Below, one piece after another: positions 1 through 64,000 of a stretch of 64,000 nucleotides of DNA; the stretch's first letter is position 1, and every line of letters starts with the position of its first letter. Source of the stretch: Nymphaea colorata. Its lineage: Eukaryota; Streptophyta; Magnoliopsida; Nymphaeales; Nymphaeaceae. The stretch lies in the NCBI RefSeq assembly GCF_008831285.2, contig NC_045144.1, positions 7,911,886 through 7,975,885 of the forward strand. The letters run 5' to 3'. The notes below the pieces were generated by a model, which saw only the letters and a program-made list of their open reading frames with translations, did not search any database and was not told where the DNA came from. Both the position numbers and the translations under genes were made by a program.

Positions 1-1340
1 CGGTTCATGCTTCACCATCTACAGCTCAGAAAGGGCAGCTCCATGTCTGGCTTTTGCAGCAAATGCTAGATTCTCTGCAATCCCTTGCTTGATTTCTTCA
101 GCCTGCAATTCAACAGACTTGCAATCTTCATTTGCTTGCTCTTCTTAATCTACAGGTCTACTTGTTTCTCGATGAGCCCTTTTCGATGAGCCATGATGAG
201 CAAGATCCAAACACCATTCAAATGAAAGAGGCGGTTGCGGACAACCGCCCCATGCACATTTTCAGCTTTCCTCTATACAAAATGAGGATGTTTATTCAAA
301 TTCGATGATTATCAAAATGCAACGTCCATCCAGATGCGAGCATGGAACTATATATATTATAGGGGATGCAAGCGAATGGAAAGAATATGTCTCTTCTTCT
401 TCTTCCGCTGCCTATCGAGGTATTTCTTCTGAACCTCAAAATTACAAGATCAATACCATGTGATGCATGTTTGAAATACTACAATGGTATTAGAGGCTCG
501 TCTCTTGTGGCAGGGGGAACATCCAATGGCTGGAGAACGGCCCTCTTCCCCTTTGGCAGACTGGTTTCCGTTTCCTCAGGAGGAGGCGTTTGGGACATTC
601 GGTCGCAATCAGAAGCTTTGTCACAAGGGCTTATTAGGACGGCAGTCTGCCTACAAGGGTTTCTACTCTCCAAGGCGCGTCGGAGACAACGGCAAGACGC
701 CATCACCTGGGTACATAGAAATGAAAAAAGAAAGACTGGACACCTACTTGAGTGGAAGGCTGCCAAGACTCTCCGCCGGTGGCTGAGTTTTTCATGGCAC
801 GCAGTCCTTTTTTCTTCCCCCTTCTGGACGCACAGAGTGGCGATGGAGAAAAGCGGAGCCGCTGGCGTCTGCTGCCGGTCGCCGCATGCCAAACGAAGCC
901 CGGTGGTCTCCGAGGCCAAGCCAAAACGAGAGGGTGGCTCCTTCCACCGGCGGGCCAGCAGAGCTGCTGCCAAGAATGGCCAGCCGAGGTCGGAATAGAA
1001 GGCGGCCGGAACAAGAAGGATTTTTTTCTCCAACCTCCGACAGCCGATGTTTGATCGGAGGGTTTGGCCCTCTGACAAAGACGGAACAGAAGGGTCGAAA
1101 GCGGAAAATGAGCGCTACCCTCCGTCCCCACGTTCCGCTCTGTCGCCGGCCGGCCCTCCGAGCACCGGGCGATGCTGTTTATCTTATTTTATTTGCTTTT
1201 TTGTTTGTATTTTTGTTTGCTTGTTGATTCACAGTTTTCATATCCGAATTAAACTTCAGATCAAGATTCAAATCCATGATTAGTTGATGATATAGATATA
1301 AGTTTAGATTGTATCCTAATCCATCAATCATTTTCCATTC
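1..1340. other. GC-rich stretch without a recognisable gene
   Basis: About 500-1160 is clearly richer in G+C than its surroundings and carries several overlapping open frames on both strands (up to about 210 codons at 366-998 plus and 199 codons at 479-1078 minus). None of the translations resembles a protein family I know, and they overlap one another in conflicting frames, as expected by chance in GC-rich sequence. A small perfect hairpin lies at 230-249 (8-bp stem, CGGA loop). A TATA-like run (tatatatt) sits near 350. This could be the GC-rich 5' end of a gene or part of a repeat. I assign no function. Confidence 0.3.
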
Positions 1341-1361
1341 CTTTTAAAAGCAGAAATTGAA

Positions 1362-1727
1362 GTATCTGACCACTCAAGTCGAAATCCATGGCAACTGTGT
1401 ATGGTTTTCAAGTGGAAGAAGTCAAATGCATGCTCAGACTCCTCATTATCTGGCTTGGCACCATCGTCTACGTCGTGTTCACTCAAATGGCCTCCTTCTT
1501 TTGCTGTACATGGAGCAGTCATGACGTCCACTGCATCCACGTATACTTTCAATATGTGAACATACTTGCAGAAGAGATGTTCATAGTTACAAAGAGAGAG
1601 ACCATTTGAATGAACACAACAGAGTAGACAATGGTGCAAAGCTAGGGAGAGGCCTAAGCATGCATTTGATTTCTTCCACTTGGATTACAGTACACGGTTG
1701 CCATGGATCTCGAGTTGAGCGGTTAGA
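1362..1727. repeat. Inverted repeat with about 70-bp arms
   Basis: The segment around 1365-1434 returns in reverse complement at about 1655-1725. Both arms contain CCATGGCAAC and GTGGAAGAA, then TCAAATGCATGC, with scattered mismatches. The spacer is about 220 bp. No clear target duplication was seen. It may be a small MITE or a local inverted duplication. Open frames running through it are not convincing genes. Confidence 0.55.
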
Positions 1728-1853
1728 TGCTCTACCCTACTCAAGTTTTTGTTCTTGCTACTGTTCTCAATGCAGACATTAAGAAAGTGTACTGTTCACT
1801 GCTATAGAGTGTTATATACAAAGAGTGTCATATATATATATATATATATATAA
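1728..1853 (+). repeat. Direct repeat copy 1, ending in (TA)n
   Basis: This segment (GCTCTACCCTACTCAAG, then AATGCAGACATT, GTGTACTGTTCACTGC, AGAGTGTCATATA) recurs in the same orientation at 2915-3028. Both copies end in a TA dinucleotide run. Each copy follows directly on an inverted-repeat structure (1362-1727 and 2095-2910), so the pair may be ends of a duplicated composite unit. Confidence 0.65.
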
Positions 1854-2094
1854 GCGGAAAGAACAAGGTTTTTCTGCGAATAACTGATTAATTTACCAGT
1901 GGTAGAGTAAATATATTTAATCTGGATGAAAAGTTGGTGCTATTATCTGTGGGATAAGAAGTTAATTATTAGGAGCAAGAACATGATAGTCATTAGCTTA
2001 AAGTTAATCGGGTGATGTTGCAAAGAGAGAGGCCATTTGAATAATTATAGTATAATTTCAAAGGCATGCATTTAAGTGCGCTAACAACACCAAA

Positions 2095-2910
2095 AATCAT
2101 CCAAAAATTGGATCTTTCACAAGAGAAAGCATTTAATGAACAAAAAAAAAAAAGCACATAAATCAATCAAAAGAGATCAGATCAACGTCAAATCAGCGTA
2201 TAAACTCCTCGACGCAAGAGAGGGTCAACCAAACCTTTGTATAAATTGGTCGAACGACGTGCCCGTAGAAAAACCAGATGTTGGCGAGGACGAACCCGCG
2301 AATCGAAATGGGGAAAAAAACCCTAAAAGGAAGAAATGCTGGACAAGAGAAAAGAGAAGAGAAAAGATGCTGGACAAGAGAAAAGAGAAGAGAAAAGATG
2401 AGCAAAGACTGAACAAGACGGGTGAAGTGGATTCCTTATATAGGGGATCGCAGCAAACGACAGCTTAATCCGAGGTGCGGGTTCGAACCCATTGAGGGCC
2501 TCAACTCACACACCGAAAGGATTAACGACGGTTAAGCCGATCTCCAACCCTTGCCTCCGGTTAAAGCTGTTGTTTGCTGCGATCCCCTACGTAAGGATCC
2601 ACCTAACCCGCCCTTCTCAGTCTCTGCTCCGCTTTTCTCTTCTCTTTCCTCTCGTCCAACATCTCCTCCTTGTAGGGTTTTTTTCCCATTTCGATTCACG
2701 GGTTTGTCCTCGAGAACATCTCGTTTTTCTCCCGGCACCTCGTTCAACTGAATTATACAAAGGTTTGGTTGACCCTCTCTTGCCTCGACGAGTTTATACG
2801 CTGATTTGACGTGGATGATTTGGATCTGATCGTTTTTTATTGATTTATTGCATCTTTTTTTTGTTCATTAAATGGTTTCTCTTCTGAAAGATCGAATTTT
2901 TGGATTATCT
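2095..2910. repeat. Long inverted repeat (foldback) with about 350-bp arms
   Basis: The left arm runs from about 2095 to 2463 and the right arm from about 2563 to 2910. They are imperfect reverse complements: AATGAACAAA, AGCGTATAAACTC, GAGAGGGTCAACCAAACC and AGGGGATCGCAGCAAAC in the left arm all reappear inverted in the right. The central spacer is about 100 bp and holds a tRNA B-box-like GGGTTCGAACCC (2478-2490). The left arm contains a tandem 31-bp duplication (about 2337-2398). Read outward from the centre, each arm looks like a gene 5' region: a TATA-like CCTATATAAGG in the left arm (degraded to CCTACGTAAGG in the right), a pyrimidine-rich leader, then AGGGTTTTTT. No matching target duplication was found. 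It could be a Mutator-type element with long termini, or an inverted duplication of a captured leader. Confidence 0.65.
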
Positions 2911-2914
2911 TGAG

Positions 2915-3028
2915 TTGCTCTAGCTTACTCTAGTTTTTGTTCAATGCAGACATTCGGAAAGTGTACTGTTCACTGCCATAGAGTGTTTTATATAAAGAGT
3001 GTCATATATATATATATATATATATAAA
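2915..3028 (+). repeat. Direct repeat copy 2, ending in (TA)n
   Basis: Second copy of the segment at 1728-1853, in the same orientation, starting just after the right arm of the foldback. It shares AATGCAGACATT, GTGTACTGTTCACTGC and AGAGTGTCATATATA. It differs by a deletion of about 14 bases in the first third and by scattered substitutions. Confidence 0.65.
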
Positions 3029-4147
3029 CAGAAGAGCGTTTCTTACCCAACTCATGTAGTTGTTTGCCATCTAGAGGTGTCTCAACCCAGGGAGGAGCAG
3101 CTGTGGGTAGTGTGTGGGCATTTGACCACAACCCACTTCAAGGAAATCTTTCTCGTCTGCATTTTCTTTTTACCCTTTAAAAATTTAAATTTGTATAACT
3201 ATGCACTTTAAACAGATTTTTGTTCACATAACTGAAACCCATGAAGAGAAACACCAAGACAAAAGACTGTGTTAGTGAGGAATAACTTCAAGAAGAGCAA
3301 AGAACCAAAGAATTCATTATACAAGAAGAAGAACAAAAACAAGAAGAAGAAGAAGAACGATATATAATAGAGACACTGACATGCTTGATACTACTTGGAA
3401 ATTAACTGGGATGCGGTGCAGTGGTTTTCATTCATAACAGGGGCGACATGAGATAAAGCTCTCTCTCTCTCTCGCTAAAAATTGGATTGGTCGAAGCTAT
3501 CAATAGGGCCTCTATATATCCTTGTGATCTCTTAGAATACATCTTGGGGTGAAGATGTCCTTCTTTTTCAGGACAATTTGTAATGAAATTGTTTAATGCC
3601 AAATGTGAGAAATACTGCTTCTATTGCATTATTATTTTGGGAAAATGTGACATTTTAAAAGATTGTATCTATAAAAGATGATGCCAAATGATGTTATTTT
3701 AGGATATTTTGGATGTGACAGTTCAATTTGATTCCTAATCTACATATAAAAATACATCCTGAGAAGATACTCTTAAAATGTTGTAGGTATAATTGATCCG
3801 GAGTGAAAAATTCATATATTAAGCATCACTATGCACATAAAGATTGAAAGTAACTAGGGACAATATTGCATTACCATATACATCTTTTGAGATTAATTTC
3901 TTTCTTTTTTTTGGGCCAAAATTTTCTGGTCTACATTAGCCGTATTGCAAAAAATAGAACTTACTTTGTATAGTCACGATAGCCTCAAACCGTTGCCAAC
4001 AAGCATGGGGCCCGATATGGCCTCCTTAACCAGTGGCCAAGGAGTGGAAGGATTGTTCAAGGCAACCCCTTAGACCCATTATGAAACATATTGACTAGAA
4101 ATAGCTTGTTTTTATTTTATTTTCTTTGTTTAGGTAAATATGTCAAT

Positions 4148-4188
<41 letters not shown>

Positions 4189-4578
4189 CTTCTACCATAA
4201 AAATCTTCTATTAAGATTTTTCTTCTTGATTTTGGCTTGCATTTGATAATGCTCATTCTATACTTGAGGCCATATTGCATTGCTTTTACGCCATAAAGTA
4301 TTGAAATTTAACATGGTTCCATGTTTAATCACCTACGTCCACAAAAAGGCCAGACCCATCGACCCTAGGGTTGATAGGTTGATAGTGCATTACATAGAAA
4401 TCATACATCCAACGTTGCTCTAAAAATTTCTTTTTATTATCATTAAACTCAAAATATATTTTTCATTTACGGCACCATAAACTTCTAACATAAAGAGCTT
4501 CTATTGAGATTTTCTCCTTCATTTTAGTTTGCTTTTGATATGCTCATTAATTCCAGCATCTGCTCAATGCTGGAGGTG
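3029..4578. other. Intergenic, no gene seen
   Basis: AT-rich sequence with a purine-rich GAAGAAGAA stretch near 3320-3360 and a (TA)n microsatellite at about 4149-4184. I see no coding frame with family resemblance and no RNA gene. Confidence 0.6.
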
Positions 4579-4586
4579 GTTACGCC

Positions 4587-4858
4587 CAGGGCGGAGCCAG
4601 GATTTTTTGTAGGATCGGGCTAAGACGATTTGCGGGCCGGGCCAAGGTCGGACCAAAAGGAACGATCAATCGGGCCAAACTAAAAAAAATTGATTTTTTC
4701 AATATAAAAAAAAAAAAATGGCCAAGGTCGGACCAAGAGGAGCGATCGATCGGGCCAAACTAAAAAAATTGATTTTTTCAATATAATTTTTTTTTTCCTG
4801 AGCTCACCCAGGCCATGGTCCGGGCGCCCCCCCCCCCCCCCCCCCTCCCTCCGCCCTG
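4587..4858. mobile_element. hAT-type MITE with 8-bp target duplication
   Basis: The 272-bp element begins CAGGGCGGAGCCAGG and ends in CTCCGCCCTG, so its first and last ten bases (CAGGGCGGAG) are inverted repeats. It is flanked on both sides by GTTACGCC (4579-4586 and 4859-4866), an exact 8-bp duplication. An 8-bp duplication with CAGGGGCGGAG-like ends is typical of hAT elements, particularly the Tip100 type. The interior holds two tandem copies of an approximately 80-bp unit (starting GGCCAAGGTCGGACCAA), each with an A-rich TTGATTTTTTCAATATA segment, followed by a long C run. There is no coding capacity, so it is non-autonomous. Confidence 0.85.
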
Positions 4859-4866
4859 GTTACGCC

Positions 4867-5579
4867 CATCCCATTGCACCGTACATGGCTTCCGGTGCAT
4901 GACATGTGTTCTTCTACCCACTTCAAGGGGTAGGTGTCATGCACATGCTACCCTTTCCTTTTTCATGTAAAAACTACCCATTTCACTATGGGAAGTGAAG
5001 TAGCAAGAGAGAAAATGAAAGTTAGGCAAAGTTTAATGTTCTTTTAAGTGGTAATCACTAATTAATTACAATAAATCTCATGCTGCTCATATCTTTGTTA
5101 TCAGATCTAAATGAGTATCAAAAGGAAAAGCGATTGCGCATGATGAACTCAAGTGATCTTTAATGGGTGCACGCAAAGCGCAAACCATAATGTTCAGTAG
5201 ATTAACTAATGTGTGCATGGAACAGATTATCAACTCACGATTCTTGCACTAAAGCGTAGATACAGTAACACGTATTCCTTTTTTTGCAACTTAATTTCTG
5301 TTTTATTTTATTTTTTCCTCTTGCCAAGAAAAATCGGTGGCAGAAGGAGCCATAAATATACATCGAAAATTTCAATACAATCTCTAAACAATTGATCAAC
5401 GAGAGGCAACTATCAGTTCAAAAAATCAAATACCAAATTTTATTGAGAGAATGTGATAAATCAAGCAACAGTTATGAACAATAAAAAATGGTCTAAGGTG
5501 CACTAGACTCTACATTGCATCTAACATGGGGAGCATGGACACTAGATGTTCCGGTCTGGCTAAAGAGTAAGAGAAATCC
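4867..5579. other. Intergenic 3' of the MADS-box gene, no gene seen
   Basis: AT-rich sequence without a convincing open frame. Part of it may be 3' flank of the minus-strand MADS-box gene ending at 5580. Confidence 0.5.
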
Positions 5580-6391
5580 TTAAAGCGGGTAGACTGGCCA
5601 GCCAGCAGCATGGTTACTAAGGAAATAATCGCCGGAGGTTGCCATGGTTCCGTGAGAGTTGGAGGAGGACACCATGAAAGCGTTGTTGCTATAAGTGAAC
5701 GGGATGGTCATGGAGTTGGCGTTGTGTACACCAAGAAAGGAGCTGGATGGCAGAGGAGCAGAGGAGTAACTGGCCGAAGCATAAGGAGGAGGAGGGAGAG
5801 ACGGCAGAGGAAATTGGTTGTGGTGACTGGTGGCGGATGGTAGATGCATCGCCGCCATTCCCATCGTGAGCTCATTGGCGTGCTTGGCCAGAGCCAACCT
5901 CATCTCCTCCAGGGTGCCCTTCAACTCCTCAAGCTGCTCGAGCGAGAAGTTCTCCATGTTGGCGTCCCAGAAGTCGCACCCTCGCTCCGGTGCAGCTTTT
6001 GTAGCAGGACACGGCGCTTCTTCTCGACTTCGATCTGTTGGACGAGCTCGTCATTCTGGCGGTTGAGCTCATCAATGGTAGACGCATAGTGGGCGTCGGG
6101 AGGGGTGGGGACGTGGGAGGAAGGGTCGATGAAGCGGTTGATGACAGCATCAACGGAGGGGTCGCCGTAGGAGAAGGCCTTGCCGGCGGGAGAGAAGACG
6201 ATGATGGCAATCTCAACACCACAGAGAATGCAGAGCTCTCCGGCCTTCTTGATGAGCCCATTTCGTCGCTTTGAGAAGCAGACCTGACGAGCCTCCTCGT
6301 TGATTATCTTCTTTATCTCTATCTTCTGCCTCCCCATTCTTGATTTGCTGATGCACCCACCATTATTGTTCCTTTCATTCTTCTTCTCCAT
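5580..6391 (-). pseudogene. Type I (M-alpha) MADS-box gene, AGL62-like, with one frameshift
   Basis: The 5' frame (6391 down to 5921, 156 codons) encodes a MADS domain from about residue 19 (MGRQKIEIKK, then FSKRRNGLIKKAGELC, then IVFSPAGKAFSYG), followed by a helix of the AGL61/AGL62 kind (NDELVQQIEVEKKR). Family members continue with a Trp-containing motif and a Leu-rich helix. These are present but in a different frame: DFWDAN, then MENFSLEQLEELKG, running to the stop at 5580 with a Ser/Pro-rich tail. The two frames meet at about 5971-5990, where one missing base would explain the switch. M-alpha genes usually lack introns, so splicing is an unlikely explanation. AGL62-type factors act as heterodimers in female gametophyte and endosperm. 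A sequencing error is possible, since an assembly gap lies 450 bp upstream. The MADS domain itself is intact, so a truncated 156-residue protein could still bind DNA. Confidence 0.8.
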
Positions 6392-6844
6392 GAGATCTAA
6401 GAAGAGTTGAAGGATTCATCTTCTTGGAAATCCTTATGATTACTCGATCGACTGCTGTGTTGCTATGAACTACCTTGCCTTACTCTGCAAAAATGAAGGA
6501 ATGTAAATTAAACTTTGATCTTCAAACAGTAATGGCCAGCAAAAACTTTATAGATTTCTTCCGCAGTTAAAATAGAAAGAACAAAAAGCATGTCAATTCT
6601 CTCTCTCTTGAAACTACTGATGGAATGTCCGAGTTTACTAATTTGAACGTTTGATTGATACAAGGAAAAAAAATCAAATTAACGAATGTTTGGTGATTAA
6701 AGAGCCCATTTTTCATGTAGTAATCTGGCAAATTATTGAAGATCTAGATCTACAACCACAATTTTAACTCAATTTCATCCCTATTCCGGGCCTTTCAAGG
6801 TTAGCCATCAAATATAGATCTTGGAACTGTGCCAGATTCATTCA

Positions 6845-6944
6845 NNNNNNNNNNNNNNNNNNNNNNNNNNNNNNNNNNNNNNNNNNNNNNNNNNNNNNNN
6901 NNNNNNNNNNNNNNNNNNNNNNNNNNNNNNNNNNNNNNNNNNNN
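6845..6944. other. Assembly gap (100 N)
   Basis: Exactly 100 consecutive N, the usual placeholder for a gap of unknown size. It lies upstream of the minus-strand MADS-box gene, so part of that gene's promoter may be missing. Confidence 0.98.
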
Positions 6945-8320
6945 GCTCATTAATCTAGAACGTGCAAATCTAAATCAAGTTCCCTAAAACAACCAAATCC
7001 AAAATGAACCATATCTGCAGGTAACATTATAAAACACAGAAAAGAAACCAAAAAGAAATGTCCAAAAAACAACAAAAAATTAACAGAAGCCACTCTTGGT
7101 TCCTCGTCCCTACCTATATGGATAAAACTTAAGATTACTAACTAGGCAGCCAAGAAGCACGTCTATTACAAAATACTCTCCTAAGCTGTTACACAAACCA
7201 AATAATTAACAAACACAGACACCTAACAAGTGCAGTTTGATAAATAATCGGATCGAAAAGTGTTTCACGTGGGAAATGAACGCACATGCTAGTAGCATAT
7301 TCGTCAAGGGACCCGCTTCTGTCATAAGTCACCGGAGTGCTTTAACAACTCGTCTTGGCAATCAGGGAGTGGTGTTGTGCTACTTCACCAACACAAAGTA
7401 GGAGGATACTTGGACAAGATGTCGATACACTGTAGCAAGTACACGGTCAAGCATTCGCAAAGATACTGGAGACTATAATTCACAATCTCTTTCTTCAGAA
7501 ACTGGAAGATTTATCGGCCGCTTTCCTCTAAAATAAGCGTGATTCCGGTATCGCATTCGTCTGTCGGATGAATCGGACTTAGAACTTGCATTTCCAATCA
7601 ATGATCTGGGGAAGCGTGAAGTCCCGTTAGACTAGCACTATTGATGGTGACAATACTCGAGCTCAACACCAAGGAACTTGGGATGAAGAAAATGACAAGA
7701 TTCGAACCCGACATCCGTTGGTTATAGCTATTTTGGAACTGCTGATATGATCTATACAATTGGTTGATACTTGATAGGAAAGCCAGAAGTCAGGCTCCGC
7801 GGAGCAGTTCCTGTGAGCCAGCGAGTTACAAACAAACCTAACCAGTCTATAAGATATAGACAAACTTCAGTCTGCCACATTATGAAGAAGATGATGAAGC
7901 AGGGGTAGGAATCGGGGTTAGGCTCACGTACCAAGTTTGACGATGCAACGAAGAGGTCTGCTAAGGCTCACAGGCGAAGGCGGTGCCTCGTCGGCCATGT
8001 CGATGAAATCAACACTTTGGTGGAAGAACGGAAACTCGAGAACTCTCTCCAGCAGCAAGAAACTGAGAAAGGCCTGAATATTTAGCCGCAGGATATAGTG
8101 TGATGTTTTAACACGTTTCTTGGATCAATTTTTCTTTAACGGCTTTCTTGGGGGCAATCTTCAAAACACAACGAACAGCCACCGATAAAAGCTTGGATCT
8201 TTAGTAAGAGTTTGCCCCTTACCGGCCACGTTCATTATAATGGCTAATTAATGTCTATCTTTTGGACACAATTAATGTCCGTGTTTTGAATAGATGCATT
8301 ATACACTTACATAGTGTCTC
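6945..8320. other. Intergenic, no gene seen
   Basis: AT-rich sequence. The minus strand at about 7686-7705 reads GTCGGGTTCGAATC, a B-box-like motif of tRNA-derived SINEs, but I cannot define an element or fold a tRNA around it. There are no convincing coding frames. Confidence 0.45.
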
Positions 8321-8459
8321 TATTGTGATGTGCACGTAAGAATTTATTTGAAAACATTAACAAGTTGTCATTGTAACGCTAGGCTTTTGCTATTGTGATG
8401 TGCACGTAAGAGTTTATTTGAAAACATTAACAAGTTGTCATAGTAACGCTCGGCTTTTG
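8321..8459 (+). repeat. 70-bp tandem duplication
   Basis: Two adjacent 70-bp copies begin TATTGTGATGTGCACGTAAG at 8321 and 8391 and differ at only a few positions. A GC-rich stretch follows (8460-8610), ending in a possible splice donor (GCTCAG followed by GTGAGA, near 8610). That could be a non-coding first exon of an unseen gene, but nothing downstream confirms it. Confidence 0.8.
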
Positions 8460-8619
8460 GAGGACGATCGGGTCAGGATCCAGACCCGGACCCGAACTCC
8501 TCGTGCGACAGAGCCCGACACCGCCCTCTTCTCCCTCGTCTATCTCCTGGAGGTCTCCCGTGCCAGCGGAGGTGTTGGGCGGCGACGAGAATGACGGCGG
8601 TGGTGCTCAGGTGAGACTT

Positions 8620-9414
8620 TTGATTCCTCTCCGTCTCTTCCTTATTTAATAGAAAACTTGCCCATTGTTTCGCATTGCTTGACTCATCTCTTTTAAAATT
8701 GTTGTGTAGTCGCACCTCGATGCTTGATGTTTTTTTTTTTTTAAAATGTTTGAGGGCGTGACAGATATTGGTTTATGGATATACCAAAAAAGTATGAAAA
8801 ACTCTTGGACCACAGTAACTTAGTGTTTAATGAATATGTTTCAATGTTTAAGGCTCACGACAAAGTAACTTTTACTTATTTTTTTATTACTCTTGAAGAA
8901 TATTTCATTACCCAAGCATGCAAAACTGGAAATGAGGAAATATGGAGGAAAAATTAATTCAAAAAGGTTTCACATTGGGGGGCATTTAATTCACATGCAA
9001 CATAGACAAAGTGATAGTGAGCAATATATCTCGTAGTCTCAAAAAATACGTTTTCTGTTTTTGGAAAAAAATGTGTTACAAGCACAAAAAATAAGTCAGC
9101 CAACTAAAATGGTTAGCCGAATAAAACGGTAAAAAACACTGCTGTTTTTTTAAATGCCAAAAAAAAAAAGACCAATTTAAAGGACGTTTTTTGCAATTTT
9201 TCCCCATCTCCCCCTTTCACATTTTAGGTATTTTTTTTTCACATTTTTTGGTGCCAAACGATTTGTCTCCATTTATTTATTTTTGTTGCATATCTACTTA
9301 TTTTTTATGTTGTTGTATTGGTTTCTTATTTATTTTATTTTTTTTAAATTTTTAAGATTTTTTTTCTCCATTTTTTTCCAACTCGCTGTATTATTATGCC
9401 GAAGAAATACTTCA
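8620..9414. other. Intergenic, no gene seen
   Basis: AT-rich DNA with several poly-T and poly-A tracts (for example near 8730, 9150 and 9340). No feature is supported. Confidence 0.5.
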
Positions 9415-9866
9415 CCGTTTAAAATGCAAAAAACATATTTGTGATTATGGACTCTACACCTACCGTAAACTTATATTCTTTACTGCCAATTCCCTTCGAT
9501 GGTTTTGTGCTACCACTACACAAAGAGCTTAAATAGAAACTAACAAATATTTTACCCGATTTGCTTAAATCTAGAGTAATCTTTTCTGATGTGGAGTTGC
9601 AGTGTTGCACATTTGCCACGAAATCTTTTAGTTCATAATTGTCAAATTTTTAAAAATAAAATCCGGCCACTTCATGTAAAAAATAATTAACAATAATTTG
9701 TAATGATTGTATTTTTAAGAATATATGTAACATATCTTATATAATAGTATGTTGTATGATATGGTCCCATAGTACCATATCGTATACTTTTATAAACTAC
9801 TAATATACCAGTATGGTATTGCATGCTGATCATTGTAATACTACTAGGTGAGTTAACCAACATGCA
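9415..9866 (+). repeat. Dispersed repeat, copy 1 (also at 20955-21375)
   Basis: About 450 bp shared in the same orientation with 20955-21375. Shared blocks include TCTGATGTGGAGTTGCA, AATCTTTTAGTTCATAATTG, ACTTCATGTAAAAAATAA, TTTTTAAGAATATATGTA and CATGCTGATCATTGTAATAC. There is no coding capacity. Both copies end near a GTTAACCAA motif. It is probably a non-autonomous element or an LTR fragment; the type is unresolved. Confidence 0.75.
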
Positions 9867-11216
9867 ATGGGATCCTTCCCGTTCACCTCGGTTACCAGGA
9901 CGATCTCCGGTCCTAATACAGTAGAAACTTGGGCGCTAAACAGATGTCTTCAATGTTGCAGAGAGCTCCAAGGCAATTTTGTAGTGCAATCTAACAAAAG
10001 AAAATAGAAAAGGTGGATCAATTGGTCGAAATCATCCAGACCAACGAATTTTGGGTCGTTTCAAGAAGTTTCGGAACAGTTATTCAGGATTCACGTCGAT
10101 GACACTTTGCCTGCGAGCGAGGCCTGTGCTCTATTGTTCATGTCCAGTGAAGAAAGGGGCTACCAAGAATGGCTTCATCAGCCATCTTCTTGGGACCCCA
10201 TTTCCATCGTTGGTCTCTAATGTCTGCATCTCTGTGTGAGGATTTTGCTTTTGGCTGTAAATATCCAATTTTTTGTCAATAAAATTGAGGGCTCGCCCCT
10301 CCGCATGAGTTTTCCGGGAAGGAGCACAAAAGAATAACAGCGAAGCTGGAAGGAAATGGGCAAAAGTTTTATTAATAAACAGAAAAAATACTGCTTAGAA
10401 CAGTTCTATTACAAATGGGATTTCTCCCTTGTTTATGGACAAAACAACATAATAAAGAAGTAGCCATTAGATAGATCCAACAGCTCTAGAAGAAGCCGTT
10501 GGAGCTAGTCAACAAACTAGCGCCAATCTGGTCAAACTGCAAAAGTGTCCAGATATGAAAATAAATACAAAAATAAAATAGAGAAAAACACTAAAAATTA
10601 CAGACTTTGCTTAAAGATAATTCCTTAGAGTTGGGCATTGATGTAGGCTGAAGGAAGAATGACCCTTTCTCATGATGTCCATTTAATGTATAGCAATAGA
10701 ATAGAATATTGTGGAGACTAAGTTGTTTTAAAGATTAAGGTAAATTCATGGTATATTAGTTATAATGTTTCAATAATACTCAATTTTTAAGATATATTCA
10801 TTACACATTCACGTAAAGCTCTTGCCGTAAAACAGTATTTAAGGGCATATTTGGCAACAGTAACAAATTGTTATGTTTTATAAATATATATTGAAATAAA
10901 TTTATGAAACATTGTAACATAATTTATGAATATGACTCAAATGCTTTAGAAGATTTACAATATCACTAATATCACTGCTTCTCTTCTCATGTTGTTTTCC
11001 AAGCATGCAAATGATGAAAGGAAAAATATTTTTGAAAAAAAAGAAGATCCCATTGGTTAGGTGGGGTCCGCAGGAAAATGGAGGAGAAACGGCCAAACGA
11101 CCAAACGTGCAGGCTTAAAATGAGCAAAAACCGTGCATTTTGCATTTTGGTTTCAACGAAGAGCAGGTCGGTGGGGGTTTTAAATTTCCGACTGGGTTTT
11201 GCCGGAAGCCTAGGAT
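9867..11216. other. Intergenic, upstream of the ASNSD1-like remnant
   Basis: No convincing coding frame was found. Short open frames (for example 10051-10239) resemble nothing I know. The last 100 bp before 11217 would be the leader and promoter of the ASNSD1-like gene. Confidence 0.45.
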
Positions 11217-14200
11217 GTGCGGGATCGCTCTTATCATTTCCGGCGTCCAGATAGACTCGTCGTGCCTGCAGGAGTGCAGGGTGCAGATGAAGAACTGCCG
11301 GCGTCACGGGGCGGAAAGGTTCCAATTCTTTGGCTTTTGTTGGATGATCTTCATGTGGATTTCATCCCGTTCTTTTCTTTTTTATTTTATACTGGAGGTT
11401 AGTTATTGATTCGTATTTAGCAGTTTGCTGGGTGACGAGTGGCGGTCTATTGTTGGGAATTTGTTTTTCGACTGTTTCTTGGTTTCTTGTTTGTTTGGTG
11501 TATATCAGAGTTGTGATGGTTCTGATTGCGATACTTTAGTGCACCAATGATGATACGGTTCGTTGATGACTGTCCGGGGATCAGGGATGTACAATTTGGA
11601 GAGGCGAAAACATTAACATTTTCGTACCTTTTTCGTTCTCAGTTTTCATCGAGATGTGCATTATATCTAACTCATTATTATTGGAGCAGAAAGAACTACA
11701 TGCCGGTTCAATTTCAACGACCAAGTGCAAGGGTCTCGTATGGAAGGCAAGGTTTTCTGAAAGAGAAAATGTGCTTGCACTGTTACTTGAAGATTGTAAA
11801 AGCACCATGTGCTATCAGAACTAGACAGTAGAGAACTGCATGGCCGGCAATCTTTGAAATGGGTAACAGCGAGGGCCGCAAGGCCAGTAGTCGGTTCCTG
11901 CCTCGGGCGATTAGACTTCACGCCTCGCATATTTTTTCTATTTTATTTGTAAAAAATTAGACGATACACATGTAAATTTGTAATTTTCAAGGCTGAGAAA
12001 TAACATATTGTTTTCTTACATACAAAATTGTAATCTATAATAATTATTGATGAAATAATTTACATGTTCTTTATTTATATCATAATTTACATGTTCTTTA
12101 TTTATATATATTTATATCATAACCAGAGACATTGTTCTCGCAATTTTCTCAGCAAAATTTTCTTTCCGAGCTCTTGCCAAAATTTGGATGTTAGTGGGAA
12201 AATGAAAGGGAAAAAATCTTAGAAGTTTTAAATGAAAAAATATGAAGAACGAACAAAATAAACATGATAATAAGTTTCCTATTAGCTATTATAAAGAAAT
12301 AGAAAAACTTTCTGAAAACATGAAAATTAACGAAAAAAATTCACATGCTCAAATATATGAGAGGAGGCTTTTGTGAAAGTCTCAGAAAAATATTGGAAAT
12401 ATCTCAGGATAATATCATGATAATATCTTGACATTTTTTGTTTTTGGTGTATTTTGAAAATATTGGAACACTTTTGCTGATACTATAAGCTGGCTTCAAA
12501 ACAGTGATGCTATAGGGATATGGTTTATATGTATATGTGTGTGTATATGTGTTTCATGACTTCTAACATTCCTAAATACTTTTGTCAAGTATCTCCCTTC
12601 TCATTGAATGATGAAATAGTAATCACTTTTTTCATTGAATGCTCGAATGCTAAGTCATATAATTTGTGCACATATTTTAATGGAGTCAAAATTGCCGATA
12701 GCGCATACTTTCCCAAATGACTGTCGGAAGCAGGACATGACTACTTGACAAGGAAGTATTCGCACGTCCATACATATCCGCAGATTCATTCTTCTTATTC
12801 TTTATATTTTGTATTGGTGGTTTGCATTATCATTTCCAAATGTTTTTACTCCTTGTTTGTATCCTGCCCCACTAGGTCTTCACTGCTTAGATCCATAAGG
12901 GGATTAAATGGCGCTTAGTAAGATGATGAGCCTCTTTGTCTTCTTCTTACTCTTCTACGACTGCAAGGAAGAAAAAGGGTTGGGGGGGTGGTGTTGTGGA
13001 GGGAACATGGGTATGCACATGTGTTAGTCTATGATACCTAGATTTTCTTCTCTTGACCACGGAGCTTTATCCCGTCTTATTGCTTCATTAAATGTTCAGA
13101 AATTCTTTGGTTCGGAAACTCGTTGGGCTTTGGTTCTCATTTGCTAAAATTACTTGTTGAAACTAAAATTTTAAGGAAACACCTCCATAAATTGTGTACT
13201 CGCTCCAAAATTATTCAATTTCTGTGGTAAGTTTATTATGGTCTTTGGGAAAAACAAGTTATGTTCATCTTTTTGTTCTCGTATTCATGAATTCCAACTG
13301 TAGGAGGAATTGATAGCATATCAATAGATATTTATTTGAGTTTCTCTTATTCTTTTTCCCTTTAATGGTTGGTGATTGATAGCTATTCATTACCTTGATA
13401 GTTCACTGATTCACTGTACAAGTAATCATTGTAGGCAGTGGTTTGTACGCTGTAATACCACTTTTTGACACTTATCATGTTGTTAGCGCCGACACTACAA
13501 TGTTCTACTCAACCAAGTAAGACAGGAGCCCAGCTCCCAGTGAACTCGTGTAGTTCTCTGTAATCTATATCATTAGAGTTAATCCCCTTGCAATATATAT
13601 GCCATGTTGAAACTTAAAAGTAAGAGGTGGGTTTATTACATAGACTGAAGACTAGTCCACTCAACCAGGCTGTGTATATGATATATCGACTCTTCACCTC
13701 TTAGACAGAAAAATGAGAAAAGAAAAATGGATCCTCAGTATTAGATCCGACACCTCACACACATCTGTTGATAAAAGGCATCTTCTTTGCATATAGTTTA
13801 TAGCATATTCTATTTTGCTGTATGGCTTATTAACCAGTCAATGGGTATTGAAGTTGATTTGACATGTCCTTCATGTAGGGACTAGGATGTTCATGGACTA
13901 TGGAGATGCTATTGGCAGCACTTCAGAGACGGGGCCCTGATGTCGTGGGAAGCAAGAAAGTTCAACTTGAGCTATGTGGAGGTAATTGCAAGTTACTTGA
14001 TTTTACTCTGTTTAGCATTCTTGATGAGAAGGAAGAAAGTCAATAAAATGGAGAATCATGTCCCGGTGGCAAAATCAAGTGAGATTTTGGATATTAGGCT
14101 CGTTTAGATAAGACAAGGCTTTTGTTTTATCCTGCTGCAGATGATGCATATGTTAAAGAAGGAGCCAGCAAGGAAATTGCAACGCTACTCTCCATTGGCA

Positions 14201-17200
14201 TAAGCAGATTAGATTGTGGATATAATATTGGTGTAACTCACGCATTGCCTTCTGCAAAAATGCATTTTATGGTGCTACATTGCAACTTAGGGATACCAAT
14301 CCAGTGCATCAACCACTGACAAATGATTTTGGAAATATCCTTGTTTACAATGGTATTTAACTGCTAACTCTGCTACACCATTTGGTATGAAGATGCACTT
14401 TATAATGATATTTCAACTGCTAATTCTGCTATTCCTCCGAGCATGAACATGCACTTGCTCCATTGTTCATGTTGCCTTACTCATAGAGCCTATATGCCTG
14501 CAGTTGTTATCATATTTTTGGAATTGGTTCAGTTTGAGAATTATTTTGGATTCCCAAATCTTTGTTATGTTGGAGAAAATGTAAGATGGGGACAGCTTGC
14601 TAACCAACCGTTATTCCTGGATCAAGGGGGACACTGCAGTGGATTGAAGTGGGACTACGTAACTTGATCATGCACTTTGCAGTCCATGCAATAACCTTCT
14701 TTCTTTAAACTTAATTTATGTGGAATCCTTCTCTCTCTCTGTCTGAAATGAGGATGCGGTACATGTATCCTGACAGTTTACTTTTCATGATACTGTTCAT
14801 GTTTGTAGAGATGAATTTTTGAGGATACCTTGTAAAGGATCCTGAATTTTTTGGAGCATGAGATGAATTTTTGAGGATACCTTGTAAAGGATACTGAATT
14901 TTTTGGAGCATGGAAATATCAACTTATCTTGAGATTCTTATTGGTAATTTTGCCTGTTTCTTGTCTCCTGCATATTGCTTTCTTTTTTATTTTGCTGTAC
15001 ATGTTCCTTAGGTGCCATGATATCTCTTCTATATTCCCATGTTTTTAGGTGAAATATTTGGTGGAACTGATGTTAGAGGTAGGGAGAACGATTCTGAATC
15101 CTAATAATGTTTTTGCACTGCAGAGATGCTGTTCATGTTCTTGCCATGTAAGTCATAGGGTCTGTTGTTGTAATGACAAAGAAGGCCATACATTGTTCCA
15201 CAGATATTGTCGACAATCAGAGGACCATGGGCTTTAGCACATTGGCAGGTAATCATTGCTGGAACAAACTCGCTTGTGAATCTAAAAATCTTTAAGGGAT
15301 TTCATATCTGAATAGCTGCTTGTAATGCTGTGCAGGTGGAATCAAGAACGTTGTAGTATGGTCAGGATGTATTTGGTTGGCAAAGTCTTCTCATTCATTG
15401 GCCCAATACAGAGGACTCGCGATTTATGCTCTCTTCTGTTGCACCACCACTAGTTCTACAATTTAATGGTAGGTATCAGACAATCTATAGAAGAACATGA
15501 AGAAAGACTATTTACTCTCCTCAGGTTCATATAGGAGAAGAAGCAAGTGCAGTGCAGTGGTCACACACTTTTTTGTGGATTACCTATAACTTTGCTGGCA
15601 TAAATGGTTAACAGTTGAAAATGAAATTCAAGTAGTTAGGACTTTACTTACAACTGTACTCATTCATGTCACAATTGCAAACGACAGATCAAATTGATCA
15701 AAGTAGTACTGAGTTTCAGGATTGCAATGTACCACTTGGCGATGTCAAGGTTCATTCCATCCCAGGACAAAATCTATTAGATGCTTCTAGTTACTGGTAA
15801 GAGCTCTCTTGTAGTAATATACAGTGTCCATTTTGATGTTCATAATAATAGCCAGTGTGATAAGCAAGGCATGGTGGGTACAGTTGCTAAACATGATTGG
15901 ACTGATACCCTGATAAAGAGGTTGATTGCATGGAATAGATCCTTTGTGGAACCAATGAATGATAATCTTTGTCATCAGTGTTATCCAATGCAGAGAGGGT
16001 GTAACATCTCAAGCTTAATGCTTGAGGAGAAACCACCTTCAAATGTCGCTTGCGTTAATGATCCCATACTGACGCGGTTGAACTGCCACCATAATGTTTA
16101 CTTGTGGTAGCGAATTGCATGGCGAAGCAGATTGCTGTAATAAGTTTGATTCTGATATCGACTGCATAGACCAACCAAAAGCAGTTTCACTTCATAATGG
16201 TGTGCTTCTTTTCCTATCTTCCAGTTCATTTTTCCTATTTGAGGAAAAAATACCAGAAATGCTTGTTTTGCTCCTGATGCTTCTCTTGCACTTGCAGTTT
16301 CGTTGTCAGCAAAATATTTGCTTAATGCACTCAAAGAATCTGTATCAAGACGTACTTCTAAAGATTACATATATCAGGTTCAAAATCAAATCACTTTCCT
16401 TCGTTTAGATGTTGGGTTCTGTATTTTGTTGCATGAAATTAAGATGATTTGAAGGGTTATTTGGTTATCAAACTGCTGGTTGATTTCTTGTCATTACTTC
16501 ACTCCAGTTGCATTATCAGTATCCTGTGCTTAACCTTTCTATTGGACTATCAGAAGTAGTCCTTTTTAGTGTTTATGTGGTTCCTCAGTTTGTTTCTGTT
16601 CTCTAGTATGTCAGTAATTTTATTACCGGCATGCACAGTTGTGCAACTTAATTGACTTATGTGGCTAGATATATAATTAACAGGAAACTATCTCAATACT
16701 AGTGAATATGTCCATATCTAGCGGCTAGCCCAGACAAAGGGAATAGGATACTGAAAGCATGAATGCTATGATCAGTTGGTTTTTTTCATATAAATAAGTT
16801 CCCAAAATTAGGGAGATTAATTTTTATAAAATATTTTCATAAAAATATTTACCAATGTCTAAAATGCTACGGTATCCTCATTTGCATAGATCAGGATGTT
16901 GGTGATGCTTAAAAAGGCTTTCACTTTTCTAAGGACTATAGCTTGGGTTTCAGAAGTCAAATGTGATGGGAGGTGGATGCTTTATCAGTCTTTCCTTTTC
17001 TTATGTCAAGTCATGTTACACCTTCATGCTTCAAAGTGAAGTGCTTCAGAGCAAGCAATTTACTGTAAAAATTTTGTGCATCAATATCTGATTTGTTTTA
17101 GTGATTTATGGGATTTTTCATTCATCTTTTGAATCAATATGCAAAAAAGTGCTGTTGACCACATTGACTTCAAAATATAGTGCTATCTAGAAATAAAAAA

Positions 17201-19991
17201 TTTGATTTATTCTAGTTTACAATTATTGGATCAAACGAATACTGGACTCGAATTTTAAGTTTTCATTTGTTAGCAATATTGGTTTTTATTTTGCAGTTTG
17301 TGCAAGTGAGAATGGTGTTCTTGGAAACAAAAAACGTCCTTCAAGGCTCTGCTCCTTCTTAAGGTGACACACATGCTTTTAAACAAGAAGCACATGCTTC
17401 ATAGCTGAAAAATTTTTAAAGAAGTCATAGAACGATATTCTGTCATAATGAATATAAACATAATATTTAGCCGAATATTGATATTGTATCATAATCAATA
17501 AAAAAGTCAGACACCAAAATAATTACCGCACAAATTAAATGGTAGGAAAAAAATCTTAAATCCTTTCTCTTAGTCATGTTAATCATATGATAAACAGATA
17601 GAAGGACAAAATTCTTCATCTATTAGTGTAAAGTGTAAACAATTATCAACTGCATAAACCTAGAAATATATAAGAGGAAACCAGTTTGGTGTTAATAAGT
17701 ATTTCTGTAAACAGATAACATGGATGTTCATGCTCGGAAGATGCACATATGGAAGGCATAATTGTGTCACCTATTGACTGAAGGTGTCGTGAAAGCATGA
17801 TCTGGATTCTTTTCTTGAATGAGTAAAAAATGTGAAGTTTGCTTTATATGACTGCTCCAGCACACATTGATTTGAATTTGAAGCATAGAGGTGTAAAAAT
17901 CCGGCCAAAATGATTCAAGAAGCCACGACAAAAGGCTTGTTCACAATTACAACAAGCGAGGCTCAAAGACCTCCCAAATGGACAAAGGCACACAAATAAA
18001 AATAAATAGAGCTTATTAATAGGGGCATTTGTCTGGCTTGGTTGAGGATCATGCCATTGTGTGTGTGTTGTGTGCCTAATTATATAGAATCTATGAAATA
18101 ACCAAACGAATCTCATCTATGAGAAAAAAAGACATAAGGTTGAAACATACATTTCAAGTTTGCTGAAAATATCATTTTTTAACTTGCAAAGCTTTGAGAT
18201 AACACTATGATATTATGTATTTTTCACCTTGTGATGGTATTTTTATTATACTGTATCATTGGTTGGCATTATCAGCAGCTTTAGAAAACCAATAGAAAAA
18301 TATTTGAATTTGATCTCTAGGTAGGGGTGCACATTGAGTCGAATAGCTCGGACTCAATTTGGTAAAGCTCTTCTTAAACCTGAGTTTGATCCTACACCTT
18401 CAACAAACAAGTCAAGTTCAAGTTTTTCATAGGAACTAGTTTAGTTAATTGAGTCGAGCTCGAGTTCATTGAAGTCGACTCGATAAAGCTCGACTCGGCT
18501 CATGACACCCTCAGATGTTTCAAATGTTGGCATGCACTGACATCGTTTCCTTGGGACCTAGACTTCCCTGTTAGAGGTGTAAAGAGAGAGATTCAAGAGG
18601 CAAGAAAGGAATATTTTTTGGTAAAGGACTTGCAACAATGACTATCATTAATTACTCTCTCTCTCTCTCTCTCTAGCTTTCTCTTTCTCTCTCTCTGCCA
18701 TTATTCTACTTATCCCTCTTGGGTGGTTCAGTATTGAATTTAGCGGCTGAATCTTGCTAATGACAAGCAAGCCTACCGAGTCGAGCTCCAAAAATTATTA
18801 CTGAGTCGAGCTCCAAAAATTATTATCGAATTGATCTTGAGCCCAATTTATTGAGCTCAACTCAAACTCGAGCTGAGCTCAAGCTGAGTATTTTAGGTGC
18901 CGAACTGAGCTTGAGCTCAACCCGACTCATGTTCAGGGCTATATCCAGGTCATTCATAAATCATCACAAAGATCATGCCTTTTAGATCTGGATGTGATTT
19001 CATTAGAAACATTCAGTTTATTAATTTTCAAACCATTTTCGAGCCACTGCAGAATCTTATGTGCACTGTAAATGAAAAGTTTAAAAAATTTTACATGAAT
19101 CTAATGGTTGAGCCGGCTATCAGCCTGATGATTCTGTTTTGATGAAACAACCGGCCTTTCATTGCTTCCATGTTGCGTCAATTTGCATGAACTTGAACAT
19201 GCTTTCAATACATCATGAGTTCATGACACTCCTTGACTCATTCAACCTCTGTTTGACATGGTTGACGCTGCGTCCTTGACTTTGTTGTTCTTTAATAATG
19301 ACTTCCATTTTGTTCAACTCTATTTTTTATAAGTGATCAAAGTTGGGATGAAGCTGTAGGAAAAATTGGTCTCAAAATGCCTCATTTATCCGTGTCTGAA
19401 TTTTGCTAACACAGAGGTGCATTTTGTGCACAAGTTACTTTGTCAATGTCCATAAGTTTTGCTTTATTTATTTGATTGTGTGCCCTTAATCCTCATCCAT
19501 GTGGCATAGGTATAACGTTCATTTTGTCATCCTTAAATGCTTGGCATATATTTCTTTGGAGTTGCTGCATCAAAAAAAGCTTAGTAGCTACTAAGCATTC
19601 ATTCACAATTTTTTATCCTAACATGACCTTGTATGAATGTCCTACTTTTGACCATAAAATTGTTAATTTTGTTCTTCACAAGTTTCACTTAAAGGCCTTC
19701 ATTCTTAAATTTTCTGGACTAATTTCTGATTTTATATGGAAAGCTTCTCTTTCCTTATGGGTGGTCCCTTAGATTTCATAGTACCTGCAAACTTTTAGCC
19801 TCTTTTAAAGTTATTAACGTTAATGAATTTTGTAATACCTACATTCTCTCCTGTATATACCGAGGCTTTAATTTAAGATAATTTTTGGTTAATGCAGATG
19901 GCGCTTTGTGGAAATTGATGCTGATCTGTCAAAGCTGGATTCAGAGTCAAAGCATGTTATGTCACTGATTAGTCCAGCAAATACATACATG
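11217..19991 (+). pseudogene. ASNSD1: Decayed asparagine-synthetase-domain gene (ASNSD1 family)
   Basis: Exon-like pieces follow the plant ASNSD1 order: glutamine amidotransferase domain, then synthetase domain. At 11217, MCGIALIISGVQID keeps the catalytic Cys2. At 13879-13981: LLAALQRRGPD. At 14141-14352: YGATLQLRDTNPVHQPL and ILVYNG. At 15049-15248: GEIFGGTD, then RCCSCSCH and STIRGPWALAHWQ. At 15336-15468: QSLLIHWP and SRFMLSSVAPP. From 15688 to about 16090: HDWTDTLIKRLI and RSFVEP. At about 16298-16377: LNALKESVSRRT. At 19898-19991: WRFVEIDADLSKL and SPANTYM. Damage: a lost base in the A-run at 14256-14260, frame switches near 15095, 15190 and 15811, TAG at 15354-15356 where Trp is expected, and TAA at 15798-15800 where Glu is expected. 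Splice sites are mostly kept. I find no SGGxDS ATP-binding exon and nothing matching the C-terminal third downstream. The end of exon 1 is uncertain. Confidence 0.85.
18322..18944. repeat. GAGCTCGAGTCGA-rich repeat, MITE-like
   Basis: The segment is full of GAGTCGAGCTC/GAGCTCAA motifs. It starts TAGGGGTGCACATTGAGTCG and ends with the near reverse complement (ACCCGACTCATGTTCAGGGCTA), suggesting degenerate terminal inverted repeats. The centre holds a (CT)n run (18653-18700) and a short tandem copy of GAGTCGAGCTCCAAAAATTATTA. Similar GAGCTCGAG-rich MITEs are common in plant genomes. It lies inside what was an intron of the ASNSD1-like gene. No convincing target duplication was seen. Confidence 0.6.
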
Positions 19992-20954
19992 GTTAGTAGC
20001 TTCTGTTATGGAACCCAACTTGAATTCTAATAAGATTATGATCTTATGTCCAAACATTCTGGTTTTTTAGGGTAAATCTCATGATGTGATAGGAATTATG
20101 TTGTGACTTATTTTGAGATTGTTTGTATGCTATTAGAGTGAATAACGTTTCCTAGTTGATGAAAAACATGGATCCACATGAAACAAAGAAGGAAAATAAG
20201 CAATATGGGGTCTTCTCAAGTGGGCACTAGGATTGGAGGTTTAATGTTGTATTGGCAATATGAGGTCTTTTCAAGTGGTAGCAAATATGGAGATTTAATG
20301 TTGTAGTGATGTGAAGGAATAATACTAATAATGAGAACTAAGCTGAGATAATAATTGTGGAAGCAAACAGATGCACACAAAAAGGAAATAAAATAATTTG
20401 TTGCTATTACGAAGTCATATCTGAAGTCAATTAGAAGCGTCTGAAATGCATAATAGCAATTCAATCTCAATGTCACACACTCAGACAGTCCAAATGGCAA
20501 GAGTAGTGGATATTTATTCATCATTATTTGGATCATCACTGTTACGATACTATGATTGAACTGATCTTCCAGCTCTTCAATAAAACATGCATATCTACGC
20601 GAGGGTTATCCTTATCCACTATAGAGCGCTAATGATGATTTTTTCCTCTTCTCTTCAAATTTATTTAGCAAGAAAAAGCTACTTCAAATTCTCATGCAGG
20701 ATGAAGGATTGAAAAATGTTTACCTTGCATATAAATAAAAGAAATGATACATTCCTTTGTGGTGAGGATGAGAAATGGCTACACGAAATGGCTACACGTC
20801 CTTATCAAATATTTGCTTTTGTCACTAAAAGTAAAAAAAAGATAGTGCAAACTGCGAAGGCAGATTGGTAAATTGTGGCTAAACTTGCCCCTTTTTCTTT
20901 TTGGAACTTGACCACCAAACCATGTGGGGTCAACACCATGGGAAAGCTCTTGCA

Positions 20955-21375
20955 GTTTAAAATGCAAGAAAGACATTTGTGATTACTGTAAGTTGATATT
21001 TTTTACAGTCAATCTGCTTCGATGGCTTTGTGTTTACCACTACCCAGAGGGCTTAAATAGAAACTAATAAAAATTTACCGCATTGTTTGAATCTCCTAAT
21101 CTCTTCTGATGTGGAGTTGCACAGTTGCCAGCAAATCTTTTAGTTCATAATTGCCAAACTTTTAGACAGAAAATCAGGCTACTTCATGTAAAAAATAAGT
21201 AATAATAATTTGTAATGGTTGTATTTTTAAGAATATATGTACATAGTTTATATAATAGTATGACGTATGATATAGCAATGTAGTATCATATAGTATACTT
21301 TTGTAAACTACTTATAAAGCAGTACGGTGTTACATGCTGATCATTGTAATACGACTATGTTCGTTAACCAAGATG
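20955..21375 (+). repeat. Dispersed repeat, copy 2 (also at 9415-9866)
   Basis: Same orientation and order of blocks as 9415-9866, with more small deletions. See that entry for the shared motifs. Both copies end just after CATGCTGATCATTGTAATAC and a GTTAACCAA motif. Confidence 0.75.
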
Positions 21376-21945
21376 GGTATTTACATCATCTCCCTTGCGT
21401 TTTGTTTGCATTTCAGTGTTAACTCTGTTGCATTTTGTTTGCATTTGACAATTAACTCACTTGCATTTTGCACATTATGCATAATTGTATAATTGGCGAT
21501 TTTTATGGAAATCGCGCTTGCAGTTAGCATACTGCATATATGTGTAAACCATACAAATGCTACAACAAAACTGAAGCAAATGATAATATTATAAAGAACT
21601 AACGTTCCCATGAATCAATGTTACAAAGAGTTGAAACAAAATATCAAATCTAACAAATAAATGGTACAAAGAACTAATGCTACAAAATAAATGTTGCAAA
21701 CAATTCAAAACAAAGAACTAATGTTACAACATAATTGTGAACAAAAAATTGAAACAATGTATTAATAATTATTTCAACAAATTTTCTACTTGCATATATT
21801 TTTCAGTGAATATGACAACAATTTGTTTATATTGTGATATGTACATTAAATATTAGAACGTATTTGAAAAAACGTTTGTCTTATATGAAAATGAAAAAAA
21901 CACCTTAGATCTTTTATATAGCTTTCAGTACCAGCTCGGGCTTAT
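21376..21945. other. Intergenic, no gene seen
   Basis: AT-rich sequence. Around 21410-21470 a TTGCATTTTG motif recurs about every 30-40 bp (CGTTTTGTTTGCATTT, GCATTTTGTTTGCATTT, TTGCATTTTGCACA), a short degenerate tandem repeat. Around 21600-21750 an ATGTTACAAAGAACTAA-like motif also recurs. Confidence 0.5.
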
Positions 21946-21949
21946 GAAT

Positions 21950-22460
21950 CGGCCAGACTGGCCTCGATGACCGGTCTTAATTTTGGCCCACGGTCCTAGT
22001 TTTGCCCTATTCTCACTTCACGTTTCACGGGTTAGCTCTCTCCTCCTACTTTGTGTTTTCCCAAGTCACCTGGACATCGTGGATGATTGGAGACTGTATC
22101 ATCTCTTTCTTCCTCCTTTTCTCTCTGGTATTAACTTGGTATTACAGCCCCCTTTGGTCTCTGTTGATGCATCTTTTTCTGGTCGGTGGTCGGTATGCTG
22201 ACTGGCTCACCACCCACCACCGACTCCAAGGTCTTTCTTTTTTTTTTTCGTTATAATTTTGCTTTGAATGTTTTGTGAATGTGATGAATGAAATCGAGTA
22301 AGGGCTATCTGACAACTAGTCACTGTTTTGAACCATCGCAGTATCAACTCTTTGTGTGCAAAAGAGGGGGCCACCGACGCATAAGTTGAAGCGCAACGAG
22401 GGCAAATCCTTTAGACACCAAAGCAGCTTATGTATCATGGGGGATGAGGGATTGGGTGGG
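21950..22460 (+). repeat. Repeat family X, copy 1
   Basis: Collinear with 26953-27760 (plus) and, inverted, with 26260-26545 and 28255-28755. Shared landmarks are CCGGTCTTA followed by TTTTGGCCCA, AACTTGGTATTACA, TGCATCTTTTTCTGGTCGG and TTTTGTGAATGTGATGAATG, then a tRNA-like segment (GTAAGGGCT with TTTTGAACC about 35 bp later) and GACACCAAAGCAG. There is no conserved open frame; apparent peptides in the copies are translations of the repeat. It is probably a non-autonomous, possibly tRNA-related element. It ends about 50 bp before the TAF8 duplication unit. Confidence 0.75.
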
Positions 22461-23736
22461 GGACAACACCTCTACACATCAAAGTAGTATAACATGGAGA
22501 TGAGAGGTTGATTCATATTCTCCAAATAAAAGTTATTCACGAAGTTAATTGGATCTGAATTTCATACTGTCTTTTCTCCATCTGATTAACCCTACCGTGC
22601 CCAAACGTGCCCAAATCTCGCATGGCACCACATGGCAAGGTCAAAGACAGTAGTAGGCGGTGTTCAAATTTTATATGCGTCATCTCTTGCTCTTACCGAC
22701 ATATTATGATGTAACCGTTTAATGGATTTTCCAAGTAAAATTAAATACTTTTAAATTTGTTTGATATTCTTAGTTTGATGTATCAGAGATTCTTATTCGG
22801 ATTCCATAATAAAACTATGCCACGTAAAACATATAAATTTAAGAGGTTATATTTTGGATTTAGAATTTGTATTGGATTTTAGGGTTGGTACGGATTTGTA
22901 TTTGAACTTGAATAGCAATTGGATCCTATTTGTTTTCGCCGGATCCGGCAAATTTTTGTATCCGTAACGGGTGGCGGCGGTAAACAGCGTCGGATCCAGG
23001 TGCGTTTTTGTTCATATGCCTTTTCTGTAGATTTAGGTCCATAGCTAAACGTGGAACTGAACTCCTAAGTTGGTCCGGATCAGAAAGCTTTACCACCGCC
23101 CTCTCTAAATACCCTTCACCTTCTCTACAAATACCGCTCGTGACGTAAGCCGGTTCGACCGTCGCCTGCGTCCCTTTTGTCCTTGTGAAGGGTTTTGATA
23201 GGGGTTTAGGCGACCAGCCAAATCTCCCCATAGTTTTCGCGCGCTCGTTTCTAAAGACCCACGGTTCCTCCCGTTCTGGATTCAGGATTCTTTGACGGTA
23301 AGCGTTCAAATTTTCCCGTGGCGTTCAAGTTTCTCTGTGGTTGTCCATTCTCTTGATCGTCGATTATGCCCTCCAATTTGCTATAGTAGTCTAGGATTTC
23401 TCGGTTTTCGATGGGAACATTAGGTTGTCCTCTGTGCAGGATGATTTCTTCTTTTTTGCTTTTGAATATTTTTCGGAGGGAAGCCCTAAGAAATCTTGGG
23501 GAATTTGTGGGTACTTTTCTTCTGATTGATCCATAGTCTCTGGTCCCGCATTGTTTGTAGATCAGTTTTGTTGAGGACTTTAATTATTGGCCATGATTGC
23601 TTCACTTGTTCCAATTCTTGAGAACGGAGATCTTTTGGATGAAGTTGAGGGGGCGGATGGGACATTCGTAAGGAAAATGGGGTTTCTGCGTTGGAAGCTC
23701 AGAGGAGGCATTTGAAAGTGGCCCTCAAGTTAGATT

Positions 23737-24911
23737 TTGAATATGACTGTTGGCGGCGGGGAGAGTCGAAGAGTTAGATGCCTAGGCGACAGCGCCTGTG
23801 GCAGTGGTCGAGGAGACTTTGCCCGAGCTGTTGCTCTGATTAATGTGGCCCAGATATGTGAAAGTGTGGGCTATCAGGCATTTAGGCAATCAGCACTTGT
23901 GTCGCTAGCAGATATTTCGATTGGGTACATTCGAGATCTTGGAAGATCTGCTTGCTTTCACGCCAATTCATCTGGAAGGACCGAGTCCAACGTGAATGAT
24001 GTCATTCGGGCTCTTAAAGAGCTCATTGTTCTGTTGGGTTTTCTGACGTGTCTGAAAGCAGCCGCTGCAGCCTCTCAGGATCTGGTCTCATTAAAGAAAT
24101 CATGCAGTACGCAAGCTTGGTGGAGGAGGTACCATTTGTTCTTGATGTACCACGTTTTCCGATTATCAGGGACTGTAGATTGGCCCCAAATTTCTTGAGA
24201 ATTGGTGAGGCTTTCCTTGGTGCACATATTCCATCTTGGTTGCCTGCTTTTCCTGATTCTCACACTTATAGGAGTACGCCTGTTTGGAATGAGAGGGCAA
24301 CAGAACCATGGACAGATAAAATTGAGCAGTCAAGGCAACGGAGGAAGGCAGAGAGGTCACTGGTGAATTTACAGCAGAGATTGATGTGTAACGGGACCAC
24401 AATAACAGCGTTTAATTTGGTGGATGGGGATTTTGGGGTTAGAGGAAAACATAAAGAGGAGAAGCGGATTGAAAACAAAGCATTCAGCTTGGTAGATGGG
24501 GATTTTGGGATTAAAGGAAAACTCAAAGATGTGAAGCAGATTGAAAATCCTTTTCTGGCACCACCTCTTTCATTTGGAGAGGAGGAGGTGTCTCACGTTA
24601 CTCTTCTCCCCAGACTTTCTTACCATTGTAATGTTGATGGCCAACCTAGTCTTCCCTCAGTGATTGAGACATTCTGCCCAGTTATTGAAACAACGAAAAA
24701 TGGACGTGGGATGTCAAGTGGTAATGGTGGTCCAACAAATGAACAAGTTCTTCCCAGTGATCGACCAGCTGCAAATTTTAAACTGGTGTCCCCAAAAAAT
24801 GTGTCCGGCTCCTCTATGGGAATGAATGTTAAGAATTTGCAGAATTCTGGCAAGAACCCCCATTGGTTCCCAAGGGATGAGGACAAGGATGACAAGAAAA
24901 GAAGAGCATAA
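23737..24911 (+). pseudogene. TAF8: TAF8 pseudogene (TFIID subunit 8)
   Basis: Damaged duplicate of the intact TAF8 at 50553-51779. The first 91 or so codons hold the histone-fold region (FARAVALINVAQICESVG and ISIGYIRDLG). One C is then missing after 24024 relative to the intact copy (GAGCTCATTG versus GAGCTCCATTG), so the frame shifts. The rest continues in another frame from about 24048 (LIKEIMQYASL, RFPIIRDCRLAPNFLRIG, SWLPAFPDSHTY). At the end TAA (24909-24911) replaces the GAA codon of the intact copy, removing the last 17 residues. The TATA motifs of the intact copy's promoter are also altered here (CTCTCTAAATAC and CTCTACAAATAC near 23101-23136). It may be transcribed but should not make full-length TAF8. 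Confidence 0.92.
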
Positions 24912-26259
24912 CAAATACTTAAGGAAGCAATAGAAAATCCACAAGAACTTGCTCAGTTGTAATGATTTTTGTTGTTCGAGTTTGGCCATTTTCTTTGTAG
25001 AGTATGGTACTAAATGAGCTCACTTGATATGTGGTAATTGCTTGGTCACCTTATAACCAGAGGAAATTGTGGTTTACACGGGAAGTACGTTGTTGTTGAA
25101 AATCTGTGACATTGTTGCTCAAGATTATTCTATTTCACATTGGCAGGTTCAGTGTAAGGTACAAGTATCTCTATTCTTGCTGAAATGAGATATTTTGCAC
25201 AATCTATTCTTTAGAAAAGACTTCATTTCTCTTAATTTGGCTCTCCAAGAGTTGTGGATTTCTTTCCTTTCCTATTCTTGCAATTTTCTCTTCATGTGGA
25301 CAAGGAGAGAAGGTTCCATTTAAACCTTCTCTTTGTTGGGTTTGTTCATACACGGGAAATGTGAAGTTTTAGTTTTTTTTTTTTTTTTAAGCTGTCGTTA
25401 TTATTTAGGGGGAAAACAAAGACATTATTATTTTTTTATTTGGAACATGGAATTTGATATGTTGCAAGACAAATGATAGTGGATGTAGTACTGACTTCTT
25501 CTTGAACTAATCTGTGATCAAACGTGATTGCTAGACATGTCTGCTCAATCGAAAAAACTGCTGTGGGGATCTTATTTAATTTCAAGTTGATACCACAATC
25601 TGTAGATTAGTTTATCAATTTTTGTTTGCCACTAGTACTAAGTGAAACCTTGTGTAGAGTTTTAGAGATGAACCAATTCAAAGTTTTTCATGTCAACAAT
25701 TAGGTTTGTGTGAGTTTCAAACTTTCACCCACTGAATATAATACTTTTTCATGGTATTTCTCACCGCCAAGACTGATGTGGTGCTTGAAGGTATCTGTCA
25801 TATCGTCAAGACATCCAGCCAGAAACTGTTATCAACATTGAGTTTATGTGATCAACCACATTTCCAAAACTTCGTAGTTACTTAAACATGATTCAACTGG
25901 ATTCTTTCTAGCCTTGCAATAATGTTGTCGTCAATCACAAATTGCTGGAGAGTGTGAGACTCTGATATGGAAAGCATCTTTGAAATAGTCGAACCTGTAT
26001 AACTTGTCCCCAACATCATCAGTGGTTTTGTTAATGACCCATCATTTGCGGATTTAGTTTTTGTTCCTGCTGCATTTTTTTTTGCACAAATATGGCCTTG
26101 ACACTTTTGAGTTTAGGTAAAATCGTTACATTTCAATAACCTTGACTTTTTGAACCGATGATGTGTCTAAAACGTGAAAAATGTTTATAAAAAATTATAA
26201 AAATTGCCAATGTTATTGGAGTGTTCTTCTCCCAATTGGCATTGGCTTTCATTTGTGTA

Positions 26260-26545
26260 CATGCACACTGGTGGGAATTTACAATGCCAGTCCCTCCTTG
26301 ATCCTATTCATGACATTCACAAAACATTCAAAGCAAGAGTAGAAGGAAAAAGAAAGAGAAAGAGTGACCTTGGTGTCGGTGGTGAGCCAGTCAGCATGCT
26401 GACCAGAAAAAGATGCAACAACAAATACCGAAGGGAGCTGTAATACGAAGTTAAGACCAGAGAAAGAGGAGGAAGAAAGAGATGAACCGAAACAAAGAAA
26501 GAGATGATACAGTCTTCAATCATATCTCCTTGTTTAATTGGTGCC
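26260..26545 (-). repeat. Repeat family X, copy 2 (partial)
   Basis: Inverted partial copy matching the middle of family X (AACTTCGTATTACAGCTCCC and TGCATCTTTTTCTGGTC on the minus strand). It sits inside segmental unit A. The corresponding place in unit B (about 53210-53320) keeps only fragments, so the element was present before the duplication and later partly deleted in B, or it was deleted during the duplication. Confidence 0.65.
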
Positions 26546-26952
26546 AAGTTGAACGACGTGAAAACGTCAAGTTACGTGCGTGAATGAAAGGTCAATGTGA
26601 TTGCTAGATCAGTTTCCTTGTAACAACCCTAAAGTCAGTGATAGCAATGGTTTATCTTGCTTACTACCGTATTGCAACTGTGACTCTGACCTCGTCAAGT
26701 ATTATATCTTGTGCAAACGTTAATGAATAAACTTGTTTCATGTTTGTATGTGCATACCCTGACATTCTAATCTTTCTCTTCTTGTTCCTTTCCTCTGGTT
26801 CAATGTGATTTAATAGGAGTGAAGAAAATGAAAGATGGACATATAAACGAGAATTACACAAGGATTGGTTGTTGTCAACATCTAATAGATGTCGACCTAC
26901 CACGCCCGAGCCACTGGCATTGCCCTAGGTTTGCCTGAAACTGATTATTAAT

Positions 26953-27760
26953 TGGCTAGGCCAGCCTCGATGCCCGGTCTTAGTTTTGGCCCATAGTCCT
27001 AGTTTTGCCCTAGCCTCACTCTTCGTTTCGCGGGTCAGCTCTCTCCTCTTGCTTTGTGTTTCCCCAAGACACTTGAACGTCGTTGATGATTGAAGATCGC
27101 ATCATCTCTTTTTTCATCTTGGTTTATCTCTTTCTTCCTCATTTTTCTCTGGACTTAACTTGGTATTACAACCCCTTTTGTCCCGGTTGTTGCATCTTTT
27201 TTGGTCGGCATGTTGACTTACTCATCCTAGATTCCAAGGTCTCTATTTCTCTTTCTTTTACCCAATGTTGTAAAAAGCGTATCGTAAGCCATATCGGTCT
27301 GGCTTTAAGATACACTGTATCGTAAAATATTGTAACGTATCGTAACCATATCGTTTTTTTTAAATAATAAAAAAAAATGTAAAAAATTCTCAAAAAATAA
27401 TAAAAATTACCGTATCGTATGTATCGTAACTGTATCGTTGCCGTATCGTAATCGTATCGTACGATGCGGTGCCCGTATCGTAAATATACGATACGGGGGC
27501 TGTATCATATTGTATTGTACGTTCGATATGATACGTATCGTACGATACGGCTCCATATCGTACGATACGTGCAACACTGCTTTTACCTTCTAGTTTTGCT
27601 TTCAATGTTTTGTGTATGTGATGAATGAGGTCGGGTAGGGCAGACAACCAGTTATCGTCTCGAATCCCTGGAGTGTCAACTCACTGTGCTGCAAACGAGG
27701 AGTTATCGACGTGCAAGTTGAAGTACGGCGGTTGCAGCACCTCTAAGCACCAAAGGAGAA
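26953..27760 (+). repeat. Repeat family X, copy 3, split by a nested MITE
   Basis: Same landmarks as copy 1 (CGGTCTTAGTTTTGGCCCA, AACTTGGTATTACAACCCC, TTTTGTGTATGTGATGAATG, CACTGTGCTGCAAACGAGG). Between 27263 and 27579 it is interrupted by a hAT-type MITE, so family X is older than that insertion. Confidence 0.75.
27263..27579. mobile_element. hAT-type MITE rich in TATCGTA motifs, 8-bp target duplication
   Basis: The 317-bp element starts CAATGTTGTA and ends TGCAACACTG, so its ends are near-perfect inverted repeats (CARTGTTGYA). It is flanked by CTTTTACC on both sides (27255-27262 and 27580-27587), an exact 8-bp target duplication, as hAT elements make. The interior has no open frame. It contains more than a dozen TATCG motifs, mostly within CGTATCGTA, in both orientations, and an A-rich centre. 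It is inserted inside family X copy 3. Confidence 0.88.
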
Positions 27761-27807
27761 AAGAAATATGGACATATAAATGAGAGTTACACAAGGATTG
27801 ATAGTTG

Positions 27808-27881
27808 TCAGCATCTATTTTAGATGCCCTCCCCGCACTTCAAGTCAGCATCTATTTTAGATGCCCTCCCCGCACTTCAAC
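27808..27881 (+). repeat. 37-bp tandem duplication
   Basis: GTCAGCATCTATTTTAGATG followed by CCCTCCCCGCACTTCAA occurs twice in immediate succession with no visible difference, implying a recent slippage or unequal exchange. Confidence 0.85.
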
Positions 27882-28254
27882 TTGCGTGTCTGTGACCGTT
27901 GACTTAAACAAATAACCTGTTCCAAAACTCAAACAGGAGAACTTAGAGTGGGTTAGGCAGCTGTTTCTGTTTTGATTCACCGTTGACTGTGTTTTTGTAT
28001 AATAAAGGAAGTGGATTGTATGTACAAGTATGTGAAAATCTTATCACTTGGTACCGACACAATTTTGGACTCTCAAAGCAAGAGGATGGGAAGGCTTCGG
28101 CTCTCGGCCAGGTGGATGTTTTAATCCTCTCGCTCACTCAAAACTATAGGTCCTATATAAAAATTGGTGAAGTTGATCAGAAAAATCAGATTTTCATTGC
28201 CACTTTCTCCATCTTAGTCTCAAGCACAACATCCATAATGACAATAAAAAAAAT

Positions 28255-28755
28255 CATCACTTTGGGTGAGCGGGGTTTGAACCCACTGCCCAAAAGAGGC
28301 CAAAGCCTCCACCCAACCCATAATCCTCCATAGTACACGGTCTGCTTTGGTGCCTAGAGGTACTGCTCTCGCCGTGCTTCACCTTGCACGTCGATGACCC
28401 CTCATTTGCAGCACAGTGAGTTGATACTCCGAGGGTTTGAAACGGTGACTGGTTGTTTGCCAGCCCCTACCCGATTCCATTCATCACTTCACAAAATATT
28501 TAAAGCAAAACTAGAAGGAATAAGAAAGTGGGAGTCAGTGGTGAGCCAGTCAGCATGGCGACTAGAAAAAGATGCAGAAGCAGAGACCGAAGGGGGCTGT
28601 AATACCAAGTTAAGACCAAAGTAAGAGGAGGAAGAAAGAGATGAACCAAAACTAAAAAAGAGATGATACGGTCTTCAATCATCGACGATGTTCAAGTGAC
28701 TTGAGGAAACATAAAGCAGGAGGATTGAGCCATGAAATGTAGAGTGAGGCTTGGG
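28255..28755 (-). repeat. Repeat family X, copy 4
   Basis: Inverted copy with the fullest 3' part. On the minus strand it reads GTCACCGTTTCAAACCCTCG, CACTGTGCTGCAAATGAGG, GGCACCAAAGCAG and, near the end, GTGGGTTCAAACCCCGC followed by a T-rich tail. The two GTTTCAAACC/GGTTCAAACC motifs resemble the RNA polymerase III B box. It directly abuts the degenerate copia element. Confidence 0.7.
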
Positions 28756-30475
28756 TATTACAGGAGGATTGAGCCATGAAATGCCAAACAGATGTGAGAT
28801 TTTTGAAACAAACGTACTCTAATGACAAGAACGTTAGCAAGATCTTGCAGGTGGAAGAGGAATTACTTAATTTGCAACAGGATGATCAAAGTCTTATTCA
28901 GTACTTCGCCTCCATCAAGTCAATTTATGAAAGACGCGTTCTCCATGTGCCACATGCCACAAGACTCATGGTGAATAGTCTATGGTAGCCAAGTTTCTAT
29001 GGGGGCTCTCTCCTGAATGCCCAGTAGCAAAGACACATATGTTGACTGGAGTAGAAATCCTTGACCTAGCTAAGGCTTACAACAAACTTAGACGTCTTGT
29101 TGTTGTGACCCATTTTTAGCTTTCCATTGATGCTCTTGCCTCTGCCTTGGTAGCTTCAAAAGACCATGGGGAAATTTTCTTCTGAGGGAGGGGCCCAGAC
29201 CGAGGGTCAGGAGGAGGTTGTGGGAGATTTCAGTGCACCTAATATGAGAAAATAGGGCGTTTGGAAGACAGATGTTGGGATAAGCATGGTCGTCCTTCCG
29301 CTACCTTCTAGGTAGAGGTGTTGCATCGAAGCAGGGCAAAAATTCATTATAATCTCTTGTTGGATCTGTCTAGGCTGCTTCATTGGTGGTAGAGGGGTCT
29401 TCGTCTCTTTCCATCTTGATACTTTGACTGTGAATATCAACAAGTCACAGTATGAGCAGTTCTTCGCACATAGATCTATTCAGTCGTTGGCTGCCATAGG
29501 TATGATAGGCAGTGCTATGTCTGCGAATACTGCTCCACATGATACAAGTATTATTTGGATTATTGATTCAGGGGCATCGAAACACTTTTGTAGTAGATCT
29601 TCATTGATTACCTTGCTCTGAAACTTCCAGATTGCAGATGGTCTCTTATTATGGGTTATAAAGATGTTAAGAATTCTCAGTCTATGACAATTCCTAATGT
29701 ATTATATGCTTCTAAGTTTCCCACTAATCTTTTTATCAGTCAGATAGTTGACTAATGACTTCATTGTCGTGTTACATTTGACTCTGGTTTATGTTCATTT
29801 CAGAATTTGCAAACTGGGAAGATGATTGATGGAGGCTATGAGAAATGGGGCATCTACATCCTATCTGAATCTGTGGGTATTGCAACTTCCTTGACTTCTT
29901 TATTGTCCTCCTCCTTCCAGCGGCATTTCAGATTAGGTCATCCATCCGCCTTCAAGCTCTGTCACCGACTTCCTCATCTGTCAGTATCAGAGTCGTTCTA
30001 GTGTGAAGCCTGTCAATTTGGCAAGCACACCCATAGCAATTATTAATCAAGTCTTAGTCCGTCTAGTCGCAGACTATTTGATTTACTTCATGTTGATGTG
30101 TGGGGTCTTGACAGAATTGCTAGTAGGTTTAGACTCTGTTATTTTTTTGTCATTGTTGATGATTATTCTTGAATCACTTCGGTTTTTCTTTTGAAAGAAA
30201 GGTCTAAAGTCATATGTACTATGAAGAGCTTTATTAATGAAATAAAGACCCAGTTTAGTATTCTTGTTAAAAGCATTCACATTGATAACACTCTTGAGTT
30301 CAAGTTATCTATCTTAATGAATTTTTACTATGATAATGACATTTATCCTCAGTTTACTTGTCCTCATACCTCCCAGCAAAATAGAGTAGCTGAGCCAAAA
30401 TATCACTAACTTTTAAATGTTGTGCGTTCCTTAATGCTTCATACTCATTTTCCTGCATATTTTTGGGGAGATGTG

Positions 30476-30752
30476 TGTTAAGATTGTATGATTTGGATCG
30501 GGTCAACCAGACCCGACCCATCTTCTCCACACGCCCAATCATAATGGGCGGTGGCATACTTGTATTTTTTAACATTGTTTTGTGTACTTTGTTGTATACC
30601 AAATCAGTATATAAGAATATCAAGAGGCAAACGTTAGGGTTGTTGCTCTCTTTCTTCCCTCTCTCTCTCTCTCGTACGTGCAGCCCGTTCCTCTTCTTCT
30701 CCTCTTGCATCTAACTATCTGGTGGTTTGGCATTCGATATCAAAATCTCACA
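30476..30752 (+). mobile_element. Nested LTR-like insertion (possible solo LTR)
   Basis: The integrase reading FWGD..VILTACYL is split here by 277 bp of unrelated sequence. The insert starts TGTTAAG and ends CTCACA, giving the TG...CA ends of an LTR. It is flanked by ATGTG (30471-30475) and ATGTC (30753-30757), a near-matching 5-bp duplication. It contains a TATA-like GTATATAAG (about 30608) and a CT-rich leader. It has no coding capacity and fits a solo LTR of a different element. Confidence 0.55.
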
Positions 30753-32993
30753 ATGTCATCCTCACTGCCTGTTACTTGACCAACCGTTTACTCTCATCCT
30801 TCATTGACAACCAGCTTCCCCTTAAGCTTGTGTACCCACAAATACTCTTTTTTCCAATCGCTCTCAAAATATTTGGTTGCACATGCTTTGTTTTGCACAT
30901 GCTTTGTTTACATCTTAGGGCCTGTACCTGATAAATTGGCTACTCAAACAATTAAGTGTATCTTTGTTGGCTGCTTTAGAAATCATAAAGGTTACAAATG
31001 CTTTGGCCCATTGTCTCAAAAAGAGTATATCAATACAAATGTCACATTCTTTGAGTCTTAACCTTATTATAGTCCTTCTCCTACCTCTACTGAGATGTCA
31101 TGATCATCTGACCTACTACCTATCCCTCCCAATCCATTGGAGTCATCCCCACGCGAGTTTCCTTCTAGTGAGTCTCATTCTGGTGTTTTTCCAAGTTTCG
31201 TGATCCTCCGCTGGTCCACACACGTCGACAGGATCACTCTTATGATCATTCCCCAACTTCTTCTCAGGAGCTAGGTATATTTGACGTGAGTATACCTAGT
31301 CCATTTGAGCCCACTATAGATATATTTGATTCCTGTCAGGACTTGCCTATTGCTCATCGCAAAGGCAAGCGACGATGTACTTTTGCATCTCATATCTCAT
31401 TTTGTTTCTATTGCCGGTGTTGGCCAGAGTATGCAACAGTTTATTCAAGCTCTGACTGTCCATGGTAGTTTCTACTTGTCACTAAGAGACTTTATTAGAT
31501 ACCTAATGGAGACAAGCTATGCAAGATGAGATGGATACCTTGGTTCAATGGGGCACTTAAGAACTTGTTGATCTTCCTCCTGATTGTGACATTGTTGGCT
31601 CCAAGTGGGTATTCACCTTGAAATATCATTTTGATGGTTCTATGGAAAAATATAAAGCTAGGTTAGTTGCTAAGGGCTATACGCAGACCTATGGTGTTGA
31701 TTTCTTTGAGACTTCCTTGTTGCCTAGTTGGGAAACATCACTCTTATCATCTTCGTGGTTGTACACTACGATTGACATATGTACCAGCTTGATGTTAAAA
31801 ATGCTTTTTTGTATGGTGATTTCGATGAGACTGCCTGTATGCAACAACCACCAGGGTTTGAACGATAGGGGGAGTGTGGAAAAGTGTGTAAATTGAAGAA
31901 AGCTATATATGGACTCAAGTAGAGTCCTCATGCGTGATTCCACAAGTTCTCTGAGGTGGTCTCAAAGTGTGGCTTTGCAAGATCCCCTCTTGATCATTAT
32001 CTGTTTATCAAGAAGAATTCCAGGGTTATAACCATTCTAGTAGTTTATGTTGATGATGTTATTTTGATAGGCGACTTCAATCTAGAAATTTTTGATACAA
32101 AGTTGTTTATTCAAAAGCACTTTGTGACAAAAGATCTTACTCAACTACGATATTTTCTAGGAATAGAGGTTGCTCGTAACAGAGAAGGTGTATTTTTTAT
32201 TCCAACAGTTGTATGTTTTTGATTTATTGCATGACACCGCAATGCGAAAAGGTAAACTGGCCACTCTGTCTATGAATCTACACATACATCTTCATGATGA
32301 CCAATCATAATTAGTAGATTCTCGATCATATAAATCCCTTATTGGGAAGCTCCTCTATGTCCAAGCATTAGCTTTGCAGTGAGAAGCTAAGTCAATTCAT
32401 GGAAAGACCTAGGAAAATTCATTGGGATGCAACATTAATGGTGGTCAAATATTTGAAATCATCTTTAAGTAGATGACTTTTTGTTCACAAAAGACAAGAG
32501 CTTAAAAGTGGAAGCCTATAGTGATGCTGACTATGTTGGCTCAGTCGAAGGCAGAAAGTCTACCTCAGGATTCTGTGTAGTTGTGAGAGGCAATTTTATA
32601 TCGTGGAGAAGCAAAAAGCAAGGTGTGATGTCAAAATCTAGTGCAGAATTTGAGTACAGAGCTATGACTCAAACAACGGCTGAACTGACTTCGGCCAAAT
32701 CCATGCTATCTACATAAGTGTGTCAATTCCTCTTTTCATGAGGATGTATATGAGGATCTAGTTTGACAATAGAGCAGTCACATGCATTGCAAACAATCCA
32801 GTTTTTTATGAGAGAACTAAACATATTGAAGTAGATTGCCATTACATTCGGGACCTTGTTTAAGGAGGAACCATAGCCATGATTCATGTATCATTTGAAG
32901 ATCAAACTGCATGTCTTCACCAAGCTCTTTCTATTAGTGATTTCTCTAGATGTTATGACAAGTTGAGCATGATTAATATGTATGCTTCAGTTT

Positions 32994-33002
32994 GAGGGGG
33001 AG
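32994..33002 (+). other. Polypurine tract of the degenerate copia element
   Basis: GAGGGGGAG immediately before the LTR start (TGTTG), the standard site for plus-strand priming in copia elements. Confidence 0.85.
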
Positions 33003-33304
33003 TGTTGAATTAGAAGACTTTAAGTTTTTAGGTGGTCCTTTGCAATATTTAATAGTTAGGAGTTCTCTTTAAACATTTCTCTATTTTTGGTTGATATTAT
33101 TTTTAAGTCTCTATTGCTGCGTTAATCTATTTATTATTGATATTAGGTTAGTTAATAAGAAGATTTTATCTCCCTAAGACTGCTAGCTGTAACAATTACG
33201 ACAAAGAGGGCATGAATATGCTGAAGAATGAAGTATTTGTGATTTTGTACGACAATCAAGAACCTAGTTAGTTTTACTGTTCTCCTATGTGGGAATAGAC
33301 AACA
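33003..33304 (+). repeat. 3' LTR of the degenerate copia element
   Basis: It begins TGTTGAATTAG right after the polypurine tract and ends GACAACA, so its ends are TGTTG...CAACA inverted repeats. Its right end is only 99 bp before the start codon of the CDC48B-like gene. Confidence 0.75.
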
Positions 33305-33403
33305 TTAGCAAACATGAAAATAATCCAGAAAATATGTTCATCCAATTTGGTACCGGGATTGAGATTTTATTGGGTTTATGGTTTTGTGAGCCTAGGGGCT
33401 AAG

Positions 33404-35555
33404 ATGGAAGGAAGCAGAGGTTATCTGAAGGAGGGATTTATGGCAGAAGAAGCTGTTGCTGGAAATTCTGAGGCGCTTCGTGTCCTGAGGCAGCTCATAA
33501 TCTACCCAATCATCTATGCAAAAGAGTCTCAAAAACTCGGATTAAAGGTAAATTCCATCAGTTTTCCTCTTTTTGTTGTACTTTGAAATTCAAGATACTG
33601 GTAACCAAGGTGGCCTGTTGGTATGTGTGTTTATTTGGGTTTTCCCCTTTCTTGAAAAATAAGCCTGATGAGCTTTTCTGCAGTGGCCAAGGGGGTTGCT
33701 GCTTTATGGTCCACCTGGTACTGGAAAGGTGAGTTATTTTCCTTTTGAGGGTCAAAAGATGTTGGTTTCCCCCATCCCCATGTGTGTTTTACTTTTTCTG
33801 TTTCCTTTACTTGTATTGGCTGAAGCTAATTAGTATTGGTTCTTCAAATTTGTAAAATAGGGTATTGATTGATGGACGTTAGTTTAGTTAAGTGTGTATG
33901 TTAATTGAATTAGAATGACCAGTTATTGAGGTGAAGAATTAGATCCTTAATACATGCATATGCTGTAATATGTGCATTTGTTTGTGACTGGTCTCTTAAG
34001 AGACACTGTTGAGTAGTTGAATTACAATGTGTTTAAATTTTTTATACTTTCTATACTCTAGACAAGCCTGGTTCGTGCTGTTGTTCGTGAATGTGGTGCA
34101 ACTTTGACCCTAATTAGGTAAGTAAATGGTTGGTTCTCTGATAAACTGTATGGCCCTTTTTCTCCCTGCTGTGTGGGCTTTTCTTGATGGATTTGCCATT
34201 TGTGTTTATGTTGAAGTATGTGGTCATCAATATCTTTTATGTCCCTAAAATGCATATTTCAGCCCACATACAGTTCATAGGGCATATGCCGGAGAGAGTG
34301 AACGCATTTTGCGAGAGGCATTTGATCAGGCATCATCTCAGGCGTCGGAAGGCAAGCCATCAGTGATCTTCATAGATGAGATTGATGTTTTGTGTCCTAG
34401 ACGTGACTCGAGGTAGGTAATGTGTGAAATTTTTAGTTGAACTGCATGCCTGCCTTTTAATTCAGAAAATACTTTTTGTTTGGTCAACTCATGAGTTCTC
34501 AAACTCTGGACTTGTAGGAAAGAACAGGAATCTCGGATAGTGGCTCAGCTTCTCACCTTGATGGATGGGAGCAAAGCTTCACGAAAGTCCTATTCCCATG
34601 TTGCTGTTATTGCATCAACCAACAGGTAGTTACTCGTTTATGAATAAAACCAAATCTTGGCATTGATGTGTTTGAAGTTCCATATCTTTTGCAACTATAT
34701 CCGTGTACTAAGTCCTGTATATGTGGTTGTTGAAGACTTGCATGCATGATATGCCATCATTTCTTGATATGTAGAAATTCCACATTATCCTTTTTCTGGT
34801 ATGTCGGTCATTCGGAATGACCGAAAGTTTTTTTTTTTTTTGTTAATTAACTAGCATGACAATAGAATATGAAGGGTCTATCATCATTTGAGAAGAGTTA
34901 TGGCCTATGGGCTTTGCAAAATATTTTACTGTGATGAAATGAAAATGGTTCTCTAGGGACATTTTTTTGAATTGAATGTGCATTTTAATATACATGTTTT
35001 ATTGTTTAACTCATAATACTAAGGGAACAATAAAGGATAAATGGATTGGCTAAAACACACTTGAAGTAGTCGGCTGTAGACATCAACTGGGGAAATAGAT
35101 AAGGAAACAGATTTTCTGATGGGATGGGGGTGGATAGCCACAATTCCAGCCCCTGCTGGGACTAGGTTCTGACTGTATGATCACATCCTTGGTTGTTGAT
35201 TGAACTTGCATATTGATCTGCATTCCTGCCTTGACAACTCGTGCGTGTTTGATTCATTGTTTCTACACATTCTAAGTACAGAGTTCACCATGACCACTAT
35301 AGTTTCCTTCTACTTAAGGTTTTTTTTTTTTTACCATGTACAGTTTCCTTCTACTGGAGGTATTTTTTGTCTTTTATGGTGACAACTGAGAACCATTCAT
35401 GTGAAGAAATTATCTTTCCCCAGCATTATTTTATTGTAAAACTCATCGCAGTGCTATAGTTTCTTTCTACTCTTCAGTCAATCTTTGCCTTTCATGTGAT
35501 AAGTGATAGAAATGTAGCACCAATATCTGTAACCCGAAAACAGCACTCACGCAGG

Positions 35556-35601
<46 letters not shown>

Positions 35602-38600
35602 ACAAGAAGAAACTGAGGAGAAGAAGCCGTAGCCAAAATGGTTTGCACGGCCTCTATTTATAATCTCATTTTCAGAATTCTAAGAGTCTCCAATCGTAGA
35701 ATCCTAGGAGATTTCACAAGCTCCAAGGACATTAATTACATCATAGAAACCTAAGAGACTTCACATATTACAAGGATATTAACTACAACATAGAATCCTA
35801 GGAGACTTCCCATATAACAAGGATATTAACTATAACATAGAATCCTAGGAGACTCTTCACATGTTACAAGGACATTAAATATTTTAACACATTCTACAAG
35901 GAGGTGGAATCCTAAGAGACTCCTCTTCAACGTGCTGGTGAAGGATTTATATTTTAACACCCTCCCTCAAGTTGTGCATGGTTTTGCACCATGTACAACT
36001 TGCCTTTTAGAAACCAGAATCGTTCCTTTGTTAATCCTTTTGTAAATAAGTCTGCAACTTGTTCATCTGTACGAACATAAATAGGCTGAATTTCCTTGTC
36101 TTCCACCTTTTGTCTAACAAAGTGTTGATCAATCTCAATGTGCTTTGTTCGACCATGTTGTACGGGATTAAAGGCAATGTTAATAGCGCTTTGATTATCG
36201 CACATTAACATTGATGTTTTAATCTTTTCTCCAATGTCTTCTAGCAAATGTCTAACCCATGTAACTTCAGCAGTACCTGCAGCCATGCATCTGTATTCAG
36301 CTTCAGTGCTGGATCTTGCTACTGCCTTTTGCTTTCGACAACTCCAAGACACAAGATTACGTCCAATGAAAATACAAAAACCAGAAATGAACTTTCTTTG
36401 ATCGGGATCTCCAGCCCAATCTGCATCTGTGAATGTCATAAGTTGATGTCCAGTAGTTATATTTTCACTCTTACCATAAACTAAGCCATCTCCTGCTGTC
36501 CCTTTAAGATATCTTAATATTCTTTTGACAGCATCCATGTGAGTATCTCTAGGTGCATGCATAAATTGGGATACTTGATTCACAGCATATATAATATCTG
36601 GTCTAGTAAATGTAAGATATTGAAGTGCCCCAACAATACTTCGATATTGCGTAGGATCTTCATATAACTCCCCATCTTGAGCACTTAGTCTTTGATTTAG
36701 AACACTAGGAGTTCCAACAGGCTTACAATCAGACATACCTGACTTTTTCAACAAATCCAACGTGTATTTCTGTTGTGTCAATGTGAGGCGATTATTGTGC
36801 CTATCAATCTCCACTCCAAGAAAGAATCGTAAATCACCAAGCTCTTTCATTTTGAAGTTTTGCATCATCAAAACTTTAGCTTCTTCTATGTGTTTTTCTG
36901 AATTGCCTGTGATAACAATATCATCAACATATATAAGAAGTAAAGTAAATATGTTTTCCTTTCGATAAATGAAAAGAGAGTGATCTAGAGGACATCTCCG
37001 AAAACCACATTCTTGAATCTTGCAAGAGAAACTGTCAAACCACGAATGTGAGGCCTGTTTAAGTCCATAAATAGATTTTCTTAGTTTGCAAACCCATGCA
37101 TGAGAGTCTCCTTTCGTGTATCCTGGAGGTTGTTCCATATATACTTCCTCCCTTAAATCACCATGAAGAAAAGCATTCTTCACGTCCATTTGATGTAGTC
37201 TCCATCCATATTCAACTGCCAATGATATAATCACGCGAATTGTTCCCATTTTGATCACAGGGCTGAATGTCTCATCATAATCTTCTCCATATTGTTGTGT
37301 AAACCCTTTTGCTACTAACCTTGCTTTGTGTCTTTCTATGCTGCCGTCAGGTTTGTATTTAATTTTGTATACCCATTTGGAGCCCACTACGTTCTTTTCG
37401 TGTGGCCTCGGAACGATCTCCCATGTTCCACATTCATGCAAGGCATCCATTTCTTCTTTCATAGCCTTTCTCCAATGATGTGATTTTGATGCTTGATCAA
37501 ATGAAGTAGGTTCTTCCTCCTTGCCAATTTTTGCCATGAATAACTGAAAATCAAGTGATAAAGAATCATAGCTAACCCACCTGTGAATGGGATGACGAAT
37601 GCGTTGGGATCTTCTAAGGTGGGGCATGTTGTCTTCTTCACTGTGAGCATCTCTGTCCCTTAGTCGTCGACTGTAGATAAGACCCGAATACCGATGTGCA
37701 TCGTTGCTCTGTTCATTATTGTTTTCGTGATGACTTGATGATTGTGTTGGATCTTCTTGATTTTCACTTTGAGCCATATCCGACGGTTGTATTGCTCTCT
37801 CTGAATCTTCACTTTGAGGCACATCATTTTCTATAACAGGATCTGCATTGAATAACTGTGTACTGGTCCAGGGATCATAAGATTCAATGGTCATAGGCAT
37901 TTCATTTGTATTATCAAAACTATGTTCATCAAAAATGACATTTCTTGAAGTTTTGATACGTTTAGTTGTTGGATCATAGCATCGAAAACCTTTATATTCA
38001 TCAGCATATCCAACGAATCTACATTGAATAGCTTTGTCTTGAAACTTGTTCCTCAAGGCAGCATCAACGTGAACATAGCATACACAACAAAAAACCTTCA
38101 AGTTCTTGTAATCAGGTTGTTTGCCTAAGAGTGTAAAATATGGCGATTTAGACATCAAGAGTGTCATAGGCAAACAATTTATTATGTATACAGCAGTATG
38201 GAAGGCTTCAGTCCACAAGGAAATGGGCACATTAGTATCATGCATCATGCTCATGGCGCTTTCAACTATATGTCGATGTTTCCGCTCAACTACACCATTT
38301 TGTTGTGGTGTGTAAGGGCAGGAAATTTGTCTAGTTATCCCTTTTTCACGTAGAAATTCAATAAAATCAAGCGATGAATATTCTCCCCCTCCATCACATT
38401 GAAAATGCACCACATTGGATGAAAATTTAGTTTGAATCATGGCATAGAAGTTTCGAAATATGTGAGGTACTTCTGATTTGTGTTTCATGAAGTAAATCCA
38501 GGTGAAACGTGAATAAGAGTCAATGAATAAGATATAATATCTTGACCCAGACATGGAATCAATAGGGGCTGGCCCCCATACATCAGAAAAAATAGTTTCA

Positions 38601-40479
38601 AAAGGTTTGGAAGCCCTTTGATTTATATTATGGAAAGGTAAAATATGACTCTTACAAAGTCCACAACTTGAACATTTTTTGACACTTGAAGTAAGAGGTA
38701 AACTTGATCTTGGAATGAGACTATCTGTGACAAGTTTTTCAATGAAATGTCGACCACAGTGTCCTAGCCGACTATGCCACAAATCAGACTCCAAAAATTG
38801 GTTAGGGCCCCTTACTTTTGATTGAAAATGGCAAGAACTTGGCACTGATGACGCATTATGAGAAAGAGAAAATGTCTTCAATCCTATATCAAAAGTGGAT
38901 GAATCCTTGGGTAGACATTCCTTGAGGACGTACATATTCCCTTGACGCTCCCCTCTAGCGAACATTTTCTTCGTTTGGAGGTCCTTGACATAGACAGAAG
39001 AAGGTGTGAATTCAACAGAAGAGCTTGTATCATCAATGAGTTTAGAAATGGATATGATGTTCTTTTTTATATTGGGAGCAAGAACAACATTAGACAGTGA
39101 TAGAGACGAGGATGACAATGGAATATGTGCATTTCCAATATGTTTAATAGGATGAGATTTTCCATCACCTGTTATAATGCAACTTCTACCGTAATGAGGG
39201 GATAAGTTAGTCAATTTACCTGCATTTCCTGTCACATGGGTAGCTGCACCTGAATCCAAGAACCATTCTTTAGCGGTGGATTTAGAACTTTGTCCTCCTT
39301 GTTTATAATCATGTCTTACCCCTTTGTTTTTATTTTGAGGATTAAACCAACATTGTGCCTTCATGTGTCCTTTCTTGTTGCACTGAAAACAAATTGGTAT
39401 TTTTCTTGAAGTATCCAAAGGAGACATACCTTGGTTATGTGGTGTTGGTAGAATGCCACGACCACCATGGTTGGAGTTCCCATGGCTCTTACCAAACTTT
39501 ACATTCATAGCCAACACATTTTGGGAGTTCCCTTGATCAGTCCTTTCAATGACTCTTTTCATATTCATTTCATGTTGGAGAAGTTTACCTTGTAGTTCGT
39601 TGAAGGAAGGCAGAACAGGAAGGACCTCAAGAGCTGTAATAAAAGCATGATAATCATGCCCAAGTCCATTCAAGGTTTGCTGCACCTTTTCCTTATCAGA
39701 AATGTTATTCCCTGAGGCAGCAAGTTGGTCTGCGACGGCCTTAATACGCCCCAAATAATCCATGATAGACGTTGAACCTTTGCTCAAATTCTGAAATTCT
39801 TTCTTTAAGTACATAATTCGAGCTTCTGATATTTGGGAAAAGGTATCAGCAAGGGTTTCCCATAATTCTTCTGCAGTACAATCATCAGAAACTGAAAGTA
39901 ACACTTGTTGAGATAAAGTGGACAAAATATACGCAACCAGACTTTGATCACGTCTCATCCACATAGCATGTTCAGGATTGTTGTCTTCATGAACAGCAAT
40001 AACTTCTCCTGCCTCATTTTTTATTTCCTGTAAGACGGATATTGGTGGAGCCTTTGTTGAACCATCGAGATGTCCAAAGAGGCCTTGACTTCTTATGAAA
40101 GGCATGATTTGCCTTTTCCAGATCAGATAATTCTCATGGTTGAGTTTTTCGGTAATAAGGTGAGGAAGAAAACTTGAGGACATGCCAGAATGCGAAAGGT
40201 TTTCCATGACAGCAGAAAGGAATGGTATATAGGTAGAAGATGAGAGGGAAAGAAGACACGATATAACAAGATGTGTCCTTGGTAAGCAAGAAGAAAAAGG
40301 AACAAGAATTGCGCAAGAGAAAAGTAAATTCAGGATAGAGACAAGATGAGAAAAGAGTTCTAACCAGATCAGACCTGTTTGGGCATTTCGTTTGGTAGAG
40401 ATAACGTAACCTGGCGCTCTGATACCATGATAGAAATGTAGCACCAATATATGTAACCCGAAAACAGCACTCACGCAGG

Positions 40480-40519
<40 letters not shown>

Positions 40520-43500
40520 ACAAGAAGAAACTGAGGAGAAGAAGCCGTAGCCAAAATGGTTTGCACGGCCTCTATTTATAATCTCATTTTCAGAATTCTA
40601 AGAGTCTCCAATCGTAGAATCCTAGGAGATTTCACAAGCTCCAAGGACATTAATTACATCATAGAAACCTAAGAGACTTCACATATTACAAGGATATTAA
40701 CTACAACATAGAATCCTAGGAGACTTCCCATATAACAAGGATATTAACTATAACATAGAATCCTAGGAGACTCTTCACATGTTACAAGGACATTAAATAT
40801 TTTAACACATTCTACAAGGAGGTGGAATCCTAAGAGACTCCTCTTCAACGTGCTGGTGAAGGATTTATATTTTAACAATAAGGACCATGGCTTGAAGAAA
40901 TAATCCCTTCCCAGCGTTCTCTTCTTCTAGGTACTGAAAGCCTCTTAACATGTACATGTTCATAAACACTCCTACAATTACCTTTCTTTTTGTGATGCCC
41001 ACTCCTTAACAGTGGTCCAATGCAAGTTTTATATAGCAATATTGATAAGGCTGAAATGAGTGGAAGAAGGCTTTTATACTTCTCAAGCAAATGGAACAAT
41101 GGTAATGGGCATTGGGGATCTGCTTCCGTTTAGTGCCTTTCTCTCATTCAAATAACCATCCTTTCTCATTTTTTAAGTTTGTACAATCCATCACCAACCA
41201 AAGAAAAACCCACCATCTGCATCCAGTAATGATCGAATGACTCCTTTTCCATAGCAATTGAGTGAGCATTTAGATCTTTTCAATTCGGTGTCACGGTATA
41301 CTTGATAAGAATTTGTTTTCGATTATGGTATTTCAAAATTTATAGTTGCTTTTTAAGACATGAACATTGATAACCTGTAAATTTGTAATCTTATACACCA
41401 ATATCATTCTCCTCAATTTCTTGGTATGGTTTTTTTTTGGAGTTATTCTTGAGATATGGATTTTCTTAGAAAATATTGGAAAAATCTTGTAATGCTTTAA
41501 AAACTTAAAAAATATAAAAAAACAAGAGAAAAAAGTTATAACGTGCTTTCTGATATATTTCTTGCAAAAATGTGAAGCAATAAATAAAAATATTTTAAGC
41601 ATAAGAGAGACAAACTGAAAAAATCATATGCTTAAAAATATGAAAAAGTCTTCTACGGGAACTTGAAATTGGGATGATAGCACAATATTTTGGTTTTGAT
41701 GATAGTTTAAAAATGGCAGAATATTTGCTTGATATTATTGACTAGCTTTGCAATGATGATGATATTGGAATGTTTTCGAAATATTGGAGATAGTTGTGAC
41801 GATCCTTGGTGTTACAAAATAAGCATTGTAGACCATTGATTTTCAGTGGGATGAAAATCATAGATAGACATAAAAGATAATTCATGACATAGAATTAGAC
41901 GTTATTCCATAGATAAATATAAAAACATGTAAAGCCTGATCAGTTAAGCACTTGATGCCAGGTGGAATCTCTTGAAGTCGAACTCGTAAAAGTTCCTTTC
42001 TGTTCAATATGTTCTGGGATGTGGTTTAGAAGCATTTACATACATTTACATTATTCTTTAGTTTCTTGATACATGTAGTAGGTTTTTATTATCTTAGTCA
42101 GCAATGAGGAGTTGAGTTGTTGTTTTCCAGTTTCTCTTTAGTGTTCCGTTGAATTCAGGGATCAATTGCCTTTCCTTTGATAACTATTTTCCCAGGAAAA
42201 AAATTGTTTAAAACTATCATGGTTTGCTTCTTTGCAGGGTCAATGCGATAGATCCAGCACTAAGGAGACCAGGACGGTTCGATGCAGAAATTGAAGTCAC
42301 AGTGCCTACTGAGGAAGAGAGGTTAAAAATTCTTGAGGTGTAATTTCCTTGTATACTGCCATTAACTTAATGACCATCATTTTGGCCCCTTAACTGTTAT
42401 GTGCAAAACTGATACCATAACATCACATTGTGTCTGTATGTGGAAGGAAGATATTTTGCTGCTTAAAACGCTCCACTTTGTTTTTCCTTGTTACATGCTT
42501 ACTTAGATCCTTTTCTTGTTTCCAGCTCTGCACAAGGAAGCTTTCCCTCGAGAAGGATGTTGACTTACAATCTATAGCTTCATCATGCAATGGATTTGTT
42601 GGTGCTGATATAGAAGCACTATGTCATGAAGCAGCAATTGCAGCAATGCGTAGATGCTCATGCTACAGTGATCAGGGTGACATTTGCAGATTGACTGTTA
42701 ATGATTGGGAGTATGCAAGGTCAAAGGTTGGTCCTAGCATTACAAGAGGTGTAACTGCGGATGTCGCAAAAGTATCATGGGAAGATATTGGAGGGTTAAA
42801 GGACTTGAAGGTGGGTGGTGCCTTCTGTTTTTATTTAGATTGCTTTGTGTGTGTGTTTCTGTAGTAACATTCCCTGGCCAAATGAAGCAGAAGAAACTTC
42901 AGCAAGTTGTTGAGTGGCCTATAAAACATTCTGATGCATTTGCAAGACTGGGGTTATCACCAGTGCGTGGAGTCCTTTTACATGGACCTCCAGGTTGTTC
43001 AAAGACCACCCTTGTCAAAGCTGCAGCTCATGCTGCCCAGGCAGCATTTTTCTCTTTGAGGTAATATGCTCATAACTCTTTTACACATGCCATGGTAAGA
43101 TCGAGGTTTATGACAATCATGATTGAGCTTTTAGATTGAATTGATCTATTTTTGCAGTCCTTGTTTATTTTGATGAGGTATCCAATTTGCGACCAGTTGT
43201 GGCCATTTTCTGCTTGGCTTATCTGTTAGTTATGGCTCTTATGGATATTCTAACCTTTTGTTGTGCACTGTTCGGAGCATCATAATCGTTAACTTTATGA
43301 AGTATGAAGTCTTGGTTACTTCCAAAATGCTTCCCATCACAGGAGCTTCTAGAAGAGAGTTTCTAAAAGTTTTATTTTTAATCTGGTTTATTCAGCTTGT
43401 GAATGAACCATGTCTCCATTAAGGGGACCACTGGACACCTTAGTGGTATGCATGGAAACATGAAAACTAATTGTGCTTGCTCCTTGATTGATCACTTGTA

Positions 43501-46500
43501 TGGTATCAATCTCTGGGTTCATGAGAATGATCTGGAGATAGAAAGAAAAAAGTGGCTTTAGCAACCAATCACATAACAAAATTCTTTGAGGTAGTTTATC
43601 ATTATATCAGTCTGTTAATAAAAATGCTTTTTTGCTAGTCTCACACACCCATAGATACAATAATTTGACAACTCAAGCACCTAACAGTTGCGAAAGTGTT
43701 CCCTTATATTGAAACAAAGACATGGAAGCTTTAATTATTCTTCTTCATCTTGCACTCTGTTGTATCAAACTTTTACCTGATGAGAATAAGCTGCAAATAA
43801 AGGGAAAGAATCAGCTGTTGTAATGATCTGAGCAAATTCTTCGGGGTAGTTCATCAATTTTGTCAAATAGATTGATTAAAAGTGCTTCCGCTAGTTTGAC
43901 ATATTTCCACTAGAAGTGGCACTATCACACTAATTAAATATGACGACATAAAAATGAAAGTAATACCAGAGGTTGCGATAAATACCAATCAGTCAATCAA
44001 AAAAACGTGATGATCTAGGTGCTCTTATCACATATATAAATCTCCAAGTCCTGATCTTGGTTGTAATTTAATGATTGTAAAGTTCATAACTTCATGGATT
44101 GACAAGACCTCATGTTTGTAATACACACGTGCACAGATGCAGAGACTGTCATGCTCATGTGCAAGTGACACACACACACACACAGAGCATCTGTGCATGT
44201 GCAAGCTCATATATACACATATATTTATATTCATATTCTCTTTTGTTTCCCAAATATATTTTTCATGCAGATTTCTTGTGGTTTTTGTGTTCATATTGTA
44301 GTTCTTAGCATAGAGATTTTGTGCATTTGTTTGTGATGTTCTTTCCGTTATCTCCCAGTGGTGCAGAGGTTTATTCCATGTATGTTGGAGAAGGAGAGGC
44401 ATTACTGCGTAGAACCTTCCAAAGAGCTCGCCTGGCAGCACCAAGCATTATTTTCTTTGATGAAGCTGATTCAGTTGCCTCAAAACGGTGATACATCTTT
44501 GGATATTTTTAAATTTGAACTTGATTGTTAATCTACTGATAACATTACTTTATTGGCTAGGGCTCCAAACTTCATTTAGTATGCATTAACCAGATTCATC
44601 ATATATTTGATTGTTACAGCTTTGGTTTGGGACTTTCTAAGTATATCAGTTCTGCATTTTATCTAAATGCCTGCTTTCATGTGAGCCAACAAAACACAAT
44701 TGCCATTCATTCCATGCTTTTCTGCATCTGCATTTATACTCAACACAAAATGAATATATGTGTGTCTATTACATGCACATATGCATTGAGAAGCGAAAGC
44801 AAACCACAGCTGTCATCATCCCATGTAGACAGTAGTGCATACGATATTTAATAGCTAATGTTGCAATGCATCCATTGGCTTTAGTGTTGCTTTATGCAAT
44901 CATTGAGTTCTGCTAGGCACATGGTACACCAGTATGAGTTATTGGTGCTTTTGCTAATTTTGAGATTGTTTTCTTTGTTCTACGATTCTATCCCTCTCAG
45001 AGAAGGAACAGCTTTGAATTGTTATTCTTGCATGTGATCCATGTTTATGATATTTCGTTTCTGTTTTCCTTGGATCATTTTTAACAGTTATTTTTGCCAT
45101 TGATTTCAGTGGTGATGGAGAAAATTCTCAGAGTAAGCCGACAGTGGGGGAGAGGCTTTTATCTACACTACTAACTGAAATGGATGGTCTTGAGTCAGCA
45201 ACTGTATGATACCACTCTATAGTCATCTTATATCCTCCTTATTGTTGTGTGGAAGAAAGAATAAGTCCTTTAATGCTATGGACACCTGTGTGATACTAGT
45301 GCACATGTCACTCTATATTCTGTTGATTGTTATGTGCATGAAAGAAAAAGTAAATCCATTAATTTCACTGATTCAATTAGCATAAGTTATGCTTGCCAAA
45401 GGATGAACACCAAACAGGTAATGAGATCTAGTCGATTTCCCGCTAGCGGTAGGATAGCCATTAATTTCACTGATTCACTTAAAAACACATTTTTGGATCC
45501 TGTTTGATAATTGAAATGCTCAATTTGGGGTCATTCTTATCCAAGTCTTTGTTTCTTTTAGTTTTTATTGTCTGGTGAAACCCATTTAGAAGAGTAACAT
45601 GGTATATCATATATGCTATTTCTGCTGTCATTTTCATCAGTTTTCCTAATACACCAACTTGCATGGTTTCATGCTCAGGGCGTTCTTGTTCTAGCTGCAA
45701 CTAATCGGCCTCATGCAATTGATGCTGCATTAATGCGTCCAGGGCGCTTTGATTTGGTGAGTTTTACGTTACTTAATAATGGTGTTCACTGTTTGCTGAT
45801 TTTAGGAACTCCTTAAATGGAAAAAACTAATTACTGTAATATCAATGGATGCTTATATGCAGAAATTTCTTTATGCCCATATGCATGTGCTTTTTCCGTG
45901 TTTTGTGTTTGAGAAATTTGGAGGTCGAATGGTAGTTGAGGTTCAACTGTACATCAATATGTGCATACTTGGTCCCTTGTTTGATGCGATCAACGTTTTT
46001 CTTTCTGTGAAACTCAGAAGTTTATGCTTCATTGAAAAAAGTTCACATATGGAAAAACTTAGGATTTAAGAGCCTGCTGAAGGGGTTGTTTGATTAGATG
46101 TGTAACACGTTTAGGATGTGAGACACCATAGATTGAGGTCTTGAACCAGACACGTGAAAGATTTCTGCATTTTCCCCAAACTTGAAAATTTTATGCACAG
46201 AGAAGCGTAGAACTTACAGTTAAATTTCGCACATCGAACATGTATCAAATGTTACACATTTTCAGATGCATAGAACTTGCAGGTTTTGTATTTTTTTTTT
46301 TTTACTTAAAAATGTAAGCGAGACATGCCTAATTCTATCCTTTGCAGGTGCTTTATGTCCCACCTCCAGATATGGAAGCACGCGTGGAGATATTGCAGGT
46401 GCATACACGTCATATGAAGTTAGACAAAGATGTTGATCTTGAACAGATTGCGGCAGAGACAGACCTATTCACAGGGGCCGAGTTAGCTGGTCTATGTAGA

Positions 46501-46647
46501 GAAGCAGGGATGGTAGCTCTTAGAGAGGACCTTTCTGCAAGTATGGTCTCTAATCGCCATTTTCAAATAGCAAGAAACTCATTGACCCCTTTATTAACTA
46601 AAGACGACCTTGAGAAATATTCATCTTTCATGAGGAACCATCAATGA
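33404..46647 (+). CDS. CDC48B: CDC48B-like tandem AAA-ATPase, 12 exons
   Basis: Exons by frame and GT-AG sites: 33404-33547, 33684-33728, 34062-34117, 34263-34412, 34518-34625, 42238-42337, 42526-42810, 42891-43060, 44359-44487, 45110-45203, 45679-45756, 46348-46647. They join in frame to 552 residues plus stop. There are two AAA modules: Walker A GPPGTGK (57-63) and Walker B VIFIDEID (116-123), then GPPGCSKT (328-335) and IIFFDEAD (383-390). Each module has an R-x-P-G-R-F-D arginine-finger segment. There is no Cdc48 N-domain, as in Arabidopsis CDC48B (about 600 residues). The MEGSRG start matches that family; an in-frame ATG at 33314 could add 30 residues. The family is expected to remodel or unfold protein complexes; its substrate is unknown. 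Intron 5 (34626-42237) is 7.6 kb because a copia element lies in it, antisense. The coding exons look undamaged. Confidence 0.93.
35504..35959 (-). repeat. 3' LTR of the young copia element
   Basis: 456 bp. On the element strand it starts TGTTAAAATATAAATCC and ends TTTCTATCA. Inside are repeated AGAATCCTAGGAGACT-type segments (about 35690-35855) and a (GA)n microsatellite of 35 bases at 35561-35595. The gag-pol stop codon falls within its first bases on the element strand. Confidence 0.95.
35954..40207 (-). CDS. Copia gag-pol polyprotein, intact, 1417 residues
   Basis: The start is the ATG at 40207 ([11 protein letters not shown]) in good context (ATGG). The frame stays open upstream into the LTR, but no ATG there precedes gag. 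Domains: gag (about 15-230) with a CX2CX4HX4C zinc knuckle at 273-286; protease DSG at 318-320; GAG-pre-integrase LWHSRLGH at 476-483; integrase zinc-binding H478, H483, C512, C515 and catalytic D542, D605, E641; reverse transcriptase with D1008 and YVDD at 1093-1096; RNase H with D1261, E1304 and D1337. There are no internal stops or frameshifts. The final residues (LEGGC) are read through the polypurine tract, and the stop TAA lies inside the 3' LTR. It should support a self-contained copy-and-paste cycle, though activity is inferred only from integrity. Confidence 0.96.
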   Translation of the reverse strand: MENLSHSGMSSSFLPHLITEKLNHENYLIWKRQIMPFIRSQGLFGHLDGSTKAPPISVLQEIKNEAGEVIAVHEDNNPEHAMWMRRDQSLVAYILSTLSQQVLLSVSDDCTAEELWETLADTFSQISEARIMYLKKEFQNLSKGSTSIMDYLGRIKAVADQLAASGNNISDKEKVQQTLNGLGHDYHAFITALEVLPVLPSFNELQGKLLQHEMNMKRVIERTDQGNSQNVLAMNVKFGKSHGNSNHGGRGILPTPHNQGMSPLDTSRKIPICFQCNKKGHMKAQCWFNPQNKNKGVRHDYKQGGQSSKSTAKEWFLDSGAATHVTGNAGKLTNLSPHYGRSCIITGDGKSHPIKHIGNAHIPLSSSSLSLSNVVLAPNIKKNIISISKLIDDTSSSVEFTPSSVYVKDLQTKKMFARGERQGNMYVLKECLPKDSSTFDIGLKTFSLSHNASSVPSSCHFQSKVRGPNQFLESDLWHSRLGHCGRHFIEKLVTDSLIPRSSLPLTSSVKKCSSCGLCKSHILPFHNINQRASKPFETIFSDVWGPAPIDSMSGSRYYILFIDSYSRFTWIYFMKHKSEVPHIFRNFYAMIQTKFSSNVVHFQCDGGGEYSSLDFIEFLREKGITRQISCPYTPQQNGVVERKHRHIVESAMSMMHDTNVPISLWTEAFHTAVYIINCLPMTLLMSKSPYFTLLGKQPDYKNLKVFCCVCYVHVDAALRNKFQDKAIQCRFVGYADEYKGFRCYDPTTKRIKTSRNVIFDEHSFDNTNEMPMTIESYDPWTSTQLFNADPVIENDVPQSEDSERAIQPSDMAQSENQEDPTQSSSHHENNNEQSNDAHRYSGLIYSRRLRDRDAHSEEDNMPHLRRSQRIRHPIHRWVSYDSLSLDFQLFMAKIGKEEEPTSFDQASKSHHWRKAMKEEMDALHECGTWEIVPRPHEKNVVGSKWVYKIKYKPDGSIERHKARLVAKGFTQQYGEDYDETFSPVIKMGTIRVIISLAVEYGWRLHQMDVKNAFLHGDLREEVYMEQPPGYTKGDSHAWVCKLRKSIYGLKQASHSWFDSFSCKIQECGFRRCPLDHSLFIYRKENIFTLLLIYVDDIVITGNSEKHIEEAKVLMMQNFKMKELGDLRFFLGVEIDRHNNRLTLTQQKYTLDLLKKSGMSDCKPVGTPSVLNQRLSAQDGELYEDPTQYRSIVGALQYLTFTRPDIIYAVNQVSQFMHAPRDTHMDAVKRILRYLKGTAGDGLVYGKSENITTGHQLMTFTDADWAGDPDQRKFISGFCIFIGRNLVSWSCRKQKAVARSSTEAEYRCMAAGTAEVTWVRHLLEDIGEKIKTSMLMCDNQSAINIAFNPVQHGRTKHIEIDQHFVRQKVEDKEIQPIYVRTDEQVADLFTKGLTKERFWFLKGKLYMVQNHAQLEGGC
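35960..35970 (-). other. Polypurine tract of the young copia element
   Basis: TTGAGGGAGGG on the minus strand directly adjoins the 3' LTR. It primes plus-strand DNA synthesis and is also codons for the last residues of gag-pol. Confidence 0.9.
40411..40427 (-). other. Primer-binding site of the young copia element
   Basis: TGGTATCAGAGCGCCAG on the minus strand lies directly next to the 5' LTR end, with no spacer. It is complementary to the 3' end of initiator methionine tRNA, the usual copia primer. Confidence 0.95.
40428..40877 (-). repeat. 5' LTR of the young copia element
   Basis: 450 bp, identical by eye to the 3' LTR except for one substitution and a shorter GA run (29 bases at 40485-40513). 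On the element strand, GATTATAAATAGAGG (around 40577) offers a TATA box. Confidence 0.95.
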
Positions 46648-47690
46648 TAAGATTTATGTTTTTCTTTCCCCTTCCTTTTGTGCATAAATATTTTGTCTTG
46701 AAAAGATGCCGTGTTATTGGCATTCCCCTCCAGCTAAGTAGAAAAAAGCAGGTTTGCTTATGATATCCCCGTGAACGTAGAGCATATGGACTGTCTTATT
46801 TTCCTTTAATGATGGCAGCGTGTGAGGTCTGGCTCTTTATGCGAGATAATCTTATTGTTATTCTGGATGATGATTTGACAATTATATTAAATCAACCATC
46901 GCATGCGTCATCTAGATACAATATACATTCTTCCAGATTGTATATCTTTTTATGCGGAACCTTCTATTACCCCTTATGTTTCATTTGATATTAGCAACAT
47001 GGTTGTACGAGTCTCTATTGCAACCTAGGATTCATAATCCTTGTTCAGTGTTTCATTCTCATCGAATGGTAATACGAAGAACATCTTATCTAATTATCAA
47101 CACGAATGTGAAACCAATTATGCATATGCACATTAATAGCTTATGGAATGTAAGAACTCTGTAAGTCGCTTGATAAACTTAATTAATTGTTTTCATTGTT
47201 TCATGTGGTGGTGCATTCCTCAAAGTCGCTTTGAAATCATTAAACAAGTTGGTTCAACGATTTATCGTTACTTTACCACGCTTTTATATTTATTTGATCT
47301 GTATAGAGGTTAAATAAGTGAGGACTCTGTATTGATTATGAGGTACCCAATCAATTTAATTAATTCTTTGCATGGTTTCACTTGTAATTCTTTTTCAAAA
47401 AGGTAAATAACATGTTGGTACCTTGTCCTCGAAAAGTGGCACCTTGTAAGAACCAATCAAATTTATCAAAAGGCTTAGATGCTAAGTGGATTATTTTACT
47501 ATGATAATTTTTCCTGAAGAATTTGTGGGATCTATCAGCGTCTTTCATTAACTAGAAAGAGCGTATACCGGGAAGTAACACAATTCAAGTTCTTGTACCC
47601 ATTCATTTGTACACACAAACTGTCTATATTATATAGTTCCTTAACCCTCATTCTTCATTTACATGTACATCTACAGACATCAAATATGAA
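46648..47690. other. 3' flank of CDC48B and intergenic, no gene seen
   Basis: AT-rich sequence holding the 3' UTR of the CDC48B-like gene and non-coding DNA. No coding frame or RNA gene is recognisable. Confidence 0.5.
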
Positions 47691-47692
47691 CT

Positions 47693-47713
47693 GTCGATCT
47701 AAGATCGACAGCT
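47693..47713. repeat. 21-bp near-perfect palindrome
   Basis: CTGTCGATCT, one A, then AGATCGACAG: 10-bp perfect arms around one base. A CCGCC-rich segment (47740-47930) follows. Function unknown; it could be a hairpin or a dyad binding site. Confidence 0.6.
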
Positions 47714-48313
47714 CAGATCACACCTGTTTTTTTCTTCATGCACCTTCACTTCCTCTCCCTGTCCCTCTCCTTTCAACCAAAAGCCGCCGGCATCTCCTCC
47801 TGCCATTGTCGCCCCACCGGGGACTGTGAGGGAAGCCACACGGTGGCTTCCCTTTCCCCCGCGGCTCCCCTTTACCCCACCCGCCGTGTGACCTCCCCCA
47901 CTTCCTCCATCACCCATCCGTGAACTACCGTCCATAAAAAATGATGTTCCCAGATGACATGAAAATGATAGTCATGGTGTTATATATATATATATATATA
48001 CACTCAGCCTGAAATTTGTTCAATGAATATATCTTGTTTCCGCCTGCTAGGACGAATGAATGGCTAAGGTTTCATTACAATTAAGTGCTTGTGAGATAGG
48101 GCAGCAGCTTTTGCAGGTTCGGATTGGGGAAGGGTCGATAATGGCAGTAGGATATCTACTTATTGGGTTTCAAGGAGTTGGAGTTGAAATCAAATTTGAT
48201 ATACATAATTGAAAATTATAAATAAGTTCTCAATATTGGAACATGGGATCTTAAAAAGAAATTGGAAACTAAATCGTAACATTCTTAAATTTTATGACAT
48301 TGACTGCAAGCAG

Positions 48314-48505
48314 GGGCCGAGGCCAGGCCCCCCACTTTTGTGGAAAATTGAAAAATTTTCTATAAAATACATTTTTTTTAAATTTTTTGGTTGAACTCTG
48401 TAAAATTTTTGAAAAAAATAGATGTTGGCCCTTGTTAAGACTTTTCAAAAGTTTTATTTAGTGGTCGCACGGCTGTTAAAGAGGAAATCTTTGCTCCGCC
48501 ACTGG
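48314..48505. mobile_element. Possible hAT-type MITE remnant
   Basis: It begins CAGGGGCCGAGGCCAGG and ends GCTCCGCCACTG, the reverse complement of CAGTGGCGGAGC, so the ends match the CAGGGGCGGAG termini of Tip100-type hAT elements. The flanks (ACTGCAAG and GTGGAAGG) are only partly alike, so the 8-bp duplication is not convincing. The interior is AT-rich and non-coding. Confidence 0.55.
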
Positions 48506-49824
48506 TGGAAGGAAAAAGTTGTTTACTTTATGAGATCTCCTAATTGGTAAAAGTTCCTGAACCTTGTCCAACAAAAAATTGCGCCGCAGTTTCACCAGTT
48601 TGAGGGTTCAAAGCTACGTCATTGATCATCCTGCCAAGCTTAGTTTCCACATTTTGTGACGTCTTATCAACTTGATGGTATCGTCAATAAACGATGCATG
48701 TAATTTAAGTAGAGTCTTGCCGTAAAAACAATCGCATGGCGAGGAAATGTTAAGAAAAAAAGGATGTAGATGGGATCTATACGGATATTGCTTAGATTGA
48801 CTTAAGAGTGAAACCAAGTTTGGATATACATGATACCAAGCTATGTTTGATTTCTTACATGTAAAAAGTAAACATTTATTGGATTTGACAAGAAAATCCT
48901 TCCAATGACCATTCAACTAACTGAATTCGCCAATTTATTTGTAAACAGAAAAAAAAATATAAAAAGTTGCCTGACTTAAAATAACAAATCAAGTTTTTCA
49001 GAACAGGTTTTATGTCAGGCTCCTAAGGCGAGATTGTGTGTTGGGAACTGGGGTCACTGAGATTTGCTTCTGAACCTATTATGGTATAGAGGAAAAACGC
49101 AATTGAATGTGATAGCAACCACCCCATAATTGGAATACTTCTTATAAAAAGACAGAAATACCCCTCTTGACTAACATGGAAATCAGCCTCTTAAGTTTTA
49201 AGGATCAATAAAAGAACAATCTTTTTAAAGAAACAGATCCACCTTTTCACCCAATTAAATGACCCTTGTTTACAGATCTCAGTATGCAAAGAAAAGTAGG
49301 GCCCGGATTCGAAACGTGAGATTCATATTCCCCAAATAAAAAATATTCACTTAGTTAATTGGATCTGAATTTGATACTGTCTTTTCTCCATCTGATTAAC
49401 CCTACCGTGCCAAATCTGGTAACTTCGCCAAGTTTACCGACATATTATTATGTGACCGTTTGATGGTTTTTCCAAGTAAAATTAAATAGTTCTAAATTTG
49501 TTTGATATTCTTAGTTTGATGAATCATAGATTTTTTTTTCGGATTCCATTTTAAAACTATGCCACTTAAAACATACAAATTTAAGACGTTAGCTTCTTAA
49601 GCACGCGCTCGGTTATATTTTGGATTTAGAATTTGTATTTGAACTTGAATAGCAATTGGATCCTATTTGTTTTCGCGAGATCCCGAAAAATTTTAATATC
49701 CGTAACGGGTGGCGGCGGTAAACAGTATCGGATCAAGGTGCGTTTTTGTAGATTTAGGTCCATAGCTAAACGTGGAACTGAACTTCTAAGTTGGTCCGGA
49801 TCCGAAAGCTTTACCACCGCCCTC

Positions 49825-49853
49825 TATAAATACCCTTCACCTCCCTCTATAAA
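49825..49853 (+). promoter_or_regulatory. Two TATA boxes upstream of intact TAF8
   Basis: TATAAATACC occurs twice, at 49825 and 49848, within CCCTCTATAAATACC repeats spaced 23 bp apart. A likely 5' UTR intron follows, with donor ACG|GTAAGCG at 50020/50021. In the pseudogene copy both TATA motifs are changed. Confidence 0.6.
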
Positions 49854-50552
49854 TACCACTCGTGGGTTAGCCGGTTCGACCGTCGCCCGCGCCCCTCCCT
49901 TTGTTCTTGTTAGGGTTTTGACGGGGGTTTAGGCGACCAGCCAAATCTACCGATAGTTTTCGCGCTCTCGTTTCTAAGGACCCACGGTTCCTCCCGTTCT
50001 GGATTCCGGATTCTTTCACGGTAAGCGTTCAATTTTTCCCCCGTGGTCTTCAAGTTTTCCCGTGGTTGTCCGTTCTCTTGATCGTCGATTATGCCCTCCA
50101 ATTTTGCTAAAGTAGTCTAGGATTTCTCGGCTTTGGATGGGAACATTAGGTTGGTCCTCTGTGCAGGATGATTTCTTCTTTTTTGCTTTTGAATATGGTG
50201 TCTTGGTAGATGAGTTGATTGTTTCGGAGGGAAGCCCTAAGAAATCTTGGGGAATTTGTGGGTGCTTTTCTTCTGATTGATCCATAGTCTCTGAAAGGGA
50301 GTTACGTTCTTTGATATTTTTTAAACTGAAAAAGGTGGTAACTGTTGTCCCGCATTATTATTTCTAGATCATTTTTGTTGAGGACTTCCATTATTGGCCA
50401 TGATTGGTTCACTTGTTCCATTTCGTGAGAATGGAGATCTTTTGGATGAAGTTGAGGGGTTTAGTTTGGCGGATGGGACATGCGTAAGGAAAATGGGGTT
50501 TCTGCGTTGGAAGATCAGAGGAGGCATTTGAAAGTGGTCCTCAAGTCAGATT

Positions 50553-51779
50553 TTGAATATGACCGATGGCGGCGGTCCGAGTGGAAGAGTTAGATGCCTA
50601 GGCGACAGCGCCTGTTCCAGTGGTCGAGGAGATTTTGCCCGAGCTGTTGCTCAGATTAGTGTGGCCCAGATATGTGAAAGTGTGGGCTATCAGGCATTTA
50701 GGCAATCGGCACTGGAGTCTCTAGCAGATATTTCGATTAGGTACATTCAAGATCTTGGAAGATCTGCTAGCTTTCACGCCAATTCAGCTGGAAGGACCGA
50801 GTCCAACGTGTTTGATGTCATTCGGGCTCTTAAAGAGCTCCATTGTTCTGTTGGGTTTTCCGACGTGTCTGAAAGCAGCGGCTGCAGCCTTTCAGCATCT
50901 GGTCTCATCAAAGAGATCATGCAGTACGCAAGCTTGGCGGAGGAGATACCGTTTGTTCGTGCAGTTCCACGTTTTCCGATTATCAGGGAATGTAGATTGG
51001 CCCCAAATTTCTTGAGAATCGGTGAGGCTCCCCCGGGTGCACATATTCCATCTTGGTTGCCTGCTTTTCCTGATTCTCACACTTATAGAAGTACGCCTGT
51101 TTGGAATGAGAGGGCAACAGACCCACGGACAGATAAAATTGAGCAGTCAAGGCAACGGAGGAAGGCAGAGAGATCACTGGTGAATTTACAGCAGAGATTG
51201 ATGTGTAACGGGACCGCAACAACTGCGTTTAGTTTGGTGGATGGGGATTTTGGGGTAAGAGGAAAACATAAAGAGGAGAAGCGGATTGAAAACACAGCAT
51301 TCGGCTTGGTAGATGGGGATTTTGGGATTAGAGGAAAACCCAAAGACGTGAAGCAGATTGAAAATCCTTTTCTTGCACCACCTCTTCCATTTGGAGAGAA
51401 GGAGGTATCTCACGTTACTCTTCTCCCCAGACTTTCTGACCATAGTAATGTTGATGGCCAACCTAGTCTTCCTTCAGTGGTTGAGACATTCCGCCCAGCT
51501 ATTGAAGCAGCAAAATATGGACTTGGGACGTCAAGTGGTAATGGTGGTCCAACAGATGAACAGGTTCTTCCCAGTGATCGACCGGCTGTAAATTTCAAGC
51601 TGGGGTCCCCAAAAAATGTGTCCGGCTCGTCTATGGGAATGAATGTTAAGAATTTGCAGAATTCTGGCAAGAACTCCCATTGGTTCCCAAGGGATGAGGA
51701 TAAGGATGACAAGAAAAGAAGAGCAGAACAAATACTTAAGGAAGCAATAGAAAATCCACAAGAACTTGCTCAGTTGTAA
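50553..51779 (+). CDS. TAF8: TFIID subunit 8 (TAF8), intact, 408 residues
   Basis: Histone-fold subunit of the general transcription factor TFIID, in the nucleus; in the family TAF8 pairs with TAF10. The bromodomain-associated histone fold spans about residues 27-97 (FARAVAQISVAQICESVG, ISIRYIQDLG, SNVFDVIRALKEL). A TAF8-specific segment follows at about 138-178 (PRFPIIRECRLAPNFLRIG, HIPSWLPAFPDSHTY). The C-terminal half has a tandem repeat of about 24 residues: SLVDGDFGVRGK (from 227) and GLVDGDFGIRGK (from 251). The extreme C terminus is basic and helical (KKRRAEQILKEAIE). The coding region is one uninterrupted exon, as I recall for Arabidopsis TAF8. An intron probably lies in the 5' UTR. 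The ATG is the first in frame and matches the duplicate copy. A damaged duplicate lies at 23737-24911. Confidence 0.93.
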   Translation: MNMTDGGGPSGRVRCLGDSACSSGRGDFARAVAQISVAQICESVGYQAFRQSALESLADISIRYIQDLGRSASFHANSAGRTESNVFDVIRALKELHCSVGFSDVSESSGCSLSASGLIKEIMQYASLAEEIPFVRAVPRFPIIRECRLAPNFLRIGEAPPGAHIPSWLPAFPDSHTYRSTPVWNERATDPRTDKIEQSRQRRKAERSLVNLQQRLMCNGTATTAFSLVDGDFGVRGKHKEEKRIENTAFGLVDGDFGIRGKPKDVKQIENPFLAPPLPFGEKEVSHVTLLPRLSDHSNVDGQPSLPSVVETFRPAIEAAKYGLGTSSGNGGPTDEQVLPSDRPAVNFKLGSPKNVSGSSMGMNVKNLQNSGKNSHWFPRDEDKDDKKRRAEQILKEAIENPQELAQL

Positions 51780-53417
51780 TGATATGGGTTGTTCGAGTCC
51801 GGGCCTTTTCTTTGTAAAGTATGGTCTTAGATGAGCTCAGTTGATATGCCATGGTAATTGCTTGGTCACCTTGTAACCAAAAGAAATTGTGGTTTATGCT
51901 GTTGGTGCTACGTCTTGGATGGGGAAGTACGTTGTTGTTAAAAATCTGTGACATTATTGCTGAAGATTATTCTATTTCACATTGGCAGGTTCACTGTAAG
52001 GTATGAGTAGCTCTGTTCTTGCTGAAATGAGATCTTTTGCACAATCTATTCTTTAGAAAAGACTTCACTTCTCTTAATTTGGCTCTCCAAGAGTTGTGGA
52101 CTTCTTTCCTTTCCTATTCTTGCAAGTTTCTCTTCATGTGGATAAGGAGAGAAGGTTCCATTTAAACCATCTCTTTGTTGGGTTTGTTCATACACGGGAA
52201 ATGTGATGTTTTAGTTTTTTTAACTGTCGTTATTATTTAAGGGGAAAACGAAGGCATTCATTTTTTTTATTTGGAACGTGGAATTTGATATGTTGCAAGA
52301 CAAATGATAGTGGATGTAGTATTGACTTCTTCCTGAACTAATCTGCGACCAAAAGTGATTGCTAGACATAAGAACTGCTGTGGGGATCTTATTTAAGTTC
52401 AAGTTGATACTACAATCTGTAGATTAGTTTATCAACTTTTGTTTGTTGCCACTAGTACTAAGTGAAACCTTGTGTAGAGTTTCAGAGATGATGAACCAAT
52501 CCAAAGTTTTTCATGGCAACAACTAGGTTTGTGTGAGTTTCAAACTTTCTTTCGCACACTGAATCTAATACTTTTTCATGGTATTTCTCACCGCGAAGAC
52601 TGATGTGGTGCTTGAAGGTACCTGCCATATCGTCAAGACATCCAGCCAGAAATTGTTATCAACATTGAGCTTACGTGACCAACCGCATTTCCAAAATTTT
52701 GTCGTTTAACCTGCTTCAGCTGGATTCTTTCTAGCCTTGCAATAATGATGCCCTCAATCTCAAATTGCTGGAGAGTGTGAGACTCTGTTACCTAATTCTA
52801 AAGACCACTTCCATGTTTTGATACCAAAAATTGCTGAATGTCTTCTGTGACTTGATAATTTTGAAATGGATTTGGCAAGCATCTTCCAAATAGTCGAACC
52901 TGTATAACTTATTACCAACATCATCAGTGGTTCAGTTAACGACCCCATCCTTTGCGGATTTAGTTTCTGACTTTCTGTGCATTCTTTTTCTTGCACAAAT
53001 GTGGCCTTGGAAACTTTTGAGCTTATTTAAATCGTTTATTTGGATAACATTGACTTTTTGAACCGAGGATGCGTCTAAAACGTGAAAAAATATATATATA
53101 AAAAAATTCTAGAAATTGCCAATGTTATTGGAGTATGCTTCTCCCCAATGGCATTGGCTTTCATTTGTCTACATATATGCACACTGGTGTGAATTTTCAA
53201 TGCCAGCCCCTACGCAGCAGTCTCAGAGTCAGAGGAGCTCTAATACCTAGTTAAGGCCAGAGGAGGAGTAAGAAATAGATTAACCGAAGTCAAGAAAGAA
53301 ATGAAACGGTCTTCAATCATTTCTCCTTGTTTAATTGGTGCCAAATTGAACGACGTGAAACGGTCAAGTTACGTGCGTGATTGAAAGGTCAGTGTGATTA
53401 CTAGATCAGTTTCCTTC

Positions 53418-53564
53418 TAATGTTGCCGGATGTTTAATTTTGAGGCATTGAAAATCATGTCAAAGGCCACAGATGTTGCAGAAGTGGTCTTGTCGTCCGC
53501 ATGAAATTTCAATCTTCAGATAAATTATGGTAACTTGTAAATAGTCATTATGTGCGTTCCAAAC

Positions 53565-53608
<44 letters not shown>

Positions 53609-56600
53609 GAAGAGAGAGAGAATCTTTATTCAACATTGCACAACCGCCACCTCTAACGAGGAGTTAAAGGGGGCGCTAGTGCCCGGTCGGGAAATCATGC
53701 AAACAGAAGTTGCTTGTGATCACAAAACGTTTTTTTATAGGTTACCGGGCGTTTGATTACTCTTGATCTGAAAGCCATGGATTTGATATGGATCCGATAT
53801 GACATGATGTTGCAAAAAATCTATGGTAAAATCCATGATTCATCAAAATAAGGATCTCTAATGTTGACCTTAGATTTCATACTTAAAATTCTTATTTTAT
53901 ATTTTTGCATTAAGAGAAGGCCAGATAAAGATGGGATGGTTTCAAAAAAGGTTTAAAAAAAGGGGCTCCTGTTGATGCACAAAGATGTAACTGTGGTTCA
54001 GCAAACTGGGTTCAGGTCATCTGAAGCTGTTAACGTCAACCAGATCCCCTGTCGCAACAGTTCTGAACTTAAATCTGGATATATTGTATACTAGTTTTTT
54101 TAATTGTAAAATTTTATTAAATGATTACAAGGGTGATTTGTGTATTATGGCATTCTACCTGGACAGTGGGATGCCCCAAACCACATGATGCTATGCTTCA
54201 AAAATTGATGCATGGTTTTACTTCTTGCCTCCAGATCCTTGCCTTTAGAAAGACATCGTATGTTTTCTGCATCTTAAAGCAAAGAACGAGCAAAGAAAGG
54301 AAGAGAAAGAATGGGTCCGTATAAATAGCTTAAGTGAGACCGGATACAGATTCGGGTATGGGAACAATAATTTTGAAAAATATGGATGCAGACAAATGCA
54401 AAAACCATAAAATTTTCAAAATTGTAACAAAATTTAAGTAAACAAATCACATAAATAAAAGTAGTGCGTGTTAATAGCCAACAACCTCACAAAAATAGAA
54501 TGAAAACTGAGTTAGAACAAATTAAACAAAGTAGTTGGTTGGATCGATTCCAATCAGACAAGTACTCCAATGTGTCCACGTACCCATTTTGGTGTGTGGG
54601 TAAGGCAACCCAGTGTGGGCACCGTGCCTAAGTACCCATGATTCTTGAGGAGGGCATCATATTAGAAAAAAGGGACCTAACAGTGTGATCTAATCAATTT
54701 AACAATAAAACTAGTTTTTAAACTCCAAAGCCGGAATCCCCAAGGGGGTTGGTACAACGGAATCGACTAGGGGCTGGCCTCCGCTTAGAATCCTCGAGAA
54801 CCAGCTCTTTGTGCTGCAAATGAAGGGTTACCAATGCACAAATTGAAGCACTACAGAGGCAGCATCTCGAGGCAGCCATGGACGAGATAAGAGGTTGGAT
54901 GGGGGCTTCGACCTTCTGTCTTCTCGAATGGTGGGTCATACCTCACAAAAAAAAAAAATGCAAAGTCCAAGTTTGAGCCGAGAACTCTCTCAGCTATGGA
55001 GCTGGGGCTCCAGATAAAGATTGGTCCATTTGATCATTCTAACCTTAAACTGGTGGATCTGTCATGTTAGCATGACGCTTCTTTAGCAAAGTTGGTTGCT
55101 TATCTAATATGGCACATTCATCTCTGCTTGAAAAGGTTCCATGAATTACATTGACTCGTCAATTTGACAAGATGTCATAGTTCAAAATCAGGTATTTGTC
55201 ACTACGCTGATGGTTGCAGCGGGTAACCTGTGGGCTGTGGGTCCGATAAATGGTGCTATTTAGATGTCCGCTTTGCAATTGTTTCAAGTTGGATGGTTGA
55301 GAGAAAAATAAAGAGAAAAAGGAGATTTTTTAATCCATTTTTCAAGAAGCCATTTTTGCTGGGGTCTGATGAGCCAATAGCTTGAACGCGTTCACTCTGG
55401 TTTTTTAGCAATAATCACATTTTAGTTACGTAACGTTAGTTTACAACTCTTTTTTTTCTTTGTTTTTCTTTCAACGATGGATAGCTAAAATAATTCATTA
55501 TAAGTCTAGCACCTAAGAGTCTGGTAGCCTATATATATAAACAAATTCTTGGTTGCCGCAAAGGAGCTGCACCAGCAAGTGCATGACTTAGGCTACTGTT
55601 GTATCTATAAGTGAATGATATACATTCCTTAAAAGAAGCACCAGCAAGGTGACAATTTTTTGTCAGTTCACAGTGTTGAAGTTTCCACGGGGATTTCCAT
55701 CTAGGACTTCCACAGTGATCTCCAAAGAGCCTATCATTGGACAGCATCAGTGCTTTGGAGGGCATTTTGGTCATTCTTATCTATTGCAAGGTACTGGCAA
55801 GATTCTGCCTAGCCATCAGAGACAACCAAAGACCTTGTTTTAACTGTGTCGGCGGACGAACCTGACCCATCAGAGACAACCAAGGACATTGTTTTAACTG
55901 TGTCGCAGGACAGTATAACTCTGATTGTAATATTACATGATCAACAATTATGATAAGCTTCTATAGAGATTGACAAGGAGCTACTGGGGCCATGCTTGCT
56001 CAGAAGCTTATGCTTCGGTGGTAGGTGTACAAGTGAATGTGCAGTCAGGTCCTTTATGTACTGTCTCTGCTACCGAAAATGGCCTGTCCATATTGGATAT
56101 CTCTCTAGCATTATTTACAATCTAAAGAAAAGACAGTGACCATAGTTTTAGTTGTATTGTAGTAGTTGGTCCACAATTAATTTAATATGCTTCCATCTTG
56201 ACTGACATGCAGTTGCGGTTTGTTCTAACGAGTGAGGAAACACATACACACATTATTGTTGGACATAAATGCAGTTATTTTCTCTGTAAGACAACTCGCG
56301 ATTGATCATTAATCATTTACAGCACTTGTTGTAAGATCATTGTCACAAATATCGTTCTCATGAAAACATCGGCACGGTTATTTTTTGGTATTTTTTTGGT
56401 AAAGTTGTTTTTCTCAAGAAAATTTCAGAAAAAATTCCACAAAATGTAAAAAAATAAAAGATCCTAAAAATTAGAAAAAATAAAATAAATTATAAACGAA
56501 TAAAAAAGTGAAAAAATCATCAAAAGATCATGAGAAAATTGTTAGATATTTCTTTTCACTGAGATTTTCCTGTTATTTTTGCAATATCTGTGACAATGGT

Positions 56601-57670
56601 TGTAACACTATCGCCAGAGTTGAAATATGTTTATCATCATTCAACCAAGCTTAACTGGGTCAGGCATGGGCTGGAGCAGGACTACCTTTTTCACTGTGTT
56701 TTAGACCGCATGAGTTGGATAAGGGCTGGTCTCAGGTCTAAGAATAACCAACATCGCAGATTCTTTATCCAATTGCCGTCTTGCCACACTAAACAAGTAA
56801 AATCAGGGTTTCTGCAAGCATGTTCTGCACCCAGCTCCATTTTATATTTGGGGAAGTCCCATTGAGATCTCCGGTTGGGTAAAATGATTGGGATTGTCGG
56901 CTAAATTTGCTTGAAAGTTGAACCAGAATGAAATAAATTGTTTTGTGCAGAAGCAGCAACCCAGTAAACCCAGACTACCACAAATATGTAAATCACCATG
57001 AGTAAAAGACAGAGGGGCACATCAGTAGTTAATGAGGATGAAAGAGAGACCATGTATGTAGCAAAAAACAAACTAAAACCATGTTGAAATTGTGGACAAG
57101 TGATTACATGCAAGAACCAAGGAAACTTTCATTAAGCATAGCCAAAACCAGAAGCATGGATATCATGTGAACCTGTTTCGGGAAGTGAAAAACCAATTAG
57201 TTATTACATGAAGAAAACATCTGCCATAGCATTCAGAGGCTTGAAGGAAAACTTGCTGTTTCTGTTATTTAGAGTGGTAGCTGAAGAATGCAGCAGTCCA
57301 TATCCCTGGTTTTGCAATTTGGAGGTTGTTCTCCTGCCTCTTCAACACACACTTCAGTTACTGAATACGCAAATAGTAGTCAGTGACTCAGAAGGATTGC
57401 TAATCATAAGGATTTAGATGTATCTGGATCAACAATTGTTAGAATTAAACTGAAGAGTCGTTTTCCTTTCAGTACTTGAAAAATAATAGCTGTTCCAAAC
57501 TATTGCCAAGCAAAAAGTAGAAAAATGTTATCTATATTCAATTCTCACAGCCACTTACAAATATATCATGTATGAACATAAGCATATCCCTGTGAAAGAA
57601 TAAAAAGAAAATGGAAACGAAGCTGATAGACTGGATTAACTGAAACTCCACTCTTGTTCCTGCACTAGGC
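53418..57670. other. Intergenic region, no gene recognised
   Basis: It contains a (TA)n microsatellite (about 53571-53603), a family X fragment (54745-54935) and a partial tandem duplication near 55812-55912 (CATCAGAGACAACCAA twice, about 54 bp apart, each followed by TTGTTTTAACTGTGTCG). Short open frames (for example 56590-56865) resemble no family I know. Confidence 0.45.
54745..54935 (+). repeat. Repeat family X, fragment (3' tRNA-like part)
   Basis: Matches the 3' portion of family X: TAGGGGCTGG, TTGTGCTGCAAATGAAGGGT, then ATTGAAGCAC. It ends in an A-run at 54947-54959. Only this part is present, which suggests the tRNA-like 3' segment can exist independently. Confidence 0.5.
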
Positions 57671-58944
57671 CTACTTAGCTCCTGCTTGGCGCAAGTGCCT
57701 TGTCTTCTCCACAGCCTTAGAAGTCCATCCACTTCCATTTACTATATCATCCACTAAATCCTTAAATATCATCCTCTCAATATCCAGCACAACTGCAGAA
57801 ATATCTTTCCGCTGATCACACCAGTTCTCCAGCTGACAAGTCAGACTGTAGATCACATCATCATCATCATCAATAGAATGATTTTCTGCAAGATTATCAA
57901 TTTCTGCACATATTTCATGCAGAAGCCGCTGTCCAGTCAATGATTTCATTGATAGCTTCGATGAACCAAGCCACGGATCTGCATCCAAGACAGGGAGCTT
58001 GTTGATAAGGAGTTCATTCACAGTATCAAAGATCAATCGTCTGTGCACTTTTTCATGATCAGTCTTCTGTTCGTCAGGCAACCCAGTTTCCCCAGGTTCA
58101 TCTTTACACGTTCTACTAGATTTTGTCTGCTCAAGGACAAAGAAGAGGTCAGGGTTGATCAGGTAGCCAGACGAGTGTGCCAGAGTAGGTGTCTTTGCAT
58201 CTGCAGTAAGATCCTTCAGTAGGACACCTGATGCTAATAATATCTCAGAAACATATCTGTGGTCAGGGGTTGTTTTCTCACAAAGAGATGCTATGTAATC
58301 TGTGGCAACCTCATTATGAGATGAATTGAGGCGCTGGAGCTTCTGAACAAGGTCTTCAATGCTTGCCAACTTATTGCAATGATCCTTTGACAAGGTGAAG
58401 TTGAGAGACCTCCTGGGGCTGGATAAGAAAATGCTGGCAGATGGTTTTGGGTTCTCTTCTCTTGGAACATCTTCTGTTGTTTGGTTTTTGCTGCCTGAAA
58501 AGCACAGAAGATACATATGATCTAGATTAAACTATGCAAGGTTCCAATGATATGCACCAAAGCTTACATGAGTTTGTGCAACTTGATTCCAAATATTAGA
58601 GGGCCTAAAACAAAGTATTTGATTTTGGGCAACAACATTTTCTTCAGGCTCCTTCTTGGAAGTTATGAACATATTTACTTGCAAACTGCATTGTGATCTT
58701 TCGTGTGTGCGATTGTATGCCATCACCTACATCATGCAGAAGAAATGATTATACATATCTTACTCCTAGTAAAATTATGCAGGCATAAACCTGAGCACAA
58801 CCTGAGTTTTGAGGTGGATATGGCATTGAGGTCCTAAGTTAATAGTGACGATATAAACTTTGCAAAAAAATCTACTAAGCTCACTGATACCTCTTCTGGG
58901 GTTCCTTTTTGATGCCATAAGGAAAATTGTGTACCCTTTGATAG

Positions 58945-59021
<77 letters not shown>

Positions 59022-62000
59022 TGTAAACATATCCTGTATATAGGATAAATGTGTAACTCAGTCTTCCTCTTCTGCCTTCTGTATTTTTATTTTTATCTTT
59101 TTATTCACGTATTCATTTCCAAATTAAATTTGAATTTCTTTTCCTCGTCTCAACTATTGATCTCGCTCTCAAGATGAGCTGAATTCACACAATGGAGATG
59201 AGAATAATCCTTGTGGAGCAAAAACAATCGATTATTCGAGGTCTACCTAAAGTAAAGAAAACTAGAGTTTGTAATTTTAAAATTAAAATTTAGAATTATG
59301 ACAATCTGGAAAAATTGCAACAAGATTTGTTGCCAAGGGATATTCACATGAATGTGAATTATGAAATTGATTATGAATAATTTTTTTTTGTTCCTTTTGC
59401 TAGAATGACCTTTGTTTGATTATTAATTGTTGTAGATACAATATAGAGAATGAAACATCTAACAAATCAATACTAAAAATGTCTTTCAAAGACAACTTAA
59501 ATGAAGTGGTATATATGAAGGTTCCTTTTGGCATGAAGGATCATCAAAGGTGCTTAGTTTAAAAAGGGATGCATATGGGTTCAATAAGCACCAAAGGCAT
59601 GGTTTGGTCAGTTTACTAGTGTTATGATAAAAACGAGGATTTAGATCATAGTGCTATAACACTGCTCACCTTGTAAAGAATACAGGTACAAAAATTGTTA
59701 CCATATTACTTATGGTGATTACTGAAAGTGACAAAAAGGGAGTTAATGAAATCCTCGTTTTTATCATAACACCAAAGGCATGGTTTGGTCAATTTACTAG
59801 TGTTATGATAAAAACGAGGATTTAGATCATAGTGCTATAACACTGCTCACCTTGTAAAGAATACAGGTACAAAAATTGTTACCATATTACTTATGGTGAT
59901 TACTGAAAGTGAAAAAAGGGAGTTAATGAAATCCTCGTTTTTATCATAACACCAAAGGCATGGTTTGGTCAATTTACTAGTGTTATGATAAAAACGAGGA
60001 TTTAGATCATAGTGCTATAACACTGCTCACCTTGTAAAGAATACAGGTACAAAAATTGTTACCATATTACTTATGGTAATTACTGAAAGTGACAAAAAGG
60101 GAGTTAATGAAATCAAATAACTCTTTAAAAAACAATTTGAAATGACAAATTCAGGATATCTGACATACTATTTAGTTATTGAATTGCTTACTCTAGTAGA
60201 GGTTGTCTTTTATCTCAGATCAAGTTTGCTTCGCATATTGTTGCTGGATCTAATTTAGCAAATGAAAATGAGGCTAAAACGCCACAGTGCCTTTGAAGAT
60301 AAAACACCAGAGTGCCTTTGAAGAATCTAACTTCCTATCAGCAAATTGGTTAGAGCACTTGTGCACCTTTGCAGAACTCAACTGGACATTGTTCATGTTA
60401 CATGTGATGTGTCATTTTGACATAATCTTACATTTGCACTTACGAGTCTGGTTATGTGAATAACTATATATATATGTATATATCACAAGAACTTTATATA
60501 GAGGGTACTCTTGTCATCATCTTCTTCACTAGATTTAATTACATATACAGAATCTAAATGGAGAGTTGATGATTGTAATTCTGCGACTGTTTTTTTATTT
60601 CTGTAGGTGATTTTTTGATATCATGGAGATGCAAGAACCAGCAGAAAGTTTTCTTTCTTCTATAGAAGCAAAGTACAAAATAATGAAAATTGCCTCGTTG
60701 AAACAATTGATTCAAGATGTAGCAATGATTTGTGTCAACAAGAGAGCAATATATATTTTCAGCAATTACACCTTTTGAGAGAGGACCAAACATATTGAGA
60801 TGGACTATTGTTATGTTAAAAAAGAATATTCGAGTAAGAGTATTGATCTTGCCTATGTTCAGAATTTCAGTTGGGCAACTTCTTCCTGAAGGCCTTAACT
60901 TCTATGAGGTGTCATTTTCTTCTTTGCAAACTTTTAGTTGTTACACTATAAGTTCTAGGAGGAGTATTTAAAACATATGTATATGGATTTGCCTACATTA
61001 TACATATAGTTGACTATATAGTACATACTTAACTCCTATGAGGTTTCATTTTCTTCTTCGCAAACTTTTTATTTGTTACACTGTCAGTTCTAAGGGGAGC
61101 ATCTAAAACATACGTATATGGATTTACCTTATACATATAGTTGTCTATGACTCTATATAGTACACACATATATAAGCATAACATCATGTTTAAAGCTATG
61201 TTAAATACATATGGATTCGCTTATATATAGGATAAATACGTAGTTCGGTTTTTATTTTCTTTTCTGCATTTTCTGTTTTCTATATTTTTCTTTGTATTTT
61301 TTTTTCATATACCTCAGTTCCTTGTCAATTTTGATCTTAGACCAGGATTGCCCAATGGCTAGCCCACCACACCAGCTATTGAGTTGTATATACATCAGGG
61401 GTTTCCCCATGCTTGGCTAATCCTTCAAAGCAATTTGGCCCTTCCGTAAGAGTCCTATTATTTATATAATGCCTTAATGAACTACTGAGAAATATTTTAC
61501 ACCCTTCCAGAACAGAAACAAGGAATGTAAGGAAGTCAAGTTGCATAACTCACCTTGGAAGGGGCATGAAACTGGAACAGGTGAAGGCATGGTATCCTCC
61601 TTGTAAAAAGATTGGTCTAGGACTGAAACTGGACTGGGCTGATCAGGGCCTTCAGGCTGTGCACCTCCTAATTCCATCAATCTTTTTTCATCATTCAGAA
61701 CTGATGACACCTCCTCATTCTACAAATAGAAGAAGAAAAGTTCAAATGAAATACAGAGGCAGGAATACGTGAACTTTTATATAGCAGTATACATGCATAA
61801 AGGCAGGAAGTGTAGTAAAATGCACATAGATTTCTGTACACTCTTACACACAGCTATCCATATATATTGATCTTAAGCTAAGAAAGTACCTTCACTTTCT
61901 TGTTAAAGATTGTAGGTGAAGTCTGCAAACCACAGTCTGCCACTAAGGAACAATCTGAACTTGTCATTTCCACGTCTACTTGTGATGCAGAACTCATATT

Positions 62001-63971
62001 ACTATCTGAAAGAACAGATATTTCATCTCCTTGCTGGCTAATTTGTCTTGTTGTGTCACTGCTAAAATCGCTTGTCTGATCTTCTGATGGTACTGAATAA
62101 TGCACTGAATCAGTTGTAAGCTTGCCACCTTTATGTCCAAAATCATGTCGTGGTCGAGGCTGCCTCCGGGGCTTGCTAGAATCTGGCAAGGAGGTATTCC
62201 TAGCCTTCCTTTCTGCTTCTTTCTTTCTCTGTACCAGTCGAGGACTTAAAGAATCTGAAGTCCTTGAAGAACTGCTAGCGTTATCTCTGTTCAACTGTTG
62301 AGAGATCTGTAGTGGTCGTGTCTGAGAATTTTGAGTCCTCTGGATGTTATCTTCAGATTTAGTGCTCAGTTTCTTATTAACAGATGCCTGAACTCGAATT
62401 GAAGATTCTCTACCATTAGTTATGGGAGTTGGATCCTTCGGTTGTCTGGAGCTCTTTCTGCTGTCAACTTGTTGCAAATCTCCCGTCAATCTTTTGCTCA
62501 CTGGAAAAGACAAACTGTCGCAATGGATGACAGAAGTGGCAATGCTGTACTTGTCAATGTACTTCGCAGGCTTCATGATCACAATTGGTGATTCAAAAGC
62601 TCTTGATGAACAGCCTTGCCTAGTTGGAAGTGAGTTTGGATTGCATGTCTCTAGTACATGTTCATCATGAGTTTGGTCCAAGGATATTTTTGGAGCAGTA
62701 AAATGCTGAGATCTACCCGGCTGTACCTTTTTGGTGTCCAGAAGCATCTTGGCCTGCATTGCATCCAAAATAGCTCTGACATCCTTTTCAGACTGTTGAA
62801 ATGTCATTTGTCTCAACCGTTTTTCAATCTCAGTCAAGACGAACTGGGAAGCCTGCAGTTTTGTTCGTGAATCATGAGCTTTGAGGTCCTTATTTGAAGA
62901 GGCAGGATTTCCCTCGGAATGCTTCCAGGGAGCAGTTTCTATGGGAAACCGTGGATTACAAATTGGCCTTTTCGTGGCCTCAGTATTCCTTCCTCGTGGA
63001 GATACTGCTTCCCTAGGAGTTCTTGGAGAAAGCAGAGATCGATCAAGTTTACTTTCTTCAGTAACTTTGGGTGTAGCAGAGTGGTTGCTGGTTCTTGCTG
63101 AGTGCAGAGATTTCTGGCCTTCTACAGCTACTGGTCTTGAGCTAGGCACTGTGTCCAGCCCCATGAGCTTTGCAACTATACTTGGTGATTGTCTGTTATC
63201 ACTGTCCCAGTGGCTATTACGATTCTCTAGGCCTTTCAAGTTGGAACTAGATTTCATGTCAAAATTGGAACTTCTAGATGAACAGTCTCTCCCATCTAAT
63301 GATAAACGTGGGAGTTCTTTGAGTTTTGATGTGGGTTTCATGTTGTCCCTTGAATCAAAGGAAGATCGAGCAGTTTCTCTTCCATCATAGGAGAATCGAG
63401 GACCTTCTCTTGATACTGAACATAATGAATTCTCTTTCACTCCATAGGAAGCTCTAGTTAGGTCACTGGATTCTGCAGCGTGCCATGGGCCTTCTTTAAG
63501 TCTTGCAAGAACTCTGAGTGACTCATTCAAATCTATGGGCATCTTGGACTTAGCACTTGCACTTTTCAAAGAACATTCATCCACAAATTTCGAGACTTGC
63601 AAGGACCTTGGAGAATCTCTTGTTTTCGCCAAGTGATTTGCAATTTCATCTTTGGCTCTGGTATTGATGGACAATCCCCTCATCTCTCTGTACATTGATT
63701 CCTTCACTATTTCTCGGAAATCAATGGTTTGCCTCCCAGTCTGAGGCACAAAATTAGTGTGGCCATTCCAAGGAGATGATATTCCAGGCTTGTTATCTGT
63801 GGCCGAACCATGAGGTTTCTGTGAATTCAGCGTTTCATCAAAGCAAGGAGGCCCAGTGAGAGAATTCCTGTTACATTCTGCTGAAGAGAATGATGAAGAG
63901 CAAGAGGACGACGATTGGGAATCTATGGACGAGTCTTTATTTTTCCGCTGCCTCTGGATTTGACCCTTTGC
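57671..63971 (-). CDS. LNG: LONGIFOLIA / TRM-family gene, 5' end beyond window
   Basis: Exons on the minus strand: 63971-61890, 61719-61554 and 58494-57671 (stop TAG at 57671-57673). They join in frame to 1023 residues. Recognisable parts: FREIVKESMYREMRGLS near 63730, the TRM motif SPSIVAKLMGLD near 63175, SPVSVLDQSFYKED in the second exon, and a C-terminal DUF4378 region (HRRLIFDTVNELL through ERMIFKDLVDDIV) in the last. LONGIFOLIA1/2 (TRM2/TRM1) are microtubule-associated proteins promoting longitudinal cell expansion; TRM proteins recruit TON1 and PP2A to cortical microtubules. The missing part should be the short first exon with the family's N-terminal MxAKLL...NKQIGCM segment, right of 64000. 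Intron 58495-61553 is enlarged by copia remains. The coding exons look intact. LNG1 versus LNG2 orthology is not decided. Confidence 0.9.
58950..59021. repeat. (TA)n(TG)n microsatellite
   Basis: About 37 bases of TA repeat followed by about 35 bases of TG repeat, inside the LONGIFOLIA intron. Such compound runs are length-variable and can adopt non-B DNA. Confidence 0.95.
59589..60115 (+). repeat. Triplicated about 180-bp unit with inverted junction segments
   Basis: Three successive copies start CACCAAAGGCATGGTTTGGTC at 59589, 59770 and 59950 (periods 181 and 180 bp; the third stops at about 60115). Copies are nearly identical. The unit is copia reverse-transcriptase sequence. Each junction carries AATCCTCGTTTTTATCATAAC, the exact reverse complement of a segment about 35 bp into the following unit (GTTATGATAAAAACGAGGATT). 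This inverted piece occurs at both junctions and not at the end of the array. Confidence 0.9.
60893..61165 (+). repeat. About 135-bp tandem duplication at copia 3' end
   Basis: TTAACTTCTATGAGGTGTCA...GGATTTGCC (from 60895) is followed by TTAACTCCTATGAGGTTTCA...GGATTTACC (from 61029), with about 10 percent difference by eye. Both include a GGAGTAT/GGAGCAT polypurine-like segment and ACATATAGTTG. Confidence 0.7.
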
Positions 63972-64000
63972 CTGCTTTCATAAAATGGTTCATAATTATT

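Follow-up and report, generated by a model that had tools for sequence, protein, structure and literature searches.

The two genes considered here have close counterparts in Arabidopsis. One paper lists AT2G03667 among asparagine synthase family proteins (PMC4659633) and another describes it as uncharacterised (PMC8925137), while At2g03670 is listed as CDC48B in a third (PMC4012192). A further report names AT2G03670 CDC48D, likens it to human SPATA5L1 and places it, together with CIP111, in the OPENER complex, on which 60S assembly depends (PMC12332008). Among the literature matches listed, no paper dealt with the loss of a plant ASNSD1 gene, as judged by title or the opening of the abstract, and searches for papers joining ASNSD1 with gene loss, or CDC48B with synteny and asparagine synthase, likewise found none.

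Our subject is a stretch of 64,000 nucleotides from Nymphaea colorata (hereafter the window), in which an intron-bearing, ASNSD1-like relic spans 11215-19991 on the plus strand and a CDC48B-like gene follows on the same strand (Table 1). We consider it very likely that this relic is an unprocessed pseudogene of the ASNSD1-like family, one that probably still occupies its ancestral place upstream of CDC48B.

Table 1. Coordinates of the relic, its neighbours and the intervening elements in the window
Feature	Positions	Strand	Remarks and evidence
ASNSD1 exon 1 remnant (MCGIALIISGVQID...)	11215..11303	+	start codon 11215; right limit approximate; tblastn 11/13 identical, E 0.30 alone; alignment
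AALQRRGPD segment remnant	13903..13981	+	frame change near 13908 doubtful; tblastn, alignment
Remnant exon, end ...NILVYNG	14213..14352	+	frameshift near 14269 (at harsh penalties, stop 14223); donor GT 14353
Remnant exon GEIFGG...STIRGPWALAHWQ	15049..15248	+	frameshifts near 15099 and 15184; AG before, GT after
Remnant exon VESRTL (stop) YGQDVFGWQSLLIHWP...	15336..15452	+	in-frame TAG 15354; tblastn, alignment
Remnant exon	15720..15963	+	in-frame TAA 15798, frameshift near 15816; tblastn, alignment
Remnant exon VSLSAKYLLNALKESVSRRTSKDYIYQ	16282..16378	+	tblastn, alignment
Last recognisable ASNSD1 exon (WRFVEIDADLSKLDSESKHVMSLISPANTYM)	19898..19991	+	AG/GT splice sites preserved; beyond it, no convincing remains of the gene
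Duplicate block with decayed TAF8 copy	22510..26623	+	TAF8 coding part 23743-24962; self-blastn, codon comparison, Pfam
Decayed copia-type retroelement	28750..33000	+	limits by eye; between relic and CDC48B
CDC48B-like gene, intact	33404..46647	+	12 exons, 552 aa, two AAA domains, no lesion
Intact single-exon TAF8 gene	50559..51779	+	406 aa; Pfam Bromo_TP and TAF8_C; other copy of the duplicated block

The probe for the relic was an approximate plant ASNSD1 protein sequence rather than a database entry. It matches both Pfam Asn_synthase and GATase_7, and therefore represents the family fairly even if single residues should be wrong. In tblastn against the window (up to E 10), it matched 11 pieces, eight of which lie on the plus strand, in query order, across 11215-19991. 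Five of these eight reach E 3.2e-7 or better (best 6e-17) and one further piece E 0.007. The first two are weak when taken singly (E 0.30 and 0.078), and we accept the weak end pieces because query order is kept across the pieces. The remaining three matches fall on the minus strand at other places in the window (E 0.17, 3.4 and 4.5), and the same tblastn search revealed no second ASNSD1 copy in the window. When positions 11000-22500 were aligned to the probe with frameshifts and introns allowed, the score was 567, compared with 74 for the reversed probe, at most 103 for 20 shuffled probes and 67 for the minus strand. The proposal of the initial annotation that the exon remnants stand in the correct order is thus borne out.

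Identity to the probe amounts to 186 of 370 aligned residues, or 140 of 220 in eight well-aligned stretches that were hand-picked. The concatenated relic matches Pfam GATase_7 (E 8.5e-8, 32.7 bits against a cut-off of 25) and opens with MCGIALI, so that a class II glutamine amidotransferase domain with its Met-Cys-Gly-Ile start can be recognised. This reading begins at 11215, two bases before the start that had been proposed (11217). In NCBIfam the sole match, to TIGR01536 asparagine synthase, stayed below threshold (34.5 bits, cut-off 267.1), and in PDB the concatenated relic had no match up to E 0.1. Segment order, GATase_7 and the MCGI start are common to the relic and the ASNSD1-like AT2G03667. 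Unlike AT2G03667, however, the relic has stops and frameshifts, and lacks a detectable PP-loop exon and C-terminal part.

Introns with GT-AG sites have been kept, and for this reason the relic is not a retrocopy. Such sites survive at 14353/15048, 15249/15335 and 15453/15719 as well as at the flanks of the last exon, in agreement with the initial annotation, which called the splice sites still recognisable. Introns and exon order are therefore retained in a locus from which the protein can no longer be encoded, which is the hallmark of an unprocessed pseudogene. The lesions comprise two in-frame stops and about four frameshifts, and the spliced frame is not open. They were called by alignment at five frameshift penalties. 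Both stops (TAG 15354 and TAA 15798) and the frameshift at 15184 are needed at all five, the frameshifts at 14269, 15099 and 15816 at three, that at 13908 at two, and those at 15113, 16199 and 16275 at one of the five; at the two harshest penalties, a stop at 14223 replaces the frameshift near 14269. The frameshifts and two stops of the initial annotation are thereby upheld. In addition, the relic has Gln, Trp and Gln at three Arg positions of the probe (15363-15383), changes that would fit unrestrained decay.

A lesion-free ASNSD1 transcript was also considered and was rejected because the introns it requires are too short to be real. Under the same settings such a model scores 391 rather than 567, and three of its ‘introns’ would have to be 7, 7 and 26 bases long. 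A version with cheap introns scores 620, on a different scale, and has 29 introns, six of them shorter than 20 bases. The alignment had no minimum intron length, a setting that favours lesion-free models.

An ATP-pyrophosphatase (Asn_synthase) domain with its SGGLDS loop was not recovered from the relic, and Pfam gave no match to Asn_synthase in the concatenated sequence up to E 0.01. Each missing part was sought in 12 scans (six overlapping pieces on two strands, covering the whole window), with one shuffle per scan. The PP-loop (SGGLDS) part scored 34-44 compared with 30-45 for the shuffles and exceeded its own shuffle in four of the 12 scans, and the C-terminal 191 residues scored 47-81 compared with 46-73, exceeding their own shuffle in seven of 12. 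For the C-terminal part, the best scores were 81 and 76. Each was reached by two of 20 further shuffles, and the alignments behind them are spread over scattered stretches of 1-12 kb and run through the TAF8 copy, so that we take them as chance. Neither the ATP-binding exon nor the C-terminal part has thus left a convincing trace in the window, the latter having been annotated as missing from the outset. With a frame broken by two stops and several frameshifts, and with neither of these two parts detected, the relic cannot encode an ASNSD1 protein.

The neighbouring gene is indeed intact, as had been claimed. All 11 introns of the CDC48B-like gene are GT-AG, the spliced frame is open, and Pfam AAA is matched in two stretches of the protein (E 8.1e-80), an organisation that places it among the CDC48B/SPATA5L1-like AAA ATPases. 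The two AAA domains are common to CDC48B or CDC48D (the SPATA5L1-like AT2G03670), and 384 of 532 aligned residues are identical to an approximate Arabidopsis sequence, although the protein here ends about 40 residues earlier than that sequence. A tblastn search of the window at E 1 gave no second CDC48B fragment, and the extra matches are cross-matches of the two AAA domains within the same gene. The last CDC48B exon was also compared with viral contigs in order to find further plant DNA, and none of the 13 pattern matches was confirmed.

Arabidopsis AGI numbers presumably follow chromosome order, such that neighbouring numbers denote neighbouring loci. Two species therefore seem to share this neighbourhood, which favours an ancestral ASNSD1-CDC48B pair. 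We regard the pair as probably ancestral on the strength of one other species, as represented by the locus numbers AT2G03667 and AT2G03670. The linkage posited in the initial annotation does look old by these numbers and their presumed order, whereas its generality in angiosperms reaches beyond what the two species show.

The relic and CDC48B are separated by approximately 13 kb, made up largely of repeats, one duplicate and the remains of a retroelement. The initial annotation had overlooked both the TAF8 duplicate and the retroelement. The block at 22510-26623 recurs at 49320-53420, equally oriented and as four aligned pieces in self-blastn, and TAF8 domains are present in both block copies (Pfam). 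The copy just beyond CDC48B is intact and shares Bromo_TP and TAF8_C with known TAF8 (TFIID subunit 8). Unlike known TAF8, the gene is duplicated here, and the copy between the relic and CDC48B is frameshifted and stopped (a 1-nt deletion near 24023 and a stop at 24909). The two copies differ by dS 0.115 and dN 0.056 (ratio 0.49), and the flanks of the block diverge by 9.0% and 7.6%. Within the retroelement, Pfam recognises RVT_2 (31561-31893 and 31938-32219) and SH3_retrovirus (30780-31058), with a sub-threshold Pol_BBD at 29316-29618. Since the window contains no second CDC48B fragment, a tandem duplication that took in the CDC48B-TAF8 segment as a whole is unsupported. Equally unsupported is a single deletion, following such a duplication, that would have taken away a second CDC48B along with the ASNSD1 C-terminus.

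The TAF8 block also offers a measure of age. Its flanks contain 27 gaps (17 and 10) over 2002 aligned sites, of which 19 (one at the block edge) are not multiples of three, which gives a frame-breaking gap density of 0.0047 per base and lineage. The corresponding value for the relic, with about four frameshifts in 387 codons, is 0.0034 per base. Because these densities are of the same order, decay of the relic can loosely be assigned the age of the TAF8 duplication (dS 0.115). This estimate is loose, four events having a Poisson range of 1.1-10.2, and it is in the same loose sense that the loss can be called ‘not ancient’, as the initial annotation did.

The history that we envisage is one in which a rearrangement would have taken away the C-terminal ASNSD1 exons and, in no implied order, the duplicated TAF8 block and the retroelement would have come between the relic and CDC48B. 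Small lesions would then have accumulated in the relic without selection, with CDC48B presumably under constraint throughout. An entirely different explanation, that the lesions are assembly or sequencing errors in a living ASNSD1 gene, strikes us as very improbable. There is one N gap in the window, and a 1-nt deletion also occurs in the TAF8 copy at 23.7 kb, but neither CDC48B nor the other TAF8 copy bears a lesion, and the relic, besides lacking exons, has two lesions that are stop codons. Moreover, the relic has six lesions in 387 codons compared with none in the 552 codons of CDC48B (Fisher p 0.0048), and this concentration makes general assembly noise unlikely. Set against four stretches totalling 1943 codons without a lesion (CDC48B, the frame of the intact TAF8 copy and, at 57.7-64.0 kb, a further two long open stretches), the p value falls to 2.0e-5, a figure biased in favour of the contrast since the three stretches added to CDC48B were chosen for being open. 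Still harder to credit is the continued production of a shortened protein consisting of the glutamine amidotransferase part only. GATase_7 is the sole domain still detected by Pfam, but the stops and frameshifts lie within the amidotransferase part or just past it.

If the ASNSD1-like relic is accepted as a pseudogene, it becomes appropriate to ask what was lost. It might be the remains of a duplicate, with an intact ASNSD1 elsewhere in the genome as a result of whole-genome or segmental duplication, or of a move, such that no function disappeared. Duplicated plant genes often decay, a general tendency that lends itself to this explanation, as does the local TAF8 duplication in the same interval. 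Within the window, however, there is neither a second ASNSD1 copy nor a second CDC48B fragment, and on balance we would give the duplicate an even chance. The apparently ancestral position of the relic next to CDC48B speaks instead for a unitary loss, in which the sole ASNSD1-like gene was located here and its function is gone from the lineage, a reading that we find plausible but somewhat doubtful. More tentative again is the suggestion that the whole lineage is without ASNSD1, having lost it roughly within the divergence time of the TAF8 copies (dS 0.115), and might thus serve as a natural knockout.

On these grounds, the ASNSD1 relic is an ordinary pseudogene beside a living gene, and it is of note only if there is no working copy in the genome. 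Should the lineage live without ASNSD1, this would help to narrow the role of a gene that is described as uncharacterised in Arabidopsis (PMC8925137). If ASNSD1 has merely moved, nothing is learned about its function. CDC48B, for its part, is a member of a complex for 60S ribosome assembly (PMC12332008), and the linkage may be of interest for the comparison of gene order, although no functional tie between the two neighbours is shown. Judged by its genes, the window more generally resembles plant nuclear DNA, with long introns and retroelements, and its single N gap lies at 6845-6944.

The TAF8 locus is duplicated directly (self-blastn), with one copy on either side of the intact CDC48B-like AAA ATPase gene (CDC48B). 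Codon comparison of these copies, one of the two being decayed, gives a dS of 0.115.

The copia-type element lodged in CDC48B carries LTRs that are 98.5% identical to each other (self-blastn of the window) and is accompanied by a 5-base target duplication, ATAAG. An open frame of 1547 residues runs along it on the minus strand of the window, and Pfam recognizes in it the copia-type domains for gag, integrase and reverse transcriptase. Judged by its sequence, this insertion is nearly fresh. CDC48B itself ends (46600-46647) approximately 40 residues short of the Arabidopsis protein. The tail of the Arabidopsis protein, which includes a membrane-type segment, produced no alignment within 33000-47600.

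Features in the window and the evidence for each
Feature	Position	Strand	Evidence or context
MADS-box gene	5583-6415	-	SRF-TF, E 1.5e-25 (Pfam)
TAF8 copy, decayed	22510-26623		
Copia-type LTR retroelement	35504-40877	antisense to CDC48B	intron 5 of CDC48B
TAF8 copy, intact	49320-53420		
VARLMGL motif and DUF4378 gene	57674-63977	-	Pfam

Because two open frames overlap at the MADS-box locus (5583-6050 and 5924-6415, both minus strand), a frameshift or an intron near 5.9-6.05 kb is possible from the sequence. The open frame of the DUF4378 gene lies in two long stretches, which are taken to be a single gene, and it is LONGIFOLIA/TRM-like.

Self-blastn also uncovers several repeats. Two long imperfect palindromes, 2093-2911 and 1361-1731 (74% and 70% identity to their own reverse complements, respectively), are perhaps foldback elements. 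A dispersed pair, 9417-9864 and 20955-21375, shares 79% identity, and its second copy lies about 1 kb downstream of the last exon of the decayed ASNSD1-like gene. Finally, a tandem repeat at 59584-60114 has a step of about 182 bases and >98% identity between copies.
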